64,000 bases of DNA from Beijerinckiaceae bacterium (GTDB lineage: Bacteria; Pseudomonadota; Alphaproteobacteria; Rhizobiales; Beijerinckiaceae), in the NCBI GenBank assembly GCA_027532775.1, contig JAPZTO010000001.1, forward strand, positions 496,001-560,000. The letters run 5' to 3'. Both the position numbers and the translations under genes were made by a program. Below the pieces are notes generated by a model, which did no database searches, was not told the origin of the DNA, and worked only from the letters and a program-made list of their open reading frames with translations. Positions 1-64,000 of the stretch are shown here, one piece after another; position 1 is the first letter of the stretch; the number at the start of each line of letters is the position of its first letter.

Positions 1-943
1 TCTGGTCGTCCGGTCGAACTGGGGGCAGGACAAGCCGGGCATCCTCGTGCTCAGCCATCTCGACACGGTGCATCCGATGGGGTTCCTCGCCGGGCGCCTG
101 CCCTGGCGCGAGGAAGGGCCGATCGCGTTCGGCCCCGGTATCTACGACATGAAATCCGGGGCCTGCATTGCCCATCATGCCCTGCGCGCGACAACTGCCG
201 CGGGCGGTGGCCCGCTCGCTGTGACGCATCTCTATGTTTCTGACGAGGAAATCGGCAGCCCGACCTCCCGCCCGCTGATCGAGGCTCTGGGCCGGCAGGC
301 GAAATACGTGTTGGTCACCGAGCCCGCCCGCGATGGTGGAAAGATCGTCACGGCGCGCAAGGGCGTCGGGCGGTTCGATGTCCATATCCGCGGCGTCGCA
401 TCCCATGCCGGGGCCAAGCCGCATGAGGGGCGCAGCGCGATCCGCGAGTTGGGCCATGTCATCCTGGCGCTGGAAGGCCTGTGCGACGAGGCGCGCGGCG
501 TCACCGTCACCGTCGGTGTTGTGCAGGGCGGCACCAAGGCAAATGTCATTCCGGAAGAGGCGGTTGCTGCTGTCGACCTGCGTGTTCCGACCGCCGAACT
601 GGCGGAGGAACTCTGCGGCAAGATTATCGGCCTGAAGCCGAAGACAGAGGGCGTGACGATCACGGTCACCGGCGGCATGAACCGCCCGCCTTTCGAGCAG
701 ACGCCGGCAGCGAAGGCCCTTTTCGATCATGCCGCACGGCAGGCGGCGGAGATCGGGTTCGAGCTGGTCGGGGTGCATACCGGCGGCGGTTCGGATGGCA
801 ACTTCACCGCGCCGATGGCGGCCACGCTGGATGGTCTCGGCGTTGATGGCAAAGGCGCGCATACGGATTACGAGCAGATCGACTGCCGCACGATTGTGCC
901 ACGCGCACAATTGTTGCGCCGGCTCATGATGACACTGGCCTGA
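1..943 (+). CDS. M20-family metallopeptidase (carboxypeptidase G2-like), 5' truncated by the window
   Basis: The reading frame is open to the first base of the window, so the true start lies upstream. The visible 313 or so residues carry the M20 zinc-peptidase signature. H-L-D-T-V-H-P comes near the start (His and catalytic-partner Asp), followed by Y-D-M-K-S-G (bridging Asp), S-D-E-E-I-G (catalytic Glu and metal Glu), a dimerisation lid domain with S-H-A-G, and a C-terminal G-A-H-T-D-Y (last His ligand). This is the glutamate carboxypeptidase / CPG2-like branch, which hydrolyses C-terminal amino acids from peptides or folyl conjugates. The substrate cannot be told from sequence. selO starts 8 bp downstream on the same strand, so co-transcription is likely. 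Confidence 0.88.
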   Translation, partial: LVVRSNWGQDKPGILVLSHLDTVHPMGFLAGRLPWREEGPIAFGPGIYDMKSGACIAHHALRATTAAGGGPLAVTHLYVSDEEIGSPTSRPLIEALGRQAKYVLVTEPARDGGKIVTARKGVGRFDVHIRGVASHAGAKPHEGRSAIRELGHVILALEGLCDEARGVTVTVGVVQGGTKANVIPEEAVAAVDLRVPTAELAEELCGKIIGLKPKTEGVTITVTGGMNRPPFEQTPAAKALFDHAARQAAEIGFELVGVHTGGGSDGNFTAPMAATLDGLGVDGKGAHTDYEQIDCRTIVPRAQLLRRLMMTLA

Positions 944-951
944 GCGCAGCC

Positions 952-2379
952 GTGCCGGTTGATCCTGCCTACCGGCCGGAGCAGATCCATGCGGATCTCG
1001 GCCCTGCTTTCGCGGATCCCGTGAAGGCGGCGGAGTTTCCGGCGACGATCCTGCGCTACCGGAATGATCGCTGGGCGCGACGTGTCGGACTCGGCGCGCT
1101 GGACGATGCGGAATGGGTCGCCCATTTCGGCCGGTTCGAGCCGCTGCCGGGCTCGTTCGAAACGCCGCTCGCACTGCGCTACCATGGCCACCAGTTCCGC
1201 AGTTACAATCCGGATCTCGGTGACGGGCGCGGCTTCCTTTTCGCGCAACTACGAGACGAAGCTGGCCGCCTGCTCGATCTCGGCACCAAGGGCAGCGGCA
1301 AGACGCCTTATTCGCGCGGCGGAGACGGGCGCCTGACCCTCAAGGGCGGTGTCCGCGAGGTGCTCGCCACGGCGATGCTGGAAGCACTTGGCGTGGAGAC
1401 CTCGAAGAGCTTCTCGCTGGTCGAGACCGGCGAGGCACTCCACCGCAATGACGAGCCCTCGCCGACCCGTTCGGCCGTCCTCGTCCGGCTGTCACATGGG
1501 CATGTCCGGATCGGGACCTTCCAGCGCCTTCTGGCCGAAGGCGATACGGAAAGCCTCGCGCGGCTGGTGCAGCATTGCACCCGGCATTACCTTCCCGAGG
1601 CGCGGCGCGGGAGCCTGGCGGAAGAGGCGCTGGCGTTTTTCGATGCTGTCGCCGGCCGGACAGCACGAATGACGGCGCAATGGTTCGCCGCCGGCTTCGT
1701 ACACGGGGTTCTCAACACCGACAACATCAACATCACCGGCGAGAGCTTCGATTACGGGCCGTACCGGTTCCTGCCCTTCTATGATCCCGGCTTCACCGCA
1801 GCGTATTTCGACCAGACCGGCCTCTATGCTTTCGGCAGGCAGGCCGACACGATCGCATGGAATCTGGCGCGGTTGGCAGAATGCCTGATCCCGCTGACGC
1901 CTCAGGACGGGCTCGAGGCCGTGCTCGACACGTTCGGTGACCGGTTCTGGGACGCGCTCCGCACCGCCCTGTTCCGCCGGCTTGGCATCGCCACCGGGGA
2001 GATGGAGGCTGACACGGCCCTCATCCGGGCGCTGTTCACCGCGCTCAGGCAGACGCGGGCGCCGTTCGAGGCGGTGATGTTCGACCTTTATGGAGGGGCA
2101 ACCCGGCTGGACAAGGCGTTGGCCGGGCCACGCGCCGCGCTCTATGCCGGTGCGGAATTCTCGCCCTTCATCGATCTCTGGAGGGACCGCGCTGCCGCGC
2201 CGGATACGCGCCTGAATGCAGCCTATTTCGGGGCGGACGAGCCGGAAACCCTGCTCTATGACGAGATCGAGGCCCTCTGGGCGCCGATTGCCGAGCGCGA
2301 CAGCTGGATCGGCTTTGCCGGCAAGCTGACCGGGATCGAGCGCGTCCGCCTGGCCTACGGGTTTGCCCCTGATCCCTGA
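952..2379 (+). CDS. selO: Protein adenylyltransferase SelO (YdiU/UPF0061)
   Basis: A 475-residue pseudokinase-fold enzyme of the SelO family, which transfers AMP from ATP to Ser/Thr/Tyr of target proteins and is linked to redox stress. The length matches bacterial YdiU (about 480). Diagnostic segments are the HGHQF motif near residue 80, the nucleotide-binding run G-T-K-G-S-G-K-T-P-Y-S-R-G-G-D-G-R around residues 104-120, and L-N-T-D-N-I-N-I-T-G near residue 255 (catalytic loop with metal-binding Asn/Asp). The start is a GTG 8 bp after the M20 stop, with no strong Shine-Dalgarno. The C-terminus lacks the Cys-x-x-Sec tail of eukaryotic SelO, as expected for many bacterial members. Confidence 0.93.
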   Translation: MPVDPAYRPEQIHADLGPAFADPVKAAEFPATILRYRNDRWARRVGLGALDDAEWVAHFGRFEPLPGSFETPLALRYHGHQFRSYNPDLGDGRGFLFAQLRDEAGRLLDLGTKGSGKTPYSRGGDGRLTLKGGVREVLATAMLEALGVETSKSFSLVETGEALHRNDEPSPTRSAVLVRLSHGHVRIGTFQRLLAEGDTESLARLVQHCTRHYLPEARRGSLAEEALAFFDAVAGRTARMTAQWFAAGFVHGVLNTDNINITGESFDYGPYRFLPFYDPGFTAAYFDQTGLYAFGRQADTIAWNLARLAECLIPLTPQDGLEAVLDTFGDRFWDALRTALFRRLGIATGEMEADTALIRALFTALRQTRAPFEAVMFDLYGGATRLDKALAGPRAALYAGAEFSPFIDLWRDRAAAPDTRLNAAYFGADEPETLLYDEIEALWAPIAERDSWIGFAGKLTGIERVRLAYGFAPDP

Positions 2380-2394
2380 GCACCCGGCCGGGCG

Positions 2395-4059
2395 TTACAG
2401 GTGGATCAGTTCCCGCGCGGCGCGGAGATCCTCGGCGTAATGCACGAGCGGCTGGCCGAGGCCGGCCCGCTGCAACACCTGCCGCACCTGCGCATTTGCC
2501 CCGGTAATCACGAAAACCGCACCGGCCTTGTGCAGCCGATGGGCGAAGCGCTCGAGGCTCTTCGCAGCACTGCTATCCGCCAGGGGAACGTCCCGGAAAT
2601 CGAAGATGAAGGCGCGCGGCGGGATCGGCAGGCGTTCGAGCAGCACCGACACATTGCCGGCCGCCGCGAAGAAGAAGGCGCCGGTCAACCGGTAGACCAG
2701 CACATCGCCATCCGGGAATGCCGGATCGACCGGTTCCGCGCCATCCCTCTCCGCTGGAGGAGCAAGCCCCGCGACCTCGACCGATGTCGCCATGCGGTGC
2801 ATGAAGACGAAGGCGCCGAGCACGACGCCGACGCCGATGGCGATGGTCAGGTCGACAAGGATCGTCAGGACGAAGGTCGTCAGCAGGATCACCGCATCGG
2901 CGCGGGATGTCCGCAGCAGCCCCAGGAATTCGTGCTTCTCGGCCATGTTCCAGGCGACCACGGCGAGAACAGCGCCCAAGGCAGCCAAGGGAATATACGA
3001 GGCGAGCGGGGCGGCAACGAGCATGAAGGCCAGCAGATAGACCGCGTGGAGCATGCCGGCGACAGGGCCGCGGGCACCGGCGCGGACATTCGTCGCGGTC
3101 CGGGCGATCGTGCCGGTAACCGGCACGCCGCCGAACAGGACCGAGGCGATATTCGCGGCACCCTGGGCAATCAGCTCCATGTCGGAACGATGCCGGCCGC
3201 CGCTCATCCCGTCAGCGACGACGGCGCTCAGCAGCGATTCGATGGAACCCAGCAGGGCGATCGCGAGGGCGGCCGGAAACAGTTCGGCAAGCCGCGCGGC
3301 GGAAACCGGCGGCAAAGACGGGCTGGGCAGGCTGCTGGGCACGCCGCCGAAACGGCTGCCGATCGTGCCGATATCCAGCCCCAGAAGCCAGGCGAGCAAG
3401 GCTGCCACCGCCACGGTGATCAGCAGGCCGGGCCAGGCCGGGCGCCAGCGCCGGAAGGCGAGGATCATCAGCACGGAAAGGCCGGCCACCAGCATGGTCG
3501 GGCCGCTGGCGCTGGGCAGGCTGGCCCAGATCGCGGCGAGCTTGGGCAGCAGGGCAGCCGGCTCCTTCTCCATGGCCAGCCCCAGCAATTCCTTGATCTG
3601 GCTGGCAAAGATGATGACGGCGATACCAGCCGTGAACCCAACCGTGACCGGAAACGGAATGTAGCGGATATACCCCCCGAGGCGCAGGAAACCGATCCCC
3701 ATCATCATGAGACCGGCCATGATCGTGGCGAGGACCAGCCCGTCATAGCCATGGACCTGCACGATGCCGGCAATCAGCACGATAAAGGCGCCGGCAGGTC
3801 CGCCGATCTGGTAGCGGCTGCCGCCAAGCGCGGAGATCAGGAAGCCGCCGACAATGGCGGTGTAGAGCCCGCGATCCGGCGAGAGGCCGCAGGCAATCGC
3901 GATGGCCATGGAAAGCGGCAGGGCAACGATGGCGACAGTGAGACCGGCAATGGCATCGGCCCGGAAATCACGGGTGCTGTAGCCCTCGCGCAGGACGGTC
4001 AGCAGCTTGGGCGTCAGTTCCGGCATCGCAGGGGCCTCATGTCGCTCGACATGGCTCAT
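2395..4059 (-). CDS. SulP/SLC26-family anion permease with C-terminal STAS domain
   Basis: A 554-residue inner-membrane transporter. Residues 30-420 are a series of hydrophobic helices with SulP hallmarks: the early A-G-L-T-V-A-I-V-A-L-P segment, then G-L-Y-T-A-I-V-G-G and G-G-P-A-G-A-F. A cytosolic STAS domain follows from about residue 440, with the D-F-R-D-V-P-x-x-D-S-S-A region where phospho-sites occur in such domains. The family carries sulfate, bicarbonate, dicarboxylates or other anions; the substrate is not determinable here. Its ATG overlaps the stop of the upstream amidohydrolase by 4 bp, so the two are translationally coupled. That neighbour raises the possibility of a purine-related or other organic-anion substrate (inference). 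Confidence 0.92.
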   Translation of the reverse strand: MSHVERHEAPAMPELTPKLLTVLREGYSTRDFRADAIAGLTVAIVALPLSMAIAIACGLSPDRGLYTAIVGGFLISALGGSRYQIGGPAGAFIVLIAGIVQVHGYDGLVLATIMAGLMMMGIGFLRLGGYIRYIPFPVTVGFTAGIAVIIFASQIKELLGLAMEKEPAALLPKLAAIWASLPSASGPTMLVAGLSVLMILAFRRWRPAWPGLLITVAVAALLAWLLGLDIGTIGSRFGGVPSSLPSPSLPPVSAARLAELFPAALAIALLGSIESLLSAVVADGMSGGRHRSDMELIAQGAANIASVLFGGVPVTGTIARTATNVRAGARGPVAGMLHAVYLLAFMLVAAPLASYIPLAALGAVLAVVAWNMAEKHEFLGLLRTSRADAVILLTTFVLTILVDLTIAIGVGVVLGAFVFMHRMATSVEVAGLAPPAERDGAEPVDPAFPDGDVLVYRLTGAFFFAAAGNVSVLLERLPIPPRAFIFDFRDVPLADSSAAKSLERFAHRLHKAGAVFVITGANAQVRQVLQRAGLGQPLVHYAEDLRAARELIHL

Positions 4060-5423
4060 GACGCGAGCCCGGCCTTGACGCGGAGCTGATGCGCCAGACG
4101 ATTATGGTGCTCGGCCTGAACCGGCGGGTCGATTGTCAGCATCTCGCCCTTCCGGACAATCATGCGGCCATTGATCATGCTGTAGCTCACTTTCGGCGGC
4201 GTGCAGAAGACCAGGGCCGCAACGGGATCTGCCTGTGCACCGGCGAAATCGAGACCGGTCACGTCGAATGCGACGAGATCCGCCGCCATGCCGGGCGCCA
4301 GCGCGCCGATATCGTTGCGGCCAAGCACCCGCGCGCCGCCAAGCGTCGCCAGTTCCAGCGCCTCGCGCGCCGACATGGCCGCCGGGCCAAAGCCGACCCG
4401 CTGGAGCAGCATGGCCTGCCGGGCTTCGGCGAGAATATGGCCGGCATCGGCCGAGGCAGAGCCGTCAACCCCGAGCCCGACCGGCACGCCGGCCGCGCGC
4501 ATCTTGCCAAGAGGTGCAATGCCGGAAGCCAGGCGCATGTTCGAGCAGGGGCAATGCGCCACGCCCGTCCCGGTCCGGCCGAAGAGGCGGATGGCCTTGT
4601 CGTCCAGTTTCACGCAATGGGCATGCCAGACATCCGGCCCGACCCAGTCGAGGCTCTCGACATAATCTGCCGGATCCTTGCCGAAGACCTCGAGGGAATA
4701 GGCGATATCATTGTCATTCTCGGCAAGATGGGTGTGCAGCGAGACGCCGCATTGCCGCGCCAGCTTCGCGCTTTCGCGCATCAGGTCTTCGCTGACGGTG
4801 AAGGGCGAGCAGGGCGCTATGACGATGCGCAGCATCGCGAAGCGCGAGGCATCATGATATTCCTCCACGAGCCGATGCATCTCGCGCAGGATGGCCGGTT
4901 CCTCCTCCACCACGTTGTCCGGCGGCAAGCCGCCCTTAGACTCGCCGACGCTCATGGCGCCGCGCGCGGCATGGAAGCGGATGCCGACCCGGCGCGCCGC
5001 CTCGATCGCATCGTCCAGCCGCGAGCCGTTCGGGTAGATGTAGAGATGATCCGAAGAGGTGGTGCATCCCGAGAGGACCAGCTCTGTCATCGCTGTGACG
5101 GCCGAGACATGGATCATCTCCGGCGTCAGATGGGCCCAGATCGGGTAATGCGCTTTCAGCCAGCCGAAAAGCTCGGCATCCTGGCCGCCCGGGGTCGCGC
5201 GCGTGAGCGACTGGACCATGTGGTGATGCGTATTGACGAGGCCAGGCAGGACGACATGGCCGGCCAGGTCGATAACCGTTCCGGCTTCCGGCAGCTTTTC
5301 GTCTGCCGCCCCGACCTGAATGATCTCCGGCCCGTCGACAAGGATGAAGCCCCCCGGCAATTCCCGCCGGTGCGCATCCATGGTGGCTACGACCAGCGCA
5401 TTCCTGAAGAGGATCCGACTCAT
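4056..5423 (-). CDS. Amidohydrolase-superfamily deaminase, 8-oxoguanine deaminase-like
   Basis: 455 residues of the cytosine/guanine-deaminase-like amidohydrolase superfamily. Metal ligands are visible: T-H-H-H-M near residue 66, T-H-L-A-E-N-D near 233, H-A-H-C near 266, and G-V-D-G-S-A-S near 320. The S-D-H-L-Y-I-Y-P-N-G segment and the G-S-A-S-A-D variant fit the 8-oxoguanine deaminase / hydroxyatrazine-hydrolase subgroup, which converts 8-oxoguanine to urate in purine catabolism. The end overlaps the SulP start by 4 bp. It is divergent from anmK across a 98-bp gap. An alternative is another N-heterocycle deaminase (AtzB/TrzN-like). Confidence 0.82.
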   Translation of the reverse strand: MSRILFRNALVVATMDAHRRELPGGFILVDGPEIIQVGAADEKLPEAGTVIDLAGHVVLPGLVNTHHHMVQSLTRATPGGQDAELFGWLKAHYPIWAHLTPEMIHVSAVTAMTELVLSGCTTSSDHLYIYPNGSRLDDAIEAARRVGIRFHAARGAMSVGESKGGLPPDNVVEEEPAILREMHRLVEEYHDASRFAMLRIVIAPCSPFTVSEDLMRESAKLARQCGVSLHTHLAENDNDIAYSLEVFGKDPADYVESLDWVGPDVWHAHCVKLDDKAIRLFGRTGTGVAHCPCSNMRLASGIAPLGKMRAAGVPVGLGVDGSASADAGHILAEARQAMLLQRVGFGPAAMSAREALELATLGGARVLGRNDIGALAPGMAADLVAFDVTGLDFAGAQADPVAALVFCTPPKVSYSMINGRMIVRKGEMLTIDPPVQAEHHNRLAHQLRVKAGLAS

Positions 5424-5521
5424 GGTTCAACGCCCCCCGGCGACTCTCGCTGCCAGAATGTCTGGTTCGCCGGCCAAGGTCCAGCATACTGATGGAGGAT
5501 GATTCGCGAGGGGGAATGCAG

Positions 5522-6610
5522 GTGACAGGGATGATCCGTGCCGTCGGCGCCATCAGCGGCACTTCGATGGATGCGATCGACGTGGCGGTGCTGGAAAGCG
5601 ACGGGCTTTCCCGCGTACACACGCTCGGCGGCGGAGCGATGCCCTATCCGCCAGCTTTGCGGGCGAAGCTGCAGGCGGTCATTGCTGATCCTGCCCGCGC
5701 CGAAGCCGGCAACCTCGATTCGCTTGAGGCCGAGGTGACGGACGCTTTTGCCGTCGCGATCCGGACGGTCCTGACCCAGAGGGGGCTTGATCCCGCGACG
5801 GTCGATCTCGTCGGCCTGCATGGTCAGACGGTGTTCCACCGGCCGGAACGGCGCATCACGCGGCAGTTGGGGAACGGGGCCCAACTCGCGCAGGCGCTCG
5901 GCCGGCCGGTCGTGAACCGTTTCCGCCACGCGGATGTTGCGGCCGGCGGACAGGGCGCCCCTTTGGTGCCGCTCTACCATGCAGCGCTCGCCGCGCCGCT
6001 CGACAAGCCTGTCGTGGTGCTCAATCTCGGCGGGGTGGCGAACATCAGCTATCTCGACGGCGAGACCGTTCTCGCCTGCGATACCGGCCCAGCCTCGGCG
6101 CTGATCGACGATGCGATGATGCATCATTTCGGCGAGCCGTATGACCGGGATGGCCGGGTCGCCAGCCGGGGGACGATCGACAGGCAGCTCGTCGCCGGAT
6201 GGCTCGAACACCCGTTCTTTGCACAGCCGCTGCCGAAATCGCTCGACCGCAATGATTTCCATCGCCTGACGCGGGCAGCCCGCGGCCTTGCCCCGGCGGA
6301 CGAGATCGCCACGCTTTCCGCCTTCACGATTGCCGCAACCTCAGCCATCACGCACCATCTGCCGAAGCCGGCGCAGCAATGGCTCGTCACGGGCGGCGGA
6401 CGCCATAATCCCGTCTTCATGCGCGGCTTTGCCGAAACGCTGGGTGTTCCGGTTGAACCGGTGGAAACCGCCGGCTGGGATGGCGACCTGCTGGAGGCGG
6501 AGTGCTTCGCCTATCTCGCCATCCGCTCGCGCCTAGGGCTTCCGCTGAGCCTGCCGGGCACGACGGGCGTGCCCGTGCCCATGCCGGGCGGAGATTTCTG
6601 GCCGGCCTGA
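5522..6610 (+). CDS. anmK: Anhydro-N-acetylmuramic acid kinase
   Basis: AnmK phosphorylates and opens 1,6-anhydro-MurNAc to MurNAc-6-phosphate during peptidoglycan recycling in the cytosol. Family features are the N-terminal A-I-S-G-T-S-M-D-A-I-D phosphate-binding segment, G-L-H-G-Q-T-V-F-H, V-L-N-L-G-G-V-A-N-I, D-T-G-P-A, and the late V-T-G-G-G-R-H-N-P sugar-kinase motif. The length is about 362 residues, normal for the family. Start choice: in-frame ATGs exist at 5492 and 5516, but the AGGGGG Shine-Dalgarno (about 5509-5514) is correctly spaced only for the GTG at 5522 (or ATG 5531). The gene converges on the phosphatase with 1 bp between stops. Confidence 0.95.
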   Translation: MTGMIRAVGAISGTSMDAIDVAVLESDGLSRVHTLGGGAMPYPPALRAKLQAVIADPARAEAGNLDSLEAEVTDAFAVAIRTVLTQRGLDPATVDLVGLHGQTVFHRPERRITRQLGNGAQLAQALGRPVVNRFRHADVAAGGQGAPLVPLYHAALAAPLDKPVVVLNLGGVANISYLDGETVLACDTGPASALIDDAMMHHFGEPYDRDGRVASRGTIDRQLVAGWLEHPFFAQPLPKSLDRNDFHRLTRAARGLAPADEIATLSAFTIAATSAITHHLPKPAQQWLVTGGGRHNPVFMRGFAETLGVPVEPVETAGWDGDLLEAECFAYLAIRSRLGLPLSLPGTTGVPVPMPGGDFWPA

Positions 6611-6611
6611 C

Positions 6612-7067
6612 TTACCCGGCCCGTCGGACCCGAGGGCCGATCACGTCCCGGATATGCCGGTCGATCATGTCGCGGACGCGGCGATAGGCCTCGAGGCGCT
6701 GGTCGCGCGTGCCTGTCACCTGCGTGGCATCCTCGATCGGCCAATAGAGCAGTTCCACGGAGGTGGCGCGCAGCAGCTCCCGGGCCCGGGCATGGGCTTC
6801 CGGAGAGAGCGCCACCACCAGGTCGAAACCCTCGCAATCGATCTCGTCCAGCGTATGGGGTTCGTCGCCCTCGAAATCGATACCGAGTTCGCGCAAGGCG
6901 GAAAGGGCGAAGCCGTCCCGATCCAGTTTCGAAAGACCGGCGGAATCCACATAGAGTGTGCGGCCATAGCGCATCCGCGCCAGCCCTTCCGCCATGGGCG
7001 AGCGGACGGCATTCATGGAACACACGAAAAGGACCGCCTGCAGCGGAGGCGAAGAGGGTTCACTCAC
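6612..7067 (-). CDS. Low-molecular-weight protein-tyrosine-phosphatase / ArsC-like protein
   Basis: 151 residues with the phosphatase loop C-S-M-N-A-V-R-S-P near the N-terminus (Cys16 nucleophile, Arg22), the CX5R signature of the LMW-PTP and thioredoxin-linked arsenate reductase fold. It starts with GTG overlapping the stop of the UPF0262 gene (GTGA), so it is the third gene of the hisD-UPF0262 operon. This arrangement is conserved in many alphaproteobacteria. Whether it dephosphorylates proteins or reduces arsenate is unknown. No arsenic-resistance genes are nearby, so a phosphatase-like housekeeping role is more likely (inference). Confidence 0.88.
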
Positions 7068-7558
7068 CGGTCCTGCCCCTTCCAGGACAGGGCAGCAATC
7101 AGGGTGAAGAGCCGCCGGGCCGTCTTGTGGTCGATCTCGATCTTGCCTTCGAGCCGCTCGATGACGAGGCCAGCCCCTTCGTCATGGACACCCCGGCGGC
7201 CCATGTCGATGGCCTCGATCCGTTCCGGCGACGCGGAGCGGATGGCCTCGTAATAGCTTTCGCAGATCAGGAAATAATCCTTGATCACCTTGCGGAAGGG
7301 CGAAAGCGAAAGCAGATGCGCCACGACCGGGCTGGCATCCTCGCGCCGGATGTCAAAGGAAAGCCGGTTGGCCACAAGGCCGAGGGACAAGGTGTAGGGG
7401 CCGCCGGCATCGCCGGGGATCCCGAACACGTTTTCCTCGACAAGGTCATAGATGGCGATGGCGCGCTCATGCTCCTGATCGGGCGTGCCGCGCTCGATCG
7501 AGGCCTCGTCGAGCGTGACCGCAACCAGCCGCCGCATGTCGGACCCTTCAGCGCCCAT
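7064..7558 (-). CDS. UPF0262 family protein
   Basis: 164 residues matching the alphaproteobacterial UPF0262 family: an R-L-V-A-V-T-L-D-E start, [11 protein letters not shown] near residue 30, the hydrophilic I-K-D-Y-F[11 protein letters not shown] segment, and a C-terminal [10 protein letters not shown]. The function is unknown. The gene lies between hisD (3 bp upstream) and the LMW phosphatase (4-bp overlap downstream), its usual genomic position, so it is almost certainly co-transcribed. No membrane helix or signal peptide is seen. Confidence 0.9.
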
Positions 7559-7561
7559 CGA

Positions 7562-8899
7562 TCAACGCCGGTTCAGCCGGATCGCGACGGACCGGGCATG
7601 GGCATCAAGGCCCTCGGCCTCGCCCAGCGTAATGGCCGTGGGCCCGAGAACGGCCAGCTGGTCAGGGCCGCAGCGGAGGATCGAGGAGCGCTTCATGAAG
7701 TCGAGGACGCCCAACCCCGAGGCAAACCGCGCCGAGCGGGCTGTCGGCAGGACATGGTTCGAGCCGCCGACATAGTCTCCGATGGCTTCAGGCGTATAGG
7801 CGCCGAGGAAGATCGCGCCGGCCTCACGGATGCGCAGGGCCACGCCCTCCGGATCCCGCGTGTGGATCTCGAGATGCTCGGCGGCGAGGCGATTGGCGAT
7901 CCGGGTTGCGTCGATCATGTCCTCGACAAGGATGATCGCCCCGTTATCCCGCCAGCTCGCCGCGGCGATATCCTTGCGGGAGAGCGTCGCGAGCTGGCCA
8001 TTCACCGCAGCGACCACCTCCTCGGCAAGGTCGGCCTCGCTGGTGATCAGGATCGACTGCGCGGCGGTGTCATGCTCGGCCTGTGCCAGCAGATCGGCGG
8101 CAATCCATTCGGCATTGGCGGAACGATCGGCAATGATCACCACTTCGGAAGGGCCAGCGATCATGTCGATGCCGACCTGGCCAAAGACCTGGCGCTTCGC
8201 CGCCGCCACATAGGCATTGCCCGGCCCGACAATCTTCGAGACCGGGCGGATCGTCTCCGTGCCATAAGCCAGCGCGGCCACGGCCTGCGCCCCGCCGATC
8301 CGGTAGATCTCGTCCACGCCGGCAAGCTGCGCCGCTGCGAGAACCAGCGGCGACAGGTTTCCGCGCGGCGTCGGCACCACCATCACCACCCGGTCGACGC
8401 CGGCCACCTTGGCGGGGATGGCGTTCATCAAGACCGAGGACGGATAGGAGGCCGATCCGCCGGGCACGTAGAGGCCCACGGCGGCGATCGGCGTCCAGCG
8501 CCAGCCGAGTTTCACCCCGAGATGATCCTCGAACACATCGTCACGCGGGACCTGCCGTTCGTGGAAAGCGCGGATGCGCCGGGCGGCGATTTTCAACGCG
8601 TCGAGATGCGCGTTCTTGCACTGGTTGACGGCGTCGGTGACTTCCGCCTCGGTGAAGCGGACGCCCGTTCCGCGCAGGTCGATCCCGTCAAACCGGAGCG
8701 TGAAGTCGCGGACCGCGTTGTCGCCGCGCAGTTTCACATCCGCAAGGATCCCCGCGACGACCTTGTCCACATCGGCCGCGACCTCCCGCTTGGAGCCGGC
8801 CATGGCCACGAAACGCCGTTCGAAATCGGCATCAGCCGTCGAGAGGCGCCAGCGCGGCGAGACATCGCTACCCGTCAGCCGGGGGGAATGGTGCACCAA
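7562..8899 (-). CDS. hisD: Histidinol dehydrogenase
   Basis: HisD catalyses the last two steps of histidine synthesis, the NAD-dependent oxidation of L-histidinol to L-histidine, in the cytosol with Zn. The 445 residues are normal for the family. Recognisable stretches are G-L-Y-V-P-G-G near residue 140, the long G-P-G-N-A-Y-V-A-A-A-K motif, I-A-G-P-S-E, and A-E-H-L-E-I-H near 330 (catalytic Glu/His). The open frame begins with TTG at 8899 followed directly by GTG at 8896, with no ATG and no clear Shine-Dalgarno, so the start is uncertain by a few codons. It leads the operon hisD-UPF0262-phosphatase. Confidence 0.97.
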   Translation of the reverse strand: MVHHSPRLTGSDVSPRWRLSTADADFERRFVAMAGSKREVAADVDKVVAGILADVKLRGDNAVRDFTLRFDGIDLRGTGVRFTEAEVTDAVNQCKNAHLDALKIAARRIRAFHERQVPRDDVFEDHLGVKLGWRWTPIAAVGLYVPGGSASYPSSVLMNAIPAKVAGVDRVVMVVPTPRGNLSPLVLAAAQLAGVDEIYRIGGAQAVAALAYGTETIRPVSKIVGPGNAYVAAAKRQVFGQVGIDMIAGPSEVVIIADRSANAEWIAADLLAQAEHDTAAQSILITSEADLAEEVVAAVNGQLATLSRKDIAAASWRDNGAIILVEDMIDATRIANRLAAEHLEIHTRDPEGVALRIREAGAIFLGAYTPEAIGDYVGGSNHVLPTARSARFASGLGVLDFMKRSSILRCGPDQLAVLGPTAITLGEAEGLDAHARSVAIRLNRR

Positions 8900-9097
8900 G
8901 GACGGGCCCTCGCTCGAATTCGACTTCCTCGTTGTTACCCACCCTCCGGCGTGGCTGCAACGGTCTCGATACGACTTTATCGCAGTGCGACAAGGACATC
9001 TCCATTCTGTCGCATCGGTGAAACGGGAATCCGGCTTGGGTTTGTCCGCAATCTGGCCTAGCCTGACGTCGTTGTTGTCTTTCTTCCGAGGTCATCC

Positions 9098-9544
9098 ATG
9101 ACACATTCCCGTTTCCTCCGGTCGCGGCTCCAGGCGTGGATTGCCGGCTTCCTCCTGATCCTGGGCATGGCGGCCCATGCCCAGGCGCAGTATTACGAGC
9201 GCGGGCCCTCGATCTGCGTGACATCGCGCGGGAATTGCTCGGCCGGCTATGCCCCGATGGGCGCGGGCTGCTATTGCAGCATCCCCGGTTTCGGCCGCAA
9301 GGCCGGCAATGTGCGCGCCTTTGCCGGCGCCCCCCGCCCCCGCTATCAGGATGACGGCTACTACCGGGGTCCGCGTCGCTACGAAGACGATTACTACCCT
9401 GCGCCCCGGCGGCGCACCGCGATGGGTTCGGTCTGCGTGACCTCGCGCGGGAATTGCTCGGCCGGTGGCGTCGTGCCGATCATGTCCGGCTGCTATTGCT
9501 TCATCCCGGGCTTCGGCCGCAAGGCGGGCAACGTCCGCTACTGA
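9098..9544 (+). CDS. Small secreted cysteine-rich protein with an internal duplication
   Basis: 148 residues. A Sec signal peptide (Arg-rich start, hydrophobic core around residues 13-25) ends at A-Q-A|Q near residue 30. The mature part is two near-identical modules of about 36 residues (38-73 and 111-147), each V-T-S-R-G-N-C-S-A-G ... G-C-Y-C-x-I-P-G-F-G-R-K-A-G-N-V-R. Each has four Cys (40, 47, 58, 60 and 113, 120, 132, 134). A Tyr/Pro/Arg/Asp-rich linker joins them. Single-module secreted proteins of this look occur in rhizobia, with no known function. The Cys spacing suggests two disulfides per module in the periplasm or outside the cell. The gene lies on the opposite strand between hisD and murA. 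Confidence 0.8.
   Translation: MTHSRFLRSRLQAWIAGFLLILGMAAHAQAQYYERGPSICVTSRGNCSAGYAPMGAGCYCSIPGFGRKAGNVRAFAGAPRPRYQDDGYYRGPRRYEDDYYPAPRRRTAMGSVCVTSRGNCSAGGVVPIMSGCYCFIPGFGRKAGNVRY
9209..9538 (+). repeat. Two direct copies of a ~108-bp coding module
   Basis: Copies at about 9209-9316 and 9428-9538 encode the two Cys-rich modules of the secreted protein. They are close to identical at the DNA level over their first 40 bases (ATC/GTC and ACA/ACC changes only), pointing to a fairly recent internal duplication. Confidence 0.85.
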
Positions 9545-9550
9545 CCTCTG

Positions 9551-9587
9551 CCGGAAAACGGCGCATCCGCGTCAGGCGCGGATGCGC
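9551..9587 (-). terminator. Rho-independent terminator of murA
   Basis: An 11-bp perfect stem (GCGCATCCGCG at 9561-9571 pairing with 9577-9587) closes a 5-nt loop. On the minus strand it is followed by CGTTTTCC. The upstream arm includes the last codons and stop of murA (stop at 9572-9574). The plus-strand side has no T tract, so it mainly serves murA. Confidence 0.6.
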
Positions 9588-10861
9588 TCCACATTCGCGC
9601 CGCAGCGCGAGAGCTTGGCCTCGAGCGATTCGAAGCCGCGATCGAGGTGATAGACCCGGTTGATCATCGTCTCGCCTTCTGCCGCGAGAGCCGCGATCAC
9701 CAGGCTGACAGAGGCGCGGAGATCGGTCGCCATGACCGGCGCGCCTTTCAGCGTCTGGGTGCCCTCGACAATCGCGACATCGCCATCGAGCCGGATCCGC
9801 GCCCCGAAACGGGCGAGTTCCTGCACATGCATGAAGCGGTTCTCGAAGATCGTCTCGGTAATGCGCGACGTGCCCTCCGCCCGCGTCATCAGGGCCATGA
9901 ACTGCGCCTGCAGATCGGTGGGAAAGCCCGGGAAGGCTTCTGTCGTCACGTCGACGGGCTGGATGCCATGGCCGTTGCGACGCACCCGGATGCCCTCATT
10001 GGTGGCGATCACCTCCGCCCCGGCCTGTTCCAGCTTGTCGAGGGCCGCCTGCAGGTGATGCGGGGCAATGCCTTCCAACATGACATCGCCGCCGGCCATC
10101 GCCGCCGCAAAGGCATAGGTACCCGCCTCGATCCGGTCCGGAAGGACGCGATGGGTGGCGCCGTGAAGATTGGTCACGCCCTCGACTTCCAGTTCCGCCG
10201 TGCCGATGCCCTTGATGCGTGCGCCCATTTTCACGAGGCATTCGGCGAGGTCGGTCACTTCCGGCTCGCGGGCGGCATTGCGGATCAGCGTGGTGCCCCG
10301 GGCCAGAACAGCGGCCATCAGGGCAGTATGGGTGCCGCCGACCGTGACCTTCGGGAAATCAATCTCGCCGCCGGTCAGGCCCTTCGGTGCGCGCGCGATG
10401 ACATAGCCGGCATCGATCTCGATCGAAGCACCGAGCTTCTCGAGCGCCATGAGCAGCAGATCCACCGGCCGGGTGCCGATGGCGCAGCCGCCCGGCAGCG
10501 AAACCTTGGCCTCGCCCATACGGGCCAGCAGCGGCGCGACTACCCAGAAGCTGGCACGCATCTGGGAAACCAGTTCATAGGGCGCAACCGTATCGACAAT
10601 GGTCGCGGCGGAAAGGCGGACAACCTCGCCATCCTCGCCCGTTTCGCCGATGCGCTTGCCCGCAACGGTGACATCGACGCCCTGATTGCCGAGAATGCGT
10701 TTCAGCATGCGTACATCGGAAAGGCGGGGCACGTTCTCGAGGATGAGGGTGCCCGGCGTCAGCAGGCTCGCGATCATCAGCGGCAGGGCGGCGTTCTTGG
10801 CGCCGGAAATCGGAATGCTGCCGCGGAGCGGATTGCCGCCGATGATCTTGATGCGATCCAT
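9572..10861 (-). CDS. murA: UDP-N-acetylglucosamine 1-carboxyvinyltransferase
   Basis: MurA transfers enolpyruvate from PEP to UDP-GlcNAc, the first committed step of peptidoglycan synthesis, in the cytosol. The 429 residues begin M-D-R-I-K-I-I-G-G and show [10 protein letters not shown] (Lys/Asn active-site residues near 22), the fosfomycin-target loop [11 protein letters not shown] with the catalytic Cys near residue 119, and the C-terminal inside-out alpha/beta-barrel pattern. The ATG at 10861 is clear. A 52-codon gene precedes it on the same strand. In many relatives murA sits directly beside hisD-UPF0262; here the secreted-protein gene intervenes. Confidence 0.97.
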
Positions 10862-10948
10862 GGATGATCTCGCTCTTTGGCCGTTCCGTCCGGACCGGCA
10901 GGATTAGCGCGGTGCTTTGCCATGCCGCAGCCGGCAAGGCAAACAGGT

Positions 10949-11107
10949 TCAGCGCGGGGGTTCCGGCGTGCCCGGGCTTTGTGGCGGTTTCTCGGCGGGG
11001 ACCGTCCGGGCGCGTTGCCGCGCTTGCTGCTTGCGCCGCTGCAGATTGGCGCGCAACGCCTCCGCAAGGCGCGCCTTGCGGTCCGCATCAGGGGGGCTCG
11101 TGCTCAT
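10949..11107 (-). CDS. Small basic conserved-type protein upstream of murA (52 aa)
   Basis: A short minus-strand frame: ATG at 11105-11107, TGA at 10949-10951, preceded by GGAG with about 7 nt spacing. The product starts M-S-T-S-P-P-D-A-D-R-K-A-R-L-A-E and continues as a basic helix (L-R-A-N-L-Q-R-R-K-Q-Q-A-R) and a Pro-rich tail. Short proteins with this D-x-R-K-A-x-L-A-x-A-L-R-x-N-L-x-R-R-K pattern are common just upstream of murA in alphaproteobacteria. Function unknown. It probably forms an operon with murA (87-bp gap). Confidence 0.68.
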   Translation of the reverse strand: MSTSPPDADRKARLAEALRANLQRRKQQARQRARTVPAEKPPQSPGTPEPPR

Positions 11108-11198
11108 TTCGGCTCCGATGGCAGGACAGACCTATTGTCGCAATGGCAGAATTGCTTCATGCCTCTAACTGGCAATAGATTGCAAAACCAGCATGTAT

Positions 11199-11214
11199 GG
11201 TGCGGTTTCGCACC
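11199..11214 (+). promoter_or_regulatory. Short hairpin in the hemA leader
   Basis: GGTGCG-GTTT-CGCACC is a perfect 6-bp inverted repeat ending 29 bp before the hemA ATG. It could be an operator or an mRNA hairpin. No FNR-type site is obvious nearby. Confidence 0.3.
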
Positions 11215-11243
11215 GATCTGTCCAGTCAAAACGGGAAAAGCGG

Positions 11244-12479
11244 ATGTTCGACTACCGGAAAGCGTTCGAGGCGGTCACGACAGGCCTGAAGGCCGAGAAC
11301 CGCTATCGCGTCTTCACGGAAATCGCCCGGGATCGCGCCCGCTTTCCCCGCGCCACCTGGCATGCCGGCCCCGAACCGCGCGAAGTCACGGTCTGGTGCT
11401 CCAACGATTATCTCGGCATGGGCCGCCATCCGGATGTCATCGCCGCGCTGATCGAGGAGGCGGAATCCGGCTCCGTCGGTGCGGGCGGCACGCGCAATAT
11501 TTCCGGCAACAGCCATGCCGTGGTTGGGCTCGAGCATGACCTTGCCCGGATCCATGGCAAGGAGGCCGCGCTCGTTTTTTCTTCCGGCTATGTCGCCAAC
11601 CAGACGGCGATCGCCACACTGGCGCAATGCCTGCCCGGCTGCCTGATCCTGTCGGATTCGGACAACCACAATTCAATGATCGACGGCATACGCCGCGCGG
11701 GCTGCGAAAAGGCCGTGTTCCGGCACAATGATGTCGCGCATCTCGAAGGCCTGCTGCGCGCAGCCGATCCGGAGCGCCCGAAGATGATCGTCTTCGAGAG
11801 CGTCTATTCGATGGATGGCGATGTCGGGCCGATCCATGCGATCTGCGACCTTGCCGAACGCCATGGCGCGCTGACCTATCTCGACGAGGTCCATGCTGTC
11901 GGCCTCTATGGTGCGCATGGTGCGGGCTATGCCGAGGAAATCGGCGCGATGGCACGGATTGACGTGATCCAGGGCACGCTGGGCAAGGGCTTCGGCTGTT
12001 TCGGCGGCTATATCGCAGCACGGCATGAGATGGTCGATGCCGTCCGCTGCAATGCCCATGGCTTCATCTTCACGACAGCCCTGCCGCCGCCGCTTGCCGC
12101 TGCCGCGCGCGCCTCGATCCGGCATCTCGCCACCTCGCAAGCCGAACGCCAGCAGCACAGGGCCCGGGTCGGGGCCGTCAAGCGAGCGCTCGGCCAGGCG
12201 GGAATTCCCGTGCTCGACAACCCGACGCATATCGTGCCGGTGATGATCGGAGATCCGGCCCTCGCCAAGGCGGCAAGCGACAGGCTGCTGGAACGCCACG
12301 CCATCTATGTGCAACCGATCAACTATCCCACCGTGCCGCGCGGAACCGAACGGTTGCGGATCACCCCGACGCCGTTCCATGACGAGACGTTGACCGAGGA
12401 ATTGGTCAACGCCCTGATCGAAACGTTCGGGGCTCTCGGCCTGCCCTTTCGCAACGCGCCTTCGCTTGCAGCGGAGTGA
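11244..12479 (+). CDS. hemA: 5-aminolevulinate synthase
   Basis: The PLP enzyme that condenses glycine and succinyl-CoA to 5-aminolevulinate, the entry to haem by the C4 (Shemin) route typical of alphaproteobacteria. 411 residues from the ATG at 11244, which follows GGGAAAAG; a longer in-frame extension from 11193 lacks family similarity. Features are the N-terminal [17 protein letters not shown], the glycine loop [20 protein letters not shown] (PLP Asp/His), and the Schiff-base lysine in G-T-L-G-K-G-F-G. It is convergent with phasin 1 across 17 bp. Confidence 0.96.
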
Positions 12480-12496
12480 CCGCGCGTTGCCGGCGA

Positions 12497-12967
12497 TCAG
12501 CCCTTCTTCGGGCGGGTCGCCTTGGTGACCGCGGCAACGCCTTCCTCCATGGCCGCCTTGGCTTTGGCCTGCGCCTTCGTCGCCTCGCCCATCATCTCGG
12601 TGGCCATGGCCTGACCCTGCTTCTGCATCTCGGCGCCAGCCTGCTGCATATGGCTGCGGAAGGTCTCGAACTGGGCTGACATGAATTCGGTCTGCAGCCG
12701 GACGATCTCCTCGATGCTTCTGGCCGAGACCATTTTCTGCGCCAGATCGAATGCGGCATTCATGCTGGATTCGGTCAGCGCGAGCCCCTTGCGGCGCAAC
12801 TCCGCTGCCTGGGCCGCCGCCGCATCCGATTTCGTCTCGATCGAGGCGGCAGCTTCGCTTGCCGCGCCGAGGACCTTCCCGAATCCCTCGCGGGCCTGGC
12901 TGACGCCTTGATCAATCATCGACCGGATCTCTTCCGGCACCGGGAATGGACTGGTCGGCTTTGTCAT
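12497..12967 (-). CDS. Phasin family protein (phasin 1)
   Basis: 156 residues, almost wholly amphipathic helix, Ala/Gln/Glu/Met-rich, with a Pro-rich N-terminus (M-T-K-P-T-S-P-F-P-V-P-E-E-I) and a Lys-rich C-terminal tail. The pattern A-R-S-I-E-E-I-V-R-L-Q-T-E-F-M is the phasin_2-type core. Phasins coat polyhydroxybutyrate granules. A strong Shine-Dalgarno, AAGGGGAG, precedes the ATG at 12967. The upstream region is TGC-rich (around 12981-13007), as expected for PhaR control. A second phasin gene lies at 20771-21328. Confidence 0.85.
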   Translation of the reverse strand: MTKPTSPFPVPEEIRSMIDQGVSQAREGFGKVLGAASEAAASIETKSDAAAAQAAELRRKGLALTESSMNAAFDLAQKMVSARSIEEIVRLQTEFMSAQFETFRSHMQQAGAEMQKQGQAMATEMMGEATKAQAKAKAAMEEGVAAVTKATRPKKG

Positions 12968-12980
12968 CGGCGAACTCCCC

Positions 12981-13007
12981 TTGCATGCGCCGCGTGATGC
13001 GGCTGCA
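12981..13007. promoter_or_regulatory. TGC-rich candidate PhaR site upstream of phasin 1
   Basis: The stretch contains TTGCATGCGC and, at 12998-13007, TGC-GGCT-GCA. This dyad resembles the TGC/GCA operators of the alphaproteobacterial PHB regulator PhaR. It lies 14-40 bp upstream of the phasin start. Low confidence without binding data. Confidence 0.35.
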
Positions 13008-13066
13008 ACCGGAGATTAGGCTCTTCAGGGCCCATGGCAAGCCGGTCGGAAGGATGGCCGTTAAGG

Positions 13067-13081
13067 TTGATTTCCGGTTAA
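13067..13081. promoter_or_regulatory. Near-match to a CtrA box upstream of the PdhS-like kinase
   Basis: TTGA-N7-TTAA at 13067-13081 differs by one base from the CtrA core TTAA-N7-TTAA. Another TTAA is at 13061-13064. It lies about 125 bp before the kinase ATG. Suggestive only, since such motifs can occur by chance. Confidence 0.3.
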
Positions 13082-13203
13082 TTTCGATCGGGCGCGCTGG
13101 GTGATGGACGCGGCGCGCAGGCCGACTTATTGATACTTCCTTACCGGAACGTCCCAAAAGGAGACATCCTGACGGGCGCCCGATTGTGTTTCCGAGGCGT
13201 ATC

Positions 13204-16200
13204 ATGGCTGCTTACACCGCCAACCAGGCTGCCGAAGCCCTCCTTCCTGCCGGCCTGCTCGATGACCAGGCCCGGCAAACGCTGTTGCGGTCGCCGGCAC
13301 CTGCCTTCCTGCTCGATGCCGCGGAAGGCACGATCCTGTGGTCAAGCCACGCGGCCGCGCGGCTGCTCGGTCATGGCGATGGAGCCGGCCTGATGCGCGC
13401 CGGGCTGCCCCGCCAGGCGCCGGGCACGCAGCGGCTCCTCCAGCTTGCGGGGGTTGGCGGCGGCCCGGGAAGGCTGGAGCGGCTGCGTTTCACCATCGCC
13501 TTCCGTTCGGTGATCGTGATTGCCCTGTGCACACCGCTCACTCTTGCGGATGGCCGCACCGCGCTGGCCGTCGCCCTGCCCGAGGCAGCACCTGCCGACG
13601 GCATGGTGGAGGCGTCCCCGGCCCTCCCGGCGGAACCGGCAGCGCCGGCTCCCGTCTCTCCCGCCATCGAGCCTCGAGAGTCGATCCCACAAGATGCGGA
13701 AGGGCCTGGCTGGCTCGCCAAGTCGGCTGACGAACGCCCGATGATCCGTTTCGTGTTCGGCCTCGACCGCGACGGGGTCGTTGAACGGGTAACACCGCCG
13801 CTTGCGGAAGCGGTCGGCACGCAGCAGGCGGATCTTGTCGGCCAGAGCCTGGCCGGCTTCGTGCAGCGCTTCGATGCCGAGGCCGCCGAGGCGATCCGCG
13901 TTGCCGTCCTTTCCGGCGAGACCTGGCCCGCCATCCGGACACTCTGGCCTGTCAGCGGCACGGGCTGGCAGGTGCCCATCACGCTCACTGCGCTGCCCCT
14001 CGTTGTGGCGGAAGAGGGGCTGGCGGGTTTCTCTGGCTTTGGACGCTGCGACCTTCGCGCCGCGCAGGAAGACACAAGCGCGCCTGCGGCTGGCGACGCA
14101 CCCGAATTGCCGGAACCGGCTCCTGTCGCCGAGGCCGCCGACGAGACCGCGCCCGCCGCGACGGATGCCGTCGCACCCGGCGATGTCGAGACGGCGGATC
14201 CGGCCATGCCGGTCGAAGCGCCCGTCAGCGAACAATTCGCTCCGGATCCTGTGACCCCTGCCGAAGATGATGCCGCACGCGAGGCACAGGAGACGGCGGA
14301 TCTTATTGCTGCCCTCGAGGCCTTCGGGGCTGTCGATGCCGCCGACGGGCCTTCGCAGGCGCCCGGCACGGCCGGGGAAACGGCGCCGCCGCCTTCTTCG
14401 GGTGACACCGTTTCATCGGGCGACAACCCCGATCTGGCGCCGCGGGCCGACTCGTCGCCGGACTGGACAAACCTCGACGCGCGCGCCATCGCCGCCGAAC
14501 TCGACAATGTCGTCTCGCTCCGGCAGGGCCCGGTCGCGGTGCCGCCCGGTTCCCGGCCCGGCCTTTCCCTGTCGGAGAGGAACGCGTTCCGCGAGATTGC
14601 CAAGGCGCTCGGGGCCAAGCTCGATTCCGATCTCGACGCCCAGCTTCCGGCACAGGCCGAGGCGCACCCGGCGGAGCCGGTGCCGGTTGCTCCCGTGGTT
14701 GAAACGCCGAGCCGGGCCGGCGCTCCCGCCGTGCCGGCCGAGACCGGCATTCTTGACCGCCTGCCGATCGGCCTGCTCGTCACACGCGGCGAAGAGACCC
14801 TCTTCGTCAACCGGACGCTGCTCGACCTGACGGGCTATCCCGATGCGGAAACCTTCCGCATGGAGGGCGGGGCGCAGGCCATTTTCCGCAAGAGCTCGAT
14901 GCCCAATGACCGGGAGGCCGGGTTCGACACAGTTGTGCTGACGGGCCGCGAGGGCGAGATGATGCCCGTCGATGCCAGCCTGCAGCGCATTGACTGGCAG
15001 GGCGCGCCGGCAAGCCTCGTCTCGCTTCGGCGGGCCGTGGAACTGGAACAGGGCAAGGCGCTGCGCAGCGTGGCGCTTGATCTCAAGCGGGTGCGGGCGG
15101 AAGCCAGCGAACTCCGTTCGGTGCTCGACACGGCGACGGATGGCGTGATCACGCTCGATGACCGCGGCCTGATCCTGACGCTGAACGGCGCGGCGGAGGC
15201 TTTGTTCGGCCTGTCGCAGAACGAGGTGGCCGGCGAAAGCTTCACGGTGCTGCTGCATAATGACAGCCATGCCGATGCGCTCGACTATTTCGAGGGCCTG
15301 CGCAGCAATACGGTCCGCTCGGTCCTCAATGACGGCCGCGATGTTCAGGGCCGCGAGAAGAAGGGCGGGCGGATCCCGCTTTTCATGACGCTCGGGCGGA
15401 TCAGCGAAAACGAGCCCCGCCGGTTCTGCGCCGTCCTGCGCGACCTGACCGCCTGGAAGCGGGCGGAATCGGAGCTCACGGAAGCGCGGCGGGCGGCCGA
15501 ACTGGCGAGCGCCAAGAAAAGCGACTTCCTCACCAAGATCAGCCACGAGATCCGGACCCCCATGAATGCCATCATCGGCTTTGCCGAGGTGATGCTGGAG
15601 GAGCGGCTGGGAGCGATCGGAAACCCGAAATACAAGGAATATCTGGGTGATATCCGCACCTCCGGGCAGCATGTCGTCAGCCTTGTGAACGACCTGCTCG
15701 ACCTCGCCAAGATCGAGGCGGGCCGGATGGAGATGCGGTTCGGGGCGACCGATCTCAACGGTATCGTTTCGAGCTGCGTCGGCATCATCCAGCCTCAGGC
15801 CAATGCCCATCGCGTGCTGGTCCGCACCCAGCTGGCGCAAAGGCTGCCGGCCGTGGTGGCCGACGAGCGCTCGATCCGCCAGATCATCCTCAACATGCTG
15901 TCCAACGCCACCCGTTTCACGGAAAGCGGCGGGCAGGTCATCGTAGCCACGGCCCTGCTCGATACCGGCGAGGCGGTGATCCGCATCCGCGATACCGGGA
16001 TCGGCATGACGGCGACGGAGATCGAACAAGCTTTGGAGCCGTTCCGTCAGGTCGGCACCCGGCGCGACCATGGCGGTACCGGGCTTGGCCTGCCGCTGAC
16101 CAAGGCTCTTGTCGAGGCCAACCGGGCTAATTTCGCCATCCGGTCAACCCCGGGCGAAGGCACGATGGTGGAAATCACCTTCCCGTCGACGCGGGTTCTC

Positions 16201-16209
16201 GCAGAATGA
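13204..16209 (+). CDS. PdhS-like PAS-domain sensor histidine kinase
   Basis: 1,001 residues from ATG 13204 (GAGG 7 nt upstream; a GTG at 13186 would add six residues). No membrane segment or signal is seen, so it is cytosolic. Order: N-terminal PAS-like region (about 25-190); Ala/Pro/Glu-rich low-complexity stretch (about 290-490); PAS near 515-600; PAS near 630-750; HisKA with S-H-E-I-R-T-P-M-N-A-I-I-G-F (His about 781); HATPase with N-M-L-S-N-A-T, D-T-G-I-G-M and G-T-G-L-G-L-P-L. The catalytic end closely resembles the DivK-linked PleC/DivJ/PdhS group, and the cytosolic 1,000-residue form resembles Brucella PdhS, which controls the asymmetric cell cycle. That role is inferred. No receiver domain is present. 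Confidence 0.85.
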   Translation: MAAYTANQAAEALLPAGLLDDQARQTLLRSPAPAFLLDAAEGTILWSSHAAARLLGHGDGAGLMRAGLPRQAPGTQRLLQLAGVGGGPGRLERLRFTIAFRSVIVIALCTPLTLADGRTALAVALPEAAPADGMVEASPALPAEPAAPAPVSPAIEPRESIPQDAEGPGWLAKSADERPMIRFVFGLDRDGVVERVTPPLAEAVGTQQADLVGQSLAGFVQRFDAEAAEAIRVAVLSGETWPAIRTLWPVSGTGWQVPITLTALPLVVAEEGLAGFSGFGRCDLRAAQEDTSAPAAGDAPELPEPAPVAEAADETAPAATDAVAPGDVETADPAMPVEAPVSEQFAPDPVTPAEDDAAREAQETADLIAALEAFGAVDAADGPSQAPGTAGETAPPPSSGDTVSSGDNPDLAPRADSSPDWTNLDARAIAAELDNVVSLRQGPVAVPPGSRPGLSLSERNAFREIAKALGAKLDSDLDAQLPAQAEAHPAEPVPVAPVVETPSRAGAPAVPAETGILDRLPIGLLVTRGEETLFVNRTLLDLTGYPDAETFRMEGGAQAIFRKSSMPNDREAGFDTVVLTGREGEMMPVDASLQRIDWQGAPASLVSLRRAVELEQGKALRSVALDLKRVRAEASELRSVLDTATDGVITLDDRGLILTLNGAAEALFGLSQNEVAGESFTVLLHNDSHADALDYFEGLRSNTVRSVLNDGRDVQGREKKGGRIPLFMTLGRISENEPRRFCAVLRDLTAWKRAESELTEARRAAELASAKKSDFLTKISHEIRTPMNAIIGFAEVMLEERLGAIGNPKYKEYLGDIRTSGQHVVSLVNDLLDLAKIEAGRMEMRFGATDLNGIVSSCVGIIQPQANAHRVLVRTQLAQRLPAVVADERSIRQIILNMLSNATRFTESGGQVIVATALLDTGEAVIRIRDTGIGMTATEIEQALEPFRQVGTRRDHGGTGLGLPLTKALVEANRANFAIRSTPGEGTMVEITFPSTRVLAE

Positions 16210-17721
16210 TCACGGGTCGATGCGCTGGACCGGCGGCCGGAATGCTGCCGCAGCGCGGGCACTGAGGCCTGTCGCATCGTAGTTTTCCTGGCGGGGCTGG
16301 CTGTCCTGACCAGGCCGAACATCCGCATTCCGGGCCAGCGGCGCGGGCGTTGGTGTCCCGGCCGGCGGCTGCGCGATACGCGGCTGCGGATCGACCGCAT
16401 CGGGGGCCTGTGCCGGCGGCGCGCCATCACGGCCATAGATATCCGGCCGGAAATGGACGGCACCATCCGGGGTGACATACCCGGTCAGGTAGGTCCAGAT
16501 CACGGGGATGGGCTGGGCGGGGCGGATGTCGCGGCGCTTGCCTTCCTGGATCGCGGCATCGAGCGCCGGCCGGTCCCATCCGCGCTGCCCTTCGAGAATC
16601 CAGACCGCGAGGTCGCGGACATTCTCGACGCGCACACACCCCGAGGAATGATAGCGGTCATCGCGCAGGAACAGGCGCTTCGACGGCGTGTCATGCATAT
16701 AGACGGCATCGCGGTTCGGCATGTCGATCCGCAAAAGGCCGAGAGCGTTGCCGGCGCCGGATTCCTGCCGCAGCGTGAAGGCCGTCGCCCGCTCGGTCTT
16801 CCAGTCGATCAGGCGGGGATCGATCTCGCCACCGCTGGCGCCATAGATCCGGATCTTCGACTTGGCGAGATAATCCGGATCCTTCTGCATCTTCGGGATA
16901 ATATCCTTCTTGATGATCGAGACCGGCACCGTCCAGGTCGGGTTGAGATTGACATTGGTGATCCGCGTCTCGACCTCGGGCGAGGCACGGTCCTTCTTGC
17001 CAACCACGGCGATGAAGCGTTTCTCGACGACACCGTTTTCAATGGCCTCGACGGAAGCCGAGGGAATGTTGACCACGACATAGCGCGTTCCGAAGCCGAA
17101 GCTGCGGGATGCGAGGCGATCCGCGCTCTCGGCGAGCTGGAGGGCGCGATCCTGCGCCGGCACACGCAGGGCCTTCAGCGTCGGACCCATGACGAGGCCG
17201 TTCTGGGTATGCCCATGCCGGGCCTGAAACCGCTTCACAGCCGCAGCAAGTGCAGGATCGAAAACGGGGCTGTCCTTCTCGGCCAATGGCAAGTCGCCTT
17301 CCGCCGCGAGGCGGGCACGCAGCTGGAGCACGAGGTCGCCCTCATCGCCGAGCCTGAGGCTGGCTTTCGCGGGCAGGATCGGCCAGCCTCCGGCTTCGGC
17401 GATCTCCCGGTAGCGGCGAGCGGCTTCCGTCATCATGGTGACGGATTCGGGATGGACCGTCGGCCGGCGGTCATTCCGCGCGACCACCTGTTCATGCACG
17501 ACCGGTGCGGGCGGCGCTTTGGCCTTGGGTCGCGGCGGCTGTTCCGGCAGCGGGGGGATTGCGGGAACGGTTCCCTGAAAGCTGCCGACCGGTGGCGGCG
17601 GAGGGCCGAGACCCTGCGCGGAGGCGCCGGACAGGGCGACAAGCAGCAAGCCGGCCCCGAGGCCGTGCCCCAAGGAACGGCCCAGCATCCGGCTCCTTGC
17701 CATCCACCTGCGACGCGTCAC
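16210..17721 (-). CDS. YcbB-type L,D-transpeptidase with peptidoglycan-binding domain
   Basis: About 503 residues. Start: GTG at 17721 has an ideal AGGAGAGGG ribosome site; the frame extends to 17766, with an ATG at 17748 lacking such a site. A signal/anchor helix (about residues 10-30) is followed by a Pro-rich linker, a PG_binding_1 domain (L-R-L-G-D-E-G-D-L-V ... F-Q-A-R-H-G), and a YkuD catalytic domain ending in M-H-D-T-P-S-K ... H-S-S-G-C-V-R-V (Cys nucleophile near 360). The overall architecture is that of E. coli LdtD (YcbB), which makes 3-3 crosslinks in periplasmic peptidoglycan. A Pro/Ala-rich tail follows. Its stop abuts the kinase stop. Confidence 0.92.
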   Translation of the reverse strand: MTRRRWMARSRMLGRSLGHGLGAGLLLVALSGASAQGLGPPPPPVGSFQGTVPAIPPLPEQPPRPKAKAPPAPVVHEQVVARNDRRPTVHPESVTMMTEAARRYREIAEAGGWPILPAKASLRLGDEGDLVLQLRARLAAEGDLPLAEKDSPVFDPALAAAVKRFQARHGHTQNGLVMGPTLKALRVPAQDRALQLAESADRLASRSFGFGTRYVVVNIPSASVEAIENGVVEKRFIAVVGKKDRASPEVETRITNVNLNPTWTVPVSIIKKDIIPKMQKDPDYLAKSKIRIYGASGGEIDPRLIDWKTERATAFTLRQESGAGNALGLLRIDMPNRDAVYMHDTPSKRLFLRDDRYHSSGCVRVENVRDLAVWILEGQRGWDRPALDAAIQEGKRRDIRPAQPIPVIWTYLTGYVTPDGAVHFRPDIYGRDGAPPAQAPDAVDPQPRIAQPPAGTPTPAPLARNADVRPGQDSQPRQENYDATGLSARAAAAFRPPVQRIDP

Positions 17722-17808
17722 GCTACCCTCTCCTGCTTGCAGCGACATGTCGTCGATAGCACGCAAAAGAGAACAAAGTGTTGTTAACCACGATGCCGGG
17801 GCAGGCTC

Positions 17809-18120
17809 TCAGAACCCCGCCTGCCGGATGGCGATGGCCAGCCCGAGGGCGACGCAGAGGGCCATGAGGTCACTCTTGCCGGCGCGGGCCATCAGCACCG
17901 CAACCCCGATCGCGATCAGGGCGGAGAGACCATCCTGCACGACAAGAGGGGTAAAGGTGGCGGCGGCGACCGCCCCCGGCAGCGAACGGAAGCCGGCCTC
18001 GAGCCGCGGTCCGACCGGCATGAAGCCCATCAGGAAGAACCCGAACATCCGCACGAAAACCGTGACCGCGGTCATGGCGAGGATCGCCAGCAGGGTCCAG
18101 AGACTGGCATCGAGAATCAT
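17809..18120 (-). CDS. azlD: AzlD-family branched-chain amino-acid exporter subunit
   Basis: 103 residues with about four hydrophobic helices and the AzlD pattern (A-V-T-V-F-V-R-M-F-G-F ... L-P-G-A-V-A-A-A-T-F-T-P-L). AzlC and AzlD together form a small exporter for branched-chain amino acids or their analogues in the inner membrane. Its ATG overlaps the azlC stop by 4 bp, the standard pairing. Confidence 0.88.
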   Translation of the reverse strand: MILDASLWTLLAILAMTAVTVFVRMFGFFLMGFMPVGPRLEAGFRSLPGAVAAATFTPLVVQDGLSALIAIGVAVLMARAGKSDLMALCVALGLAIAIRQAGF

Positions 18121-18854
18121 CGGCCGGCCTCCTTCTTCGCTGCGGGTGTGAGCAGGGCCACGATCATCATGCCGGCCAGAGAGCCGATGACGACGTGCAC
18201 CGTGCCGCCCTGCCAGCGCTGCACGGCGAAACCGACCAGCCCTGCGACCAGCCAGCCGAGGCTGTCATTCCGGCCCTGCCAGAGGCGGGCGACCATGGCC
18301 GAGAAGTAGATCGGCATCACGAGATCGACCCCGAAGGCGCGGCTGTCCTGGATCAGGCGACCCGCGAGATAGCCGGGGATTGGCGCGACGATCCAGACCA
18401 CCCAAAGCAGCAGCCCGGCACCGATGAACATGCCGAGATCGCGCCCGCCCTCGGCGTAGTAGCGCTGGCCGGCAATATAGTTCGCGTCGGTCAGCGTCAG
18501 CAGCGCGCCATAGGCAATGACCGGGTTGGCCGGGCCGAACCAAGGCCGGAAGGCGGCGCTCATCAGCAGCAGCCGGGCATTCACCGTCAGCGTGACCAGC
18601 GCGACGGCCATCAGGGCCGGTCCATTCCATTGCTCCGGCCAGAGGCCGAGCGCCACAAGCTGGGCGGCCCCGGCATAGACCAGCGCATTCATCAGGCTGA
18701 GTTCGACCAGAGTCAGGCCCTTCTGCGCCGCCACGGCACCGACAGCGAGACCGAAGATCGACACCGGGAGAACGAGTGGCACCATCCAGCGGGCACCGGT
18801 GACAAGACCCGCCCGGGTGAGGGTCGGGCGGGCGGGAGGAAGGACAGGAGACAT
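18117..18854 (-). CDS. azlC: AzlC-family branched-chain amino-acid exporter subunit
   Basis: 245 residues, mostly membrane-spanning, with AzlC hallmarks near the N-terminus (P-L-V-L-P-V-S-I-F-G-L-A-V-G, then M-N-A-L-V-Y-A-G-A-A-Q) and N-A-R-L-L-L-M-S-A-A-F. It works with AzlD, which is translationally coupled downstream. No AsnC/Lrp regulator is adjacent. The gene is divergent from the phosphopantetheinyl transferase over 77 bp. Confidence 0.9.
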   Translation of the reverse strand: MSPVLPPARPTLTRAGLVTGARWMVPLVLPVSIFGLAVGAVAAQKGLTLVELSLMNALVYAGAAQLVALGLWPEQWNGPALMAVALVTLTVNARLLLMSAAFRPWFGPANPVIAYGALLTLTDANYIAGQRYYAEGGRDLGMFIGAGLLLWVVWIVAPIPGYLAGRLIQDSRAFGVDLVMPIYFSAMVARLWQGRNDSLGWLVAGLVGFAVQRWQGGTVHVVIGSLAGMMIVALLTPAAKKEAGR

Positions 18855-18931
18855 CAGACCCTCGCATCCGGGCAGCCCGGGGAGGGGCGCCGGCGGATGA
18901 AGACCATGTTGGATTCGGCGCTGACACTGGC

Positions 18932-19663
18932 ATGATCAGGCCCATGACAGCAAGCGAGTCGCCAAGCCATGCCGCCGATGCGCCTGATTTCGAAGCGGGG
19001 CTGCTCGCCTGGCCGGATGCATCGACAGCATGCCGGCGCTGGCGGGCCGAAGGGTATGTCGCAGCGATCCTCGATCAGCACAGCCCGCCAGAGCTGCCGC
19101 CGGCCCTGCCAGAAGAGACGAGTGGCGCGCTGAACCATGCCGACCCCGAAGGGTATCTCCTTCGCCGCCGGGCCGTCCGGGCGCTTGCCAGCGTTGTTCT
19201 GGAGCGGGCGCCGGGTGAATTCCGGATCACACTTTCGGCAGCGGGCGCGCCGTGCCTCGCCGGGGCGAGCCTGTGGATCAGCTTTTCCGGAAGGCCGCCT
19301 TGCAGCACGGTTCTGATTGCCCGGGCTCCGGCGGGGATCGACCTTGAAGGCCTCATCCCCGGCGATGACATTCCCTGGAACATTCTCCGCGAAGACGAGC
19401 GCAGCCAGTTCCGGGCGCTTCCTTCTCCCGCGCAGGGCGAGGCCTTCATCCGCCTGTGGTCCGCCAAGGAGGCCTATGCCAAGGCGCTGGGTCAGGGTTT
19501 CCTGCTTGCGCCGGAAAGCCTGATCGTCGAACCGGGCGGCCAGGCCCGTTTCCTGCCGGCCCCGGGGCAGAACCCCCTGCCGGGGGGGAGAACAAGGATC
19601 GCGAAAGGGCAGACAGCTGCGGGCAAAGCCGTGATCATCGCCCTGGCGCTATTGTCATCCTGA
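18932..19663 (+). CDS. 4'-phosphopantetheinyl transferase (Sfp type)
   Basis: 243 residues. The two signature motifs of Sfp-type enzymes are present: A-G-I-D-L-E near residue 132 (Mg-binding Asp/Glu) and W-S-A-K-E-A-Y-A-K-A-L-G near 177. The enzyme moves phosphopantetheine from CoA to carrier-protein serines. No PKS or NRPS cluster is in this window, so the target is elsewhere (possibly the fatty-acid carrier or a siderophore system). The N-terminal half is divergent from well-known members. Confidence 0.85.
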   Translation: MIRPMTASESPSHAADAPDFEAGLLAWPDASTACRRWRAEGYVAAILDQHSPPELPPALPEETSGALNHADPEGYLLRRRAVRALASVVLERAPGEFRITLSAAGAPCLAGASLWISFSGRPPCSTVLIARAPAGIDLEGLIPGDDIPWNILREDERSQFRALPSPAQGEAFIRLWSAKEAYAKALGQGFLLAPESLIVEPGGQARFLPAPGQNPLPGGRTRIAKGQTAAGKAVIIALALLSS

Positions 19664-19709
19664 CGACAATCGTTCATGGACTGCCAACGGTTGAAGAAAG
19701 AGTGCCGCC

Positions 19710-20456
19710 ATGGAATTCCTGTCCCCCTATATCGTGCCGATCCTGCAGATCATCTGGATCGACCTGCTGCTCTCCGGTGACAATGCGATCGTCATCGCGC
19801 TGGCCTGCAGGCAATTGCCGGAAAAGCAGCGCAAGATCGGGATGCTGCTCGGAGCGGGAACGGCGATCGGACTGCGGATCATCTTCGCGATCTTCGTGAC
19901 CTATCTTCTGCAGGTGCCGTTCCTCAAGGTCGTTGGCGGGCTTCTGCTGCTCTGGATCGGCGTCAAGCTGGCATTGGGCGAGGATGACGGAGGCCACAAT
20001 GTCGAATCGAGCGACAATATGTGGCGCGCCGTCCGGACGATTGCCATCGCCGATGCCGTGATGAGCCTCGACAATGTCATCGCGATCGCCGCAGCGGCCG
20101 GCGGCAATATCTGGCTCTTCATCTTCGGCCTGCTGCTCTCGATCCCGCTGATCATCTTCGGCTCGACGCTGCTCTCGACCATCATGGACCGGTTCCCGAT
20201 CATCATCTGGGCTGGCGCGGCCCTGCTGGGCTGGATCGCCGGGGAAATGATCGTCTCCGACGGGTTCGTGATGGAATGGCTGCGCAGCATCAATGCCAGC
20301 TTCATCACGACGGGCACCGCATCGGACGGCCACGGTGGCACGGTGACGATCACCAAGCCGATGACGGCCATCTTTTATGGCGCGGCCGCCGTGGGGGCCG
20401 CCATCGTTGTGGCGATCGGCTATTTCATGAAAAAGCGCGAGGCCCATGCGGGCTGA
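19710..20456 (+). CDS. TerC-family integral membrane protein (YjbE-like)
   Basis: 248 residues with seven or so hydrophobic helices. The TerC metal-site motifs are visible: D-L-L-L-S-G-D-N-A near residue 20 and D-A-V-M-S-L-D-N-V near residue 115. The family exports Mn2+ (or protects against metal stress), with the YjbE subgroup closest. No yybP-ykoY-type leader can fit, since only 46 bp separate it from the upstream gene. A clear terminator follows at 20483-20510. Confidence 0.9.
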   Translation: MEFLSPYIVPILQIIWIDLLLSGDNAIVIALACRQLPEKQRKIGMLLGAGTAIGLRIIFAIFVTYLLQVPFLKVVGGLLLLWIGVKLALGEDDGGHNVESSDNMWRAVRTIAIADAVMSLDNVIAIAAAAGGNIWLFIFGLLLSIPLIIFGSTLLSTIMDRFPIIIWAGAALLGWIAGEMIVSDGFVMEWLRSINASFITTGTASDGHGGTVTITKPMTAIFYGAAAVGAAIVVAIGYFMKKREAHAG

Positions 20457-20482
20457 GCGCTGATCGGGCTCCGGAAACAAAC

Positions 20483-20510
20483 AAGGCCGCCCGAGGGCGG
20501 CCTTTTTGTT
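20483..20510 (+). terminator. Rho-independent terminator after the TerC gene
   Basis: AAGGCCGCC-CGAG-GGCGGCCTT forms a 9-bp stem (20483-20491 with 20496-20504) running into TTTTTGTT, 27 bp after the TerC stop. Confidence 0.9.
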
Positions 20511-20532
20511 GGGCTTCACGATCCTGGAGAAA

Positions 20533-20609
20533 TGGTACAGTCGGGTGGGCTCGAACCACCGACCTTCGGTGCCACAAACCGACGCTCTAACCAACTGAGC
20601 TACGACTGC
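20533..20609 (-). tRNA. tRNA-His (anticodon GTG)
   Basis: A full cloverleaf can be folded on the minus strand: acceptor GCAGTCG / CGACTGT (G1-U72 wobble), D stem GCTC/GAGC, anticodon stem TCGGT/ACCGA around the loop TTGTGGC (GTG), T stem GGTGG/CCACC with TTCGAGC, discriminator A73 and encoded CCA. The base before G1 is C, so G-1 is not encoded. A73 with no G-1 is a known peculiarity of many alphaproteobacterial tRNA-His genes. Confidence 0.95.
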
Positions 20610-20710
20610 GGATCGGAGCCAGCGTCCTATCCGCTCTTGCGCAGGATTTCAAGGCAGGAATTGCAGGGCCGGGCCGGAAGCGGCATTGCCGTGTAAGGCA
20701 GCGGAGCGCC

Positions 20711-20741
20711 CAGCAAAAAGGGCGCCCCGCAGGGCGCCCTT
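20711..20741 (-). terminator. Rho-independent terminator of phasin 2
   Basis: A perfect 10-bp stem, AAGGGCGCCC (20718-20727) with GGGCGCCCTT (20732-20741), and a CGCA-size loop. On the minus strand the stem runs into TTTTTGCTG. It lies 30 bp past the phasin stop. Confidence 0.88.
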
Positions 20742-20770
20742 CGAATGTCAGGCGGAGAGTTTGGCCGCGA

Positions 20771-21328
20771 TCAGCGCTTGAACGGCAGGACGATCGAGGC
20801 CTTCACGGGCTCGACTACATCCGTCGCGACTTTCTTCGCCAGATCAGCGAGGCTCTTGGTGTTGGTCTGGATGGCTTCCACCTGCACCTTGGCAAAATCC
20901 TGCTGCAGCTTCACCGCATCGGCGAGCGTCTTGGCGCCGAACAGCGCCTGGAGATGATCGAAACCGGCCGTGGTCTGGGCACGGAACAGCTCGAACACCT
21001 TGGCGTTGAATTCGCGCGTGCCGGCCTGGGCGGCCGTCATGCTCTGCTCGAGCTTGCCGGTGGCAACCTCGGCATTCCCCTTCAGCGCGGTGTACTGCGT
21101 GCGCATCTGCTCGATGGTCTTTTCGGCCTGCGCGCGGAAGTTCTCCTGAATGTCGGCGAACGGCTTGATTTCGCCGAAGGGCTTCATCTCGGCGAACGGC
21201 TTCATCATTTCGGTCGCGGCCGAAACAACGGCTTCCGTGTTCGCCTTGGTGGTTTCGACAACCTGCTCGACGGCCGCTTCGATCGTGGCCGGGGTGGCAG
21301 CGGGGGCAGTCTTCTTGACAACAGCCAT
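20771..21328 (-). CDS. Phasin family protein (phasin 2)
   Basis: 185 residues from the ATG at 21328, preceded by CAGGAG with 6-nt spacing. The open frame upstream through the tRNA region is not coding. The N-terminus is Lys/Ala/Pro/Thr-rich. The rest is helical with a short repeat of M-K-P-F-A-E / M-K-P-F-G-E / I-K-P-F-A-D (about residues 42-60), then a phasin core (F-N-A-K-V-F-E-L-F-R-A-Q-T). It probably coats PHB granules. Upstream lie two TGC/GCA palindromes (21436-21467), and a strong terminator follows, so it is a single-gene unit, as expected for a highly expressed granule protein. Confidence 0.9.
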   Translation of the reverse strand: MAVVKKTAPAATPATIEAAVEQVVETTKANTEAVVSAATEMMKPFAEMKPFGEIKPFADIQENFRAQAEKTIEQMRTQYTALKGNAEVATGKLEQSMTAAQAGTREFNAKVFELFRAQTTAGFDHLQALFGAKTLADAVKLQQDFAKVQVEAIQTNTKSLADLAKKVATDVVEPVKASIVLPFKR

Positions 21329-21435
21329 GGTAAACTCCTGAATGTTGGCTCGATGCCGTGGCACCGATACCGGGAAGGTGAAGGGAACGCGGGACACGAC
21401 CCTGAAGATGACTGGATCCCTATAACCGAGTTTAT

Positions 21436-21467
21436 GTTGCGCTGCAACAATTTTGTGCGGCGCACAA
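21436..21467. promoter_or_regulatory. Two TGC-N3-GCA palindromes upstream of phasin 2 (candidate PhaR operators)
   Basis: GTTGC-GCT-GCAAC at 21436-21448 and TTGTGC-GGC-GCACAA at 21453-21467 are perfect dyads with the same 3-bp centre, 18 bp apart centre to centre. They lie about 110-140 bp before the phasin ATG. Alphaproteobacterial PhaR recognises TGC-rich dyads of this type at phasin and phaR promoters. Confidence 0.55.
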
Positions 21468-21544
21468 TTTCTGGAAATCTCACCCCGACCCGCACCAAGG
21501 CGGCTTGACCTGCCGGAACGAGCATGGCAGAGGCACAACCCCGT

Positions 21545-21619
<75 letters not shown>

Positions 21620-21663
21620 GCTTCCCATTCAACATGATCTTTCCCGCTTCTGCGGCATCGGCC

Positions 21664-22641
21664 TTACCCTGTGCCATAGAGCCAGGTCGCGACCTGATAG
21701 AGCAGCGGCAGCCCGAACAGCATGTTGAAGGGGAATGTCACGCCAAGTGAGGCCGTAAGATAGATACCGGGATTGGCCTCCGGCAATGCGGCCCGGCAGG
21801 CGGCAGGCGCATCGATATAGGAGGCGGAAGCCGCGATCGCGCCCAGCACGAAAGCGCCGCCCAGCCCCAGGCCTGCCAACTGGCCGAGCAGGACTCCCGT
21901 CACGCCCCAGACGATCGGCGAGAGGATGGCGAACGCCGTCATGAAGCGGCCTACGCCGGCATAAGCCCGGATATGGCGCGAGGCCGTCATGCCCATTTCC
22001 AGCAGGAAGAGCATCAGGATGCCCCGGAAGAGATGCTCGTAGAACGGCGCGATCTGGTTCCATTGCGCGTCATTGGCGAGAAAGCCGATGATCATGCCAC
22101 CTGTCAGCAGCAGGATGCCGCGGCCCCGGAGCGTATCCGCGACGATGGCGCCGATCCGGCCCGCCTGCGATTCACGCCCCCTGGCGATCCGCGCGATGAG
22201 CAGCGCCACGATGACGCCCCATTCCATCAGCGCGACGATAGCACTCACATAGCCCTCGGCCGGGTTGCCCATGGCGCGGGTGAAAGTGAGCGCGGCGAAG
22301 AATGTCACCGAGGAGACCGAGCCGTAATGCGCGGCGATGGCGGCGGCATTGGCGATATCGAACCGGCCGAACCGCCGGAGGATGAGATAGCTCACGATCG
22401 GGATGGCGAGTGTGAGCGCCGCTGCCACGGCGAAGACAGCGAGAAGCGCCCCGGGTTCCGCCCGGGCCAGTTCGCGCCCACCCGTCAGGCCAATCGAGAA
22501 GAGCAGGTAAATCGAAATGAGCTTCAGGACCGGCTCGGGCAATTCAAGCTCGGAGCGGATGAACCCCGCGACAAGGCCCAGCACGAAGGCCAGCACGATC
22601 GGCGAAAGAAGGTTGGTGAGAAGCAGGTCGAGCCCCGGCAT
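21664..22641 (-). CDS. SbtA-family sodium-dependent bicarbonate permease homologue
   Basis: About 325 residues with ten hydrophobic helices in two inverted halves. Features match the DUF897/SbtA family: N-L-L-S-P-I-V-L-A-F-V-L-G near the start, S-I-Y-L-L-F-S-I-G-L-T-G-G, and A-A-H-Y-G-S-V-S-S-V-T-F. SbtA imports bicarbonate with Na+ in cyanobacteria; the substrate in heterotrophs is uncertain. Start: ATG 22641 has GGGGG 6 nt upstream; a longer frame begins at ATG 22677 without a ribosome site. It is divergent from a LysR regulator, its probable controller. No SbtB-like PII gene is adjacent. Confidence 0.87.
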   Translation of the reverse strand: MPGLDLLLTNLLSPIVLAFVLGLVAGFIRSELELPEPVLKLISIYLLFSIGLTGGRELARAEPGALLAVFAVAAALTLAIPIVSYLILRRFGRFDIANAAAIAAHYGSVSSVTFFAALTFTRAMGNPAEGYVSAIVALMEWGVIVALLIARIARGRESQAGRIGAIVADTLRGRGILLLTGGMIIGFLANDAQWNQIAPFYEHLFRGILMLFLLEMGMTASRHIRAYAGVGRFMTAFAILSPIVWGVTGVLLGQLAGLGLGGAFVLGAIAASASYIDAPAACRAALPEANPGIYLTASLGVTFPFNMLFGLPLLYQVATWLYGTG

Positions 22642-22688
22642 GGTTGCCCCCATCGAATGAAATGACGGGCCGGTCATGGCAGGGGTCT

Positions 22689-22738
22689 ATTGATGATTGA
22701 AATTCATTCCCTAGGTAGCTGCCATTGCATTCATCAAT
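22689..22738. promoter_or_regulatory. Inverted repeat between the sbtA-like and lysR genes
   Basis: ATTGATGA (22689-22696) and TCATCAAT (22731-22738) are perfect 8-bp inverted arms spanning the divergent promoter region, with further ATTCAT copies between them. Such spacing suits a LysR-type regulator bound at separate recognition and activation sites. Confidence 0.45.
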
Positions 22739-22747
22739 GACAGATCC

Positions 22748-23632
22748 ATGCCCCGTTCCCCTGCACCGCCGAACCAGACCCAGCTTGACCTCGACCTCGT
22801 GCGGACCTTCGTGACCATTGCGGAAGTCGGCGGGATGACGCGGGCAAGCGAGCGGCTGCTGCGCTCGCAATCGGCGATCTCGTTGCAGTTGAAGCGGCTC
22901 GAAGCCCGGATCGGCCATCGCCTGTTCGACAGGACGCCGCGTTCGCTGCGTCTGACGCTGGAGGGCGAACGCCTGCTGCCGGAGGCGCGGGCCCTGCTGG
23001 CGCTTCATGATTCCATTCTCCAGCGCAATACTGACTCGCCGGTCGAAGGGGTGATCCGGCTCGGCACGCCGGAGGATTTCGCGACGACGCATCTGCCGCT
23101 GGTCCTGTCCCGATTCGCCCGCAGTCATCCGCGGCTGACTTTGGAGGTGACCTGCGACCTGACGCTGAACCTGCTCGAAAGGTTCCGCGAAGGCGAGTTC
23201 GACCTCGTCCTCGCCAAGCGCGAGATCGGCCGGATCGCCGATGGTGTCCGCGTCTGGCGCGAGCCTTTGGTCTGGGTGGCGGCAGAGGATTTCATCCTGC
23301 CGGAGGAAGGGCGATTGCCGCTGGTCGTATCGCCCGCGCCCTGCGTCTACCGGAAACGGGCGACAGAATCGCTCGAGCGGGCCGGCCGTGCCTGGCGGGT
23401 AGCCTATACATGCGGTTCGCTTGCGGGAACGCTGGCGGCGGTCAAAGCCGCTTTGGGCGTGGCCGTGCTTCCGAAAGAGATGGTCCCGGCGGGCTTTCGC
23501 ATCCTGCCGGACAGCACGCTGCCGGACCTGCGGGATACCGAGATCGCCCTGCTCACGGCCCCGACGCATAACAGGGCCGTGCATCGGCTGGCCGAGCACA
23601 TCGTCCGGAGCCTTGAGCGCCGCCTCGTGTAA
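22748..23632 (+). CDS. LysR-family transcriptional regulator
   Basis: 294 residues. The N-terminal winged helix-turn-helix (about residues 10-68) has L-R-T-F-V-T-I-A-E-V-G-G-M-T-R-A-S-E-R-L-x-R-S-Q-S-A-I-S-x-Q-L-K-R-L-E, followed by an effector-binding domain (about 90-290). It is divergent from the SbtA-type permease with 106 bp between the proposed starts, the normal set-up for LysR control of an adjacent gene. The effector is unknown; bicarbonate or a carboxylate is a guess. Confidence 0.93.
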   Translation: MPRSPAPPNQTQLDLDLVRTFVTIAEVGGMTRASERLLRSQSAISLQLKRLEARIGHRLFDRTPRSLRLTLEGERLLPEARALLALHDSILQRNTDSPVEGVIRLGTPEDFATTHLPLVLSRFARSHPRLTLEVTCDLTLNLLERFREGEFDLVLAKREIGRIADGVRVWREPLVWVAAEDFILPEEGRLPLVVSPAPCVYRKRATESLERAGRAWRVAYTCGSLAGTLAAVKAALGVAVLPKEMVPAGFRILPDSTLPDLRDTEIALLTAPTHNRAVHRLAEHIVRSLERRLV

Positions 23633-23644
23633 GGACAAAGCCGC

Positions 23645-26600
23645 TCAGGCTTGCGAGGCGACGCCCGGTTCCGCTTCGGCCTCCTTCCGATTCCGCCGGG
23701 CCAGCCGGTCGAAAGCGAGGTAGATGGCCGGTGTCGTGTAGAGCGTCAGGACCTGCGAGACAAAGAGCCCGCCGAGGATGGTCAGGCCGAGCGGGCGGCG
23801 CAATTCGGCGCCGGGCCCCTCTCCGAACGCGAGGGGGAGCGCGCCGAGCATCGCTGCGAGCGTCGTCATCAGGATGGGGCGGAAGCGCTCGCGCGCAGCC
23901 TTGACCACCGCATCACGCGTGGCAAGGCCCTGATGGCGCTGCGCATGCAGCGCATGATCGACCAGCATGATGCCGTTCTTCTTCACGATGCCGATCAGCA
24001 GGATGATCCCGATCATGGCGACGAGGGTCAGGTCCTGTCCGCTGAATTTGAGGGCGAGCAGCGCGCCCAAACCTGCAGAGGGAAGCGTGGAGAGGATCGT
24101 CAGCGGATGGATCAGGCTCTCGTAGAGAATTCCGAGCAGGATGTAGATGGCCAGCAGGGCGGCGAGGATCAGCACGGCCTGGCTGTTGGCGCTGCGGTTG
24201 AAGGCAGCGGCATCGCCGGCAAATTCGGCTTGCACCGTCTCCGGCAGGCGCATTTCGGCGACCGCGCGGCGGATGGCCTGCGTTGCCTCGCCTAGCGACG
24301 CGCCGGGCGACAGGCCGAAACTGACCGTGATCGCTGCGAACTGGCCCTGATGGTTGACCGCAAGCGGCGCGACCGAGCGCGCATAGGTGACGAGGCTCGC
24401 CAGCGGCACCTGGCGCCCGCCAGAAGCAGGCACGTAGATGCGCTGGAGATCCACGATGTCGCTGCCTTCGCCCTTGGCGACCGAGAGCACCGCCCGATAC
24501 TGGTTGCGCTCGCCGTAGATGGTCACGATCTGGCGCTGCGAAAAGGCGTTGTTGAGCGCCGTCCCGATGCTGGCAATGGTAACACCGAGCCGGGCGGCCA
24601 TGTCGCGGTCGATCCGGATATCGAACTGGAGGCCGCCCTCCTCCTGATCGGTCGAGACATCGGTGACGTTCGGCACGCCGCGGATGCGCTGCACGACGCG
24701 CGGCGTCACCTCGCGCAGGCCGGCGAGATCCGAACTCCACAGGGTGAACTGATAATCCGACTTGCCCTGTCGCGCGCCGACGCGGACATCCTGTGTGGCG
24801 ACAAGGAAAACCGAGAGGCCGGCAATCCGCGACAGGCTGTTCCGCAGGCGGCCGACGACACGCTGGGCACTCATCTTCCGTTCGGCCAGCGGCTTCAGCG
24901 CCACGAAGAAGCGGCCGTTATTGACCGTGCCCGAACCACCGCCGAGGAAGGAACCGACATGGGCGACGGCGGGGTCTGCCTTCAGCAGGGCGGCCGCCCT
25001 CTCCTGCAACTGGCGCATCTGCTCGAAGGATACATCGGGGGCGGCTTCGCTCCAGCCGAAGAGAAGGCCGTTATCATCCTGCGGGAAGAAACCCTTGGGG
25101 ATCACGGTGAACAGGTAAACGGTGAGGCCGATCGCACCGAGCGTCAGGCCGATCATCAGCCAGAGCCGCTTCAAGGCCCAATCCAGCGAACGGGTATAGG
25201 CGGATATGATTGCGGCGAGGGCGGCATTGACCGCGCGCTCGAACCGACCGGGCGGACGGGGCGCAAGATAGCGCCCGCACAGCATCGGGGTGACAGACAG
25301 GGCGACCAGTGTGGAGACAAGGATCGCAAAGGCGACCGTGACGGCGAATTCCTGGAAGAACTTGCCGACAATGCCGCCGATGAAGAAGAGCGGCATGAAG
25401 GCCGCGACGAGGCTCAGGCTGATCGAAATCACCGTGAAGGCGATCGCGCCAGCCCCCTCGATGGCGGCACGGACCGGCGAGAGGCCGCGCTCGATCCGCT
25501 CGATCACGCTTTCGATCACCACGATCGCATCATCGACGACGAACCCGACGCTGATCGCCAGCGCCATCAGCGAGAGATTGTTGAGGCTGAACCCCATCGC
25601 CCACATGCCGAGAAAGGTTCCGGCAAAGGCCAGCGGGATCGTCACGCCGGCGGCAAGGGTGGGGACGAGTCGGCCAAAGAAGAGAAAGACAACCAGCATG
25701 ACAAGCCCGACCGAAAGCAGCAGCGTGAACTGCATGTCCTCGAGGCTTGCCCGGATGGTTGTCGTCCGGTCGGACATGATGTCGATCCGGATATCGGCCG
25801 GGAGCCAGCGCGACAATTCCGGCAGCAGCGCGCGGATTCGGGCAACGGTCTCGACGACATTCGCATTGGCCGCGCGGGTGATGCTGATGATGACGGCCGG
25901 CTTGCCGTCATAGCTCCCGGCGGAGAGCGTGTTGCGGACGCCATCATACACTCTGGCAATATCCGTGAGGCGCATCACGCGGCCATTCGCGGCGCGGATG
26001 ACCAGCTGACGGTACTCCTCGGCGCTGCGCAACTGGGCATTGAGGGCAATGACCTCGCTCTGCTGGCGCCCCTCGAAGGCACCCACCGGCCCCAGCGCGT
26101 TGGCGCCCACCACGGCGAGGCGAACCTGCTCGAGCGTGAGCCCGGCCTGCGCGATGGCCGCAGGGTCAAACTCGATCCGGACAGCAGGCTGCTCCGCACC
26201 GCTGACATTGACATCGGCGACACCGTCGATCTGCGACAGGCGCTGGACGAGCACCGAATCCGCAGCATCGTAGATCTCGCTGTTTGGCAGGGTCGGCGAA
26301 GTCAGGGCAAGAACGAGGATCGGCTGCGCAGCCGGGTTCGCCTTCCGGAAGCGCGGCAGCGAGGGCATGTCGGAGGGCAGGTCGGCCATGGCGCCGTTGA
26401 TGGCGGCCTGCACATCCTGCGCCGCCTTGTCGACCTTGCGGGAAAGGTCGAACTGGACGGCGATGCTCGTATTGCCCTGCGTGGAGGTGGAAGTGATCTC
26501 GGTCACACCGGCAATGGCGCCAAGCCGGCGTTCGAGCGGCGCCGCCACGGTGGCCGCCATGGTCTCCGGGTCGGCGCCCGGGCGGCTGGCCGAAACGCGG

Positions 26601-26734
26601 ATTGTCGGCAGGTCAACCGAGGGCAGGCTGGCAACCGGCAATTCCCGATAGGTCGCAAATCCGAAGATCAGCAAGCCCATCGCAAGCAGCGTGGTGCCGA
26701 CCGGTCGCCGGATGAAGGGCGCGCAGAGATTCAT
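23645..26734 (-). CDS. RND multidrug efflux permease, MdtC/MuxC-like
   Basis: 1,029 residues with the HAE1-RND layout: TM1, first periplasmic loop, TM2-6, R-N-D central helices, TM7, second loop, TM8-12. The proton-relay Asp pair is in G-F-V-V-D-D-A-I-V-V-I-E near residue 400. The start M-N-L-C-A-P-F-I-R-R-P-V-G-T and the four-gene context place it in the MdtC/MuxC branch. Its ATG overlaps the upstream RND gene stop by 4 bp. In E. coli MdtB and MdtC form a mixed trimer pumping drugs, bile salts and novobiocin. It is last in the operon and convergent with lysR. Confidence 0.93.
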   Translation of the reverse strand: MNLCAPFIRRPVGTTLLAMGLLIFGFATYRELPVASLPSVDLPTIRVSASRPGADPETMAATVAAPLERRLGAIAGVTEITSTSTQGNTSIAVQFDLSRKVDKAAQDVQAAINGAMADLPSDMPSLPRFRKANPAAQPILVLALTSPTLPNSEIYDAADSVLVQRLSQIDGVADVNVSGAEQPAVRIEFDPAAIAQAGLTLEQVRLAVVGANALGPVGAFEGRQQSEVIALNAQLRSAEEYRQLVIRAANGRVMRLTDIARVYDGVRNTLSAGSYDGKPAVIISITRAANANVVETVARIRALLPELSRWLPADIRIDIMSDRTTTIRASLEDMQFTLLLSVGLVMLVVFLFFGRLVPTLAAGVTIPLAFAGTFLGMWAMGFSLNNLSLMALAISVGFVVDDAIVVIESVIERIERGLSPVRAAIEGAGAIAFTVISISLSLVAAFMPLFFIGGIVGKFFQEFAVTVAFAILVSTLVALSVTPMLCGRYLAPRPPGRFERAVNAALAAIISAYTRSLDWALKRLWLMIGLTLGAIGLTVYLFTVIPKGFFPQDDNGLLFGWSEAAPDVSFEQMRQLQERAAALLKADPAVAHVGSFLGGGSGTVNNGRFFVALKPLAERKMSAQRVVGRLRNSLSRIAGLSVFLVATQDVRVGARQGKSDYQFTLWSSDLAGLREVTPRVVQRIRGVPNVTDVSTDQEEGGLQFDIRIDRDMAARLGVTIASIGTALNNAFSQRQIVTIYGERNQYRAVLSVAKGEGSDIVDLQRIYVPASGGRQVPLASLVTYARSVAPLAVNHQGQFAAITVSFGLSPGASLGEATQAIRRAVAEMRLPETVQAEFAGDAAAFNRSANSQAVLILAALLAIYILLGILYESLIHPLTILSTLPSAGLGALLALKFSGQDLTLVAMIGIILLIGIVKKNGIMLVDHALHAQRHQGLATRDAVVKAARERFRPILMTTLAAMLGALPLAFGEGPGAELRRPLGLTILGGLFVSQVLTLYTTPAIYLAFDRLARRNRKEAEAEPGVASQA

Positions 26735-29700
26735 GGCGACGGATCCGGCGCCGGAACCGGGGTCGTGGCTTCGACTGTCCGCACACGGAGGCGATCCAGC
26801 GCGAGATAGACGACCGGCGTCGTGTAGAGCGTGAGGAGCTGGCTCAGCAGCAGGCCGCCGATGATCGAGACGCCGAGCGGCATGCGCAGTTCGGCGCCGG
26901 GCCCGGCCGCAAGAGCCAGCGGCAGGGCGCCGAACAGGGCGGCCAGCGTCGTCATCATGATCGGCCGGAACCGCAGGGCACAGGCCTCGACGATCGCCGC
27001 CTCCGGCGAGAGGCCGCGATGCCGCTCGGCATGCAGGGCGAAATCGATCATCAGGATCGCATTCTTCTTCACGATGCCCATCAGCAGCACGATCCCGATC
27101 ACGCCGATGATCGTCAGATGCTCGCCGACCATGGCCAGCGCAAGGAGGGCGCCGATCCCGGCCGAGGGCAGGGTCGAAAGGATGGTCAGCGGGTGGATAT
27201 AGCTCTCGTAGAGCACACCAAGCACAATATAGATCGCAAGAATGGCCGCGAGGATCAGCCAGGGCTGGCTTGCGAGCGAAAGGCGGAATTCCTCGGCCTC
27301 GCCGGAAAAGGAGCCAGTCACCGCGCCGGGCATGCCGATCTCGCGTTCCGCGGCATGGACAGCCCGGACGGCATCGCCCAGGGCCTGCCCGTCCGTGAGG
27401 TCGAAGCTGATCGTGAAGGCCGGGAACTGCTCCTGATGGCTGATGGCCAGAGGCGCAGTGCCGCGCTCGATCCGGGCAAAGGCCGGAAGGGGCACCTGCA
27501 CGCCCCCTGCCCCGGGAAAGCGCATGGTCTCGAGGCGCGAGGGGTCGCTGCGGTAGCGAGGTTCGACCTCCAGCACCACGCGATACTGGTTGGCCTGGCC
27601 ATAGATCGTGGAGATCTGGCGCTGGGCGAACGCATTGTTGAGCGCATCGCTGACGGCCTGCAGCGACACGCCATACTGGCCGGCCCGGACACGGTCGACG
27701 ACAATCCGCGCCTCCAGCCCTTCATCATCCTCGATCGAGGCGACATTGGCGAAGCCGGGCTCGGTGGCCAGCCGGCGCAGCAGCAACCGGCCCCAGCGCC
27801 GGACCTCCGCGCCCTCGGCACCGACGAGGGTGTACTGGTACTGGCTCCAACTGGCGCGGGTGGCAATCTGCACGTCCTGGACGAGCTTGACGAAGGCGGT
27901 CACGCCGGGGAGCCCGCCTAGGGCGCTCTCGAGATCAGGCACGATTGCCGAGGCGTTGCGCCGCCTCTCGGCATGGGGCCGCAGGATGACCGAAAGGGTC
28001 GCGACATTCGGTGTCGGATTGGTAAGGCCGGTACCGACAACCGCGACGACATCGGCAATTTCCGGCACCGTCCGGATGGCCGCGCCGGCCTGTGCCTGCA
28101 AGCGGGCCATCTCCTCGAAGGATACGTCCGGCGCCGCCCGCAGCGTGACGCTGAGCAGCCCGGTATCCTGCACAGGGAGGAAACTCTTCGGCATGACGAC
28201 ATAGAGCCAGATTGTCGCCAGCACCGTGAGGATGGTGACAAGGAGGGTCAGCCCGCGGTGGCGCAGGACGACAGCCAGCGAGCCCGCATAACCCCTGGCA
28301 AGCCCGCCGCCGATCCCATGGGACAGGCGGCCCAGCCAGCCGGGCTTGCGTCCTGACATCTCGGGACTGACCGGCTTCAGCAACCGCGCGCACATCATCG
28401 GGGTCAGGGTCAGCGAGACGATGGCCGAGACCACGACGGCGATGGACAGCGTCACTGCGAATTCGCGGAACATGCGCCCCACCAGTCCGCTCATGAAAAG
28501 CAGCGGGATGAAGACCGCGAGCAGCGAGACCGTCAGCGAAATGATCGTGAACCCGATCTCCGCCGAGCCCCGCCGCGCGGCCGCGTTGCCATCGCCGCCC
28601 TCCTCGCGGTGCCGGGCAATATTCTCGATCATCACGATGGCATCGTCGACAACAAAGCCCGTCCCGATGGTCAGGGCCATCAGCGAGAGATTGTCCAGCG
28701 AGTAGCCGAAGGACCACATCACCGCGAAGGTGCCGATCAGCGAGAGCGGCAGCGTGACCCCGGCTATGATCGTCGCGGCCCAGGTGCGCAGGAAGAGCAG
28801 CACGACCATGATCACGAGCCCGACCGAGAGGGCGAGCGTGAACTGCACGTCATGGATCGAGGCCCGGATTGCCTCTGTCCGGTCGGCAACGACATCCAGC
28901 GTGACATCGGCCGGAAGCGCCCGGGCGAGTCGAGGCAATTCGGCGCGGATCCGGTCGACCGTGGCCACGACATTCGCCCCAGGCTGGCGCTGGATGTCGA
29001 GCACGACAGCCGGGCGGGCCTGCCGCCACGCCCCGACGCGCTCGTTCTCGAAACCGTCCGCAATCGTCGCCACGTCGCGCAGAAGAACCGGCGCGCCATT
29101 GCGGAAGGCGATGGTGACGAGCGCATAATCCTTCGCGGAGGTGATCTGGTCATTTGCTGCGATGGAATGGCTCTGGACCGTGCCGTCGAGGGACCCCTTG
29201 GCCGCCGAGACATTTGCGGCCGACACGGCGCTGCGAAGATCCTCGAGGCTGAGCCCCTTCGCCGCCAAAGCCGCGAGATCGGCCTGCACGCGGATGGCCG
29301 GCTTGGAGCCTCCCTGCACGGCGACGCGCCCGACCCCGCCGATCTCGGCAAGGCGCTGGGCGATCAGCGTATCCGCGAGATCCGCCATGGCCCGGACCGG
29401 CGTGTTGGGTGCGGTCAGGGCAAGCGTGAGGATCGGCGCATCCGCCGGGTTGGCCTTGGTATAGGTCGGCGGGTAGGGCAGCGTTCTCGGCAGGGCCGAA
29501 CCGGCGGCATTGATCGCCGACTGCACATCCTGCGCGGCGCCGTCGATATCGCGATCGAGGGCGAATTGCAGCGTAATCTGGCTCAGGCCGAACGAACTGG
29601 TCGAGGTGAGCGTGGTCAGCGCGGGGATCTGGCCGAGCTGGCGCTCGAGCGGCCCGGTGACCAGCGCGGCCATGGTCTCCGGGCTGGCGCCCGGCAGGTT

Positions 29701-29847
29701 GGTGGTGACCACGAGGGTCGGGAAATCGACCTGCGGCAGCGAGGAAACCGGCAGGGCGCGATACCCCATCAACCCGACGATCAGCACCGCGACAGCCAGC
29801 AGGGATGTGGCGACCGGCCGGGCAATGAAGGGGGCGGAAACATTCAT
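26731..29847 (-). CDS. RND multidrug efflux permease, MdtB/MuxB-like
   Basis: 1,038 residues, full HAE1-RND topology. Asp-Asp relay in G-F-V-V-D-D-A-I-V-M-I-E near residue 405; start M-N-V-S-A-P-F-I-A-R-P-V-A-T-S-L-L; loop residues P-L-E-R-Q-L-G near 70. It pairs with the downstream MdtC-like gene (4-bp overlap) and follows the adaptor gene by 12 bp. Two non-identical RND subunits in one operon is the mark of MdtABC/MuxABC pumps, where the two form a heterotrimer. Confidence 0.93.
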   Translation of the reverse strand: MNVSAPFIARPVATSLLAVAVLIVGLMGYRALPVSSLPQVDFPTLVVTTNLPGASPETMAALVTGPLERQLGQIPALTTLTSTSSFGLSQITLQFALDRDIDGAAQDVQSAINAAGSALPRTLPYPPTYTKANPADAPILTLALTAPNTPVRAMADLADTLIAQRLAEIGGVGRVAVQGGSKPAIRVQADLAALAAKGLSLEDLRSAVSAANVSAAKGSLDGTVQSHSIAANDQITSAKDYALVTIAFRNGAPVLLRDVATIADGFENERVGAWRQARPAVVLDIQRQPGANVVATVDRIRAELPRLARALPADVTLDVVADRTEAIRASIHDVQFTLALSVGLVIMVVLLFLRTWAATIIAGVTLPLSLIGTFAVMWSFGYSLDNLSLMALTIGTGFVVDDAIVMIENIARHREEGGDGNAAARRGSAEIGFTIISLTVSLLAVFIPLLFMSGLVGRMFREFAVTLSIAVVVSAIVSLTLTPMMCARLLKPVSPEMSGRKPGWLGRLSHGIGGGLARGYAGSLAVVLRHRGLTLLVTILTVLATIWLYVVMPKSFLPVQDTGLLSVTLRAAPDVSFEEMARLQAQAGAAIRTVPEIADVVAVVGTGLTNPTPNVATLSVILRPHAERRRNASAIVPDLESALGGLPGVTAFVKLVQDVQIATRASWSQYQYTLVGAEGAEVRRWGRLLLRRLATEPGFANVASIEDDEGLEARIVVDRVRAGQYGVSLQAVSDALNNAFAQRQISTIYGQANQYRVVLEVEPRYRSDPSRLETMRFPGAGGVQVPLPAFARIERGTAPLAISHQEQFPAFTISFDLTDGQALGDAVRAVHAAEREIGMPGAVTGSFSGEAEEFRLSLASQPWLILAAILAIYIVLGVLYESYIHPLTILSTLPSAGIGALLALAMVGEHLTIIGVIGIVLLMGIVKKNAILMIDFALHAERHRGLSPEAAIVEACALRFRPIMMTTLAALFGALPLALAAGPGAELRMPLGVSIIGGLLLSQLLTLYTTPVVYLALDRLRVRTVEATTPVPAPDPSP

Positions 29848-29859
29848 GCCGGGCCTCGC

Positions 29860-31173
29860 TCAGGGCCGGGCTGCGGGTGGAGCCGCACCCGGCGCCGGCG
29901 CACCAGGCGGGCTGCTTCCGGGCTGTGCGGCATTCCGGCCGCCGGCCGGCGCACCGGCCGGGCGCTGGCGGGAACCCGGCCCGCCGCGCTGGCGCTGGGC
30001 CGGGGCAACCGGCAGGGCTTCCGTACCGGAAGGATCAGGCAGGACCGTTACCTCGCGGCCTTCCGCCAGGCGAGGGAACCCGGCAGTGACCACGCGCTCT
30101 CCAGGCTCGAGACCGCGGAGAATGACAACGCGCTCCTCATCCTGCGGACCGGTCACGACTGGCCGGGCCGTCACTTTCTCGCCCTCGCCGATGACATAGA
30201 CGAACGGGCCGGCCGGGCCGCGCCGCAGGGCGGGCGTCGGCACGGTGCGTGCTCCTGCCAGGGCGCCGACGCGGACACGGACGGAGACAAACTGGCCAGG
30301 CCAGAGCCGGGCATCCTCGTTGGCGAAGCTTGCCTTCAGCCGGATTGTCCCCGTCGTGATATCGACCTGGTTGTCGACCACATCCAGTTTCCCGGTGGCG
30401 AGGATGGACTTCCCGTCAGCATCGATGACATCCACCGGAACGAGCCCCCGCGCGAGGGCCGCAGGGACAACGGCGAGATCGCGTTGCGGCAGGGTGAAGA
30501 CCACCGCGATCGGCTGGACCTGCGCGATCGTGACAAGCCCGGCCGCATCCCCGGCCCGGATGATGTTGCCCGCATCCACCTGCCGCAGGCCTGCGCGGCC
30601 GTCGATCGGCGAGGTGACGGTCGTGTAGCCGAGGCTGGTGCGGGCACTGGCAATCGCCGCTTCGTCGGCGCGCAGCTGGGCTTCCAGCTGCTCGACCACC
30701 GCCTTTTGCTGGTCGGCTTGCTGACGCGGGCCGGCATTGGTGGCGGCGAGGCGCTGGTAGCGATCGAGATCAAGCCGGGCATTGGCAAGATTGGCCTGGT
30801 TCTGGGCCTGTTTTGCAAGGGCCTGGTCAAGCTGCGCCTGCGGTGCGGCAGGATCGATCCGCGCGAGAATATCGCCGGCCCGGACCATCTGCCCCTCGCG
30901 GAACTCGACCGAAAGCAGCTTGCCCTCGATCTGGGCCCGCACGGTCACCAGGGCATTGGCCTGTACATTGCCGATCCCCTCGCGCAGGAGCGGCACGTCC
31001 TCGACCCGGACCGCGCTTGCGGACACCGCGACAGGGCCTTCCGTCGCACCCCCGCGGCGCCCGCCTGTTTGCGGGGCCTCGGCCTGCCGGGCCTGCCATT
31101 GCTGCCAGCCGGCATAGCCGCCACCGGCGGCACCGATCAACAGCAGGAAGAGGAGAATCCGGCCGCGTTTCAT
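29860..31173 (-). CDS. RND efflux periplasmic adaptor, MdtA-like
   Basis: 437 residues. One N-terminal membrane helix (about residues 5-22), a split lipoyl domain (V-R-A-Q-I-E-G-K-L-L and the later S-P-I-D-G-R-A-G-L-R), a long alpha-hairpin between them, a beta-barrel domain (D-V-V-D-N-Q-V-D-I-T-T-G-T-I-R-L-K-A-x-F), and a Gly/Pro/Ala-rich tail of about 45 residues unusual for MdtA. It bridges the RND trimer to the outer-membrane channel. Its start overlaps the upstream channel gene stop by 4 bp. Confidence 0.93.
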   Translation of the reverse strand: MKRGRILLFLLLIGAAGGGYAGWQQWQARQAEAPQTGGRRGGATEGPVAVSASAVRVEDVPLLREGIGNVQANALVTVRAQIEGKLLSVEFREGQMVRAGDILARIDPAAPQAQLDQALAKQAQNQANLANARLDLDRYQRLAATNAGPRQQADQQKAVVEQLEAQLRADEAAIASARTSLGYTTVTSPIDGRAGLRQVDAGNIIRAGDAAGLVTIAQVQPIAVVFTLPQRDLAVVPAALARGLVPVDVIDADGKSILATGKLDVVDNQVDITTGTIRLKASFANEDARLWPGQFVSVRVRVGALAGARTVPTPALRRGPAGPFVYVIGEGEKVTARPVVTGPQDEERVVILRGLEPGERVVTAGFPRLAEGREVTVLPDPSGTEALPVAPAQRQRGGPGSRQRPAGAPAGGRNAAQPGSSPPGAPAPGAAPPAARP

Positions 31174-32672
31174 GGCGCCTCCTCGTCAACCGGAGTGGCC
31201 GCAACCCGGATCCGGGCATGCGCGGCATAGAGTGAGGTTCCGCCGACAAAATCCCCGCCAAGGGCCTGGAACAGGCCGACAGAGGCCTGAAGCCGCGCGA
31301 GCCTTGCCTGGACCAGCCCGTCCTGCGTCTGGAAGAGTGTCGATTGGGTATTGAGCAGGGATTGCAGGTCGATGGTCCCCTCACGGAAACGCTGTTCGGC
31401 GAAGCCGAAGGCCTCCCGGGCACGGGCTACCGCCACCGCTTGCGCGCGCTCCCGCGCGGCGCTCTCGCGTACGGCGACAAGGGCGTTCTCGACATCGACC
31501 AGCGCGGAAACGATGGCCTGGCGGTAGGCTTCGAGAAGTTCCTGTCGCTGCGCCTCGCTCAGCGCGATTTCCGCCCTCAAGCGGCCGCCATCGAAGATCG
31601 GCTGGGTGACACCCGCCGCGAGCGACCAGATGGCGGATTCCGGACGCAGGATCAGGTTGAGGGCGGCACTCTGCAGGCCCGCCTGGCCCGTCAACTGGAT
31701 CGCGGGCAAAAGGGCCTTCCGGCTGGCCTCGACATTGGCATCAGCCGCGGCCAGCTGGGCTTCCGCCAGCCGGAGATCGGGACGACGGAGCAGCAATTCG
31801 ACGGGCAGGCCGGGCCGGGCCACGGGCGCCTGCAGGCTCCGGAGGCTCACCGAGGCCACCGAGAACCCTTCCGGCGGACGGCCGAGCAGCAGCGCGAGTG
31901 TGTTCCGCGACGTCTCCAGGTTCTGCCGGAGCGGCGGGATGGTGGCCCGCTGCTGGGCGACGAGACCTTCCTGCTGTGCCCGGTCGAGCGCGGAGGCTGT
32001 TCCGGCGCCGAGGCGCTCCCGGATGATCCCGAGGATGCGCTCGGCGCTGCCGACATTGCCCTCGGCAATGGCCAGCCTGTCCCGTGCCGCGGCGAGCTGG
32101 AGATAGGCATTGACGACCGCAACCTGCGTCGAGAGCCGAACCGTGTCGAAAGCGAAGCGCGCACCAAGGCTCTGGTTCTCCGCCGCCCTCAGCAGGTCCC
32201 GGTTGCGACCCCAGAGATCGAGCTGATAGCTGGCGGCCAGGCTGCCCGAGACGCTGTTTCCGATCGAGGGCGAGGCAACACGGCCGCCGCTCGTGCCCGA
32301 GCGCTGCGACCGGCTGGCATCCGCTGCAGCGGAAAGCGCCGGCAGGAGCGACGCACCGGCAATACGGGCCTGGGCATCGGCCTGCTCGATCCGTGCTGCG
32401 GCGGCCGCGACGTCGAAATTGTCGGCATCGGCACGATCGACAAGCCCTGTCAGCGCGGCGGAGCCGAACCGGGTCCACCAACGCGTGATATCCGAGGCCG
32501 GGCGCGCCGATGCACCGTCGAAGCGGGCCGGGAGCGGGATGCCGGCTTCCGGCGGGGGCATGACGCTGCATCCCGCCAGCAGCCATCCCATGCCGGCAAG
32601 CCACAGGAGGCGTGATCCCCGCCTTGCCTGCGGCCCTGCAACGGGGGCTGAACGAGGGAGCAGGAATACCAT
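31170..32672 (-). CDS. NodT-family outer-membrane efflux lipoprotein
   Basis: About 500 residues. A lipoprotein signal with lipobox L-L-A-G-C near residue 38 anchors it in the outer membrane. Two OEP (TolC-fold) repeats follow with the family pattern W-W-T-R-F-G ... A-D-A-D-N-F-D-V-A-A-A and L-L-R-R-P-D-L-R-L-A-E-A-Q-L. It is the channel of the efflux pump encoded downstream. The frame opens at 32723, but ATG 32672 gives a standard signal. First gene of the four-gene operon; a 20-bp palindrome lies upstream at 32801-32820. Confidence 0.9.
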   Translation of the reverse strand: MVFLLPRSAPVAGPQARRGSRLLWLAGMGWLLAGCSVMPPPEAGIPLPARFDGASARPASDITRWWTRFGSAALTGLVDRADADNFDVAAAAARIEQADAQARIAGASLLPALSAAADASRSQRSGTSGGRVASPSIGNSVSGSLAASYQLDLWGRNRDLLRAAENQSLGARFAFDTVRLSTQVAVVNAYLQLAAARDRLAIAEGNVGSAERILGIIRERLGAGTASALDRAQQEGLVAQQRATIPPLRQNLETSRNTLALLLGRPPEGFSVASVSLRSLQAPVARPGLPVELLLRRPDLRLAEAQLAAADANVEASRKALLPAIQLTGQAGLQSAALNLILRPESAIWSLAAGVTQPIFDGGRLRAEIALSEAQRQELLEAYRQAIVSALVDVENALVAVRESAARERAQAVAVARAREAFGFAEQRFREGTIDLQSLLNTQSTLFQTQDGLVQARLARLQASVGLFQALGGDFVGGTSLYAAHARIRVAATPVDEEAP

Positions 32673-32800
32673 GCCGGGAATGGGCCTCTCGCTTGCTGGG
32701 GCGGCACCATTTGCCCGCAACACGCGCGAAGGATGCTTACCGCCGGCCGGAGCCCTTCCGGGTCCCGGACCAGCTTCTGGATAGGAGAGATGGGGAGAGG

Positions 32801-32820
32801 CCGCAAGTTAACATGCGGCA
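32801..32820. promoter_or_regulatory. 20-bp near-perfect palindrome upstream of the RND efflux operon
   Basis: GCCGCA-AGTTAACA-TGCGGC has 6-bp outer arms and an inner GTTAAC. It lies about 130 bp before the channel gene ATG and 50 bp past the GGDEF-EAL gene stop. The form suits a TetR- or MarR-type dimer, but no regulator gene is adjacent. There is no T run, so it is not a terminator. Confidence 0.45.
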
Positions 32821-32870
32821 ATCTTCACGAATGCCCGACACGCGCGAAGGCGCCGGCTCCGCTCCGGAAC

Positions 32871-34523
32871 TCAGTGCTGCAGCCGCATATTGAGCGCGCC
32901 CGGTGCATTGCGCTTCGCCTCGATGAAGCGATGGAGATCGGGCAGCGGCATCGGCTTGGCGAAATAGAAGCCCTGAAAATGATGGCAGCCCGCTGCACGC
33001 AGGAAGATGTGGTGTTCGAGGGTTTCCACCCCTTCGGCATGAACGGTCATGCCCAGGGAACGACCGAGCGACACGACACCGTGGATGATGGCCGCCGAGC
33101 CATTTGAACGGCCGAGATTGCGCACGAAGGCCTGATCGACCTTGAGCTTGTCGAAGGGGAAGCGCCGGAGATAGCTGAGGGAGGCATAGCCGGTTCCAAA
33201 GTCATCCAGCGCGACGTGGATGCCGGCGCCGCGAAAGCCGTTGATGATGCCGATGGCGGTCTCGGCATCCTCCATCAGCACGCCCTCGGTGATCTCGATC
33301 TCGACGCGCTTGGCCTCGACGCCGGATTGGCCGATGATCCTCAGCATTTGATCGAGGAATTCCGGCCGGCGGAACTGCACCGGCGAGACGTTGATCGCCA
33401 TGTGGATGTCGCCGAGATCCAGCGCGTCGTTCAGGGCACGGCGCATGGTCCATTCGCCGATCTCGACGATGAGGCCGGATTCCTCAGCGAGCGGGATGAA
33501 GACGCCCGGTGAGATGATGCCCTCGTCCGGGTGGACCCAACGGAGGAGCGCCTCGACGCCCACGACGGTTTCACCATCCGAAGCCATGTAGGGCTGATAC
33601 CAGACCTGGAGCTGGTCGCGCCCGATCGCATGGCGCAACTCGCCTTCGAGGAACTTGCGGCGGCGAAGCTCGTCTTCCATGCTCGCGTCGAACCGCAACG
33701 CCTTGCCACGGCCGGCCGCCTTGACCCGATACATCGAGATATCGGCCCGCCGAACGAGAACGGTTGATTCGATGCCATCCATCGGGGCGACAACCATCCC
33801 GACAGAGCCCCCGATCGACAGTTCCGTCGAGCCGATCAGGAACGGCTGGCCAAGCACGGAGCTGATGTCATGGCCGAGCTGCTCGATATGGTCAGGCGTC
33901 CGCCGTCCATAGACGACCATGGCGAATTCATCGCCGCCGAGGCGCGCGATATCGGCCTTGGGGCCCGCGAGATTGCGCAGGGCTTCGGCCACCGCGACCA
34001 GCAGCCTGTCCCCCATTTCGTGGCCGAATGTGTCGTTGACGTCCTTGAACTTGTCGAGATCGATATAGATGACGCCGAGGATGGCATCATCCGCCCGGGT
34101 CTCGAGGGCATCATCCAGTCGGGTCTTGAAGCCTGAGCGGTTATGGAGGCCCGTCAGGGGATCGCGCATGGCCCGGTCCAGCACGATCGCCTCGATCCGC
34201 CGCACCGTGGCGATAGCCCGGCGGGAATGCGCGATGTTGTTGAACGACGCGCCGATGGCGATGACAAGCGAGACCAGCAGGGCACCGAAGGCCAGCTGGA
34301 AGAGGGCGCGATCCGTCAGCCAGTCGCCATCAATGCCCAGCTGAACTGCCAGCGCGCGGAGATCGATCAGCCCGGTCGCGCCGTGCCCGGCAAAAATGCC
34401 CATGGCCAGCAAGGCGAAGACAATCCCGAATCCGTTGGCAATATTCAGGAAGAACTGATGGCGCTGGGCAAGCTCTCCTGCCGCGCTCTCAATCAGGTCA
34501 TCATGCCTTGTCGGATTCGACAC
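32871..34523 (-). CDS. Membrane GGDEF-EAL protein (c-di-GMP metabolism)
   Basis: 550 residues. Two N-terminal membrane helices (about 24-48 and 70-95) are followed by GGDEF (D-P-L-T-G-L-H-N-R; active site R-L-G-G-D-E-F near 193) and EAL (E-A-L-L-R-W near 322; N-V-S-P-V-Q-F; D-D-F-G-T-G; E-G-V-E-T). Both catalytic motifs are intact, so it could make and degrade c-di-GMP. It has no periplasmic sensor domain to speak of. Start is a GTG at 34523. It is downstream of, and on the same strand as, the channel/PilZ-like genes of the adhesin locus (107-bp gap). Confidence 0.93.
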   Translation of the reverse strand: MSNPTRHDDLIESAAGELAQRHQFFLNIANGFGIVFALLAMGIFAGHGATGLIDLRALAVQLGIDGDWLTDRALFQLAFGALLVSLVIAIGASFNNIAHSRRAIATVRRIEAIVLDRAMRDPLTGLHNRSGFKTRLDDALETRADDAILGVIYIDLDKFKDVNDTFGHEMGDRLLVAVAEALRNLAGPKADIARLGGDEFAMVVYGRRTPDHIEQLGHDISSVLGQPFLIGSTELSIGGSVGMVVAPMDGIESTVLVRRADISMYRVKAAGRGKALRFDASMEDELRRRKFLEGELRHAIGRDQLQVWYQPYMASDGETVVGVEALLRWVHPDEGIISPGVFIPLAEESGLIVEIGEWTMRRALNDALDLGDIHMAINVSPVQFRRPEFLDQMLRIIGQSGVEAKRVEIEITEGVLMEDAETAIGIINGFRGAGIHVALDDFGTGYASLSYLRRFPFDKLKVDQAFVRNLGRSNGSAAIIHGVVSLGRSLGMTVHAEGVETLEHHIFLRAAGCHHFQGFYFAKPMPLPDLHRFIEAKRNAPGALNMRLQH

Positions 34524-34630
34524 AAAAGCTGCCCATTTTGCGGGCGCCGGCGACCCGACGCGATCCCCCGGATAGCATCGAACCTCCTAACGTTTGATGA
34601 GGCCCGGCGGTTGCCTTCTCTTCGAGTTCT

Positions 34631-35128
34631 TCAGGCCGGCAGCCCATGGACTTGCACGAGCGTGCGGACTTCTGCCGGAGACAGAAGATCCTGCAACTCG
34701 ACCAGATAGCCCTTTGCGGATGTCTCGATGATCCGGCCACGCAATTCGTGCTCGCCAAACCGGACCACCACCTCGGCTTCCGTCCGGTCGAAAATGTACC
34801 GGGACCCCTGGCGGAAGATCAGGCAATCCTCGGCGATCTCGAGGACCAGCCCGTCAAGGGCCAGCGAACGATCGGTCAGGATCAGAACCGCCACAACGCA
34901 GCAGGGCCGCAGCGCGCCATCCTGTCCATTCCGCCGGCGTGGCCATAGCCTGGCGAGCCAGCCTTGCCTCGCCGTCGCCTCGCGGTGCTCCTCCTCCGGG
35001 CCGCGACCGATGCGCAAGCCGATCTCCTCGCGCATCTCGGCCGGCGTCATGCGGCGGCGCGGTTCCTGCGTGCGCTCCTCCTGCGTGCGTTCCGGATAGG
35101 CCTGATTGTCCCCATGTATCGACATCAC
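34631..35128 (-). CDS. PilZ-like small protein next to the MotA-like gene
   Basis: 165 residues starting at GTG 35128 (or ATG 35125), only 8 bp after the MotA-like stop, so co-transcribed. The N-terminal third is charged (Glu/Arg-rich, with R-R-R-M-T-P-A-E-M-R-E-E-I-G). The C-terminal 90 residues are beta-rich and resemble a PilZ barrel (L-D-G-L-V-L-E-I-A-E-D-C-L-I-F, R-G-R-I-I-E-T-S). The c-di-GMP motifs are not convincing: no clear RxxxR, and E-x-A-x-x-C replaces D/N-x-S-x-x-G. It may be a degenerate PilZ scaffold, or unrelated. Confidence 0.6.
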   Translation of the reverse strand: MMSIHGDNQAYPERTQEERTQEPRRRMTPAEMREEIGLRIGRGPEEEHREATARQGWLARLWPRRRNGQDGALRPCCVVAVLILTDRSLALDGLVLEIAEDCLIFRQGSRYIFDRTEAEVVVRFGEHELRGRIIETSAKGYLVELQDLLSPAEVRTLVQVHGLPA

Positions 35129-35136
35129 GATCCCTG

Positions 35137-36924
35137 TCAGTTTGTCTGGATGCGGCGGTTCAGCGCCGTCACGAAAAGCCGCTGGCGCAGGGCATCATGG
35201 TCGTATTCAGGGCCGGCATTCTGCGCCTGGCGACGCTCGTGCTCCGGCAGGACGACGCCGGCATTGCCGGGCATCGCAACCGGCGCCGGCGAACCGTCTT
35301 CGGCTGCGATCGCATTCTGCATCATCGCGCGGTTGAGGATCGTCGAATAGGCCGCGAAGACGGTCTCGAATGATCGCGAGACCTCGCTGAAGCCCGAAGC
35401 GAGGCGATCCTCGAATTCCTTGGACAGCCCGACCTGGCTTGAGCCGAGGCCACCGTCCCGCAGGACCTCCTTGAGATCGGCATGATCCTGCGCCATCCGC
35501 TGCATCGATGTCTCGATGGACATCGATGTGCGCTCCAGCAGGGTAGCAAGGCCGCCAAAGCCATTCTTCACCTTCCCCTCGATGCCGATGGCGATCTCGG
35601 TGATCCGGTCACCGGCCGCCTTCACGTCGAGCAGCTTGGCGAGGCGGGCATTGGTCTCGTAATTCTCGGAGGTGAGTCGGCGGAGGCCATCGAGATAGGC
35701 TTGGCCCGTGACTTCCATAATATGGGCCATGCCGTTGAAGCCGGATGTCAGGCCAGTCTCGGTCTTGCGCTGAACGTTGATCAGCTCCTGCAAATACTCG
35801 GCATTGGCCGCCTGCGCGGCCACCAGCATGCTCATCTGCTCGCGCATCTCGCCGGTCTCCGCCGCGATTTTCGAAACCGCACCGAGCATGACCCGGATCA
35901 TTTCCTGGTTGCTGGCCTGCAGGCTCACAATGTCGGGCAGGGTATTGTTGACCGTATCCATGCCCTGGTTCATGCGGCCGAAGCCCTGCGCCATCGTGGC
36001 CACGACACCGACATCGGAAATACCGCCGGCAGTTCCGGTGCCCTTGCCTCCGCCCCCGCCCGAATCGGCAAGGTTCGTCGCGATGAGACGGGCCAGTTCG
36101 CCGGCTTCGCTGCGGCTGCCACTGCCCATATGGGACATGCCGGCGAGCCAGCCTGAGAATTCATCCTTGAGGATGTTCAGCCCATGGCTGCCGAAGCGCG
36201 AGAGGATGCCGAGGATCAAGGATCCAAACAGCCCGAACAGCGAAGACGAGAACCCTGTTGCCATGCCGGTGAGAGGCACCTGCAGGTTGGTCAGCAGGCG
36301 CTTCATCGAATCGCCGGACGACGCGTCAGTGCCCCCCAGGCTGCCGATAATGTCGCCGACCGAGCCGACCATTTCCATCAGACCGATGAAAGTGCCGATC
36401 AACCCGAGGAAGATCAGCAGGCCGGCGAGATAGGTGAGCTGGTTGCGTTCGTCGGCCAGCTTCTGCTCGATCCCCATGACCACGTTCTGCATGGTCGATA
36501 CCGAGATCGAGAGGTTCTTGGCCCGGTAGAGTTCGTCATAGGCCACCTCGAACATATGCCCGAGGGATTTCGGCCGCGAGAACACAACCCCGGGATCCAG
36601 CGCGCGGTAATGCCGCCAATAGGGGTCATCCAGCGTCTCGGTCCGTTCACGGCGGGAATCGTTGAACGCTTCCTGCAAGGCCTCGAAGGCGATGGCATCG
36701 GCGCGGATGCGGAGGACACGCTGGAAGGCCAGCACCGTGCCGAAAGCGAAGACGGCGATGATCATCCCGTTCAGCCAGGGATTGGCGACAAGCCCCTGCC
36801 AGACGAAGTGACGCCCGAGCATCACAACCAGCCCCACCGCGCCCATCACGATGACCATCCGGAGGAGCTGGGCGTGGATGGTTTGCCTCAAGGCATTCTG
36901 GCGATCAGGCAGCGGGCTCTTCAT
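35137..36924 (-). CDS. MotA/TolQ/ExbB-family proton-channel subunit with long cytoplasmic tail
   Basis: About 595 residues from ATG 36924. Four hydrophobic segments at roughly 20-40, 52-72, 165-188 and 218-243; the last two carry the MotA/ExbB core (L-I-F-L-G-L-I-G-T-F-I-G-L ... G-M-A-T-G-F-S-S-S-L-F-G-L). A tail of about 340 residues follows, Gly-rich around 285 and then mainly helical or coiled-coil. ExbB and TolQ (about 230-245) and MotA (about 290) are much shorter. The MotB-like partner is encoded 87 bp upstream. Position in the type I secretion/adhesin locus suggests a SiiB-like role, coupling proton flow to adhesin secretion or retention (inference). No flagellar gene is near. Confidence 0.85.
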   Translation of the reverse strand: MKSPLPDRQNALRQTIHAQLLRMVIVMGAVGLVVMLGRHFVWQGLVANPWLNGMIIAVFAFGTVLAFQRVLRIRADAIAFEALQEAFNDSRRERTETLDDPYWRHYRALDPGVVFSRPKSLGHMFEVAYDELYRAKNLSISVSTMQNVVMGIEQKLADERNQLTYLAGLLIFLGLIGTFIGLMEMVGSVGDIIGSLGGTDASSGDSMKRLLTNLQVPLTGMATGFSSSLFGLFGSLILGILSRFGSHGLNILKDEFSGWLAGMSHMGSGSRSEAGELARLIATNLADSGGGGGKGTGTAGGISDVGVVATMAQGFGRMNQGMDTVNNTLPDIVSLQASNQEMIRVMLGAVSKIAAETGEMREQMSMLVAAQAANAEYLQELINVQRKTETGLTSGFNGMAHIMEVTGQAYLDGLRRLTSENYETNARLAKLLDVKAAGDRITEIAIGIEGKVKNGFGGLATLLERTSMSIETSMQRMAQDHADLKEVLRDGGLGSSQVGLSKEFEDRLASGFSEVSRSFETVFAAYSTILNRAMMQNAIAAEDGSPAPVAMPGNAGVVLPEHERRQAQNAGPEYDHDALRQRLFVTALNRRIQTN

Positions 36925-37011
36925 GGTCAACGGCGAATCCTGTTGGGGTCAGGATCACAGTCGCTGATTATGGTTAGCAACTTCCAAACGTCGTCGGCGC
37001 AGGACGCATTC

Positions 37012-37710
37012 TCAGCGGCCGTCGGAACCGGATTGGCCGGCCATGGCGCGGATCTCGATCCGGTCGGCCGCGGCACCCTCCCGGCTGTCCACGACCCTGA
37101 CCTGGATGTTCTGGGCCGGAATGCCGTTTGCGATCAGCTGTGTCCGCGCCGAGAGCGCCCGGTAGAAGGCCACGCGCCGCGCATCGGAGGCATTGCCGAG
37201 CTCCAGGCCTGCCAGGGCCATGATCTGGTAATGGGTGGCCTTGCCGCGATGCCCTTCCAGGAAGGCACGGACTTCGCTGCCGGCATTCCCGTCAATGCTC
37301 GTACCCCTCTGCGGGAAGGTCAGCGTAAGGACAGCTTCCGATTGCCGCGCCGCGACATCCCCGCGCGGCACGAAGGCCTTCTGCGCCTCGCCGGCATGGA
37401 CAACGCGATCCTGCCCTTCGAGAGGAACCGCCCTGTCCTCCGGAAGCTTGGCAACCGGCGGGTTGCGCCGCTGGTATTCGAGGGCCTCGGCAATCTGCCG
37501 GGCCATGGCCTCGGTATCGGCCTGACGCCCCTCGACCGGCAGGCCGGCGGCATCCGCGATCTTTTCCACGAGGGAGCGCGATGCATTCTGGGTGATACCG
37601 AACAGGGCGATGGCGAGAATCATCATCACGAAGACGAGCATCATCGTCATCGTGGTCAGGGCGTCGACATAGCCCGGCCAATGGTTCTCGTTGTCGCCGC
37701 CCTCTGTCAT
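37012..37710 (-). CDS. MotB/OmpA-like proton-channel partner (SiiA-like)
   Basis: 232 residues. A short cytosolic start, then one membrane helix (about 14-40) with H-W-P-G-Y-V-D-A-L-T-T-M at its head. Asp16 stands where MotB, ExbD and TolR carry the essential proton-binding Asp. The periplasmic part has a helical linker and an OmpA-like peptidoglycan-binding domain (about 120-230, with N-A-S-D-A-R-R-V-A-F-Y). It pairs with the MotA-like protein downstream and follows the ABC exporter gene by 64 bp. This matches SiiA of Salmonella SPI-4 in layout, though no residue-level similarity is claimed. Confidence 0.85.
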   Translation of the reverse strand: MTEGGDNENHWPGYVDALTTMTMMLVFVMMILAIALFGITQNASRSLVEKIADAAGLPVEGRQADTEAMARQIAEALEYQRRNPPVAKLPEDRAVPLEGQDRVVHAGEAQKAFVPRGDVAARQSEAVLTLTFPQRGTSIDGNAGSEVRAFLEGHRGKATHYQIMALAGLELGNASDARRVAFYRALSARTQLIANGIPAQNIQVRVVDSREGAAADRIEIRAMAGQSGSDGR

Positions 37711-37774
37711 GAACCCAAAGCTGCTTTCCCCTGCCCGGCGCTCCGGTCATACATTGGTGAAGGCTTCGCTTTGG

Positions 37775-40285
37775 TTAAGCCGCAGCCGGGCCGACTCCGA
37801 AGCGCTTGAGGATCTGGTCTTTCGGCCCGTCCGCCACGACCCGGCCTTGATCGAGCCAGATGATCCTGTCGACCATGGCCAGCACGGGCAATCGATGGGT
37901 CGCGACGATGATGCCCATACGATCCGTTTCCAGCTTGCGTATTTCGGCGATGACGCGGGCCTCGAGCCCGTTATCCATTGCCGAGGTCGGTTCATCCAGC
38001 AGCAGGACGGTGGGCGCGCCCATCAGGGCCCGAGCCAGCGAGACCGATTGCCGCTCGCCCCCCGACAGACGCTGGCCGCCAGGGCCGACCTGCAGCGTGT
38101 AGCCGGCCGGGTGGAGGCTGGCGAAATCAGCGACACCGGCGAGCCGGTTGACCTGCTCGAAGTAAGCAGGATCGACATCCGGCAACCCGGCCATGAGATT
38201 GTCATGGAGCGTGCCGTCGAACAAGGCCGTGTCCTGCGGCATCAGGGTCAGATGGGCCCTGAGCCAGGCCGGGTCGTACTGGCCGATCTCCTGTTCGTCG
38301 AGCAGGATACGGCCATCCTGCGGTTCGACAAGCCGGGCGAGGACGCGCAGGAGCGTTGACTTGCCCGAACCGGCCTTGCCCACAAGGGCGACACGTTCGC
38401 CCGGAGCAATGGACAGCGTGATATCCCTGAGGCAGGGCCGCAATTCCCCCGGATAGACGACGGAGAGCCGATGCAGGTCGATCTTGCCGCGGAGCCCCTG
38501 CCGGATCGGGCGGACCCGATCCCCCGCCTGCTCGATCGGCTCGACGAGAAACGGTGCGAGAACCGACAGCGCCCGGACATTCTGCAATGCCCGGAAGACC
38601 AGTCCCGCCAGAATCGAGATCGGCATCATCGAACGGTTGACGAGCAGGATCACGGCGGAAAGTGCGCCGATCGTCATGCTTGCATCCTGGATGCGGTAGG
38701 TACCGATGACCAGTGCCGCCACGATCGAAACCTGGACGATGACGGCGGCGAGTTGCGCGGCCATGCCGTTCCAGTAGCGGGCGAGATGGCCGGTATAGCC
38801 GGCTTCGTCGGAGACCTGTTCCCACGCGGCCATGCGGGATGGCGCGGCATTGGTGATCCGCAGCCGCTCGATGCCGCCCACCATGTCCATCACCTGCTGG
38901 ACCTGCTTGCCCTGGGCACCCATCGCCTCGCGCAGGACACGGCGCGACATCACATGGGCCGCGACATGGCAGAGCACAACCAGGAAAGTGGCGACGAGGG
39001 GCGCGAGCACGACAGGGCCGCTGATCGAGAAAATGAAAAGCATCAGGAAGATAAAGAAAGGCAGGTCGATCGCGACGCTGGCGATCAGCTGCGGCATCAG
39101 GCGGCCGGATTGCTCCATTTCCTGGATCAGCGGCATGATCGGGCCGATCTGGCGTGGCACACGCTGTGCCCGGGCGAAAAGCAGGCGACGGACGAAGCGG
39201 GCCTGAAGGACATGGCTCGCCTCATGGCCGATCGCGTCGCCAAGCTTGAGCCGCGCATGCCGGAGAACGGTTTCGAGGCCGAGCGCAAGGATCGCGCCGA
39301 TCGACAGGGCCCAGAGGGTCTCGTTGGCGCCATGCGGGATCACCCGGTCGAAGACGGCCATCGAAAAGAGCGGCAACGCCATGCCGAGCAGGTTGATGAG
39401 CAGGCCGCCGAGGCAGAGATAGGCGATCCGCCCGCCCTGCCCTTCCAGGGCGAGGAGCAGAAGGGAATACACATCCGGCGCTGGTTCCTCGACCGACTCG
39501 GCTTTCGCCGGTTCGGGCCGTACTGCGCGATTTCCGGGCGCAGGCGGGCCCGCCACGGCCGGGCTTTCCCGGGGCTGCTCCTGCTGGGGCCGGGGGATCG
39601 GTCCGGCGCCGGATCCGGCGGCGTTCGATGCGCGATCTGCCGTTGTGCCTGGATTGTGTGGCGGGGCGACTGCATCCGGCCTGGGAAGCAGTGGCGGGGC
39701 AAGCCCGTTCGGCGCGGAGCCTGCTGAAGCCTCCGGCGGTGCAGGATCCGGGGCAGCGACAGGCCGGGGCGCGGGGCGCGCGAGGTCGATCACGCGGAAA
39801 ATCGAACTGCTGGCCGCCCGATCGAGTTCGTCGATCTCGACGTCATAGGCGCCCTCCGGCCCGAGGAGTCGGAAGCGGTCCTCGTCGGTCCGTCCGATCA
39901 CCAGCCGGCTGGAGCGATCCCGCAACATCACAACAGCCGGAAGGAGGGCCGGGTCGAGCTGCCGCAGCGACATCGCCTCCCAGATCACCGAGAATCCCAG
40001 CTTGTCGGCGATCAGGGCCAGGGTCGCCGGGCCGGGCATCGAGGCCGGCGGCGCATCGGGGACAGGGTCCTCCACCGGCCGGCCGCACAGCCGGGCGAGG
40101 CGCTGGAGATCGGCGACAGGGTGGCTGGCCGGCCCCAGTTCGGCCGTCACGCCCTGCGCGGTCTCGTTCATGGCGCGGAACCGCTCGCGCAGCCGTGCAA
40201 CGGTCTCGCCAAAGGGGGCCTCCCCTTCGGAACCCGCGGGTTCCGTTTGCTGCCTGGCGCTTTCGCTCATCCTGCCGACGACCAT
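37775..40285 (-). CDS. Type I secretion ABC exporter (permease-ATPase)
   Basis: 836 residues. A degenerate C39-like domain (about 45-165) lacks a C39-type Cys motif, so it probably docks substrate rather than cleaving it. A Pro/Ala-rich linker (about 170-270) follows, then six membrane helices (about 290-570) and the ATPase: Walker A G-K-A-G-S-G-K-S-T near 636, signature L-S-G-G-E-R-Q near 740, Walker B L-L-L-D-E-P, H-loop A-T-H-R. This is the LapB/HlyB family, and the giant adhesin is the obvious substrate. ATGs at 40285 and 40270 are both possible. It is divergent from the HlyD gene, with a CtrA-like box between. Confidence 0.93.
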   Translation of the reverse strand: MVVGRMSESARQQTEPAGSEGEAPFGETVARLRERFRAMNETAQGVTAELGPASHPVADLQRLARLCGRPVEDPVPDAPPASMPGPATLALIADKLGFSVIWEAMSLRQLDPALLPAVVMLRDRSSRLVIGRTDEDRFRLLGPEGAYDVEIDELDRAASSSIFRVIDLARPAPRPVAAPDPAPPEASAGSAPNGLAPPLLPRPDAVAPPHNPGTTADRASNAAGSGAGPIPRPQQEQPRESPAVAGPPAPGNRAVRPEPAKAESVEEPAPDVYSLLLLALEGQGGRIAYLCLGGLLINLLGMALPLFSMAVFDRVIPHGANETLWALSIGAILALGLETVLRHARLKLGDAIGHEASHVLQARFVRRLLFARAQRVPRQIGPIMPLIQEMEQSGRLMPQLIASVAIDLPFFIFLMLFIFSISGPVVLAPLVATFLVVLCHVAAHVMSRRVLREAMGAQGKQVQQVMDMVGGIERLRITNAAPSRMAAWEQVSDEAGYTGHLARYWNGMAAQLAAVIVQVSIVAALVIGTYRIQDASMTIGALSAVILLVNRSMMPISILAGLVFRALQNVRALSVLAPFLVEPIEQAGDRVRPIRQGLRGKIDLHRLSVVYPGELRPCLRDITLSIAPGERVALVGKAGSGKSTLLRVLARLVEPQDGRILLDEQEIGQYDPAWLRAHLTLMPQDTALFDGTLHDNLMAGLPDVDPAYFEQVNRLAGVADFASLHPAGYTLQVGPGGQRLSGGERQSVSLARALMGAPTVLLLDEPTSAMDNGLEARVIAEIRKLETDRMGIIVATHRLPVLAMVDRIIWLDQGRVVADGPKDQILKRFGVGPAAA

Positions 40286-40329
40286 GGTGATGGGAAAATG
40301 ATCCTTCCCCTACGCATCGCGCAACATGC

Positions 40330-40345
40330 TTAAGGCGCCGTAAAC
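40330..40345. promoter_or_regulatory. Near-match to a CtrA box between the ABC exporter and HlyD genes
   Basis: TTAA-N7-TAAAC at 40330-40345 is one base from the CtrA consensus TTAA-N7-TTAAC and lies in the short divergent promoter region. Position is apt but chance cannot be excluded. Confidence 0.3.
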
Positions 40346-40390
40346 AAATTGGTGCGAGCGTCGTTCCGCTGCATTGAAGTGGAGATTCCC

Positions 40391-41692
40391 TTGCCTGGAC
40401 CGGAAGGAGCGGCCGGATCGCCGACGCGGCTCTGTGCGGGCATTGCCCGGCGCAGCCATCACCACATGATCCTCGCCATCTTCTGCGGTATCGCCGTCTT
40501 CCTTGTCTGGGCGACCCTGACGTCGATCGACCGCGTCACGCGGGGCTCCGGGCGCGTCGTTTCACAGACGCGGAACCAGTTGGTCCAGCATTTCGAGGGC
40601 GGCATCGTCACCGAGATCCTTGCCCGGGAAGGCGAGAATGTCCGTGCAGGCCAGCCGCTGGTCCGGATCGAAAACTCGTTCGCAAAGGCGGAATTGCAGA
40701 ACAACCAGCTCGAACTCTATTCAAAACTGATTGCGTGGAACCGGCTCGATGCCGAGGCGCGCGGTCTGCCTGGCTTTGATGAACCCCCGAATGAAGGCCT
40801 CGATACGCGGCAGATCTTCGAGCAGGAGCATTCGCTGTTCCGCGCCCGCAAGGATGGGCTTCAGGCCCAGATCGCGGTGATCGACGAGCAGTTCAAGCAG
40901 AAGCAACTCGAACTGGCGGAGACCCAGACACGGTGGAGTTCCTCGCAGCGCGAGCGCGAGATCGTGACGCCGCGCGTCGAGAGCCTGCGGCGGCTCGTCC
41001 AGATCGGCGCCGTGAGCCGCAACGAGCTGCTCGATAACGAACGGTCGCTCCAGCAGGTCGAGGCGCGGATGGCCGGTCTTATCCACGAGATCGCGCGGCT
41101 CGAAGCCGCCGTATCCGAACTCGGGCGACGGCGCGAGGAAGTGACATTGCGCTTCCGGGCCGAAGCCGAGAAGGACCAGCGCGAGACGTCGGTCCAGATC
41201 GCCAAGCTCAAGGAAAGCATCTCGGCGATGCGCGACCGGTCGAACAGGTCGGAAGCGGTTGCGCCAGTGGCCGGCACCGTCAACAAGCTCTTCGTGGATA
41301 CGATCGGAGGCGTGGTGAAACCGGGCGATCCTCTCGCGCAGATTGTGCCGATGGATGCCTCGTTGATCGTCGAGGCCCGCATCCCGCCGAGCAGCCGCGC
41401 CCAGATCTGGCCGGGCCTGCCCGCGATCATCAAGGTTTCGGCCTATGATTTCGCCGTCTATGGCGGCCTGAAGGGCAAGGTGATCGATGTCTCGCCGGAT
41501 GCCTTGGCCGACGAGAAGGGCGAGCCCTATTTCCGCGTCCGCCTCGCGACAGAATCCCGCGGCTTCGGGCCGGGCCAGCCGGTCATTCCCGGCATGGTCG
41601 CGCAGGTCGACATCATTTCCGGCCAGCACACGATCATGAGCTACGTCACCAACCCCATCAACCGCATGACCAGCGAGGCCCTGCGGCAGTGA
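40391..41692 (+). CDS. HlyD-family type I secretion membrane-fusion protein
   Basis: About 433 residues. One N-terminal membrane helix (H-M-I-L-A-I-F-C-G-I-A-V-F-L-V-W), a biotinyl-lipoyl half (G-S-G-R-V-V ... V-Q-H-F-E-G-G-I-V-T-E-I), a long coiled-coil hairpin (about 90-280), the second lipoyl half (V-A-P-V-A-G-T-V), and a beta domain ending in the HlyD/LapC/PrtE-type C-terminus. It links the ABC exporter to TolC in the periplasm. TTG 40391 follows GGAG by 6 nt; the frame is open from 40349 (TTG, GTG), so the start is uncertain. It is the only plus-strand gene of the locus and converges on the adhesin stop (6 bp). Confidence 0.92.
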   Translation: MPGPEGAAGSPTRLCAGIARRSHHHMILAIFCGIAVFLVWATLTSIDRVTRGSGRVVSQTRNQLVQHFEGGIVTEILAREGENVRAGQPLVRIENSFAKAELQNNQLELYSKLIAWNRLDAEARGLPGFDEPPNEGLDTRQIFEQEHSLFRARKDGLQAQIAVIDEQFKQKQLELAETQTRWSSSQREREIVTPRVESLRRLVQIGAVSRNELLDNERSLQQVEARMAGLIHEIARLEAAVSELGRRREEVTLRFRAEAEKDQRETSVQIAKLKESISAMRDRSNRSEAVAPVAGTVNKLFVDTIGGVVKPGDPLAQIVPMDASLIVEARIPPSSRAQIWPGLPAIIKVSAYDFAVYGGLKGKVIDVSPDALADEKGEPYFRVRLATESRGFGPGQPVIPGMVAQVDIISGQHTIMSYVTNPINRMTSEALRQ

Positions 41693-41698
41693 CGCAGG

Positions 41699-44600
41699 TC
41701 AGACGATCGAGACCTTGGCGAGTTCGGTCGTCAGCGTCGCATCGGTGAAGAACGTGTATTCCGAGCCGGTCTGGGTGAAATGCTCGCCCGCCGCAACTGT
41801 GAAAGTATCGTTGCCGTCCATCTTGAAGGTCAGCGTATTGCCGGGACCGCTGGTCCCCAGAACATCGGTGGCATGTGTTGCGGTGAAGTTGGTGAAATCC
41901 GCCGCGACGCCGGCCGCCTCGAAATCGATCGTCTCGACATTGGTCATGAAGGACAACTGGCCGAGGGTCAGCGTGCCGCTGCCGACGAGGTTGACCGCAT
42001 CCTGATGCGCACCACCGTCAATGGTCAGCGAGGTTGACTGCACGTCGAGATCTAGGATGAAGGTGTCATTGCCGGCATTTCCAAAGAGCTGGTCGATTCC
42101 GCCGTTGCCCCGGATCGTGTCATTGCCGTTGCCGCCACGGATCGTGTTGACCCCGCTGTTGCCGGTCAAACTGTCGTCATTCGTTGACCCGAAAACGTTC
42201 TCGATATCCACGTAGGTGTCCCCCTCGGCGTCTCCTCCCGTGCCGGAATTCGTCGCGAGATTCACCGTGACTCCGGAGCCGGAGAGGTCATAAACGACCG
42301 TATCCGAATCCGCGCCGCCATTCATGACGTCCGCACGCGCCGACCCGTTGAGGCTGTCATCGCCGTCAAAGCCGTTGATCTGGTCGTCTTCGGCCGTTCC
42401 ACTCAACGTGTCGTTGCCAGCAGTCCCATTGATCGTATTGGTTTGGTTGGTAACGGTTATGGCCACGGATTGCGTCACGCTGGCGCCCTGGCCATCCGAG
42501 ACCAGGATGTCGATGTTGTAGACATTGTTGCCGCCGGCATCGGCCGGATTTTCGAAATCCGGGGCCGAGTTGAAGGTCACTTCGCCGGTGGTCGAGTTGA
42601 TCGTGAACAGCGAGGCATCGGCGCCGCCGGCAATCGAAAAGCCGAAGGTCGGGCTGGCATCGGGATCGGTCGCGGTTACGGTCAACGCCGAGGTTCCATT
42701 CTCGACAACGGAAACAGTCGCGGCGGACGTGATCGTGGGCACCTCGTTCTGGTTGGTCACGGTGACCGCGATGTCCTGTGCCGTCGTGCCGCCGAGACCA
42801 TCCGAAACCTGGACCCGTACATCATAGACATTGTTGCCGCCGGCATCCGTCGGCGACTCAAAATTCGGCGCCGAGACGAAGGTCAGGACACCGGTGGTCG
42901 CGTTGATGGCGAACTTCGCCGAATCGGCGCCGCCGATGATCGAATAGGTCAGGCTGGCTCCGGCATCCGGGTCGGTAGCGGCCACAGTGAGAACAGCTGT
43001 GCCATTCTCTGCGACCGAGACGGTCGAAGCTGATGTGATGGCCGGCGCCTCGTTCTGGTCGGTAACCGTGATGGCAATCGATTGCAGCTTCGTGCCGCCC
43101 AGACCATCAGCCACCTGAACCTGGACATTGTAGACATTGTTGAGGTTCGAATCCGCCGGGTTCTCGAAATCCGGCGAAACCTTGAACGTCAGCACGCCGG
43201 TCACGGCATCGATGTCGAAATCGGACGCGTCGGAGCCGCCTACAATCGAATAGGTCAGGCTTGCTCCGGCATCCGGGTCGGTTGCCGTCACGGTTGTGAC
43301 CGGGAGCGTGATCACGCCGTTTTCAGCGAAAGTCACGCTGGCTGTTGCCCCTCCCCCGTTGGAGGTGATCGTCGGTGCCTCGTTCTGGTTGGTGACGGTG
43401 ACGGCGATGTTCTGCGTCGTGGTGCCGCCGAGACCGTCGGCGACCGCGACCTGCACATCATAGACATTGTTGCCGCCGGCATCGGTCGGCGCTTCGAAGT
43501 CCGGGGCCGCGATGAAGGTCAGCACGCCCGTCGTCGGGTTGATCGCGAATTTCGCCGAATCCGCGCCGCCGACAATCGAATAGGTCAGGCTCGCGCCGGC
43601 GTCAGGGTCGGCCGCCGTTACAGTCATCACCGCTGTGCCGTTCTCCGCCACCGAGACGGTCGCCGCCGAGGTGATGCCCGGCGCTTCGTTGACGTTGGTC
43701 ACCGTGACGGCGATGTTCTGCGTATCGATGCCGCCGAGCCCATCCGAGACCTGAACCCGAACATTGTAGACGTTATCGCCGCCCGCATCGGTCGGCGCTT
43801 CGAAGTCCGGGGCAGCGATAAAGGTCAGCGCGCCAGTCGTCGCGTTGATCGCGAATTTGGCATGATCACCAATGCCCGAGACGATCGAGTAGGTCAGGCT
43901 TGCTCCGGCATCCGGGTCAGTGGACGTAACTGTCGTGATCGCTGTAGTACCTTCGAGAACATTGATCGTCGCGTTTGTTCCGCCGCCATTGGATGTAATG
44001 CCCGGCGCCTCGTTCTGGTTGGTGACGGTAACCGCAATGTTCTGAGTGGCCGTGCCGCCGAGGCCATCGGCGACTTCGACCTGCACATCATAGACATTGT
44101 TGCCGCCGGCATCCGTGGGCGACTCGAAGTCCGGCGCCGAGACAAACGTCAGCACGCCGGTCGTCGGGTTGATGGCGAATTTCGCGGCATCTGCACCACC
44201 GACAATCGAATAGCTCAGGCTCGATCCGGCATCGGGATCTGTCGCCGTCACCGTCATCACTGCCGTCCCGTTCTCCACCACCGAGACGGTGGCTGCCGAG
44301 GTGATGCCCGGCGCCTCATTCTGGTTGGTCACAGTGACGGCGATGTTCTGCGTTGCCGTACCGCCGAGGCCATCCGAGACCTGGACCTGCACATCATAGA
44401 CATTGTTGGCGCCGGCATCGGTGGGCGCTTCGAAGTCAGGGGCCGAGACGAAGGTCAGCACGCCAGTCGTCGGATTGATGGCGAACTTCGCCGCATCCGC
44501 ACCGCCGGTGATCGAATAGGTCAGACTTGCGCCCGCATCGGGGTCGGTCCCCGTCACGGTCAGGACCGCGTTGCCATTCTCGACTGCCGAGACGGTCGCG

Positions 44601-47600
44601 GCGGATGTGATGCCCGGTGCCTCGTTCTGGTTGGTCACGGTCACCGCAATGTTCTGCGTCACCGTGCCGCCGAGGCCATCGGAGACCTGGACCTGCACGT
44701 CATAGACATTGTTGCCGCCGACATCGGTCGGCGCTTCGAAGTCCGGCGCCGAGACAAACGTCAGCACGCCGGTCGTCGTGTTGATGGCGAATTTCGCGGC
44801 ATCCGCCCCGCCGACGATCGAATAGGTCAGGCTCGCGCCGGCGTCAGGGTCGGCCGCCGTTACAGTCATCACCGCTGTGCCGTTCTCCGCGACGGAGACG
44901 GTCGCCGCCGATGTGATGCCCGGCGCCTCGTTTTGGTTTGTGACCGTGACTGCGATGTTCTGCGTCGCCGTGCCGCCGAGGCCATCCGAGACCTGGACCT
45001 GCACATCGTAGACATTGTTGCCGCCGGCATCGGTCTGCGCTTCAAAGTCCGGAGCCGCAACGAAGGTCAGCACACCGGTCGTCGCGTTGATGGCGAATTT
45101 TGCCGCATCCGCGCCGCCGACGATCGAATAGGTCAGGATCGCCCCGGCATCAGGGTCGGTCGCAAGGACCGTCAGAACTGCGGACGAGTTTTCCGTGATG
45201 CTGGCGATATTCGACGACGTGATCGTCGGCGCATCGTTCTGGTTGGTAACCGTGACCGCAATGTTCTGCGTGGCTGTGCCACCAAGGCCATCCGAGACCT
45301 GGACCTGCACATCATAGACATTGTTGCCACCGGCATCGGTCGGCGATTCAAGGTCGGGGGCAGTGACGAAGGTCAGCACACCGGTGGTCGGGTTGATGAC
45401 GAATTTCGCCGCGTCGGCGCCACCTGTGATGGAGTAGGTCAGGCTGGCGCCAGCATCCGGGTCGGTCGCTGTCACGGTCATCACGGCGGTACCGTTCTCC
45501 GCGACAGAGACAGCCGCGGCCGATGTAATGCCCGGCGCCTCGTTCTGGTTGGTGATCGTGATCGCGATGTTCTGGGTGAACGTCCCGCCAAGGCCATCCG
45601 AGACCTGGACCTGCACATCGTAGACATTGTTGCCGCCGGCATCGATCGGCGCTTCAAAGTCCGGAGCAGCAACGAAGGTCAGCACGCCGGTTGTCGGGTT
45701 AATGGCGAATTTCGCAGCGTCGGCACCGCCGACGATCGAATAGCTCAGGCTCGCGCCGGCATCGGGGTCGGCAGCAAGAACAGTCAGGATCGCCGTGGAA
45801 TTTTCCGTGATGGTGGCGACATTCGACGAGGTGATTGCGGGCGCCTCGTTCTGGTTGGTAACCGTGACAGCAATGTCCTGAGTGGTCGTTCCGCCGAGGC
45901 CGTCCGAAACCTGCACGCGGACATCATAGACGTTATCGCCGCCCACATCGGTCGGCGCTTCGAAATCCGGTGACGATACAAATGTCAGGACGCCTGTGGA
46001 GGGGTTGATCGCGAACTTGACCGCATCCGACCCGCCGACGATGGAGTAGATCAGAGCGGCCCCGGCATCTGGGTCGCTTGCCGTTACGGTCATTACCGCC
46101 GTACCGCCCTCCGCTACAGAGACAGTCGCGGCCGATGTAATGCCCGGCGCCTCGTTCTGGTTGGTGATCGTGACGGCGATGTTCTGCGTGGCCGTGCCGC
46201 CGAGGCCGTCCGACACCTGGACCTGCACATCATAGACATTGTTGCCGCCAGCATCGCCGGGCACGTCGAAATCAGGAGGCGTGACAAAAGTGAGCACGCC
46301 GGTTGCGGAGTCGATGGCGAACTTCCCCGCATCCGCGCCGCCGACGATCGAATAGGTCAGGACAGCCCCGGCGTCAGGGTCAGTGGCGGTGACCGCAAGG
46401 ACCGAACTGCCATTCTCCGTGATCGAGACTGTCGATACCGATGTAATCGTCGGAGCCTCGTTGGAATCGGTAACGGTCACGTTGATGGTCTGGGTGTCCG
46501 AGCCGCCAAGCCCGTCCTGCACGCGGACTACAACGGTATAGACGTTGTCCGCGCCTGTATCGGTCGGAGCCTCGAAGTTCGGCGGCGCGATAAAAGTGAG
46601 TTGCCCTGTCGTGGCGTCGATCGAAAATTTCGATGCATCGGCGCCGCCGAAGAGGCTGTAGATCTTGACCGCCCCGGCATCAGGATCATTCGCTGTCACG
46701 GTGGTGACGAGGCTGGTTCCCTCGGCAAGCGCGATGTTTGCCGTCCCGCCGCCACCATTCGAGTTGATGGTCGGGTTCTCGTTCACATTGGTGACAACTA
46801 CAGCGATCGCCTGGGTATCAACCGCGCCCTGCCCGTCCGAGACCTGAACAATGACATCATAGACATTGTCGGATCCGAAATCGGAGGGGGCTTCGAAGTT
46901 CCGGCCCGAGGAGAAACGCAGCGCCCCTGTCGTCGCGTTGATCGTGAAACGCGCCGCATCCGTTCCGCCGACAATGGAATAGGTGAAGACCGCGCCGGCA
47001 TCCGGATCTGTCGCGGTGACGGTCGTGAAGACCGAGGTCGAATTCTCAGGCACCGTAATGACGGCGGTATCGCCACCCCCATTCGAGGTGATGACCGGCG
47101 CGGTGTTGTTGTCGATGACGTTGATCGTCAGAAGTTGCGTGTCGGCCAGCAGGCCGTCACTTGCCTGCACAATCACTTCGTAGGTTCCGTCCAGATTGGC
47201 ATCTGTCGGCGCGGCGAAATCCGGAGCAACGATGAAGGACAGCGCACCAGTCGCCGCATCGATGGTGAACAGCGCAGCATCCGCTCCGCCGCTGATGCTG
47301 TAGGTCACGACATTTCCGACATCCGGATCCGTAGCTGTGACGGTCGTGGCGAAGGTCGCCCCTTCGACATGGTTGAAGGTGGCGGCGATACCCCCACCAT
47401 TCGACGTGATTTCCGGCGCCTGATTGATGTCGACAACCGTGATCGTGAAAATCTGGTCGGTCGAGAGGCCAAAGGAGTCCGTAACGCGAACAACAACCGA
47501 ATAGGACGGTGTCACATTGAAGTTGATGGTCGAGTTGTCGGCAATGCTGAGTGCACCTGTGGAGGCGTCGATCGCGAAAATGCCGTTCGGATTGCCACCG

Positions 47601-49318
47601 GGCGCGAAGCTGTAGGTGATTGTATCGCCAGCATCCTGATCTGCAGCCTGGATCGTACCGATCACTGCACCGATCGCGGCGTTCTCCGGCAACGTGAAAC
47701 CTGTGATTCCGATAAAATACGGAGCTTCGTTGACGCCGGTGACGGTGATCGCCAAATTCTGGATGTCGATACCGCCGGCCTGATCCGTCGCCTGGACGAT
47801 GATGTTATAGACATTATCGGACCCAGCATCAGCAGGAAGCTCGAAATCCGGGTTGTTGACAAAAGTCAGCGTGCCCGTGACGGCATTGATCGTGAAGCGC
47901 GCAGCATCGGGACCGCCGATGATGGAATAGGTGATCGTATCGGCGACGTCCTGATCGATGGCCGTGACACTGAGAACCGAGTTCGCGTTTTCCGGCACGA
48001 CCAGCGCACCATTGTCTCCTCCGCCATGGGAGACGATGACAGGCGCGTCATTGCCGTTCTGGACAGTGAGGAGAAACGGCTGGTCGAAAAAGAGGCCACC
48101 CTGATCGGTGACACGGACAACCACCAATTGCTGGGGGCTGGCTTCGAAATCGACGAGATCGCCCCGGATGACGGTGAGCTGGCCTGTAATGGCGTCAATC
48201 GCAAAACGTCCGCCGGCATCGCCGCCTGGCGCAAAGCTGTAGGTCAGCGTGGTCCCGCCGTCGAGATCAGTGCCGGTAACCGTACCGACCAGAGTGTTGA
48301 GCGCCGTATTTTCCGAGAGTGTCGACGCGGTGATGACCGCCGAGATCGGTGCCTCGTTGGCATCGCCGACAGCAACATAGATCTGCTGACGGTCCTGACC
48401 CTGACCATCGGAAGCGACAACCTGAACCTCGTAGATGTTGTTGCCTGCCGCCGAATTCGCCGATTCGAAATCAGGCGGATTGAGGAAATAAAGCTTACCG
48501 GTGACGCCGTCGATGACGAAGCGGCTGGCATCGGCGCCGCCGGCAACCGCGAAAAAGACATTCTCGCCATTGGGGTCGGAGGCGGCGATCTGCCGGATGA
48601 AGGTCGCGTTCTCGAGCGAGCCGACCGTCAGCGAATCGACCCCGTTATCCGAGGTGATCTGCGGGGTCGGGTTCTCGGGTTCCGGTGCCTTGCCGGCGCG
48701 GTCGGAACGCTCGACGAGCGCGCCTTCGCTGCGCAGTTCCTCGGTGGGCGCGGTAACGACACGCTTGCCGAATTCGGAAGCGGGCCTCGCCACCGATGGA
48801 TCGCCGGACGGATCGGAAAGGACAGCGCGCTGCAATGGCAGAGGCGTACTGGCGAATTGCTGCGCCGACGGGAGTTGCACCGCCTGGGGTGTTCCGCTCT
48901 GGTTGCCATCGCCGCCTGCCGGAGCGCGACGGGGATCTGCCACCGCCATCTGGGGGATCTGCTCGAAGAAGCGGATATCGCCGGCATTGGCCAGCAGTGA
49001 TTGCGGATCGACCGCAGCGTTGTTGAACTGGATCAGCGGCGGGCGGTCCGAGACCATCTGCAACGCAAAGGACGGCATGATGATCCTGCCGCCATCCGGG
49101 AAGGTCAGGACAGCGTCGACATCGAGGATCGAAACCGAGACATCGGCCAGCGAAAACGCGAACCGGAGCGTCCGCGCATCAATCACATCGACGATGCGCA
49201 CTTCGCCGGCTGCGGGGCGATCGATCTGCTGGTCCGGGCCGGGCATGGATGCCGGGGGCGGGGCGGGCAATGCTGCTGCCTGTGCAAGCATTCCCTGCCC
49301 GCTGTTACGTTCGTTCAC
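41699..49318 (-). CDS. Giant cadherin-repeat adhesin exported by type I secretion
   Basis: 2,539 residues from GTG 49318. No Sec signal. Residues about 1-125 form a beta-rich N-terminal domain (D-V-I-D-A-R-T-L-R-F-A-F, L-T-F-P-D-G-G-R-I-I-M-P) that may be a retention or assembly domain; 126-215 is a Pro/Ala/Ser-rich linker. Then come 20 cadherin-like repeats (about 216-2,291), each with D-P-D-A-G, D-F-E-A-P-T-D, D-G-L-G-G and N-x-N-E-A-P calcium motifs. The C-terminal 250 residues hold two RTX blocks (G-N-D-T-L-S-G, G-G-N-G-N-D-T-I-R-G) and an uncleaved-type secretion signal. The neighbouring ABC/HlyD/TolC genes are the likely exporter. Role: cell-surface attachment or biofilm (inference). 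Confidence 0.93.
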   Translation of the reverse strand: MNERNSGQGMLAQAAALPAPPPASMPGPDQQIDRPAAGEVRIVDVIDARTLRFAFSLADVSVSILDVDAVLTFPDGGRIIMPSFALQMVSDRPPLIQFNNAAVDPQSLLANAGDIRFFEQIPQMAVADPRRAPAGGDGNQSGTPQAVQLPSAQQFASTPLPLQRAVLSDPSGDPSVARPASEFGKRVVTAPTEELRSEGALVERSDRAGKAPEPENPTPQITSDNGVDSLTVGSLENATFIRQIAASDPNGENVFFAVAGGADASRFVIDGVTGKLYFLNPPDFESANSAAGNNIYEVQVVASDGQGQDRQQIYVAVGDANEAPISAVITASTLSENTALNTLVGTVTGTDLDGGTTLTYSFAPGGDAGGRFAIDAITGQLTVIRGDLVDFEASPQQLVVVRVTDQGGLFFDQPFLLTVQNGNDAPVIVSHGGGDNGALVVPENANSVLSVTAIDQDVADTITYSIIGGPDAARFTINAVTGTLTFVNNPDFELPADAGSDNVYNIIVQATDQAGGIDIQNLAITVTGVNEAPYFIGITGFTLPENAAIGAVIGTIQAADQDAGDTITYSFAPGGNPNGIFAIDASTGALSIADNSTINFNVTPSYSVVVRVTDSFGLSTDQIFTITVVDINQAPEITSNGGGIAATFNHVEGATFATTVTATDPDVGNVVTYSISGGADAALFTIDAATGALSFIVAPDFAAPTDANLDGTYEVIVQASDGLLADTQLLTINVIDNNTAPVITSNGGGDTAVITVPENSTSVFTTVTATDPDAGAVFTYSIVGGTDAARFTINATTGALRFSSGRNFEAPSDFGSDNVYDVIVQVSDGQGAVDTQAIAVVVTNVNENPTINSNGGGGTANIALAEGTSLVTTVTANDPDAGAVKIYSLFGGADASKFSIDATTGQLTFIAPPNFEAPTDTGADNVYTVVVRVQDGLGGSDTQTINVTVTDSNEAPTITSVSTVSITENGSSVLAVTATDPDAGAVLTYSIVGGADAGKFAIDSATGVLTFVTPPDFDVPGDAGGNNVYDVQVQVSDGLGGTATQNIAVTITNQNEAPGITSAATVSVAEGGTAVMTVTASDPDAGAALIYSIVGGSDAVKFAINPSTGVLTFVSSPDFEAPTDVGGDNVYDVRVQVSDGLGGTTTQDIAVTVTNQNEAPAITSSNVATITENSTAILTVLAADPDAGASLSYSIVGGADAAKFAINPTTGVLTFVAAPDFEAPIDAGGNNVYDVQVQVSDGLGGTFTQNIAITITNQNEAPGITSAAAVSVAENGTAVMTVTATDPDAGASLTYSITGGADAAKFVINPTTGVLTFVTAPDLESPTDAGGNNVYDVQVQVSDGLGGTATQNIAVTVTNQNDAPTITSSNIASITENSSAVLTVLATDPDAGAILTYSIVGGADAAKFAINATTGVLTFVAAPDFEAQTDAGGNNVYDVQVQVSDGLGGTATQNIAVTVTNQNEAPGITSAATVSVAENGTAVMTVTAADPDAGASLTYSIVGGADAAKFAINTTTGVLTFVSAPDFEAPTDVGGNNVYDVQVQVSDGLGGTVTQNIAVTVTNQNEAPGITSAATVSAVENGNAVLTVTGTDPDAGASLTYSITGGADAAKFAINPTTGVLTFVSAPDFEAPTDAGANNVYDVQVQVSDGLGGTATQNIAVTVTNQNEAPGITSAATVSVVENGTAVMTVTATDPDAGSSLSYSIVGGADAAKFAINPTTGVLTFVSAPDFESPTDAGGNNVYDVQVEVADGLGGTATQNIAVTVTNQNEAPGITSNGGGTNATINVLEGTTAITTVTSTDPDAGASLTYSIVSGIGDHAKFAINATTGALTFIAAPDFEAPTDAGGDNVYNVRVQVSDGLGGIDTQNIAVTVTNVNEAPGITSAATVSVAENGTAVMTVTAADPDAGASLTYSIVGGADSAKFAINPTTGVLTFIAAPDFEAPTDAGGNNVYDVQVAVADGLGGTTTQNIAVTVTNQNEAPTITSNGGGATASVTFAENGVITLPVTTVTATDPDAGASLTYSIVGGSDASDFDIDAVTGVLTFKVSPDFENPADSNLNNVYNVQVQVADGLGGTKLQSIAITVTDQNEAPAITSASTVSVAENGTAVLTVAATDPDAGASLTYSIIGGADSAKFAINATTGVLTFVSAPNFESPTDAGGNNVYDVRVQVSDGLGGTTAQDIAVTVTNQNEVPTITSAATVSVVENGTSALTVTATDPDASPTFGFSIAGGADASLFTINSTTGEVTFNSAPDFENPADAGGNNVYNIDILVSDGQGASVTQSVAITVTNQTNTINGTAGNDTLSGTAEDDQINGFDGDDSLNGSARADVMNGGADSDTVVYDLSGSGVTVNLATNSGTGGDAEGDTYVDIENVFGSTNDDSLTGNSGVNTIRGGNGNDTIRGNGGIDQLFGNAGNDTFILDLDVQSTSLTIDGGAHQDAVNLVGSGTLTLGQLSFMTNVETIDFEAAGVAADFTNFTATHATDVLGTSGPGNTLTFKMDGNDTFTVAAGEHFTQTGSEYTFFTDATLTTELAKVSIV
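42446..48673 (-). repeat. Twenty tandem ~306-bp cadherin-repeat units inside the adhesin gene
   Basis: Each unit encodes 101-107 residues. The first seven (N-terminal, about 46451-48673) have diverged. The last thirteen (about 42446-46450) are highly alike in DNA as well as protein, with long shared stretches around the V-Y-D-V-Q-V-Q-V-S-D-G-L-G-G coding segment. That pattern suggests recent amplification or gene conversion and a risk of length variation or misassembly. Confidence 0.9.
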
Positions 49319-49410
49319 CCTGCACCACTCAGATCGGTTTCCGTCTTGCCGTCCGCTGATCGGAACAGATTGACGGGTTGACGCCTGCGAGGAGGCTAAA
49401 CAGATATTCT

Positions 49411-49439
49411 CTAAATCTAATTTAAGTGACTTGCTTCAA
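49411..49439 (-). promoter_or_regulatory. Candidate promoter of the adhesin gene
   Basis: On the minus strand, TTGAAG (49434-49439) and ATTTAG (49411-49416) are separated by 17 bp, within an AT-rich island between the TolC and adhesin genes. The match to -35/-10 is partial. The leader would be about 85 nt. Confidence 0.35.
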
Positions 49440-49491
49440 ATTCTCCGGATCGCTCGCTCCGTCACCGGCCTTCTTCAATATTGTTGATAAA

Positions 49492-51390
49492 TCACTGCTT
49501 TGTTGCAGCAGCGACCGATGCAGGCGCCTTGTCCTTGCCAGCCAGAACCGAAGCCAATGCTCCGGTATATCGAAGGATATCGATAACAGCTTTCTGCCGC
49601 TCGAAGCGGCTCTCGATCTGCGCCCGGCGTGCGGTGTAGACCGCCATCTGCCCGTCGAGAAGTTCGAAGACAGTCCGTTTCCCCGCCTTGAACTGCTCGA
49701 GATAGAGCTCCTCGGCGCGTCGGGCCGCACTGGCCCCCTCGTCCAGCAGACGGGCCTTCGCGCCGGCACTGTCGATCGCGCGATAGGCCTGGCGGAGATC
49801 AGCCTCCAGTTGCTGGCGCTCGTTGATCATCGTCAGTTCGCTGGTTTCGATCCGGTTCCGGATCTGGCGTTCCTGGGCTTCGGCCAGTCCGCCATCCAGC
49901 AACCTGAAGCGCATGGCCAGCATGGCGCGTCCTTCGATCTGTGTCCGCCCGCCCTTGCCGGACCGGAAGTTCTTTGACTCGGTATCGAGCTCGAACATGA
50001 ATTTCGGCTTGTTCGAGGCGCGCTGGGCATCAAGCTCGCTCTCGATGGACTGGGTGGTCGCGCGCAGGGAAGCCAGCCGCGGATTCTTGGCGAGAACGAC
50101 GGAAATAGCGGCTTCCGGACGGGCCGGAATGCTTGCCCTGAAATCGGGAACAGCAATCAGGCGGCCGGCCCGTTGCCGGGTCAGGCGTTCGAACTGGTCC
50201 TCGGCGCCGCCGAGTTGCAGGGACACATCGGAACGGACAGCCGTGATGTCATTCAGCCGCGACCGGATGCGGCTCGAATCCGCGCTTGTGCCATGTCCTT
50301 CGGCTTCCTGCGCTGCCACGATCTTCAGCAGGCGCATATGCGCCGCGATCGTCTCGTCGATCAGGGAGACCAGCGCACGATGTTCAAGGATCTTGAGGTA
50401 GACCTGCGCCGTCCGCCAGGCGATCTCGTCGATCTTCTCGTACAGGCGTTCCTGTTCGGCATTGGACAGCAGGCGGGCGCGGGCAATGTCGGCCCGGGCG
50501 GCCCCGAAATCCCAGACAAGCTGGCGGAGGATGATGCCGCCATCGAACCGGTTGTCGCCTGCGTTGCTGGCGACATTATAGGGCACGGCCTTGCCTTCGT
50601 AGGAGCCGGAAAAATTCCCGCCGGCAGCGAGGCGTGCATCGGCCGACGGATAGAGGGCGGAGCGCGCGATATCGATCCCCGCCTTTGATTCCAGCAGCCT
50701 CGTCTGGTTGATCCGGATTTCCGGATAAGTCAGGACAGCCCGCGCGACCGCATCCTCGAGCCTGATCACGCCGAGGCGTGCAGGTGGCCGTGAAGACGGC
50801 TCAGGTGGCAGGGATGAGCCCGAGGCAGGGCGTGGCGGGGCGATCGACCCTGTCACGAGGGCTGCCTCGACCGGCACCGGTTCCGCCAGCGCTCCGGACG
50901 GCTCTGCGGGAATTTCAGGCGTGATCGGCCGTTGGGACGGCACCGGCGCCGATACGGCACTCGACCGCAGCGGGCTGGCCAGAACCTCGGCCGGGATCAC
51001 CGATGCCGGCCGACGCATCGCGGTTGTCGGGGCCATGATCACGCCTTCGGCAAAGGGCCGCTGCGGCGGCAAGGGCATTGCCAGCGCCGTCATGTGTGAC
51101 AGGGCCGGTACCGGGTGGATCGCCGCCACAGCGGGCATGAGCGGCGCGCTCCGGGCCGCAAGCTCGACCGGAACTGAGGTTTCGCAGCCTTTCTTCGGGT
51201 CCGGATGATCCCCGGGCAAGGGCCCGCATGCAGCCGGCGGATCGGGCTTCCACATGGCGCGCAACTGTGCCGTCGCCAGAAATCCGGAATCGATTCCCTG
51301 ATGGGAGCACCCGGAGAGAAGGATTGCGAGAACGATCGCCCCTGCTGTCTTCGGCCGTGCCCAACGCTGAACTACTGGCAACCCTGCCAT
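49492..51390 (-). CDS. TolC-family outer-membrane protein of the type I secretion system
   Basis: 632 residues. A lipoprotein-like signal with L-L-S-G-C near residue 28 opens the protein. Residues about 40-220 are a Pro/Ala-rich extension not found in TolC. The OEP domain (about 225-620) then shows V-W-D-F-G-A-A-R-A-D-I-A-R-A and R-L-N-D-I-T-A-V-R-S-D repeats. Typical TolC proteins are about 450-490 residues. It lies 173 bp upstream of the adhesin gene on the same strand and completes the exporter with the ABC and HlyD genes. Confidence 0.92.
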   Translation of the reverse strand: MAGLPVVQRWARPKTAGAIVLAILLSGCSHQGIDSGFLATAQLRAMWKPDPPAACGPLPGDHPDPKKGCETSVPVELAARSAPLMPAVAAIHPVPALSHMTALAMPLPPQRPFAEGVIMAPTTAMRRPASVIPAEVLASPLRSSAVSAPVPSQRPITPEIPAEPSGALAEPVPVEAALVTGSIAPPRPASGSSLPPEPSSRPPARLGVIRLEDAVARAVLTYPEIRINQTRLLESKAGIDIARSALYPSADARLAAGGNFSGSYEGKAVPYNVASNAGDNRFDGGIILRQLVWDFGAARADIARARLLSNAEQERLYEKIDEIAWRTAQVYLKILEHRALVSLIDETIAAHMRLLKIVAAQEAEGHGTSADSSRIRSRLNDITAVRSDVSLQLGGAEDQFERLTRQRAGRLIAVPDFRASIPARPEAAISVVLAKNPRLASLRATTQSIESELDAQRASNKPKFMFELDTESKNFRSGKGGRTQIEGRAMLAMRFRLLDGGLAEAQERQIRNRIETSELTMINERQQLEADLRQAYRAIDSAGAKARLLDEGASAARRAEELYLEQFKAGKRTVFELLDGQMAVYTARRAQIESRFERQKAVIDILRYTGALASVLAGKDKAPASVAAATKQ

Positions 51391-51424
51391 CGGGAACTCG
51401 TTTCTAGAACGTTAATATCAAAAG

Positions 51425-51430
51425 ATTATA
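51425..51430 (-). promoter_or_regulatory. Candidate -10 element upstream of the TolC gene
   Basis: A perfect TATAAT on the minus strand in an AT-rich patch (51404-51455), 35 bp before the TolC ATG. No good -35 is seen at 16-18 bp, so the promoter may be activator-dependent or the match fortuitous. Confidence 0.3.
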
Positions 51431-51593
51431 TTCAATCATCCTTTCTGTTCGGTTAAGTCCTGCCAGTACGGAGATCAGGCCGCCGCTTCGATCAGGGCGG
51501 CGCTGGCGGAGCCAGTTGCCCGACACGCGCGATGACATGCGGCCGGCAAGGCACGGCCGCCCCGGACGAGCCAAGCGCATGGGCGCGCTTTTG

Positions 51594-54500
51594 CTATTTG
51601 CGCTTCGCCTTGGCGGGCTTGGCCGACATTGGCACCACATTCGCGATGTTCAGATGCGCAATCGCACCGAGAATGGAAGCCGGCTTACCCAGCAGGTAGC
51701 CCTGGCCTTCGGTGCAGCCCAGCTTCCGCACGAGATCGAGCTGCTCTTCGGTCTCGATGCCTTCGGCGGTTGTCGACATGCCCAGCCTTGTCGCCAGTTC
51801 GATGATGGAACTGACGATGGTCAAGCAATCGCTGCGGAAATTGGCCTCGGCAATGAAGACCTTGTCGATCTTGATCTTCTGGAAGGGGAACCGGCGGAGA
51901 TAGTTCAGCGAGGAATAGCCGGTGCCGAAATCATCCAGCACGATCCGGACGCCGGCATCGCGAAGCTGATGGAGGTTCTGGACGATCCGCTCGTTTTCCT
52001 CGAGCAGCGCCGTTTCGGTGATCTCCAGTTCAAGCCGGTCGGCCGGCATACCGCTGGCCTCCAGCGCCGACATCACGTTGTGAACAATGCCATCGCTCTT
52101 CAGCTGGACCGGAGAGAGATTGACCGCGACCTTGCCCGAGCCCGGAATCCGGGCAATGTCGGAGCAGGCACGATGCAGCGCCCAGGCACCCATGTCATGG
52201 ATCGCACCGGAGGCCTCTGCCAGCGGAATGAATTCCATCGGGCCAAGACGCCCGCGCGTCGGGTGGTTCCAGCGGATCAGCGCCTCGAAGCCGATCGTCC
52301 GGTTTCCGGCAAGCTGGACGAGCGGCTGGTAGGCCAGTTCGAACTGCTCGCGACGGACCGCATCCCGCAGCTCGCTTTCGATCTCGACCCGGCGATGCAG
52401 CCGCGTGGCCATGTCAGGCGTGAAGATCCGGTACGTGCCCCGGTTCTCGTCTTTCGCCTGGTAAAGGGCGAGATCGGCATTCTTGAGCAGGGTGTCAGGG
52501 TCGGCAACATCGTCATTCGCGATGGCCGCGCCGATGCTGACGCCGATCGTCACCGGCTGACCGGAGAGATCATAGGGTGCGGACAATTCCGCAATGATAC
52601 GGTCGCTGAGTGTGCGCACCCGCTCCTCGATCCGCGGGGCGCAGACGAGAATGGCGAATTCATCTCCGCTAAGCCGCGCCACGACATCCGAATCACGCAG
52701 GCAGGTGCGGAGTCGCATGGCCACCGCTTCCAGCAGGGCATCCCCGACCGGGTGGCCGAGCGTGTCGTTGACGTCCTTGAACTTGTCGAGGTCGAGGTAG
52801 AGCACGCCGATCCCGGATTCCGCGGGTCGACGGACCAGCGCCTCATCCAGCTTGGAGCGGAACAGGACCCGGTTGGGAAGGCGCGTCAGGGCGTCGAAAT
52901 GCGCCATGTTCCAGATCCGGCGTTCGGTCTGCTGGCGTTCGGTCACGTCCTCGTAGATCGCGACGAAGCCGCCGCCCTCCATTGGCTGCTGCGTTACGGA
53001 AAGGGCGCGCCCGTCGGTGGCCTCGGTGACAAGGCTGCCCTGGATTCCGGCTTCGGCGCGCTCGGTCTGCCAGCCCTTGATCCGCGCCACCATCTCGCGC
53101 GGGTAGCTCACCCCGACACTCTCGATGCGGGCGAACAGGCTCTCGACCGGCAAGCCGACACCCGCGCCCTGATCGTCGATGCCAAACAGTTCCATGAAGC
53201 GGCGGTTGCAGACGATCAGCCGTCCCTGCGCATCCGCCATGATCAGGCCATGTGACATGTTGTTGAGGGCTGCGTCGAAAAGGACGTTCTGCTTGCGCAG
53301 ATCCAGATCCCGCTGGAGAAGGACGGCATTCTGGCGCTGGACTTCACCGACAGCCTCGCGGGCCCGGCTGTTGGCAACCGCGAGTTCGTCGAGGGTCTGC
53401 CGCATCGTCGAGATGTCCGTCCGGATACCGACAATCCCGCCGGATCGCGTGCGCCGCTCCTGGATCAGGATCCAGCGGCCATCCGGCAGCAGGCGCTCGA
53501 TCGACCCCTCGCAGGTCCTGTGCCAGCGCGTGATGTCCTCGATGAACTTGTCGATATCGTCCCCGGCCTGGGGATACTGGCCGTTTTCCGCGCCCTTGCG
53601 CATGATTTCGCCGAAATGCGCGCCCGGGTAGATGAACTCGGCGCTTTTCGCGTACATCTGCTTGTAACGCGTGTTGCAGGTGACGAGGCGGTCTTCCTCG
53701 TCCCACATCACGAAGCCATCGGACATGGCCTCGATCGCGTCTTCCAGCCTCGTCTGGGCTTGATGCCGTTCGGCCTGCAGCTTCTCCTCGCGCCGCGCCA
53801 TGATGACCAGCCCGATCGCGAAGGCGATCACGACCAGCGCGAAGACCGCAGCAACCGCCTGGACGCGCTGGAGATCATTGCCCCACTCCGCGAGAGCCAG
53901 TTCCCGGTCCAGAAGCAGGACGACCCGGATATCCGGATAGGCCGACGGGCGAACCACGCCGAGCAGGCTCTTGCCGCCTTCGCGAGGCTCGAAGGTGAAG
54001 ACGCTGCCATCCATCGCCGGATAGGCGCTGCCCGCCTGCCCGATCTGGCCGATATGCAGTTCGGCATGCGGGAAACTGGCCAGCAACTGGCCGCTTTCCC
54101 GTTCGAGGCGGATCTCCAGACCGGGAAAATCATCGATGTAGGAGAGAGCCGAGCCGAAGATCGAAACCGGCAACTCGGCGGCGGCCAGCATATTGCCCTT
54201 GCCGGGGACAGGAATGGTCCGGACGAGGTACCAGGTCCAATCGCCGGTGAGCGTGTTCCGTACCGGGCCAATGACACGCTGGCGGCCGGCAACGCCTTCC
54301 GGCATCACGGGGTTGAACGGCACCGTCCAATGCGCCGGCCTGACCTTGCCGGCAGCCCAGATCTGGCCTTCCGGTTCGATGATCATCAGGTCACGGAAGG
54401 CGAAGGTCTGGTAGTTCAGGCCCTGCAGGACCCGGTTTGCCGCGGCCTGCGTGAGAACCGCCTCTCCCCGGCGGGAGGCTTCCGCCAGCAGCATCGGAAC

Positions 54501-54707
54501 GCGCGAGAGGGCGGCATCGGCCTGGACGAGCTGGCGGTTGACCGAGTTCTCGACATTCCGCGCCGTCCGGTCGAGCTGCTGCTCGGTGGCCTGGAGCGTC
54601 GTGCGATAGGTCCGCTCGAGAACGAAGGCCGCACCCGCAGCCAGCGCCCAGAGCATCAACGCGGCGCCGAGAATGATGTAGGGAGTAAGCTTTCGAACCT
54701 TCATCAC
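51594..54707 (-). CDS. Membrane sensor PAS-GGDEF-EAL protein
   Basis: 1,037 residues. Membrane helices at about 8-32 and 285-310 bracket a periplasmic Cache-like sensor (about 35-280; F-R-D-L-M-I-I-E-P-E-G ... Y-L-V-R-T-I-P-V). Two PAS modules follow (about 325-440 and 475-600), then S-G-D-E-F (active variant) near 679 and EAL (F-E-A-L-I-R-W near 805; D-D-F-G-T-G; E-G-I-E-T). Start GTG 54707 / ATG 54704. A TRAP-type binding protein gene ends 54 bp upstream on the same strand, so its ligand-bound form might feed this sensor (inference). The adhesin TolC gene follows downstream after 203 bp. Confidence 0.93.
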   Translation of the reverse strand: MMKVRKLTPYIILGAALMLWALAAGAAFVLERTYRTTLQATEQQLDRTARNVENSVNRQLVQADAALSRVPMLLAEASRRGEAVLTQAAANRVLQGLNYQTFAFRDLMIIEPEGQIWAAGKVRPAHWTVPFNPVMPEGVAGRQRVIGPVRNTLTGDWTWYLVRTIPVPGKGNMLAAAELPVSIFGSALSYIDDFPGLEIRLERESGQLLASFPHAELHIGQIGQAGSAYPAMDGSVFTFEPREGGKSLLGVVRPSAYPDIRVVLLLDRELALAEWGNDLQRVQAVAAVFALVVIAFAIGLVIMARREEKLQAERHQAQTRLEDAIEAMSDGFVMWDEEDRLVTCNTRYKQMYAKSAEFIYPGAHFGEIMRKGAENGQYPQAGDDIDKFIEDITRWHRTCEGSIERLLPDGRWILIQERRTRSGGIVGIRTDISTMRQTLDELAVANSRAREAVGEVQRQNAVLLQRDLDLRKQNVLFDAALNNMSHGLIMADAQGRLIVCNRRFMELFGIDDQGAGVGLPVESLFARIESVGVSYPREMVARIKGWQTERAEAGIQGSLVTEATDGRALSVTQQPMEGGGFVAIYEDVTERQQTERRIWNMAHFDALTRLPNRVLFRSKLDEALVRRPAESGIGVLYLDLDKFKDVNDTLGHPVGDALLEAVAMRLRTCLRDSDVVARLSGDEFAILVCAPRIEERVRTLSDRIIAELSAPYDLSGQPVTIGVSIGAAIANDDVADPDTLLKNADLALYQAKDENRGTYRIFTPDMATRLHRRVEIESELRDAVRREQFELAYQPLVQLAGNRTIGFEALIRWNHPTRGRLGPMEFIPLAEASGAIHDMGAWALHRACSDIARIPGSGKVAVNLSPVQLKSDGIVHNVMSALEASGMPADRLELEITETALLEENERIVQNLHQLRDAGVRIVLDDFGTGYSSLNYLRRFPFQKIKIDKVFIAEANFRSDCLTIVSSIIELATRLGMSTTAEGIETEEQLDLVRKLGCTEGQGYLLGKPASILGAIAHLNIANVVPMSAKPAKAKRK

Positions 54708-54761
54708 ACGCTCTGTCTGGTTGGCTTCGGGAACACCACCGGAGACACGCTCCGACAGTCG

Positions 54762-55889
54762 TCAGCGTTGATTGGGCGTATCCGAGACCTTGCGGATCAG
54801 GATGCGGTTGTCGTCCTCGACCATCATCCCGATATCCGGGCCGACATAGCGGTTCCAAGCGGTCCGGCAGGGTTCGCCGCAGCGCTTGAGCCAGCCGGGA
54901 AGGACGTGATCGATGAAGAGGCGCCGGAAATCGGCCGCGTCCTTCTCCGTTATGGGAACCAGTGACATCGAGCCCTTCCGCGCACCCTGGCAGGTATCGG
55001 CGCCGATGTTACAGGCCAGCCCGTTGACCGTTTCGCGCTCCGCCGCATCCCAGATCCGGGCTTCGAGGGTTGCCACGGCCTTCTGGAGGGTCTCCTGGAG
55101 ATCCGGCGGCAGGCTCTGCCAGAGGTCCCGGTTGACACCGAAAATGGAAATGCCGGCATTGATGGCGAGGGGATGGATATGCGATGCGACATCGATCAGC
55201 CCGATCTCGTTGCCGCTCAGCGTGCCGGTAATGGCACAATCCACCACGCCGCGTCGCAGGCCTCCGGCCACCTCGGCAAAGGCCATCTTGACCGGGATCG
55301 CGCCGACAGACGTCATCATCTCCGACTGGCTGACCGAGGAAGTCCGGACGCGGAGCCCCTGCAGGTCACGAAGGCCGGAAAAAGGGCGGGCGCAGAAGAC
55401 GACCTGCTGCGGATAGGTGTAGATGCCCAGCAACTCCACATTGTAACGCTCGCGGAGGATACTCTTCAGATGCGGTCGATACAGGGTGTTGACGCGGCGC
55501 AACGTCTGGAAATCCGGGCTCAGGCCTGGCTGGTCGACGCCGTTGAGTTCGGGGTCATCCCCCGCGGCCAATGCCAAAAGGGCGGTTCCGAACCCGACCA
55601 CGCCCGCCTGCATCAGGTCGAGCATGTCGGCTCCGGGGAAGCCGGAGCGGTCAAACGGGTGGACAGTGGCGATCACGCGGCCGCCGGTGATCTCGGCGAT
55701 CTCGTTCCGCCAGAATGGCTCCTCGAGCCGGGTGAACTGATTGACGCCGCCAAGGCCGCCGATGATGTTCAGGCGCAAGGGTTCAGTCGCGGATGCTGGC
55801 GAGGCCAGCACGGAAAGGCCGCACAGGCTCGCCATGAAGGCAATGCCGAGCCTCAGTCCTTTCCATTCCGACGTCGTTGCCGGTGTCAT
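54762..55889 (-). CDS. TRAP-type (DctP-family) solute-binding protein, orphan
   Basis: About 375 residues from ATG 55889, which has an excellent GGGAGGG ribosome site (the frame runs on to 55904). A Sec signal ends at A-S-A|T near residue 35. The DctP fold is shown by L-G-G-V-N-Q-F-T-R-L-E ... F-W, the central L-Q-G-L-R-V-R-T arginine segment that grips carboxylates, and G-V-V-D-C-A-I-T. A Cys-containing C-terminal extension (C-G-E-P-C-R-T-A-W) is unusual. No TRAP permease genes (dctQM) are near; the next gene is the Cache/PAS-GGDEF-EAL sensor. Confidence 0.88.
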   Translation of the reverse strand: MTPATTSEWKGLRLGIAFMASLCGLSVLASPASATEPLRLNIIGGLGGVNQFTRLEEPFWRNEIAEITGGRVIATVHPFDRSGFPGADMLDLMQAGVVGFGTALLALAAGDDPELNGVDQPGLSPDFQTLRRVNTLYRPHLKSILRERYNVELLGIYTYPQQVVFCARPFSGLRDLQGLRVRTSSVSQSEMMTSVGAIPVKMAFAEVAGGLRRGVVDCAITGTLSGNEIGLIDVASHIHPLAINAGISIFGVNRDLWQSLPPDLQETLQKAVATLEARIWDAAERETVNGLACNIGADTCQGARKGSMSLVPITEKDAADFRRLFIDHVLPGWLKRCGEPCRTAWNRYVGPDIGMMVEDDNRILIRKVSDTPNQR

Positions 55890-56109
55890 GACACCCTCCC
55901 GCAATCGCTTTCACGCAAGGGCAGGCTATCGGCACGACGGTTAATTTTTGTCGATGTTCCCGTCTAAGTTGTATTTTGGTCCGAGGGCGAGGGCCGGTTT
56001 CCCGGAAGAAGGTTAAGAAGCGGTAACGTGGCTTCCCGGCTTCCGGACAGAGGCTTCACCCGCAGGCGGTGCTGGTCCCGGCTGGGTTCGGGCCGGAATG
56101 GATCGGGGT

Positions 56110-57327
56110 TCAGGAAGCGGCGCCTGCGTTCCGGGTCAGCAGGCGTTCGGCAATATGGGCGGCAATCGGCAAGGCCGAGGTCGCTGCCGGCGACGGCGCG
56201 TTGCAGACATGCAGGCTGTTCCGGCTGTCAACGAAAAGGAAGTCATCGATGATCGAACCGTCGCGCGCGACGGCCTGCGCCCTGACGCCGGCGCGATAGG
56301 GAACGAGATCCTCGAGACGGATATGCGGGCAGTATTTCCGGACCTTCCGCAGGTACAGGTCCTTGCTGGCCGAAGCCGATAGTTCCGAGAGGGCGGACCG
56401 GAAATTCCGCCGCAGCAGCCGCCAGAAGCCGGGATAGGCCAAGCTCGAGGCGAGATCGCGCAAGTCAAGATCGGTGCGTTTGTACCCTTCCCGCTTGAAG
56501 GCCAGCACGGCATTCGGCCCGACGGTGAAGCCGCCATCCATTTTCCGTGTCAGGTGGACCCCGAGGAACGGGCGTTCCGGATCCGGAACAGGATAGATGA
56601 GATGCCGCACCAGATCGGGCGGCTGGTTGGCGATCCGGAAATACTCGCCACGGAACGGCACGACCCGGAAATCCACCTCAGCCCCGAACTGCCTTGCGAG
56701 ACGATCGGACATCAGCCCCCCGCAGAAGACAGCCCTCGCCGCCGAGATCTCGCCGGCCGTGGTCTGCAACGCCACGTCATCCGCTCGCTCCGCGCCGCCG
56801 GTCACGGCCACGCCGCATCGGATGGTCCCGCCTCGCGCTTCGAAAAGTCCGGCCATCCGCCGGGCGACAAGGCCATAATCGACGATCCCCGTGCTAGGCG
56901 ACAGCAACGCCCCGACCGACCGGACACGCGGTTCGAGCTGATGCGCCTCGTCGCCGGACAACCGGTCGATCGGAATGCCATTCGCGCGGGACCGGGCCTC
57001 CAGCGCCGCGAGTTTTGCCGCCTCGGCCTCGTCGGTCGCGACAATGAGCTTGCCGCAGATCTCGAACGGGATGCCATGCTCGGTGCAGAACGCCTTCATG
57101 GCATCCTTGCCTTCGCGGCAGAACCGCGCCTTCAGGCTGCCGGGAGCATAATAGACGCCGGCATGGATCACGCCGGAATTCCGCCCGGTCTGGTGCAGGG
57201 CGACTTCCGGTTCCTTCTCGAGGATCACGACCAGCGCGCCCGGCAGCCGCTCCTGCAGCGCAAGGCCTGTGGCGAGACCCACGATCCCGCCGCCGACAAT
57301 GACAACATCCGGATTGCGCTGCACCAT
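56110..57327 (-). CDS. lhgO: L-2-hydroxyglutarate oxidase
   Basis: About 405 residues. The FAD Rossmann motif V-V-I-V-G-G-G-I-V-G-L-A-T-G sits at the start. Then come V-A-L-H-Q-T-G-R-N-S-G-V-I-H-A-G-V-Y-Y, the family hallmark, and later G-I-V-D-Y and P-Y-R-A-G-V-R-A-Q-A. LhgO oxidises L-2-hydroxyglutarate to 2-oxoglutarate and passes electrons to the membrane quinone pool. ATG 57327 is preferred because it places the FAD motif correctly; an upstream ATG at 57348 adds seven residues. Neither has a clear ribosome site. It is 29 bp downstream of a GGDEF-EAL gene. Confidence 0.93.
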   Translation of the reverse strand: MVQRNPDVVIVGGGIVGLATGLALQERLPGALVVILEKEPEVALHQTGRNSGVIHAGVYYAPGSLKARFCREGKDAMKAFCTEHGIPFEICGKLIVATDEAEAAKLAALEARSRANGIPIDRLSGDEAHQLEPRVRSVGALLSPSTGIVDYGLVARRMAGLFEARGGTIRCGVAVTGGAERADDVALQTTAGEISAARAVFCGGLMSDRLARQFGAEVDFRVVPFRGEYFRIANQPPDLVRHLIYPVPDPERPFLGVHLTRKMDGGFTVGPNAVLAFKREGYKRTDLDLRDLASSLAYPGFWRLLRRNFRSALSELSASASKDLYLRKVRKYCPHIRLEDLVPYRAGVRAQAVARDGSIIDDFLFVDSRNSLHVCNAPSPAATSALPIAAHIAERLLTRNAGAAS

Positions 57328-57377
57328 GGCTGTGCGGTGAACGATCATGCCGCCGGGGTCAAGCCCGGATCAACGCC

Positions 57378-60053
57378 TTACGCAACGCGATGCATGGTTC
57401 TGGCCATGCCGAGGGCGGGACCGAATTCGGCGATGATGTCCGCTTCGGGGCGCGGCCGGCCGAACAGGTAGCCCTGCACATAACGGCAGCCTTCGTAAAT
57501 CAGCATGTCGCGCTGGGTCTCGGTCTCGACGCCTTCGACGATGACATCGATCCCGATATCCTGCCCCAGGCTGAGAATGGCGCGGCGGATAGCGGTGTTC
57601 ATGGTGCCATCCTCGTTGTTCTGGACGAAGGACTTGTCGATCTTGATCTTGTTGAAGGGGAATTTCTGGAGATAGCTGAGCGAGGAATGGCCGACCCCGA
57701 AATCATCCAGCGCGATGCGCACGCCCAGCATGCGCAACTGCCGGAGGATGTCGACGGTCCGGTAATCATCGGCCATCAGGACGGATTCGGTGATTTCCAG
57801 CACCAGCCGGTGCGGCGAGAGGCTGGAGGCGGCGAGCGCATTCACCACCGATACGGCAAGCTGGTGGTTGCGGAACTGGATCGGCGAGAGATTGACGGAA
57901 ACCGAGACATCGCTCGGCATGCGGGCCATCGTCTCGCAGGCCTGGCGCAGGACGAGTTCGCCGATCTGCAGGATGAGGCCGCTCTCTTCCGCGATATCGA
58001 TGAAATAGGCCGGCATGAGCAGGCCCTTCTGCGGATGCCGCCAGCGGATCAGGGCCTCGAACGCATGGGGGCGGTTCGTTTCGAGGTCAATGATCGGCTG
58101 ATAGTGGAGTTCGAATTCATTATGCACAATGGCGCGCCGAAGATCGACCTCGATCTCCCGACGCGCGAGAATCGCCGCCGTCATGCCCTCGTCGAAGCAG
58201 GCATAGGTGCCGCGCCCATCCCGCTTGGCACGGTACAGGGCAATGTCGGCCTTCTTGAGCAGGTCATGCGCATCGATCCCGTCGCCCGGGGCAACGGCGA
58301 TGCCGACGCTGGCCCCCACATAGACCCGGCTTCCGCGGATCCGATAGGGCTTCGAGAGCAGCTGGACGATCTGGCGGGCGAGTGCCACAACGGAATCCCG
58401 ATCGCGGACATCAGGCAGGATCAGGGCGAATTCGTCGCCGCCGAAGCGGGCCGCCATGCCGCGCTTCGGCAGGGTCCGCATCAGCCTCCGCGATGCCATG
58501 CGCAGCAGGATATCGCCGCAATCATGGCCCATCGTATCGTTCACATCCTTGAAGTGATCAAGGTCGAGGCAGAGCACCGCGATCTCATGGCCACGGCGAT
58601 TGTCCTCGAGTGCCGCGGACAGGGTGTTCAGGAAGAGGGACCGGTTGGGCAACCGCGTCAGCATGTCATGCAGGGCGAGATGGGCGATCTCGGCCTCGGT
58701 GCGCATGCGCTCGGTGGCATCGATGACCATGCCTTCATAGTAGGCCGGTTTGCCGTCCTTGTCGCGGACGAGCCAAGAGGCTTCTGACACCCAGATCCGC
58801 TCGCGGGTCTTGTGGCGATAGACTTCGGACACGAAATCGGTTGTCCGGCCCTCGCGCTCCATGATCTCGGTGAATTCCTGGCGCCGCTTCGGATCGACAT
58901 ACCATTCCTGGGCGATATCGTTGACCGCGGTCAGCATCTCGTCCTCGGATTCGTAGCCGTTCATCCGGACAAGCGCCGGGTTGGCCCGCAATTGCCGGCC
59001 GTCGAGCGTGGAACGGAAGATACCGACCGTCGAATTCTCGAAGAGGCTGCGATATTCCTCGTGCACCCGGGCAATGGCTTCCTCGCGGGCCCGCGCCTCT
59101 GTGATGTCGGTAAATGTCCGGACGAAGGACCCGTCCTGCAGGCGGATCGTGTTGAACTGGATGATGGTGCCGTTTGGCCGGCGCCTCGTGTAGCAATCCA
59201 GTTCCGGCCCCGGATCGCCTTCCCGCACGCGGTCGATCACCTCGTCCGGCTGGCCTTCGAAATCGCCGGATTCGTATTGCCAGCGGATCAGCTCGCGGAT
59301 TGTCACCCCTTCCTTCATCAGGCCGTCCGGGAAGCCGAGCAATTCGACAACCCGCCGGTTGAAGAAGAGAACCTTGCCGCTGGCATCAACCTTCATGATG
59401 CCCTGGGTGACATTGTTCAGCGTCATTTCAAACATATCACGCGTTGCCCGGAGTTCGTCCGACTTCCGGACATGCGCCGTTACGTCCGACAGGGTGCGGA
59501 CTTCGCCGCCATCCGGCATTGGCAGGGCCTGCACCTGAAGCACCACGCCGTTCGGCCGGATGCGCTGGAACGAGACCGGACCACGCCGTGAGCCCTTGCG
59601 CATCACCCATGCCTTGAAGGCGTCACCCATCGGATCAAATTCGCCGGCATCCAGCATCCGCTCGACAATGGTGCGGAAGCGTGGGCTGCCCTCGAAGGCC
59701 GAACGCGGCAACCCCGTCATCTCGACGAATTTCTCGTTGAAGACAGCGATGCATCCATCGGGGTCGATCATCACGATCCCCTGATCGACATTCTGCAACG
59801 TGGCTTCCAGCCGCCGATGCAGTTGTTCGAGTTCATCGGTCCGGCGGGCAACAACCTGCATCAACCTCGCGTTGAACTGGTCCAGTTCCTCGACCATCAG
59901 GGCGATGGAGCGATCGGTCCGGCGACGCTCGAGATCCGACTCGGCATAGGCATCGGAAACGAGACGCGTCAGGAGGTCGACGTCAAGACGACCGTCTTCC
60001 CGGGTCGACCGTTCGATCTGTTTCTGGAGCAATCGATGGACGGTGCTGTTCAT
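57378..60053 (-). CDS. PAS-GGDEF-EAL protein coupled to a FIST sensor
   Basis: 891 residues, cytosolic. A coiled-coil N-terminus (about 1-85) leads to three PAS modules (about 90-200, 210-325, 335-455), GGDEF with intact G-G-D-E-F near 537, and EAL with F-E-A-L-I-R-W near 664 and D-D-F-G-V-G. The ATG overlaps the FIST gene stop by 4 bp, indicating that FIST senses a ligand and acts on this enzyme in trans (inference). The DDFG loop reads V instead of T, which may or may not affect phosphodiesterase activity. Confidence 0.92.
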   Translation of the reverse strand: MNSTVHRLLQKQIERSTREDGRLDVDLLTRLVSDAYAESDLERRRTDRSIALMVEELDQFNARLMQVVARRTDELEQLHRRLEATLQNVDQGIVMIDPDGCIAVFNEKFVEMTGLPRSAFEGSPRFRTIVERMLDAGEFDPMGDAFKAWVMRKGSRRGPVSFQRIRPNGVVLQVQALPMPDGGEVRTLSDVTAHVRKSDELRATRDMFEMTLNNVTQGIMKVDASGKVLFFNRRVVELLGFPDGLMKEGVTIRELIRWQYESGDFEGQPDEVIDRVREGDPGPELDCYTRRRPNGTIIQFNTIRLQDGSFVRTFTDITEARAREEAIARVHEEYRSLFENSTVGIFRSTLDGRQLRANPALVRMNGYESEDEMLTAVNDIAQEWYVDPKRRQEFTEIMEREGRTTDFVSEVYRHKTRERIWVSEASWLVRDKDGKPAYYEGMVIDATERMRTEAEIAHLALHDMLTRLPNRSLFLNTLSAALEDNRRGHEIAVLCLDLDHFKDVNDTMGHDCGDILLRMASRRLMRTLPKRGMAARFGGDEFALILPDVRDRDSVVALARQIVQLLSKPYRIRGSRVYVGASVGIAVAPGDGIDAHDLLKKADIALYRAKRDGRGTYACFDEGMTAAILARREIEVDLRRAIVHNEFELHYQPIIDLETNRPHAFEALIRWRHPQKGLLMPAYFIDIAEESGLILQIGELVLRQACETMARMPSDVSVSVNLSPIQFRNHQLAVSVVNALAASSLSPHRLVLEITESVLMADDYRTVDILRQLRMLGVRIALDDFGVGHSSLSYLQKFPFNKIKIDKSFVQNNEDGTMNTAIRRAILSLGQDIGIDVIVEGVETETQRDMLIYEGCRYVQGYLFGRPRPEADIIAEFGPALGMARTMHRVA

Positions 60054-61201
60054 CCGCTCACGACCCTTTCGCGGACAGACAGGACTGTCATCGTCTGGTT
60101 ATGCAGCTGCAACTTGCGCGAGGCGGCGTGCGGAGAAATCTCGCCATAGGAGTAGAAGCCGACCAAGGCGTGACGGCGGGCGATCTCCTCCGCTGCTGCC
60201 GTGACCTCGTCGATCGCGCGTTGTCCCATCAGGAGGCGGCGCCCGATACAGGAGACCAGCAGGGCGAACCCGCCCTCGCTGTCCGGCGGGGCGCCGGCAT
60301 TGCGGGCGGCCTGCGCCGAGCCTTCGACAATCCGGTCGAAGCTGCCGCGCATAAGCTGTGCCGTCCAGCGCAGGGGCATGTCGCCTGCAAAGATCATGGC
60401 GCGGCGATCACGGTCGACCCCGAGCACCGTCCGGACGACGTCCGTGCCGGGCCTTTTGGGATCCTCGATGCGCAGCGGAAAGCAGAGAGCAGAAGCGGGC
60501 AGGTTCCGGCTTTCCTCCTCGCCGAGATAGCGCTCGTAGAGATCAAGCGCCGGAAGGCCGTCGAGATCGTAGAGGATGTTGTCGACCGCGCGGGTAATGG
60601 TCCGTCGAGGGCCGAAAGCATCCCAGCCGCCAGCCGAGCCGGCGCTGACATCGAGCGCCTTGCCGTAGAGCCCGATCGCCGCGACGATGCCGCTGCGTGC
60701 GGGCCCGTCGGCAATGATGCTGGTCTCGCCGAAATCCCGGCCATCGCCTGCAAGCCCGCCGGCGACCAGAACGTCGGGGCCGAGAGCCGCACTCAACCCG
60801 TTCACCAGGCGGGAGCCGTTGACGCGGATCCCGTCGGCCAGAACCATGACGGCGCGGAGATCATCCTCTAGCAAGGCCTTGCCGATCGCCTCGCCGGCGG
60901 CGAAGGAGTTGCTGCTTTCCTCGATTTCGCTCGTGGCAAGCCGGACGCGCGCCGAATCGAACGAGACCGCGAGGCCACATACGGCGTCGTCCTCGATCCG
61001 CTGCCGGTCAAACTGACCGGCTGTCGAACAGCCTGCGAGAACCGCGCCGGGGAAGGACTGACGGAGCGCCGGGAGAAAGTCCGGCTGGGCCAGGGCAAGA
61101 CGCGCGCCGAAGACAAGCACGAGCGCAGGTGGGCCGACATCCCTCGCGGAAGCGAGGCGGATGCCGGTCGACCGTGACCAGCTGAACTCGCGTGCGTGCA
61201 C
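60050..61201 (-). CDS. FIST-domain sensor protein (FIST_N + FIST_C)
   Basis: 383 residues from GTG 61201, preceded by AAGGGG at 6-nt spacing; the frame runs to TTG 61246 with no ribosome site. FIST_N includes V-L-A-G-C-S-T-A-G-Q-F and V-A-G-G-L-A-G-D-G; FIST_C includes L-Y-E-R-Y-L-G and G-F-Y-S-Y-G-E-I at the end. FIST proteins are predicted cytosolic small-ligand sensors, possibly for amino acids, usually tied to signalling enzymes. Here the GGDEF-EAL gene overlaps it by 4 bp. Confidence 0.9.
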   Translation of the reverse strand: MHAREFSWSRSTGIRLASARDVGPPALVLVFGARLALAQPDFLPALRQSFPGAVLAGCSTAGQFDRQRIEDDAVCGLAVSFDSARVRLATSEIEESSNSFAAGEAIGKALLEDDLRAVMVLADGIRVNGSRLVNGLSAALGPDVLVAGGLAGDGRDFGETSIIADGPARSGIVAAIGLYGKALDVSAGSAGGWDAFGPRRTITRAVDNILYDLDGLPALDLYERYLGEEESRNLPASALCFPLRIEDPKRPGTDVVRTVLGVDRDRRAMIFAGDMPLRWTAQLMRGSFDRIVEGSAQAARNAGAPPDSEGGFALLVSCIGRRLLMGQRAIDEVTAAAEEIARRHALVGFYSYGEISPHAASRKLQLHNQTMTVLSVRERVVSG

Positions 61202-61290
61202 TCTTTGCCCCTTGCAAATCCGCAATATCGGCAAAATAGCGGCCAAGACTTAACAAAAACCTTGTCAATTGGAGCGGTTCGGATCGCTGC

Positions 61291-61722
61291 TCAAAGACGG
61301 GTCAGCAGGATGCTCGTTTCCGAATGCGAGACACCGACGATGTCGCGGATCTGGCCGAGCACCTGATCAAGCTGGGCAAGATCTTCGGTGACCAGTTCAA
61401 CCACAACGTCCCAGCGGCCATTGGTGGAGTAGATCGCCAGGGCTTCGGGAATGCCCCGCAAGCCGGCAACGACCTGGCGGATATCGCCGGAGCGGATCTC
61501 GATGCTGGTCAGGGCCCGCACCACCTGTCTCTCGCTGCCGGGATCGAGCCGGAGGGTGAAACCCAGGATCACCCTGTCGCGGACGAGGCGTTCGATCCGG
61601 TTCTGCACGGTGGCTCGCGAAACGCCAAGCCGCCGGGCCAGATCGATGGCGGTCTGCCGGGCATCGTTCCGGAGGAGCGCGATCAGTCGGGAATCGATGT
61701 CATCAAGAACCCGATTTGGCAT
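61291..61722 (-). CDS. Lrp/AsnC-family transcriptional regulator
   Basis: About 143 residues from ATG 61722 (an in-frame ATG at 61743 adds seven). N-terminal helix-turn-helix (L-D-D-I-D-S-R-L-I-A-L-L-R-N-D-A-R ... L-G-V-S-R-A-T-V-Q-N-R-I) and a C-terminal RAM/ligand domain (about 65-140). It is divergent from arginase, the usual set-up in which an Lrp-type regulator activates arginine catabolism in response to arginine or ornithine. Two TGGCATTATG repeats at the start are candidate binding sites. Confidence 0.93.
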   Translation of the reverse strand: MPNRVLDDIDSRLIALLRNDARQTAIDLARRLGVSRATVQNRIERLVRDRVILGFTLRLDPGSERQVVRALTSIEIRSGDIRQVVAGLRGIPEALAIYSTNGRWDVVVELVTEDLAQLDQVLGQIRDIVGVSHSETSILLTRL

Positions 61723-61747
61723 TATGATCAATCTTTCTGGCATTATG
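61717..61747. promoter_or_regulatory. Two 10-bp direct repeats 21 bp apart in the lrp-arginase region
   Basis: TGGCATTATG occurs exactly at 61717-61726 and 61738-61747, a 21-bp period (two helical turns), overlapping the regulator start. The geometry fits cooperative Lrp/AsnC binding and autoregulation. Confidence 0.45.
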
Positions 61748-61833
61748 CGGCATTTGGTGTCCTATTATCACAGTTGTTGTTCTTGATGTTGTCATTCTTC
61801 GGCTTCATCACTGGGCTTCGCAAGGAGCCAGCC

Positions 61834-62832
61834 ATGACCCGCACTGCCATGCCCCGCCTCTCTTCCGTCCCGCCCGCCGATGCCGCGCACGCGACCGGGG
61901 CGCAGCTTGGCCTTGCAATTCGGGCGACGACCGCCTTCGGCGTCCCGTGCGGGGCCGGAGCCGGCGTTCCGGGTACGGAACTGGGGCCGGCGGCAGCCAG
62001 GCTTGCCGGGCTGCCGGCTGCATTCGAGCATCTGGACCTGCCCTTCCGCGATGATGGCGATCTCGTGCCGGAGGCTCTGGCTCCGCATCCCCGCCGGGCA
62101 GCGCTCGGGCATCACGCCGAAGCCATCGCAGGCTGGATCCGTGCCGTGCATGACCGCAGCCACGCGCTGCTGGAACAGGGCGCCTGCCCGATCATGCTGG
62201 GCGGTGACCATGCGTTGAGCATGGGATCTGTCAGTGCAGCCGCGCGGCATGCGCGGGAGCAAGGGCACCGTTTCGTTCTCCTCTGGATCGATGCCCATGC
62301 GGATTTCAACACACCGGAGACCTCGCCTTCGGGCAACCTGCATGGCATGTCGCTGCAATTCCTCGCCGGACACGAGGAACTGGCGCATCTGCTGCCGGGG
62401 CGGAACTTCCCGGCGCTGCGGATGGCGGATGTCCATCTGATCGGCGCGCGGTCCCTCGACCGCCGCGAGCGCGAGGCCGTGGCGGAAGCCGGCATCCATT
62501 GCCATGACATGCGCGCCATCGACGAGTTCGGCGTCTGCGCCCTTCTGCGCAATATCCTCGACGGCCTCGACCCCGCCGAAACCCATCTCCATGTCAGCTT
62601 CGATCTCGACGTGGTCGATCCGGGACTGGCCCCGGGCGTCGGCACGCCCGTCGCCGGCGGACTGTCCTATCGCGAAGCCCATCTGCTGATGGAGATGCTC
62701 CATGAGAGCGGGCTCGTGCGGTCGGTCGATTTTGTCGAGCTCAACCCGATGCTGGACCATGCCGGACAGACGGCCCGGTTGCTCGTCGACCTCGCGGCGA
62801 GCCTGTTCGGCAAGACGATCAGCCTGCGCTAG
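61834..62832 (+). CDS. rocF: Arginase
   Basis: 332 residues from ATG 61834, with AAGGAG 6 nt upstream; the open frame to the left crosses the regulator and is not coding. Mn-binding motifs of the ureohydrolase family are complete: G-G-D-H-A-L-S near 126, D-A-H-A-D-F-N near 153, S-F-D-L-D-V-V-D-P near 256. N-T-P-E-T-S-P-S-G-N favours arginase over agmatinase. It hydrolyses arginine to ornithine and urea. The divergent Lrp-type gene supports a catabolic role. Confidence 0.93.
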   Translation: MTRTAMPRLSSVPPADAAHATGAQLGLAIRATTAFGVPCGAGAGVPGTELGPAAARLAGLPAAFEHLDLPFRDDGDLVPEALAPHPRRAALGHHAEAIAGWIRAVHDRSHALLEQGACPIMLGGDHALSMGSVSAAARHAREQGHRFVLLWIDAHADFNTPETSPSGNLHGMSLQFLAGHEELAHLLPGRNFPALRMADVHLIGARSLDRREREAVAEAGIHCHDMRAIDEFGVCALLRNILDGLDPAETHLHVSFDLDVVDPGLAPGVGTPVAGGLSYREAHLLMEMLHESGLVRSVDFVELNPMLDHAGQTARLLVDLAASLFGKTISLR

Positions 62833-62923
62833 CGGCGGAGGAGGCAGGCTGGTTCCGGCAGGGCAGGGCCCGCCCAAAATGCCGGCAACCCGCCCCGGAA
62901 ACAGCCAGAGAATGCCTCGCGGA

Positions 62924-62953
62924 CTAGACAAATCACGCGATTAATTTGTCTAG
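62924..62953. promoter_or_regulatory. Strong inverted repeat upstream of the binding-protein gene (GntR-type operator candidate)
   Basis: CTAGACAAAT (62924-62933) and ATTTGTCTAG (62944-62953) are perfect 10-bp inverted arms 10 bp apart. The right arm continues into a second palindrome, TGTCTAGACA (62947-62956). TTGTCTAGACAA-like dyads are typical of FadR-subfamily GntR regulators. It lies 62 bp before the ATG of the gene it would control. Confidence 0.6.
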
Positions 62954-63015
62954 ACATAAAATCGGGCCGATGCTTCAATCCTCCCCAGGGAAAACCACAT
63001 AACGGGGAGTTCGTC

Positions 63016-63972
63016 ATGCTTTCGCGCCGCCTTGCCACCCTTGCTCTTGCCGGCTCCGTGCTGGCCGGCTCTGCCTTCGCCACACTGGCGCAGGATACGA
63101 AGGTCTCGATCGGGATTTCCGGCTGGACCGGCTTTGCCCCACTGACCCTTGCCAAGGAATCCGGGATCTTCGCGAAGAACGGCCTTGATGTGACGATCAA
63201 GAAAATCCCGCAGGCGTCGCGCCACCTCGCCATCCTCTCCGGCGACATCCAGTGCGCGGCGACGACGGTCGAGACCTGGATCGTCTGGAATGCCAATGGC
63301 GTACCGACCAAGCAGATCTTCCAGCTCGACAAGAGCTACGGCGCCGATGGCATGGCTGTCCGCAACTCGGTCAACAAGATCACCGAACTGAAGGGCAAGA
63401 CTGTCGCCGCCTCGGCGCCGGGCACCGCGCCCTATTTCACACTGGCCTGGTTCCTCAAGAAGAATGGCCTGTCGATCAAGGACGTGACGGTGGTCAACAT
63501 GGAGCCCGGCCCGGCGGCCCAGGCCTTCATTGCTGGCCAGAACGATGCGGCCATGACTTATGAACCCTTCCTCTCGGCCGTCCGCGGCGCGCCGCAGGCC
63601 GGCAAGATCATTGCGACGACGCTCGATTATCCGATGGTCATGGACACATTTGGCTGCTCGAACGATTTCCTCGCCAAGAACGAGAAGGCCGCGCAGGCGC
63701 TGGCGAACAGCTATTTCCAGGCGCTGGAAATGATCGCCAAGGAGCCCGAAAAGGCCAACACGATCATGGGTGCCGATGTGAAGCAGACAGCTGAGGCCTT
63801 CGCCCGGTCTGCCTCCTACCTGCGCTGGCAGGACAAGGCGGCGAACCAGAAGTTCTTCGCCGGTGAGCATGCGGCTTTCTCGAACGAGGCGGCCGACCTG
63901 CTGCTCGAACTGGGCATCATCAAGCAGAAGCCGGATATGTCGGCCCTGACCGATACCCGCTTCATCAAGTAA
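63016..63972 (+). CDS. NitT/TauT-type ABC transporter substrate-binding protein
   Basis: 318 residues. A Sec signal with twin Arg (M-L-S-R-R-L-A-T-L-A-L-A-G) ends at A-L-A|Q near residue 26. The mature protein has the SsuA/THI5-like fold: G-W-T-G-F-A-P-L-T-L-A-K-E-S-G-I-F-A-K-N-G-L-D-V, then G-D-I-Q-C-A-A-T-T-V-E, A-A-S-A-P-G-T-A-P-Y-F and Q-N-D-A-A-M-T-Y-E-P. It binds a small nitrogen or sulfur compound (taurine, sulfonate, nitrate, pyrimidine or similar). ATG follows GGGGAG. The permease and ATPase genes are expected just past the window edge. Confidence 0.9.
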   Translation: MLSRRLATLALAGSVLAGSAFATLAQDTKVSIGISGWTGFAPLTLAKESGIFAKNGLDVTIKKIPQASRHLAILSGDIQCAATTVETWIVWNANGVPTKQIFQLDKSYGADGMAVRNSVNKITELKGKTVAASAPGTAPYFTLAWFLKKNGLSIKDVTVVNMEPGPAAQAFIAGQNDAAMTYEPFLSAVRGAPQAGKIIATTLDYPMVMDTFGCSNDFLAKNEKAAQALANSYFQALEMIAKEPEKANTIMGADVKQTAEAFARSASYLRWQDKAANQKFFAGEHAAFSNEAADLLLELGIIKQKPDMSALTDTRFIK

Positions 63973-64000
63973 CCTGACCGGGGCGCCGTGCGGGCGCCTC

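Follow-up and report, generated by a model that had tools for sequence, protein, structure and literature searches.

Salmonella SPI-4 (SiiABCDEF) combines a MotA-like/MotB-like pair with a type I exporter and a giant adhesin, and the same combination is found in the locus described here. In the available parts of two accounts, the Salmonella adhesin leaves the cell C-terminus first and is held by its N-terminal part, and its surface retention falls when the proton motive force collapses (PMC6272769, PMC12607715). The available text of the second account describes SiiAB as a Salmonella accessory and treats the coupling of the proton motive force to retention as not settled (PMC12607715).

Other described systems share parts of this arrangement. 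The LapA-LapBCE system with LapD/LapG resembles the locus in its LssB-type exporter and its presumed surface-held giant adhesin, but our locus is without a PF06035 protease and has a motor pair instead. The ZorAB proteins of Zorya resemble the window pair in the long cytoplasmic tail of the MotA-like subunit and in the peptidoglycan-binding-type domain of the MotB-like subunit, whereas the partners in the window are an exporter and an adhesin rather than defence effectors. Motors of the 5:2 MotA/TolQ/ExbB type have, as here, a partner with a single membrane helix that carries an Asp. A literature search that included the available text of PMC12204202, PMC9389320, PMC6272769, PMC12607715, PMC11890865 and PMC12153261 returned no description of the alphaproteobacterial module, which is no proof of its absence from print.

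Gene content and channel subunits

The window (the whole 64,000-nucleotide stretch that was analysed) comes from a 3.8 Mb genome in 17 contigs. The ABC exporter, HlyD, TolC, cadherin/RTX, MotA-like, MotB-like, PilZ-like and GGDEF-EAL genes listed in the initial annotation were all found in their places (Table 1), and a type I secretion trio and a giant adhesin are thus present in one locus. On the minus strand the order of transcription is TolC, adhesin, ABC exporter, MotB-like, MotA-like, PilZ-like and GGDEF-EAL, with the plus-strand HlyD gene sitting between the adhesin and exporter genes. The top NCBIfam model for the exporter is TIGR03375 (LssB type), at 526.5 bits against a cut-off of 693.1. 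Two further TolC-ABC-HlyD sets (L164 and L166), both without a motor, were noted in the stretches of this genome that were examined.

Table 1. Features of the locus, with their positions in the window
Feature	Positions	Strand	Remarks
GGDEF-EAL protein, 550 aa	32871-34523	-	GGDEF and EAL motifs both present; lineage-specific neighbour, not a core gene
PilZ-family protein, 165 aa	34631-35128	-	Core gene of the module; this copy has lost both RxxxR and the second motif for c-di-GMP
MotA/ZorA-like channel subunit, 597 aa	35137-36930	-	About four hydrophobic segments; long C-terminal tail
MotB-like, SiiA-like subunit, 232 aa	37012-37710	-	Asp16 in the membrane helix; R179 and R184 in the periplasmic domain
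Type I secretion ABC exporter, 836 aa	37775-40285	-	LssB type
HlyD-type adaptor, 447 aa	40349-41692	+	Strand opposite to the rest; divergent from exporter
Giant cadherin/RTX adhesin, 2,539 aa	41699-49318	-	Likely type I secretion substrate
N-terminal domain of adhesin, residues 28-126, unnamed	48941-49237	-	Common to the adhesins of the module
TolC-type outer membrane channel, 632 aa	49492-51390	-	
PAS-GGDEF-EAL protein, 1,037 aa	51594-54707	-	SGDEF variant; upstream of TolC

Compared with SPI-4, the locus has an additional PilZ gene, a HlyD gene on the opposite strand and an alphaproteobacterial host, and its adhesin carries cadherin/RTX repeats where SiiE carries Ig repeats. Cadherin, which the initial annotation had named in place of Ig, is indeed the best model for the window adhesin (E = 7e-189, 19 stretches) and is accompanied by RTX repeats; Big_9, a bacterial Ig family, also matches 13 stretches. 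Because the best model of the adhesin is cadherin and not an Ig-type repeat like that of SiiE, we file the locus as a Sii-like variant and not as an SPI-4 locus. The unnamed N-terminal domain of the adhesin is a putative further difference from SPI-4, and the MotA-like subunit is placed no further than in the MotA/ZorA superfamily.

The MotB-like subunit has a single hydrophobic segment (residues 13-44), preceded as in SiiA by a short N-terminus, and Asp16 is present in all 45 of the frames that span this position. The 35 aligned members (A3, drawn from 45 available, namely 44 loci and the window; A5 holds 33 of these rows) range from 221 to 377 aa, and the window copy (232 aa) is close in size to SiiA, the domain of which ends at residue 210 in the available text of PMC12607715. 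The initial annotation had described both channel subunits as enlarged; this holds for the MotA-like subunit, with a total length of 400-694 aa and a very variable tail in the 37 members aligned (A4, 37 rows of 49), but not for the MotB-like subunit.

A profile of the MotB-like periplasmic domain ranks SiiA (PDB entry 6qvp) first with E = 0.069, a sequence match that taken alone is not significant, and with the full-length profile two ATP synthase b chains outscore SiiA through the linker region (E = 0.0019 versus 0.12). When the predicted structure of the domain was compared with known chains, 6qvp ranked first among Foldseek's best 1000 chains after re-alignment, with a lead over the next OmpA-like domain of less than 1 Z, which amounts to a tie. 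R179 and R184 match both of the SiiA arginines, R162 and R167, that are given as peptidoglycan-binding residues in the available text of PMC12607715, and binding by the window protein is predicted on this basis. Profile, predicted fold and matching arginines support the description of this subunit as SiiA-like.

The MotA-like subunit is recognised weakly by Pfam MotA_ExbB (E = 0.0045, below the cut-off) and better by the ZorA model of PADLOC (E = 4e-6); a single ZorA model recognises 35 of the 37 aligned members at E ≤ 0.01. Against the PDB, the profile of the MotA-like core finds MotA and ZorA chains first, at weak scores (E = 0.02-0.4). Close relatives of the MotA-like protein are found in Beijerinckiaceae MAGs and in one named genus, Rhabdaerophilum (sp. 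SD176). Three stretches of viral contigs fitted a search pattern, and none of them encodes a MotA-like relative. It could be argued that the pair is a Zorya-like phage defence system lying by chance beside a secretion system, given that ZorA is what the MotA-like subunit best resembles in the PADLOC library and that the long C-terminal tail recalls the one reported for ZorA in the available text of PMC11890865. We regard this as barely credible, as neither a helicase or nuclease partner nor ZorC/ZorD or ZorE was found in a Pfam scan of the neighbouring window genes, and the constant partners are the exporter, MotB-like and PilZ-like genes.

Conservation of the motor beside the exporter

Among 249 genomes of the order, 15 including the source genome have a MotA-like relative at E = 5.5e-50 or better, 226 have matches at E = 1.6e-31 or weaker alone and eight have none. 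The 14 other genomes of the first group all have a PilZ-like gene beside the close MotA relative, and 13 have the exporter; in the remaining one the locus is cut by the start of the contig. In the 385 genomes of the class, the MotA core profile finds matches outside the source genome at E = 9e-33 or weaker, the best being a MotB-MotA-MotB set without an exporter (G546).

A scan of species genomes (84,980) with patterns from the MotA core profile gave 48 loci; as the patterns derive from close relatives, more distant members may be missed. Most of these loci are in metagenome bins, with genes called by simple scripts, and they are not independent, since several are near-duplicates. Forty-four are assigned to alphaproteobacterial groups, three to Proteobacteria only and one to a Mycolicibacterium bin (L070), the frames of which are identical to those of an Alsobacter locus (L069), so that it looks like a binning error. 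Cultured environmental hosts of the module include Rhabdaerophilum sp., Maritalea mobilis and Alsobacter soli.

MotB-like and PilZ-like genes are each present in 44 of the 48 loci, and each lies within 300 bases of MotA in 43. The ABC exporter is found in 39, HlyD in 34, TolC in eight, a GGDEF-EAL gene in 11 and an adhesin frame rich in repeats, as defined by a simple repeat rule, in 26; three loci (L083, L086 and L087) have the exporter and no recognised adhesin frame. In the four loci without PilZ the sequence stops inside or just past MotA. The contig end likewise cuts six of the nine loci without an exporter (L070, L073, L080, L094 and L095 have less than 1.7 kb before MotA; in L072 no exporter lies in the 4.7 kb upstream, and the sequence stops inside MotA). 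This leaves L059, L068 and L075 as real exceptions. The first has a motor and PilZ, but about 9 kb to each side of them contain neither exporter nor adhesin, and a protein with the adhesin N-terminal domain is encoded elsewhere in its genome; the other two lack a nearby exporter, yet a giant RTX protein adjoins. PAR1 and BEIJ3 are genomes with two copies of MotA, and a separate HlyD, ABC and MotB-like gene accompanies each copy.

The initial annotation had proposed a search of other alphaproteobacteria for co-occurrence of the channel genes with the exporter and adhesin. As the exporter is present in 39 of the 48 loci, the channel genes are not conserved mostly apart from it, and the proposal of an SPI-4 counterpart with a dedicated MotA/MotB pair is upheld by the retained exporter and adhesin neighbours as well as by the SiiA-like profile, fold and arginines. 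Some alphaproteobacteria, on the basis of their gene order, keep motor genes beside a giant-adhesin exporter, as does Salmonella SPI-4.

The nearest MotA-like relatives among the paralogues compared belong to a housekeeping alphaproteobacterial MotA-like/MotB-like pair (PRK09039-type by label). Its subunits are mostly of about 340-480 aa each, and HlyD, PilZ-like and giant adhesin genes were found in none of its 19 neighbourhoods from the source genome, the order and the class (L139, a control locus only 10 bases long, was left out); ten of them have instead an ABC protein of 598-651 aa, the size of a half-transporter. In the tree, 47 secretion-linked MotA-like sequences fall into a single group that excludes the housekeeping copies, with moderate support (83/93). 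L070 and L100 were excluded from it, row L107 is an ABC permease and is to be disregarded, and two other rows from the source genome are on very long branches.

Nearly all the sampled genomes of the order contain a distant paralogue from this superfamily, and a general envelope MotA/MotB pair might in principle adjoin a secretion locus by accident. The separate grouping of the secretion-linked copies and the retention of their partners across many families leave this explanation next to no credence, and the constancy of the gene neighbourhood far exceeds what chance would give.

The adhesin N-terminal domain and adhesin retention

The 157 N-terminal residues of the window adhesin were compared with the 24 genomes to which 25 of the 48 loci led, and 21 of these genomes have a relative. 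The matches lie close to the beginning of frames that range from 350 to 9,334 aa, and contig ends or broken frames may account for the short ones; the longest frames with the domain reach 9,334 and 9,416 aa. PAR1, the L090 genome (BEIJ3) and Rhabdaerophilum SD176 have two matches each, and in the last of these one MotA copy is known. Eighteen members align (A6), with F28, D39, D41 and F46 invariant in the numbering of the aligned segment. The domain has no meaningful match in Pfam, NCBIfam or the PDB, and no LapA-type retention module was matched by name in the 18 members, one of which meets the BapA prefix model at E = 0.14. As judged by these comparisons, an unnamed N-terminal domain common to the adhesins of the module is new here.

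In the 249 genomes of the order, the profile of this domain matches 12 of the 15 genomes with the module and none of the 234 others (Fisher 5e-18, with relatedness ignored). The first count is partly circular, since the profile rows come from module genomes, but the second is a fresh test. Two of the module genomes without a match are incomplete (G176, 75%; G199, 71%), and in the third (G156) the adhesin frame meets a contig end. The source genome has one match, the window adhesin itself, despite the presence of other RTX proteins.

Matches outside the order are more diverged. The class sample has them in 19 of 385 genomes, the source genome included and the others at E = 5.9e-15 or weaker, and the phylum sample in eight of 398, again including the source genome; one of the matches, G870 (E = 2e-22), has coordinates as in the L097 genome and is probably the same genome. 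We inspected the neighbourhoods of the diverged domain in 11 genomes. The motor pair is absent from ten stretches, and L208 shows one marginal MotA match of 14.7 bits. In four of the ten motor-less genomes (G352, G457, G546 and G623; family f156) TolC or other exporter genes adjoin the domain. In the order as sampled, the close form of the domain thus occurs strictly with the motor, whereas diverged forms usually do not, which counts slightly against a motor that acts on this domain.

The exception among the 11 belongs to another class (G949). Six genes in a row encode TolC, a MotB-like protein (E = 3e-33, with WPGYVDA and ARRLAFYRA), HlyD, a MotA-like protein (E = 4e-26), an RTX protein of 969 aa that carries the N-terminal domain and an ABC exporter; PilZ is absent. 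The search that led to this locus started from the adhesin and did not involve the motor.

Observed here are the gene content, the conserved neighbourhood, the SiiA-like predicted fold with its arginines and the co-occurrence of the N-terminal domain with the module in the order. In our view the locus probably encodes a Sii-like adhesin secretion module in which a SiiAB-like motor controls retention of the adhesin through its N-terminal domain. We infer that the ABC exporter, HlyD and TolC would drive the giant adhesin outward C-terminus first and that its N-terminal domain would exit last, lodged in the exporter; since this domain would stay there, the adhesin would be displayed and not released. 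The MotA-like/MotB-like pair would form a 5:2-type proton channel of the inner membrane, with the SiiA-like domain of MotB as its peptidoglycan anchor, and this motor would contact the N-terminal domain and use the proton motive force to hold or free it. Proton flow may in this way control adhesin export or release, as the initial annotation had suggested. The N-terminal domain accompanies the motor and may be what the motor holds, which would give a concrete candidate for the motor's target.

The motor could alternatively energise export itself, the proton motive force pushing or ratcheting the huge protein while retention is controlled elsewhere. Frames as long as the two longest above would be a heavy export task, and the motor is kept with the exporter in most loci. 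We think this unlikely, given that secretion of SiiE into the medium is unchanged in Salmonella without siiA and siiB, according to the available text of PMC12607715, and that an 11,488-aa frame with a diverged N-terminal domain lies in G623 between TolC and ABC-HlyD genes with no motor pair there.

We return to retention by the motor. More tentatively, and with rather less confidence than doubt, a general mechanism may be considered in which a peptidoglycan-anchored, proton-driven rotary motor reels in, clamps or frees an exporter-lodged N-terminal domain, the PilZ protein being an addition of the alphaproteobacteria and motor and domain forming one unit that spans two or more proteobacterial classes. 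Where a diverged domain has no motor nearby, its bearer would then be a relative in which the motor was lost or is encoded at an unlinked place. The SiiAB-type motor would become a general part of secretion if a SiiA-like motor serves both free-living alphaproteobacteria and a further class.

PilZ, GGDEF-EAL genes and c-di-GMP

The PilZ-like protein of the window has no Pfam match, while PF07238 matches 12 of the 15 members of the first PilZ-like family alignment at E ≤ 0.1 (best E = 3e-9). RxxxR and xxSxxG are both kept in 34 of 45 PilZ copies, mostly with Glu replacing the Asp/Asn of [D/N]xSxxG, which suggests that the gene acts as a direct c-di-GMP switch in many members. Both RxxxR and [D/N]xSxxG are absent from the window copy, as they are from seven relatives (L053-L057, L059 and L074) and from L086 and L087; the second motif alone is missing in L083. 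The lack of both motifs makes direct sensing of c-di-GMP through the window copy unlikely. The initial annotation had proposed a c-di-GMP input, and the presence of the PilZ gene as a core gene in 44 of the 48 loci makes this plausible for the family but not for direct sensing by the window copy. The PilZ protein would link the motor to c-di-GMP in most relatives, and probably not directly in the window organism.

The c-di-GMP enzymes reported at both ends of the locus are present as genes. Membership of the pair in the system is not supported as proposed, as a GGDEF-EAL gene lies downstream of the module in 11 of the 48 loci only, all within one MotA clade. This distribution also bears on control of the LapA/LapD/LapG type, in which the flanking GGDEF-EAL proteins would, through c-di-GMP, gate cleavage of the adhesin by a periplasmic protease and the motor would be incidental. 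GGDEF-EAL genes do flank the locus on both sides, and the genome has two PF06035 proteases. These are on two other contigs, however, and one adjoins a different TolC-ABC-HlyD set. LapG cleavage requires a double alanine, and the P-x-A-G motif of the N-terminal domain is without a conserved double alanine in the relatives. Together with the small number of loci that carry the downstream GGDEF-EAL gene, this makes such control improbable in our view.

Cleavage by LapG at the P-A-A-G of the window adhesin was examined as a separate candidate and is ruled out, because the motif varies in the relatives (P-E-A-G, P-D-A-G, P-A-P-G and others).

The eight losses of the PilZ motifs in the group of the window co-occur with an adjoining GGDEF-EAL gene. 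Taken with the motif census, this pattern leaves c-di-GMP control plausible for the family and doubtful by way of the window PilZ copy. In L060-L062 and L064, a GGDEF-EAL gene is found together with intact PilZ motifs.

Distribution and variants of the module

The only copy in a genome of the same genus as that of the window (G082, from the order sample) is the distant MotA-like paralogue, and the module is therefore patchy even among close relatives. Three loci (L083, L086 and L087) form a diverged branch of the module in which the PilZ-like protein is shortened and lacks the second motif, with the RxxxR motif also lost in two of them. No recognised adhesin was found near the module in the neighbourhoods read for these three loci.

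The Alsobacter MAG locus (L069) carries an additional MotB/SiiA-like gene of 373 residues upstream of HlyD (3742-4863) and thus has two different MotB-like subunits. Two different MotB-like genes flank the housekeeping MotA-like gene in several genomes of the class (L152, L153, L154 and L157). At locus L041 (6071-9487) the MotB-like gene is separated from the MotA-like gene by an inserted GGDEF-EAL gene that runs on the opposite strand.

Split and probably misassigned loci

The MotB-like gene is split over two frames in L046 (14347-15309) and L077 (4676-5638), which are probably one and the same contig; the split reflects a frameshift or an assembly error. In a Rhodobacteraceae MAG (L100, 2472-6559) the MotB-like and MotA-like genes each occupy two frames, with another gene in between, and this locus is probably decayed or misassembled. 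The frames of a contig in a Mycolicibacterium bin (L070) are the same as those of the Alsobacter locus, and binning contamination is the probable source.

Adhesins and genes neighbouring the module

An open frame of 11,488 residues with a diverged copy of the adhesin N-terminal domain lies between TolC and ABC-HlyD in a genome from the class sample (G623:C1, about 2910.9-2945 kb; L207 and L208). In the genome of the window, another TolC-ABC-HlyD set adjoins a PF06035 (LapG-type) protease (L164; G000:C17:587281-587688), and this genome may therefore control its adhesins in two different ways.

The stretch immediately downstream of the module (window positions 23645-32723) holds two large neighbouring genes, accompanied by an outer membrane factor and by an adaptor of the HlyD type.

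Window genes near the module
Feature	Window position	Remark
Large gene	23645-26734	Similar in size to the adjacent RND efflux pump gene
RND efflux pump gene	26731-29847	Identity from scan of this frame
Third GGDEF-EAL protein, several PAS domains	57378-60053	Near the module
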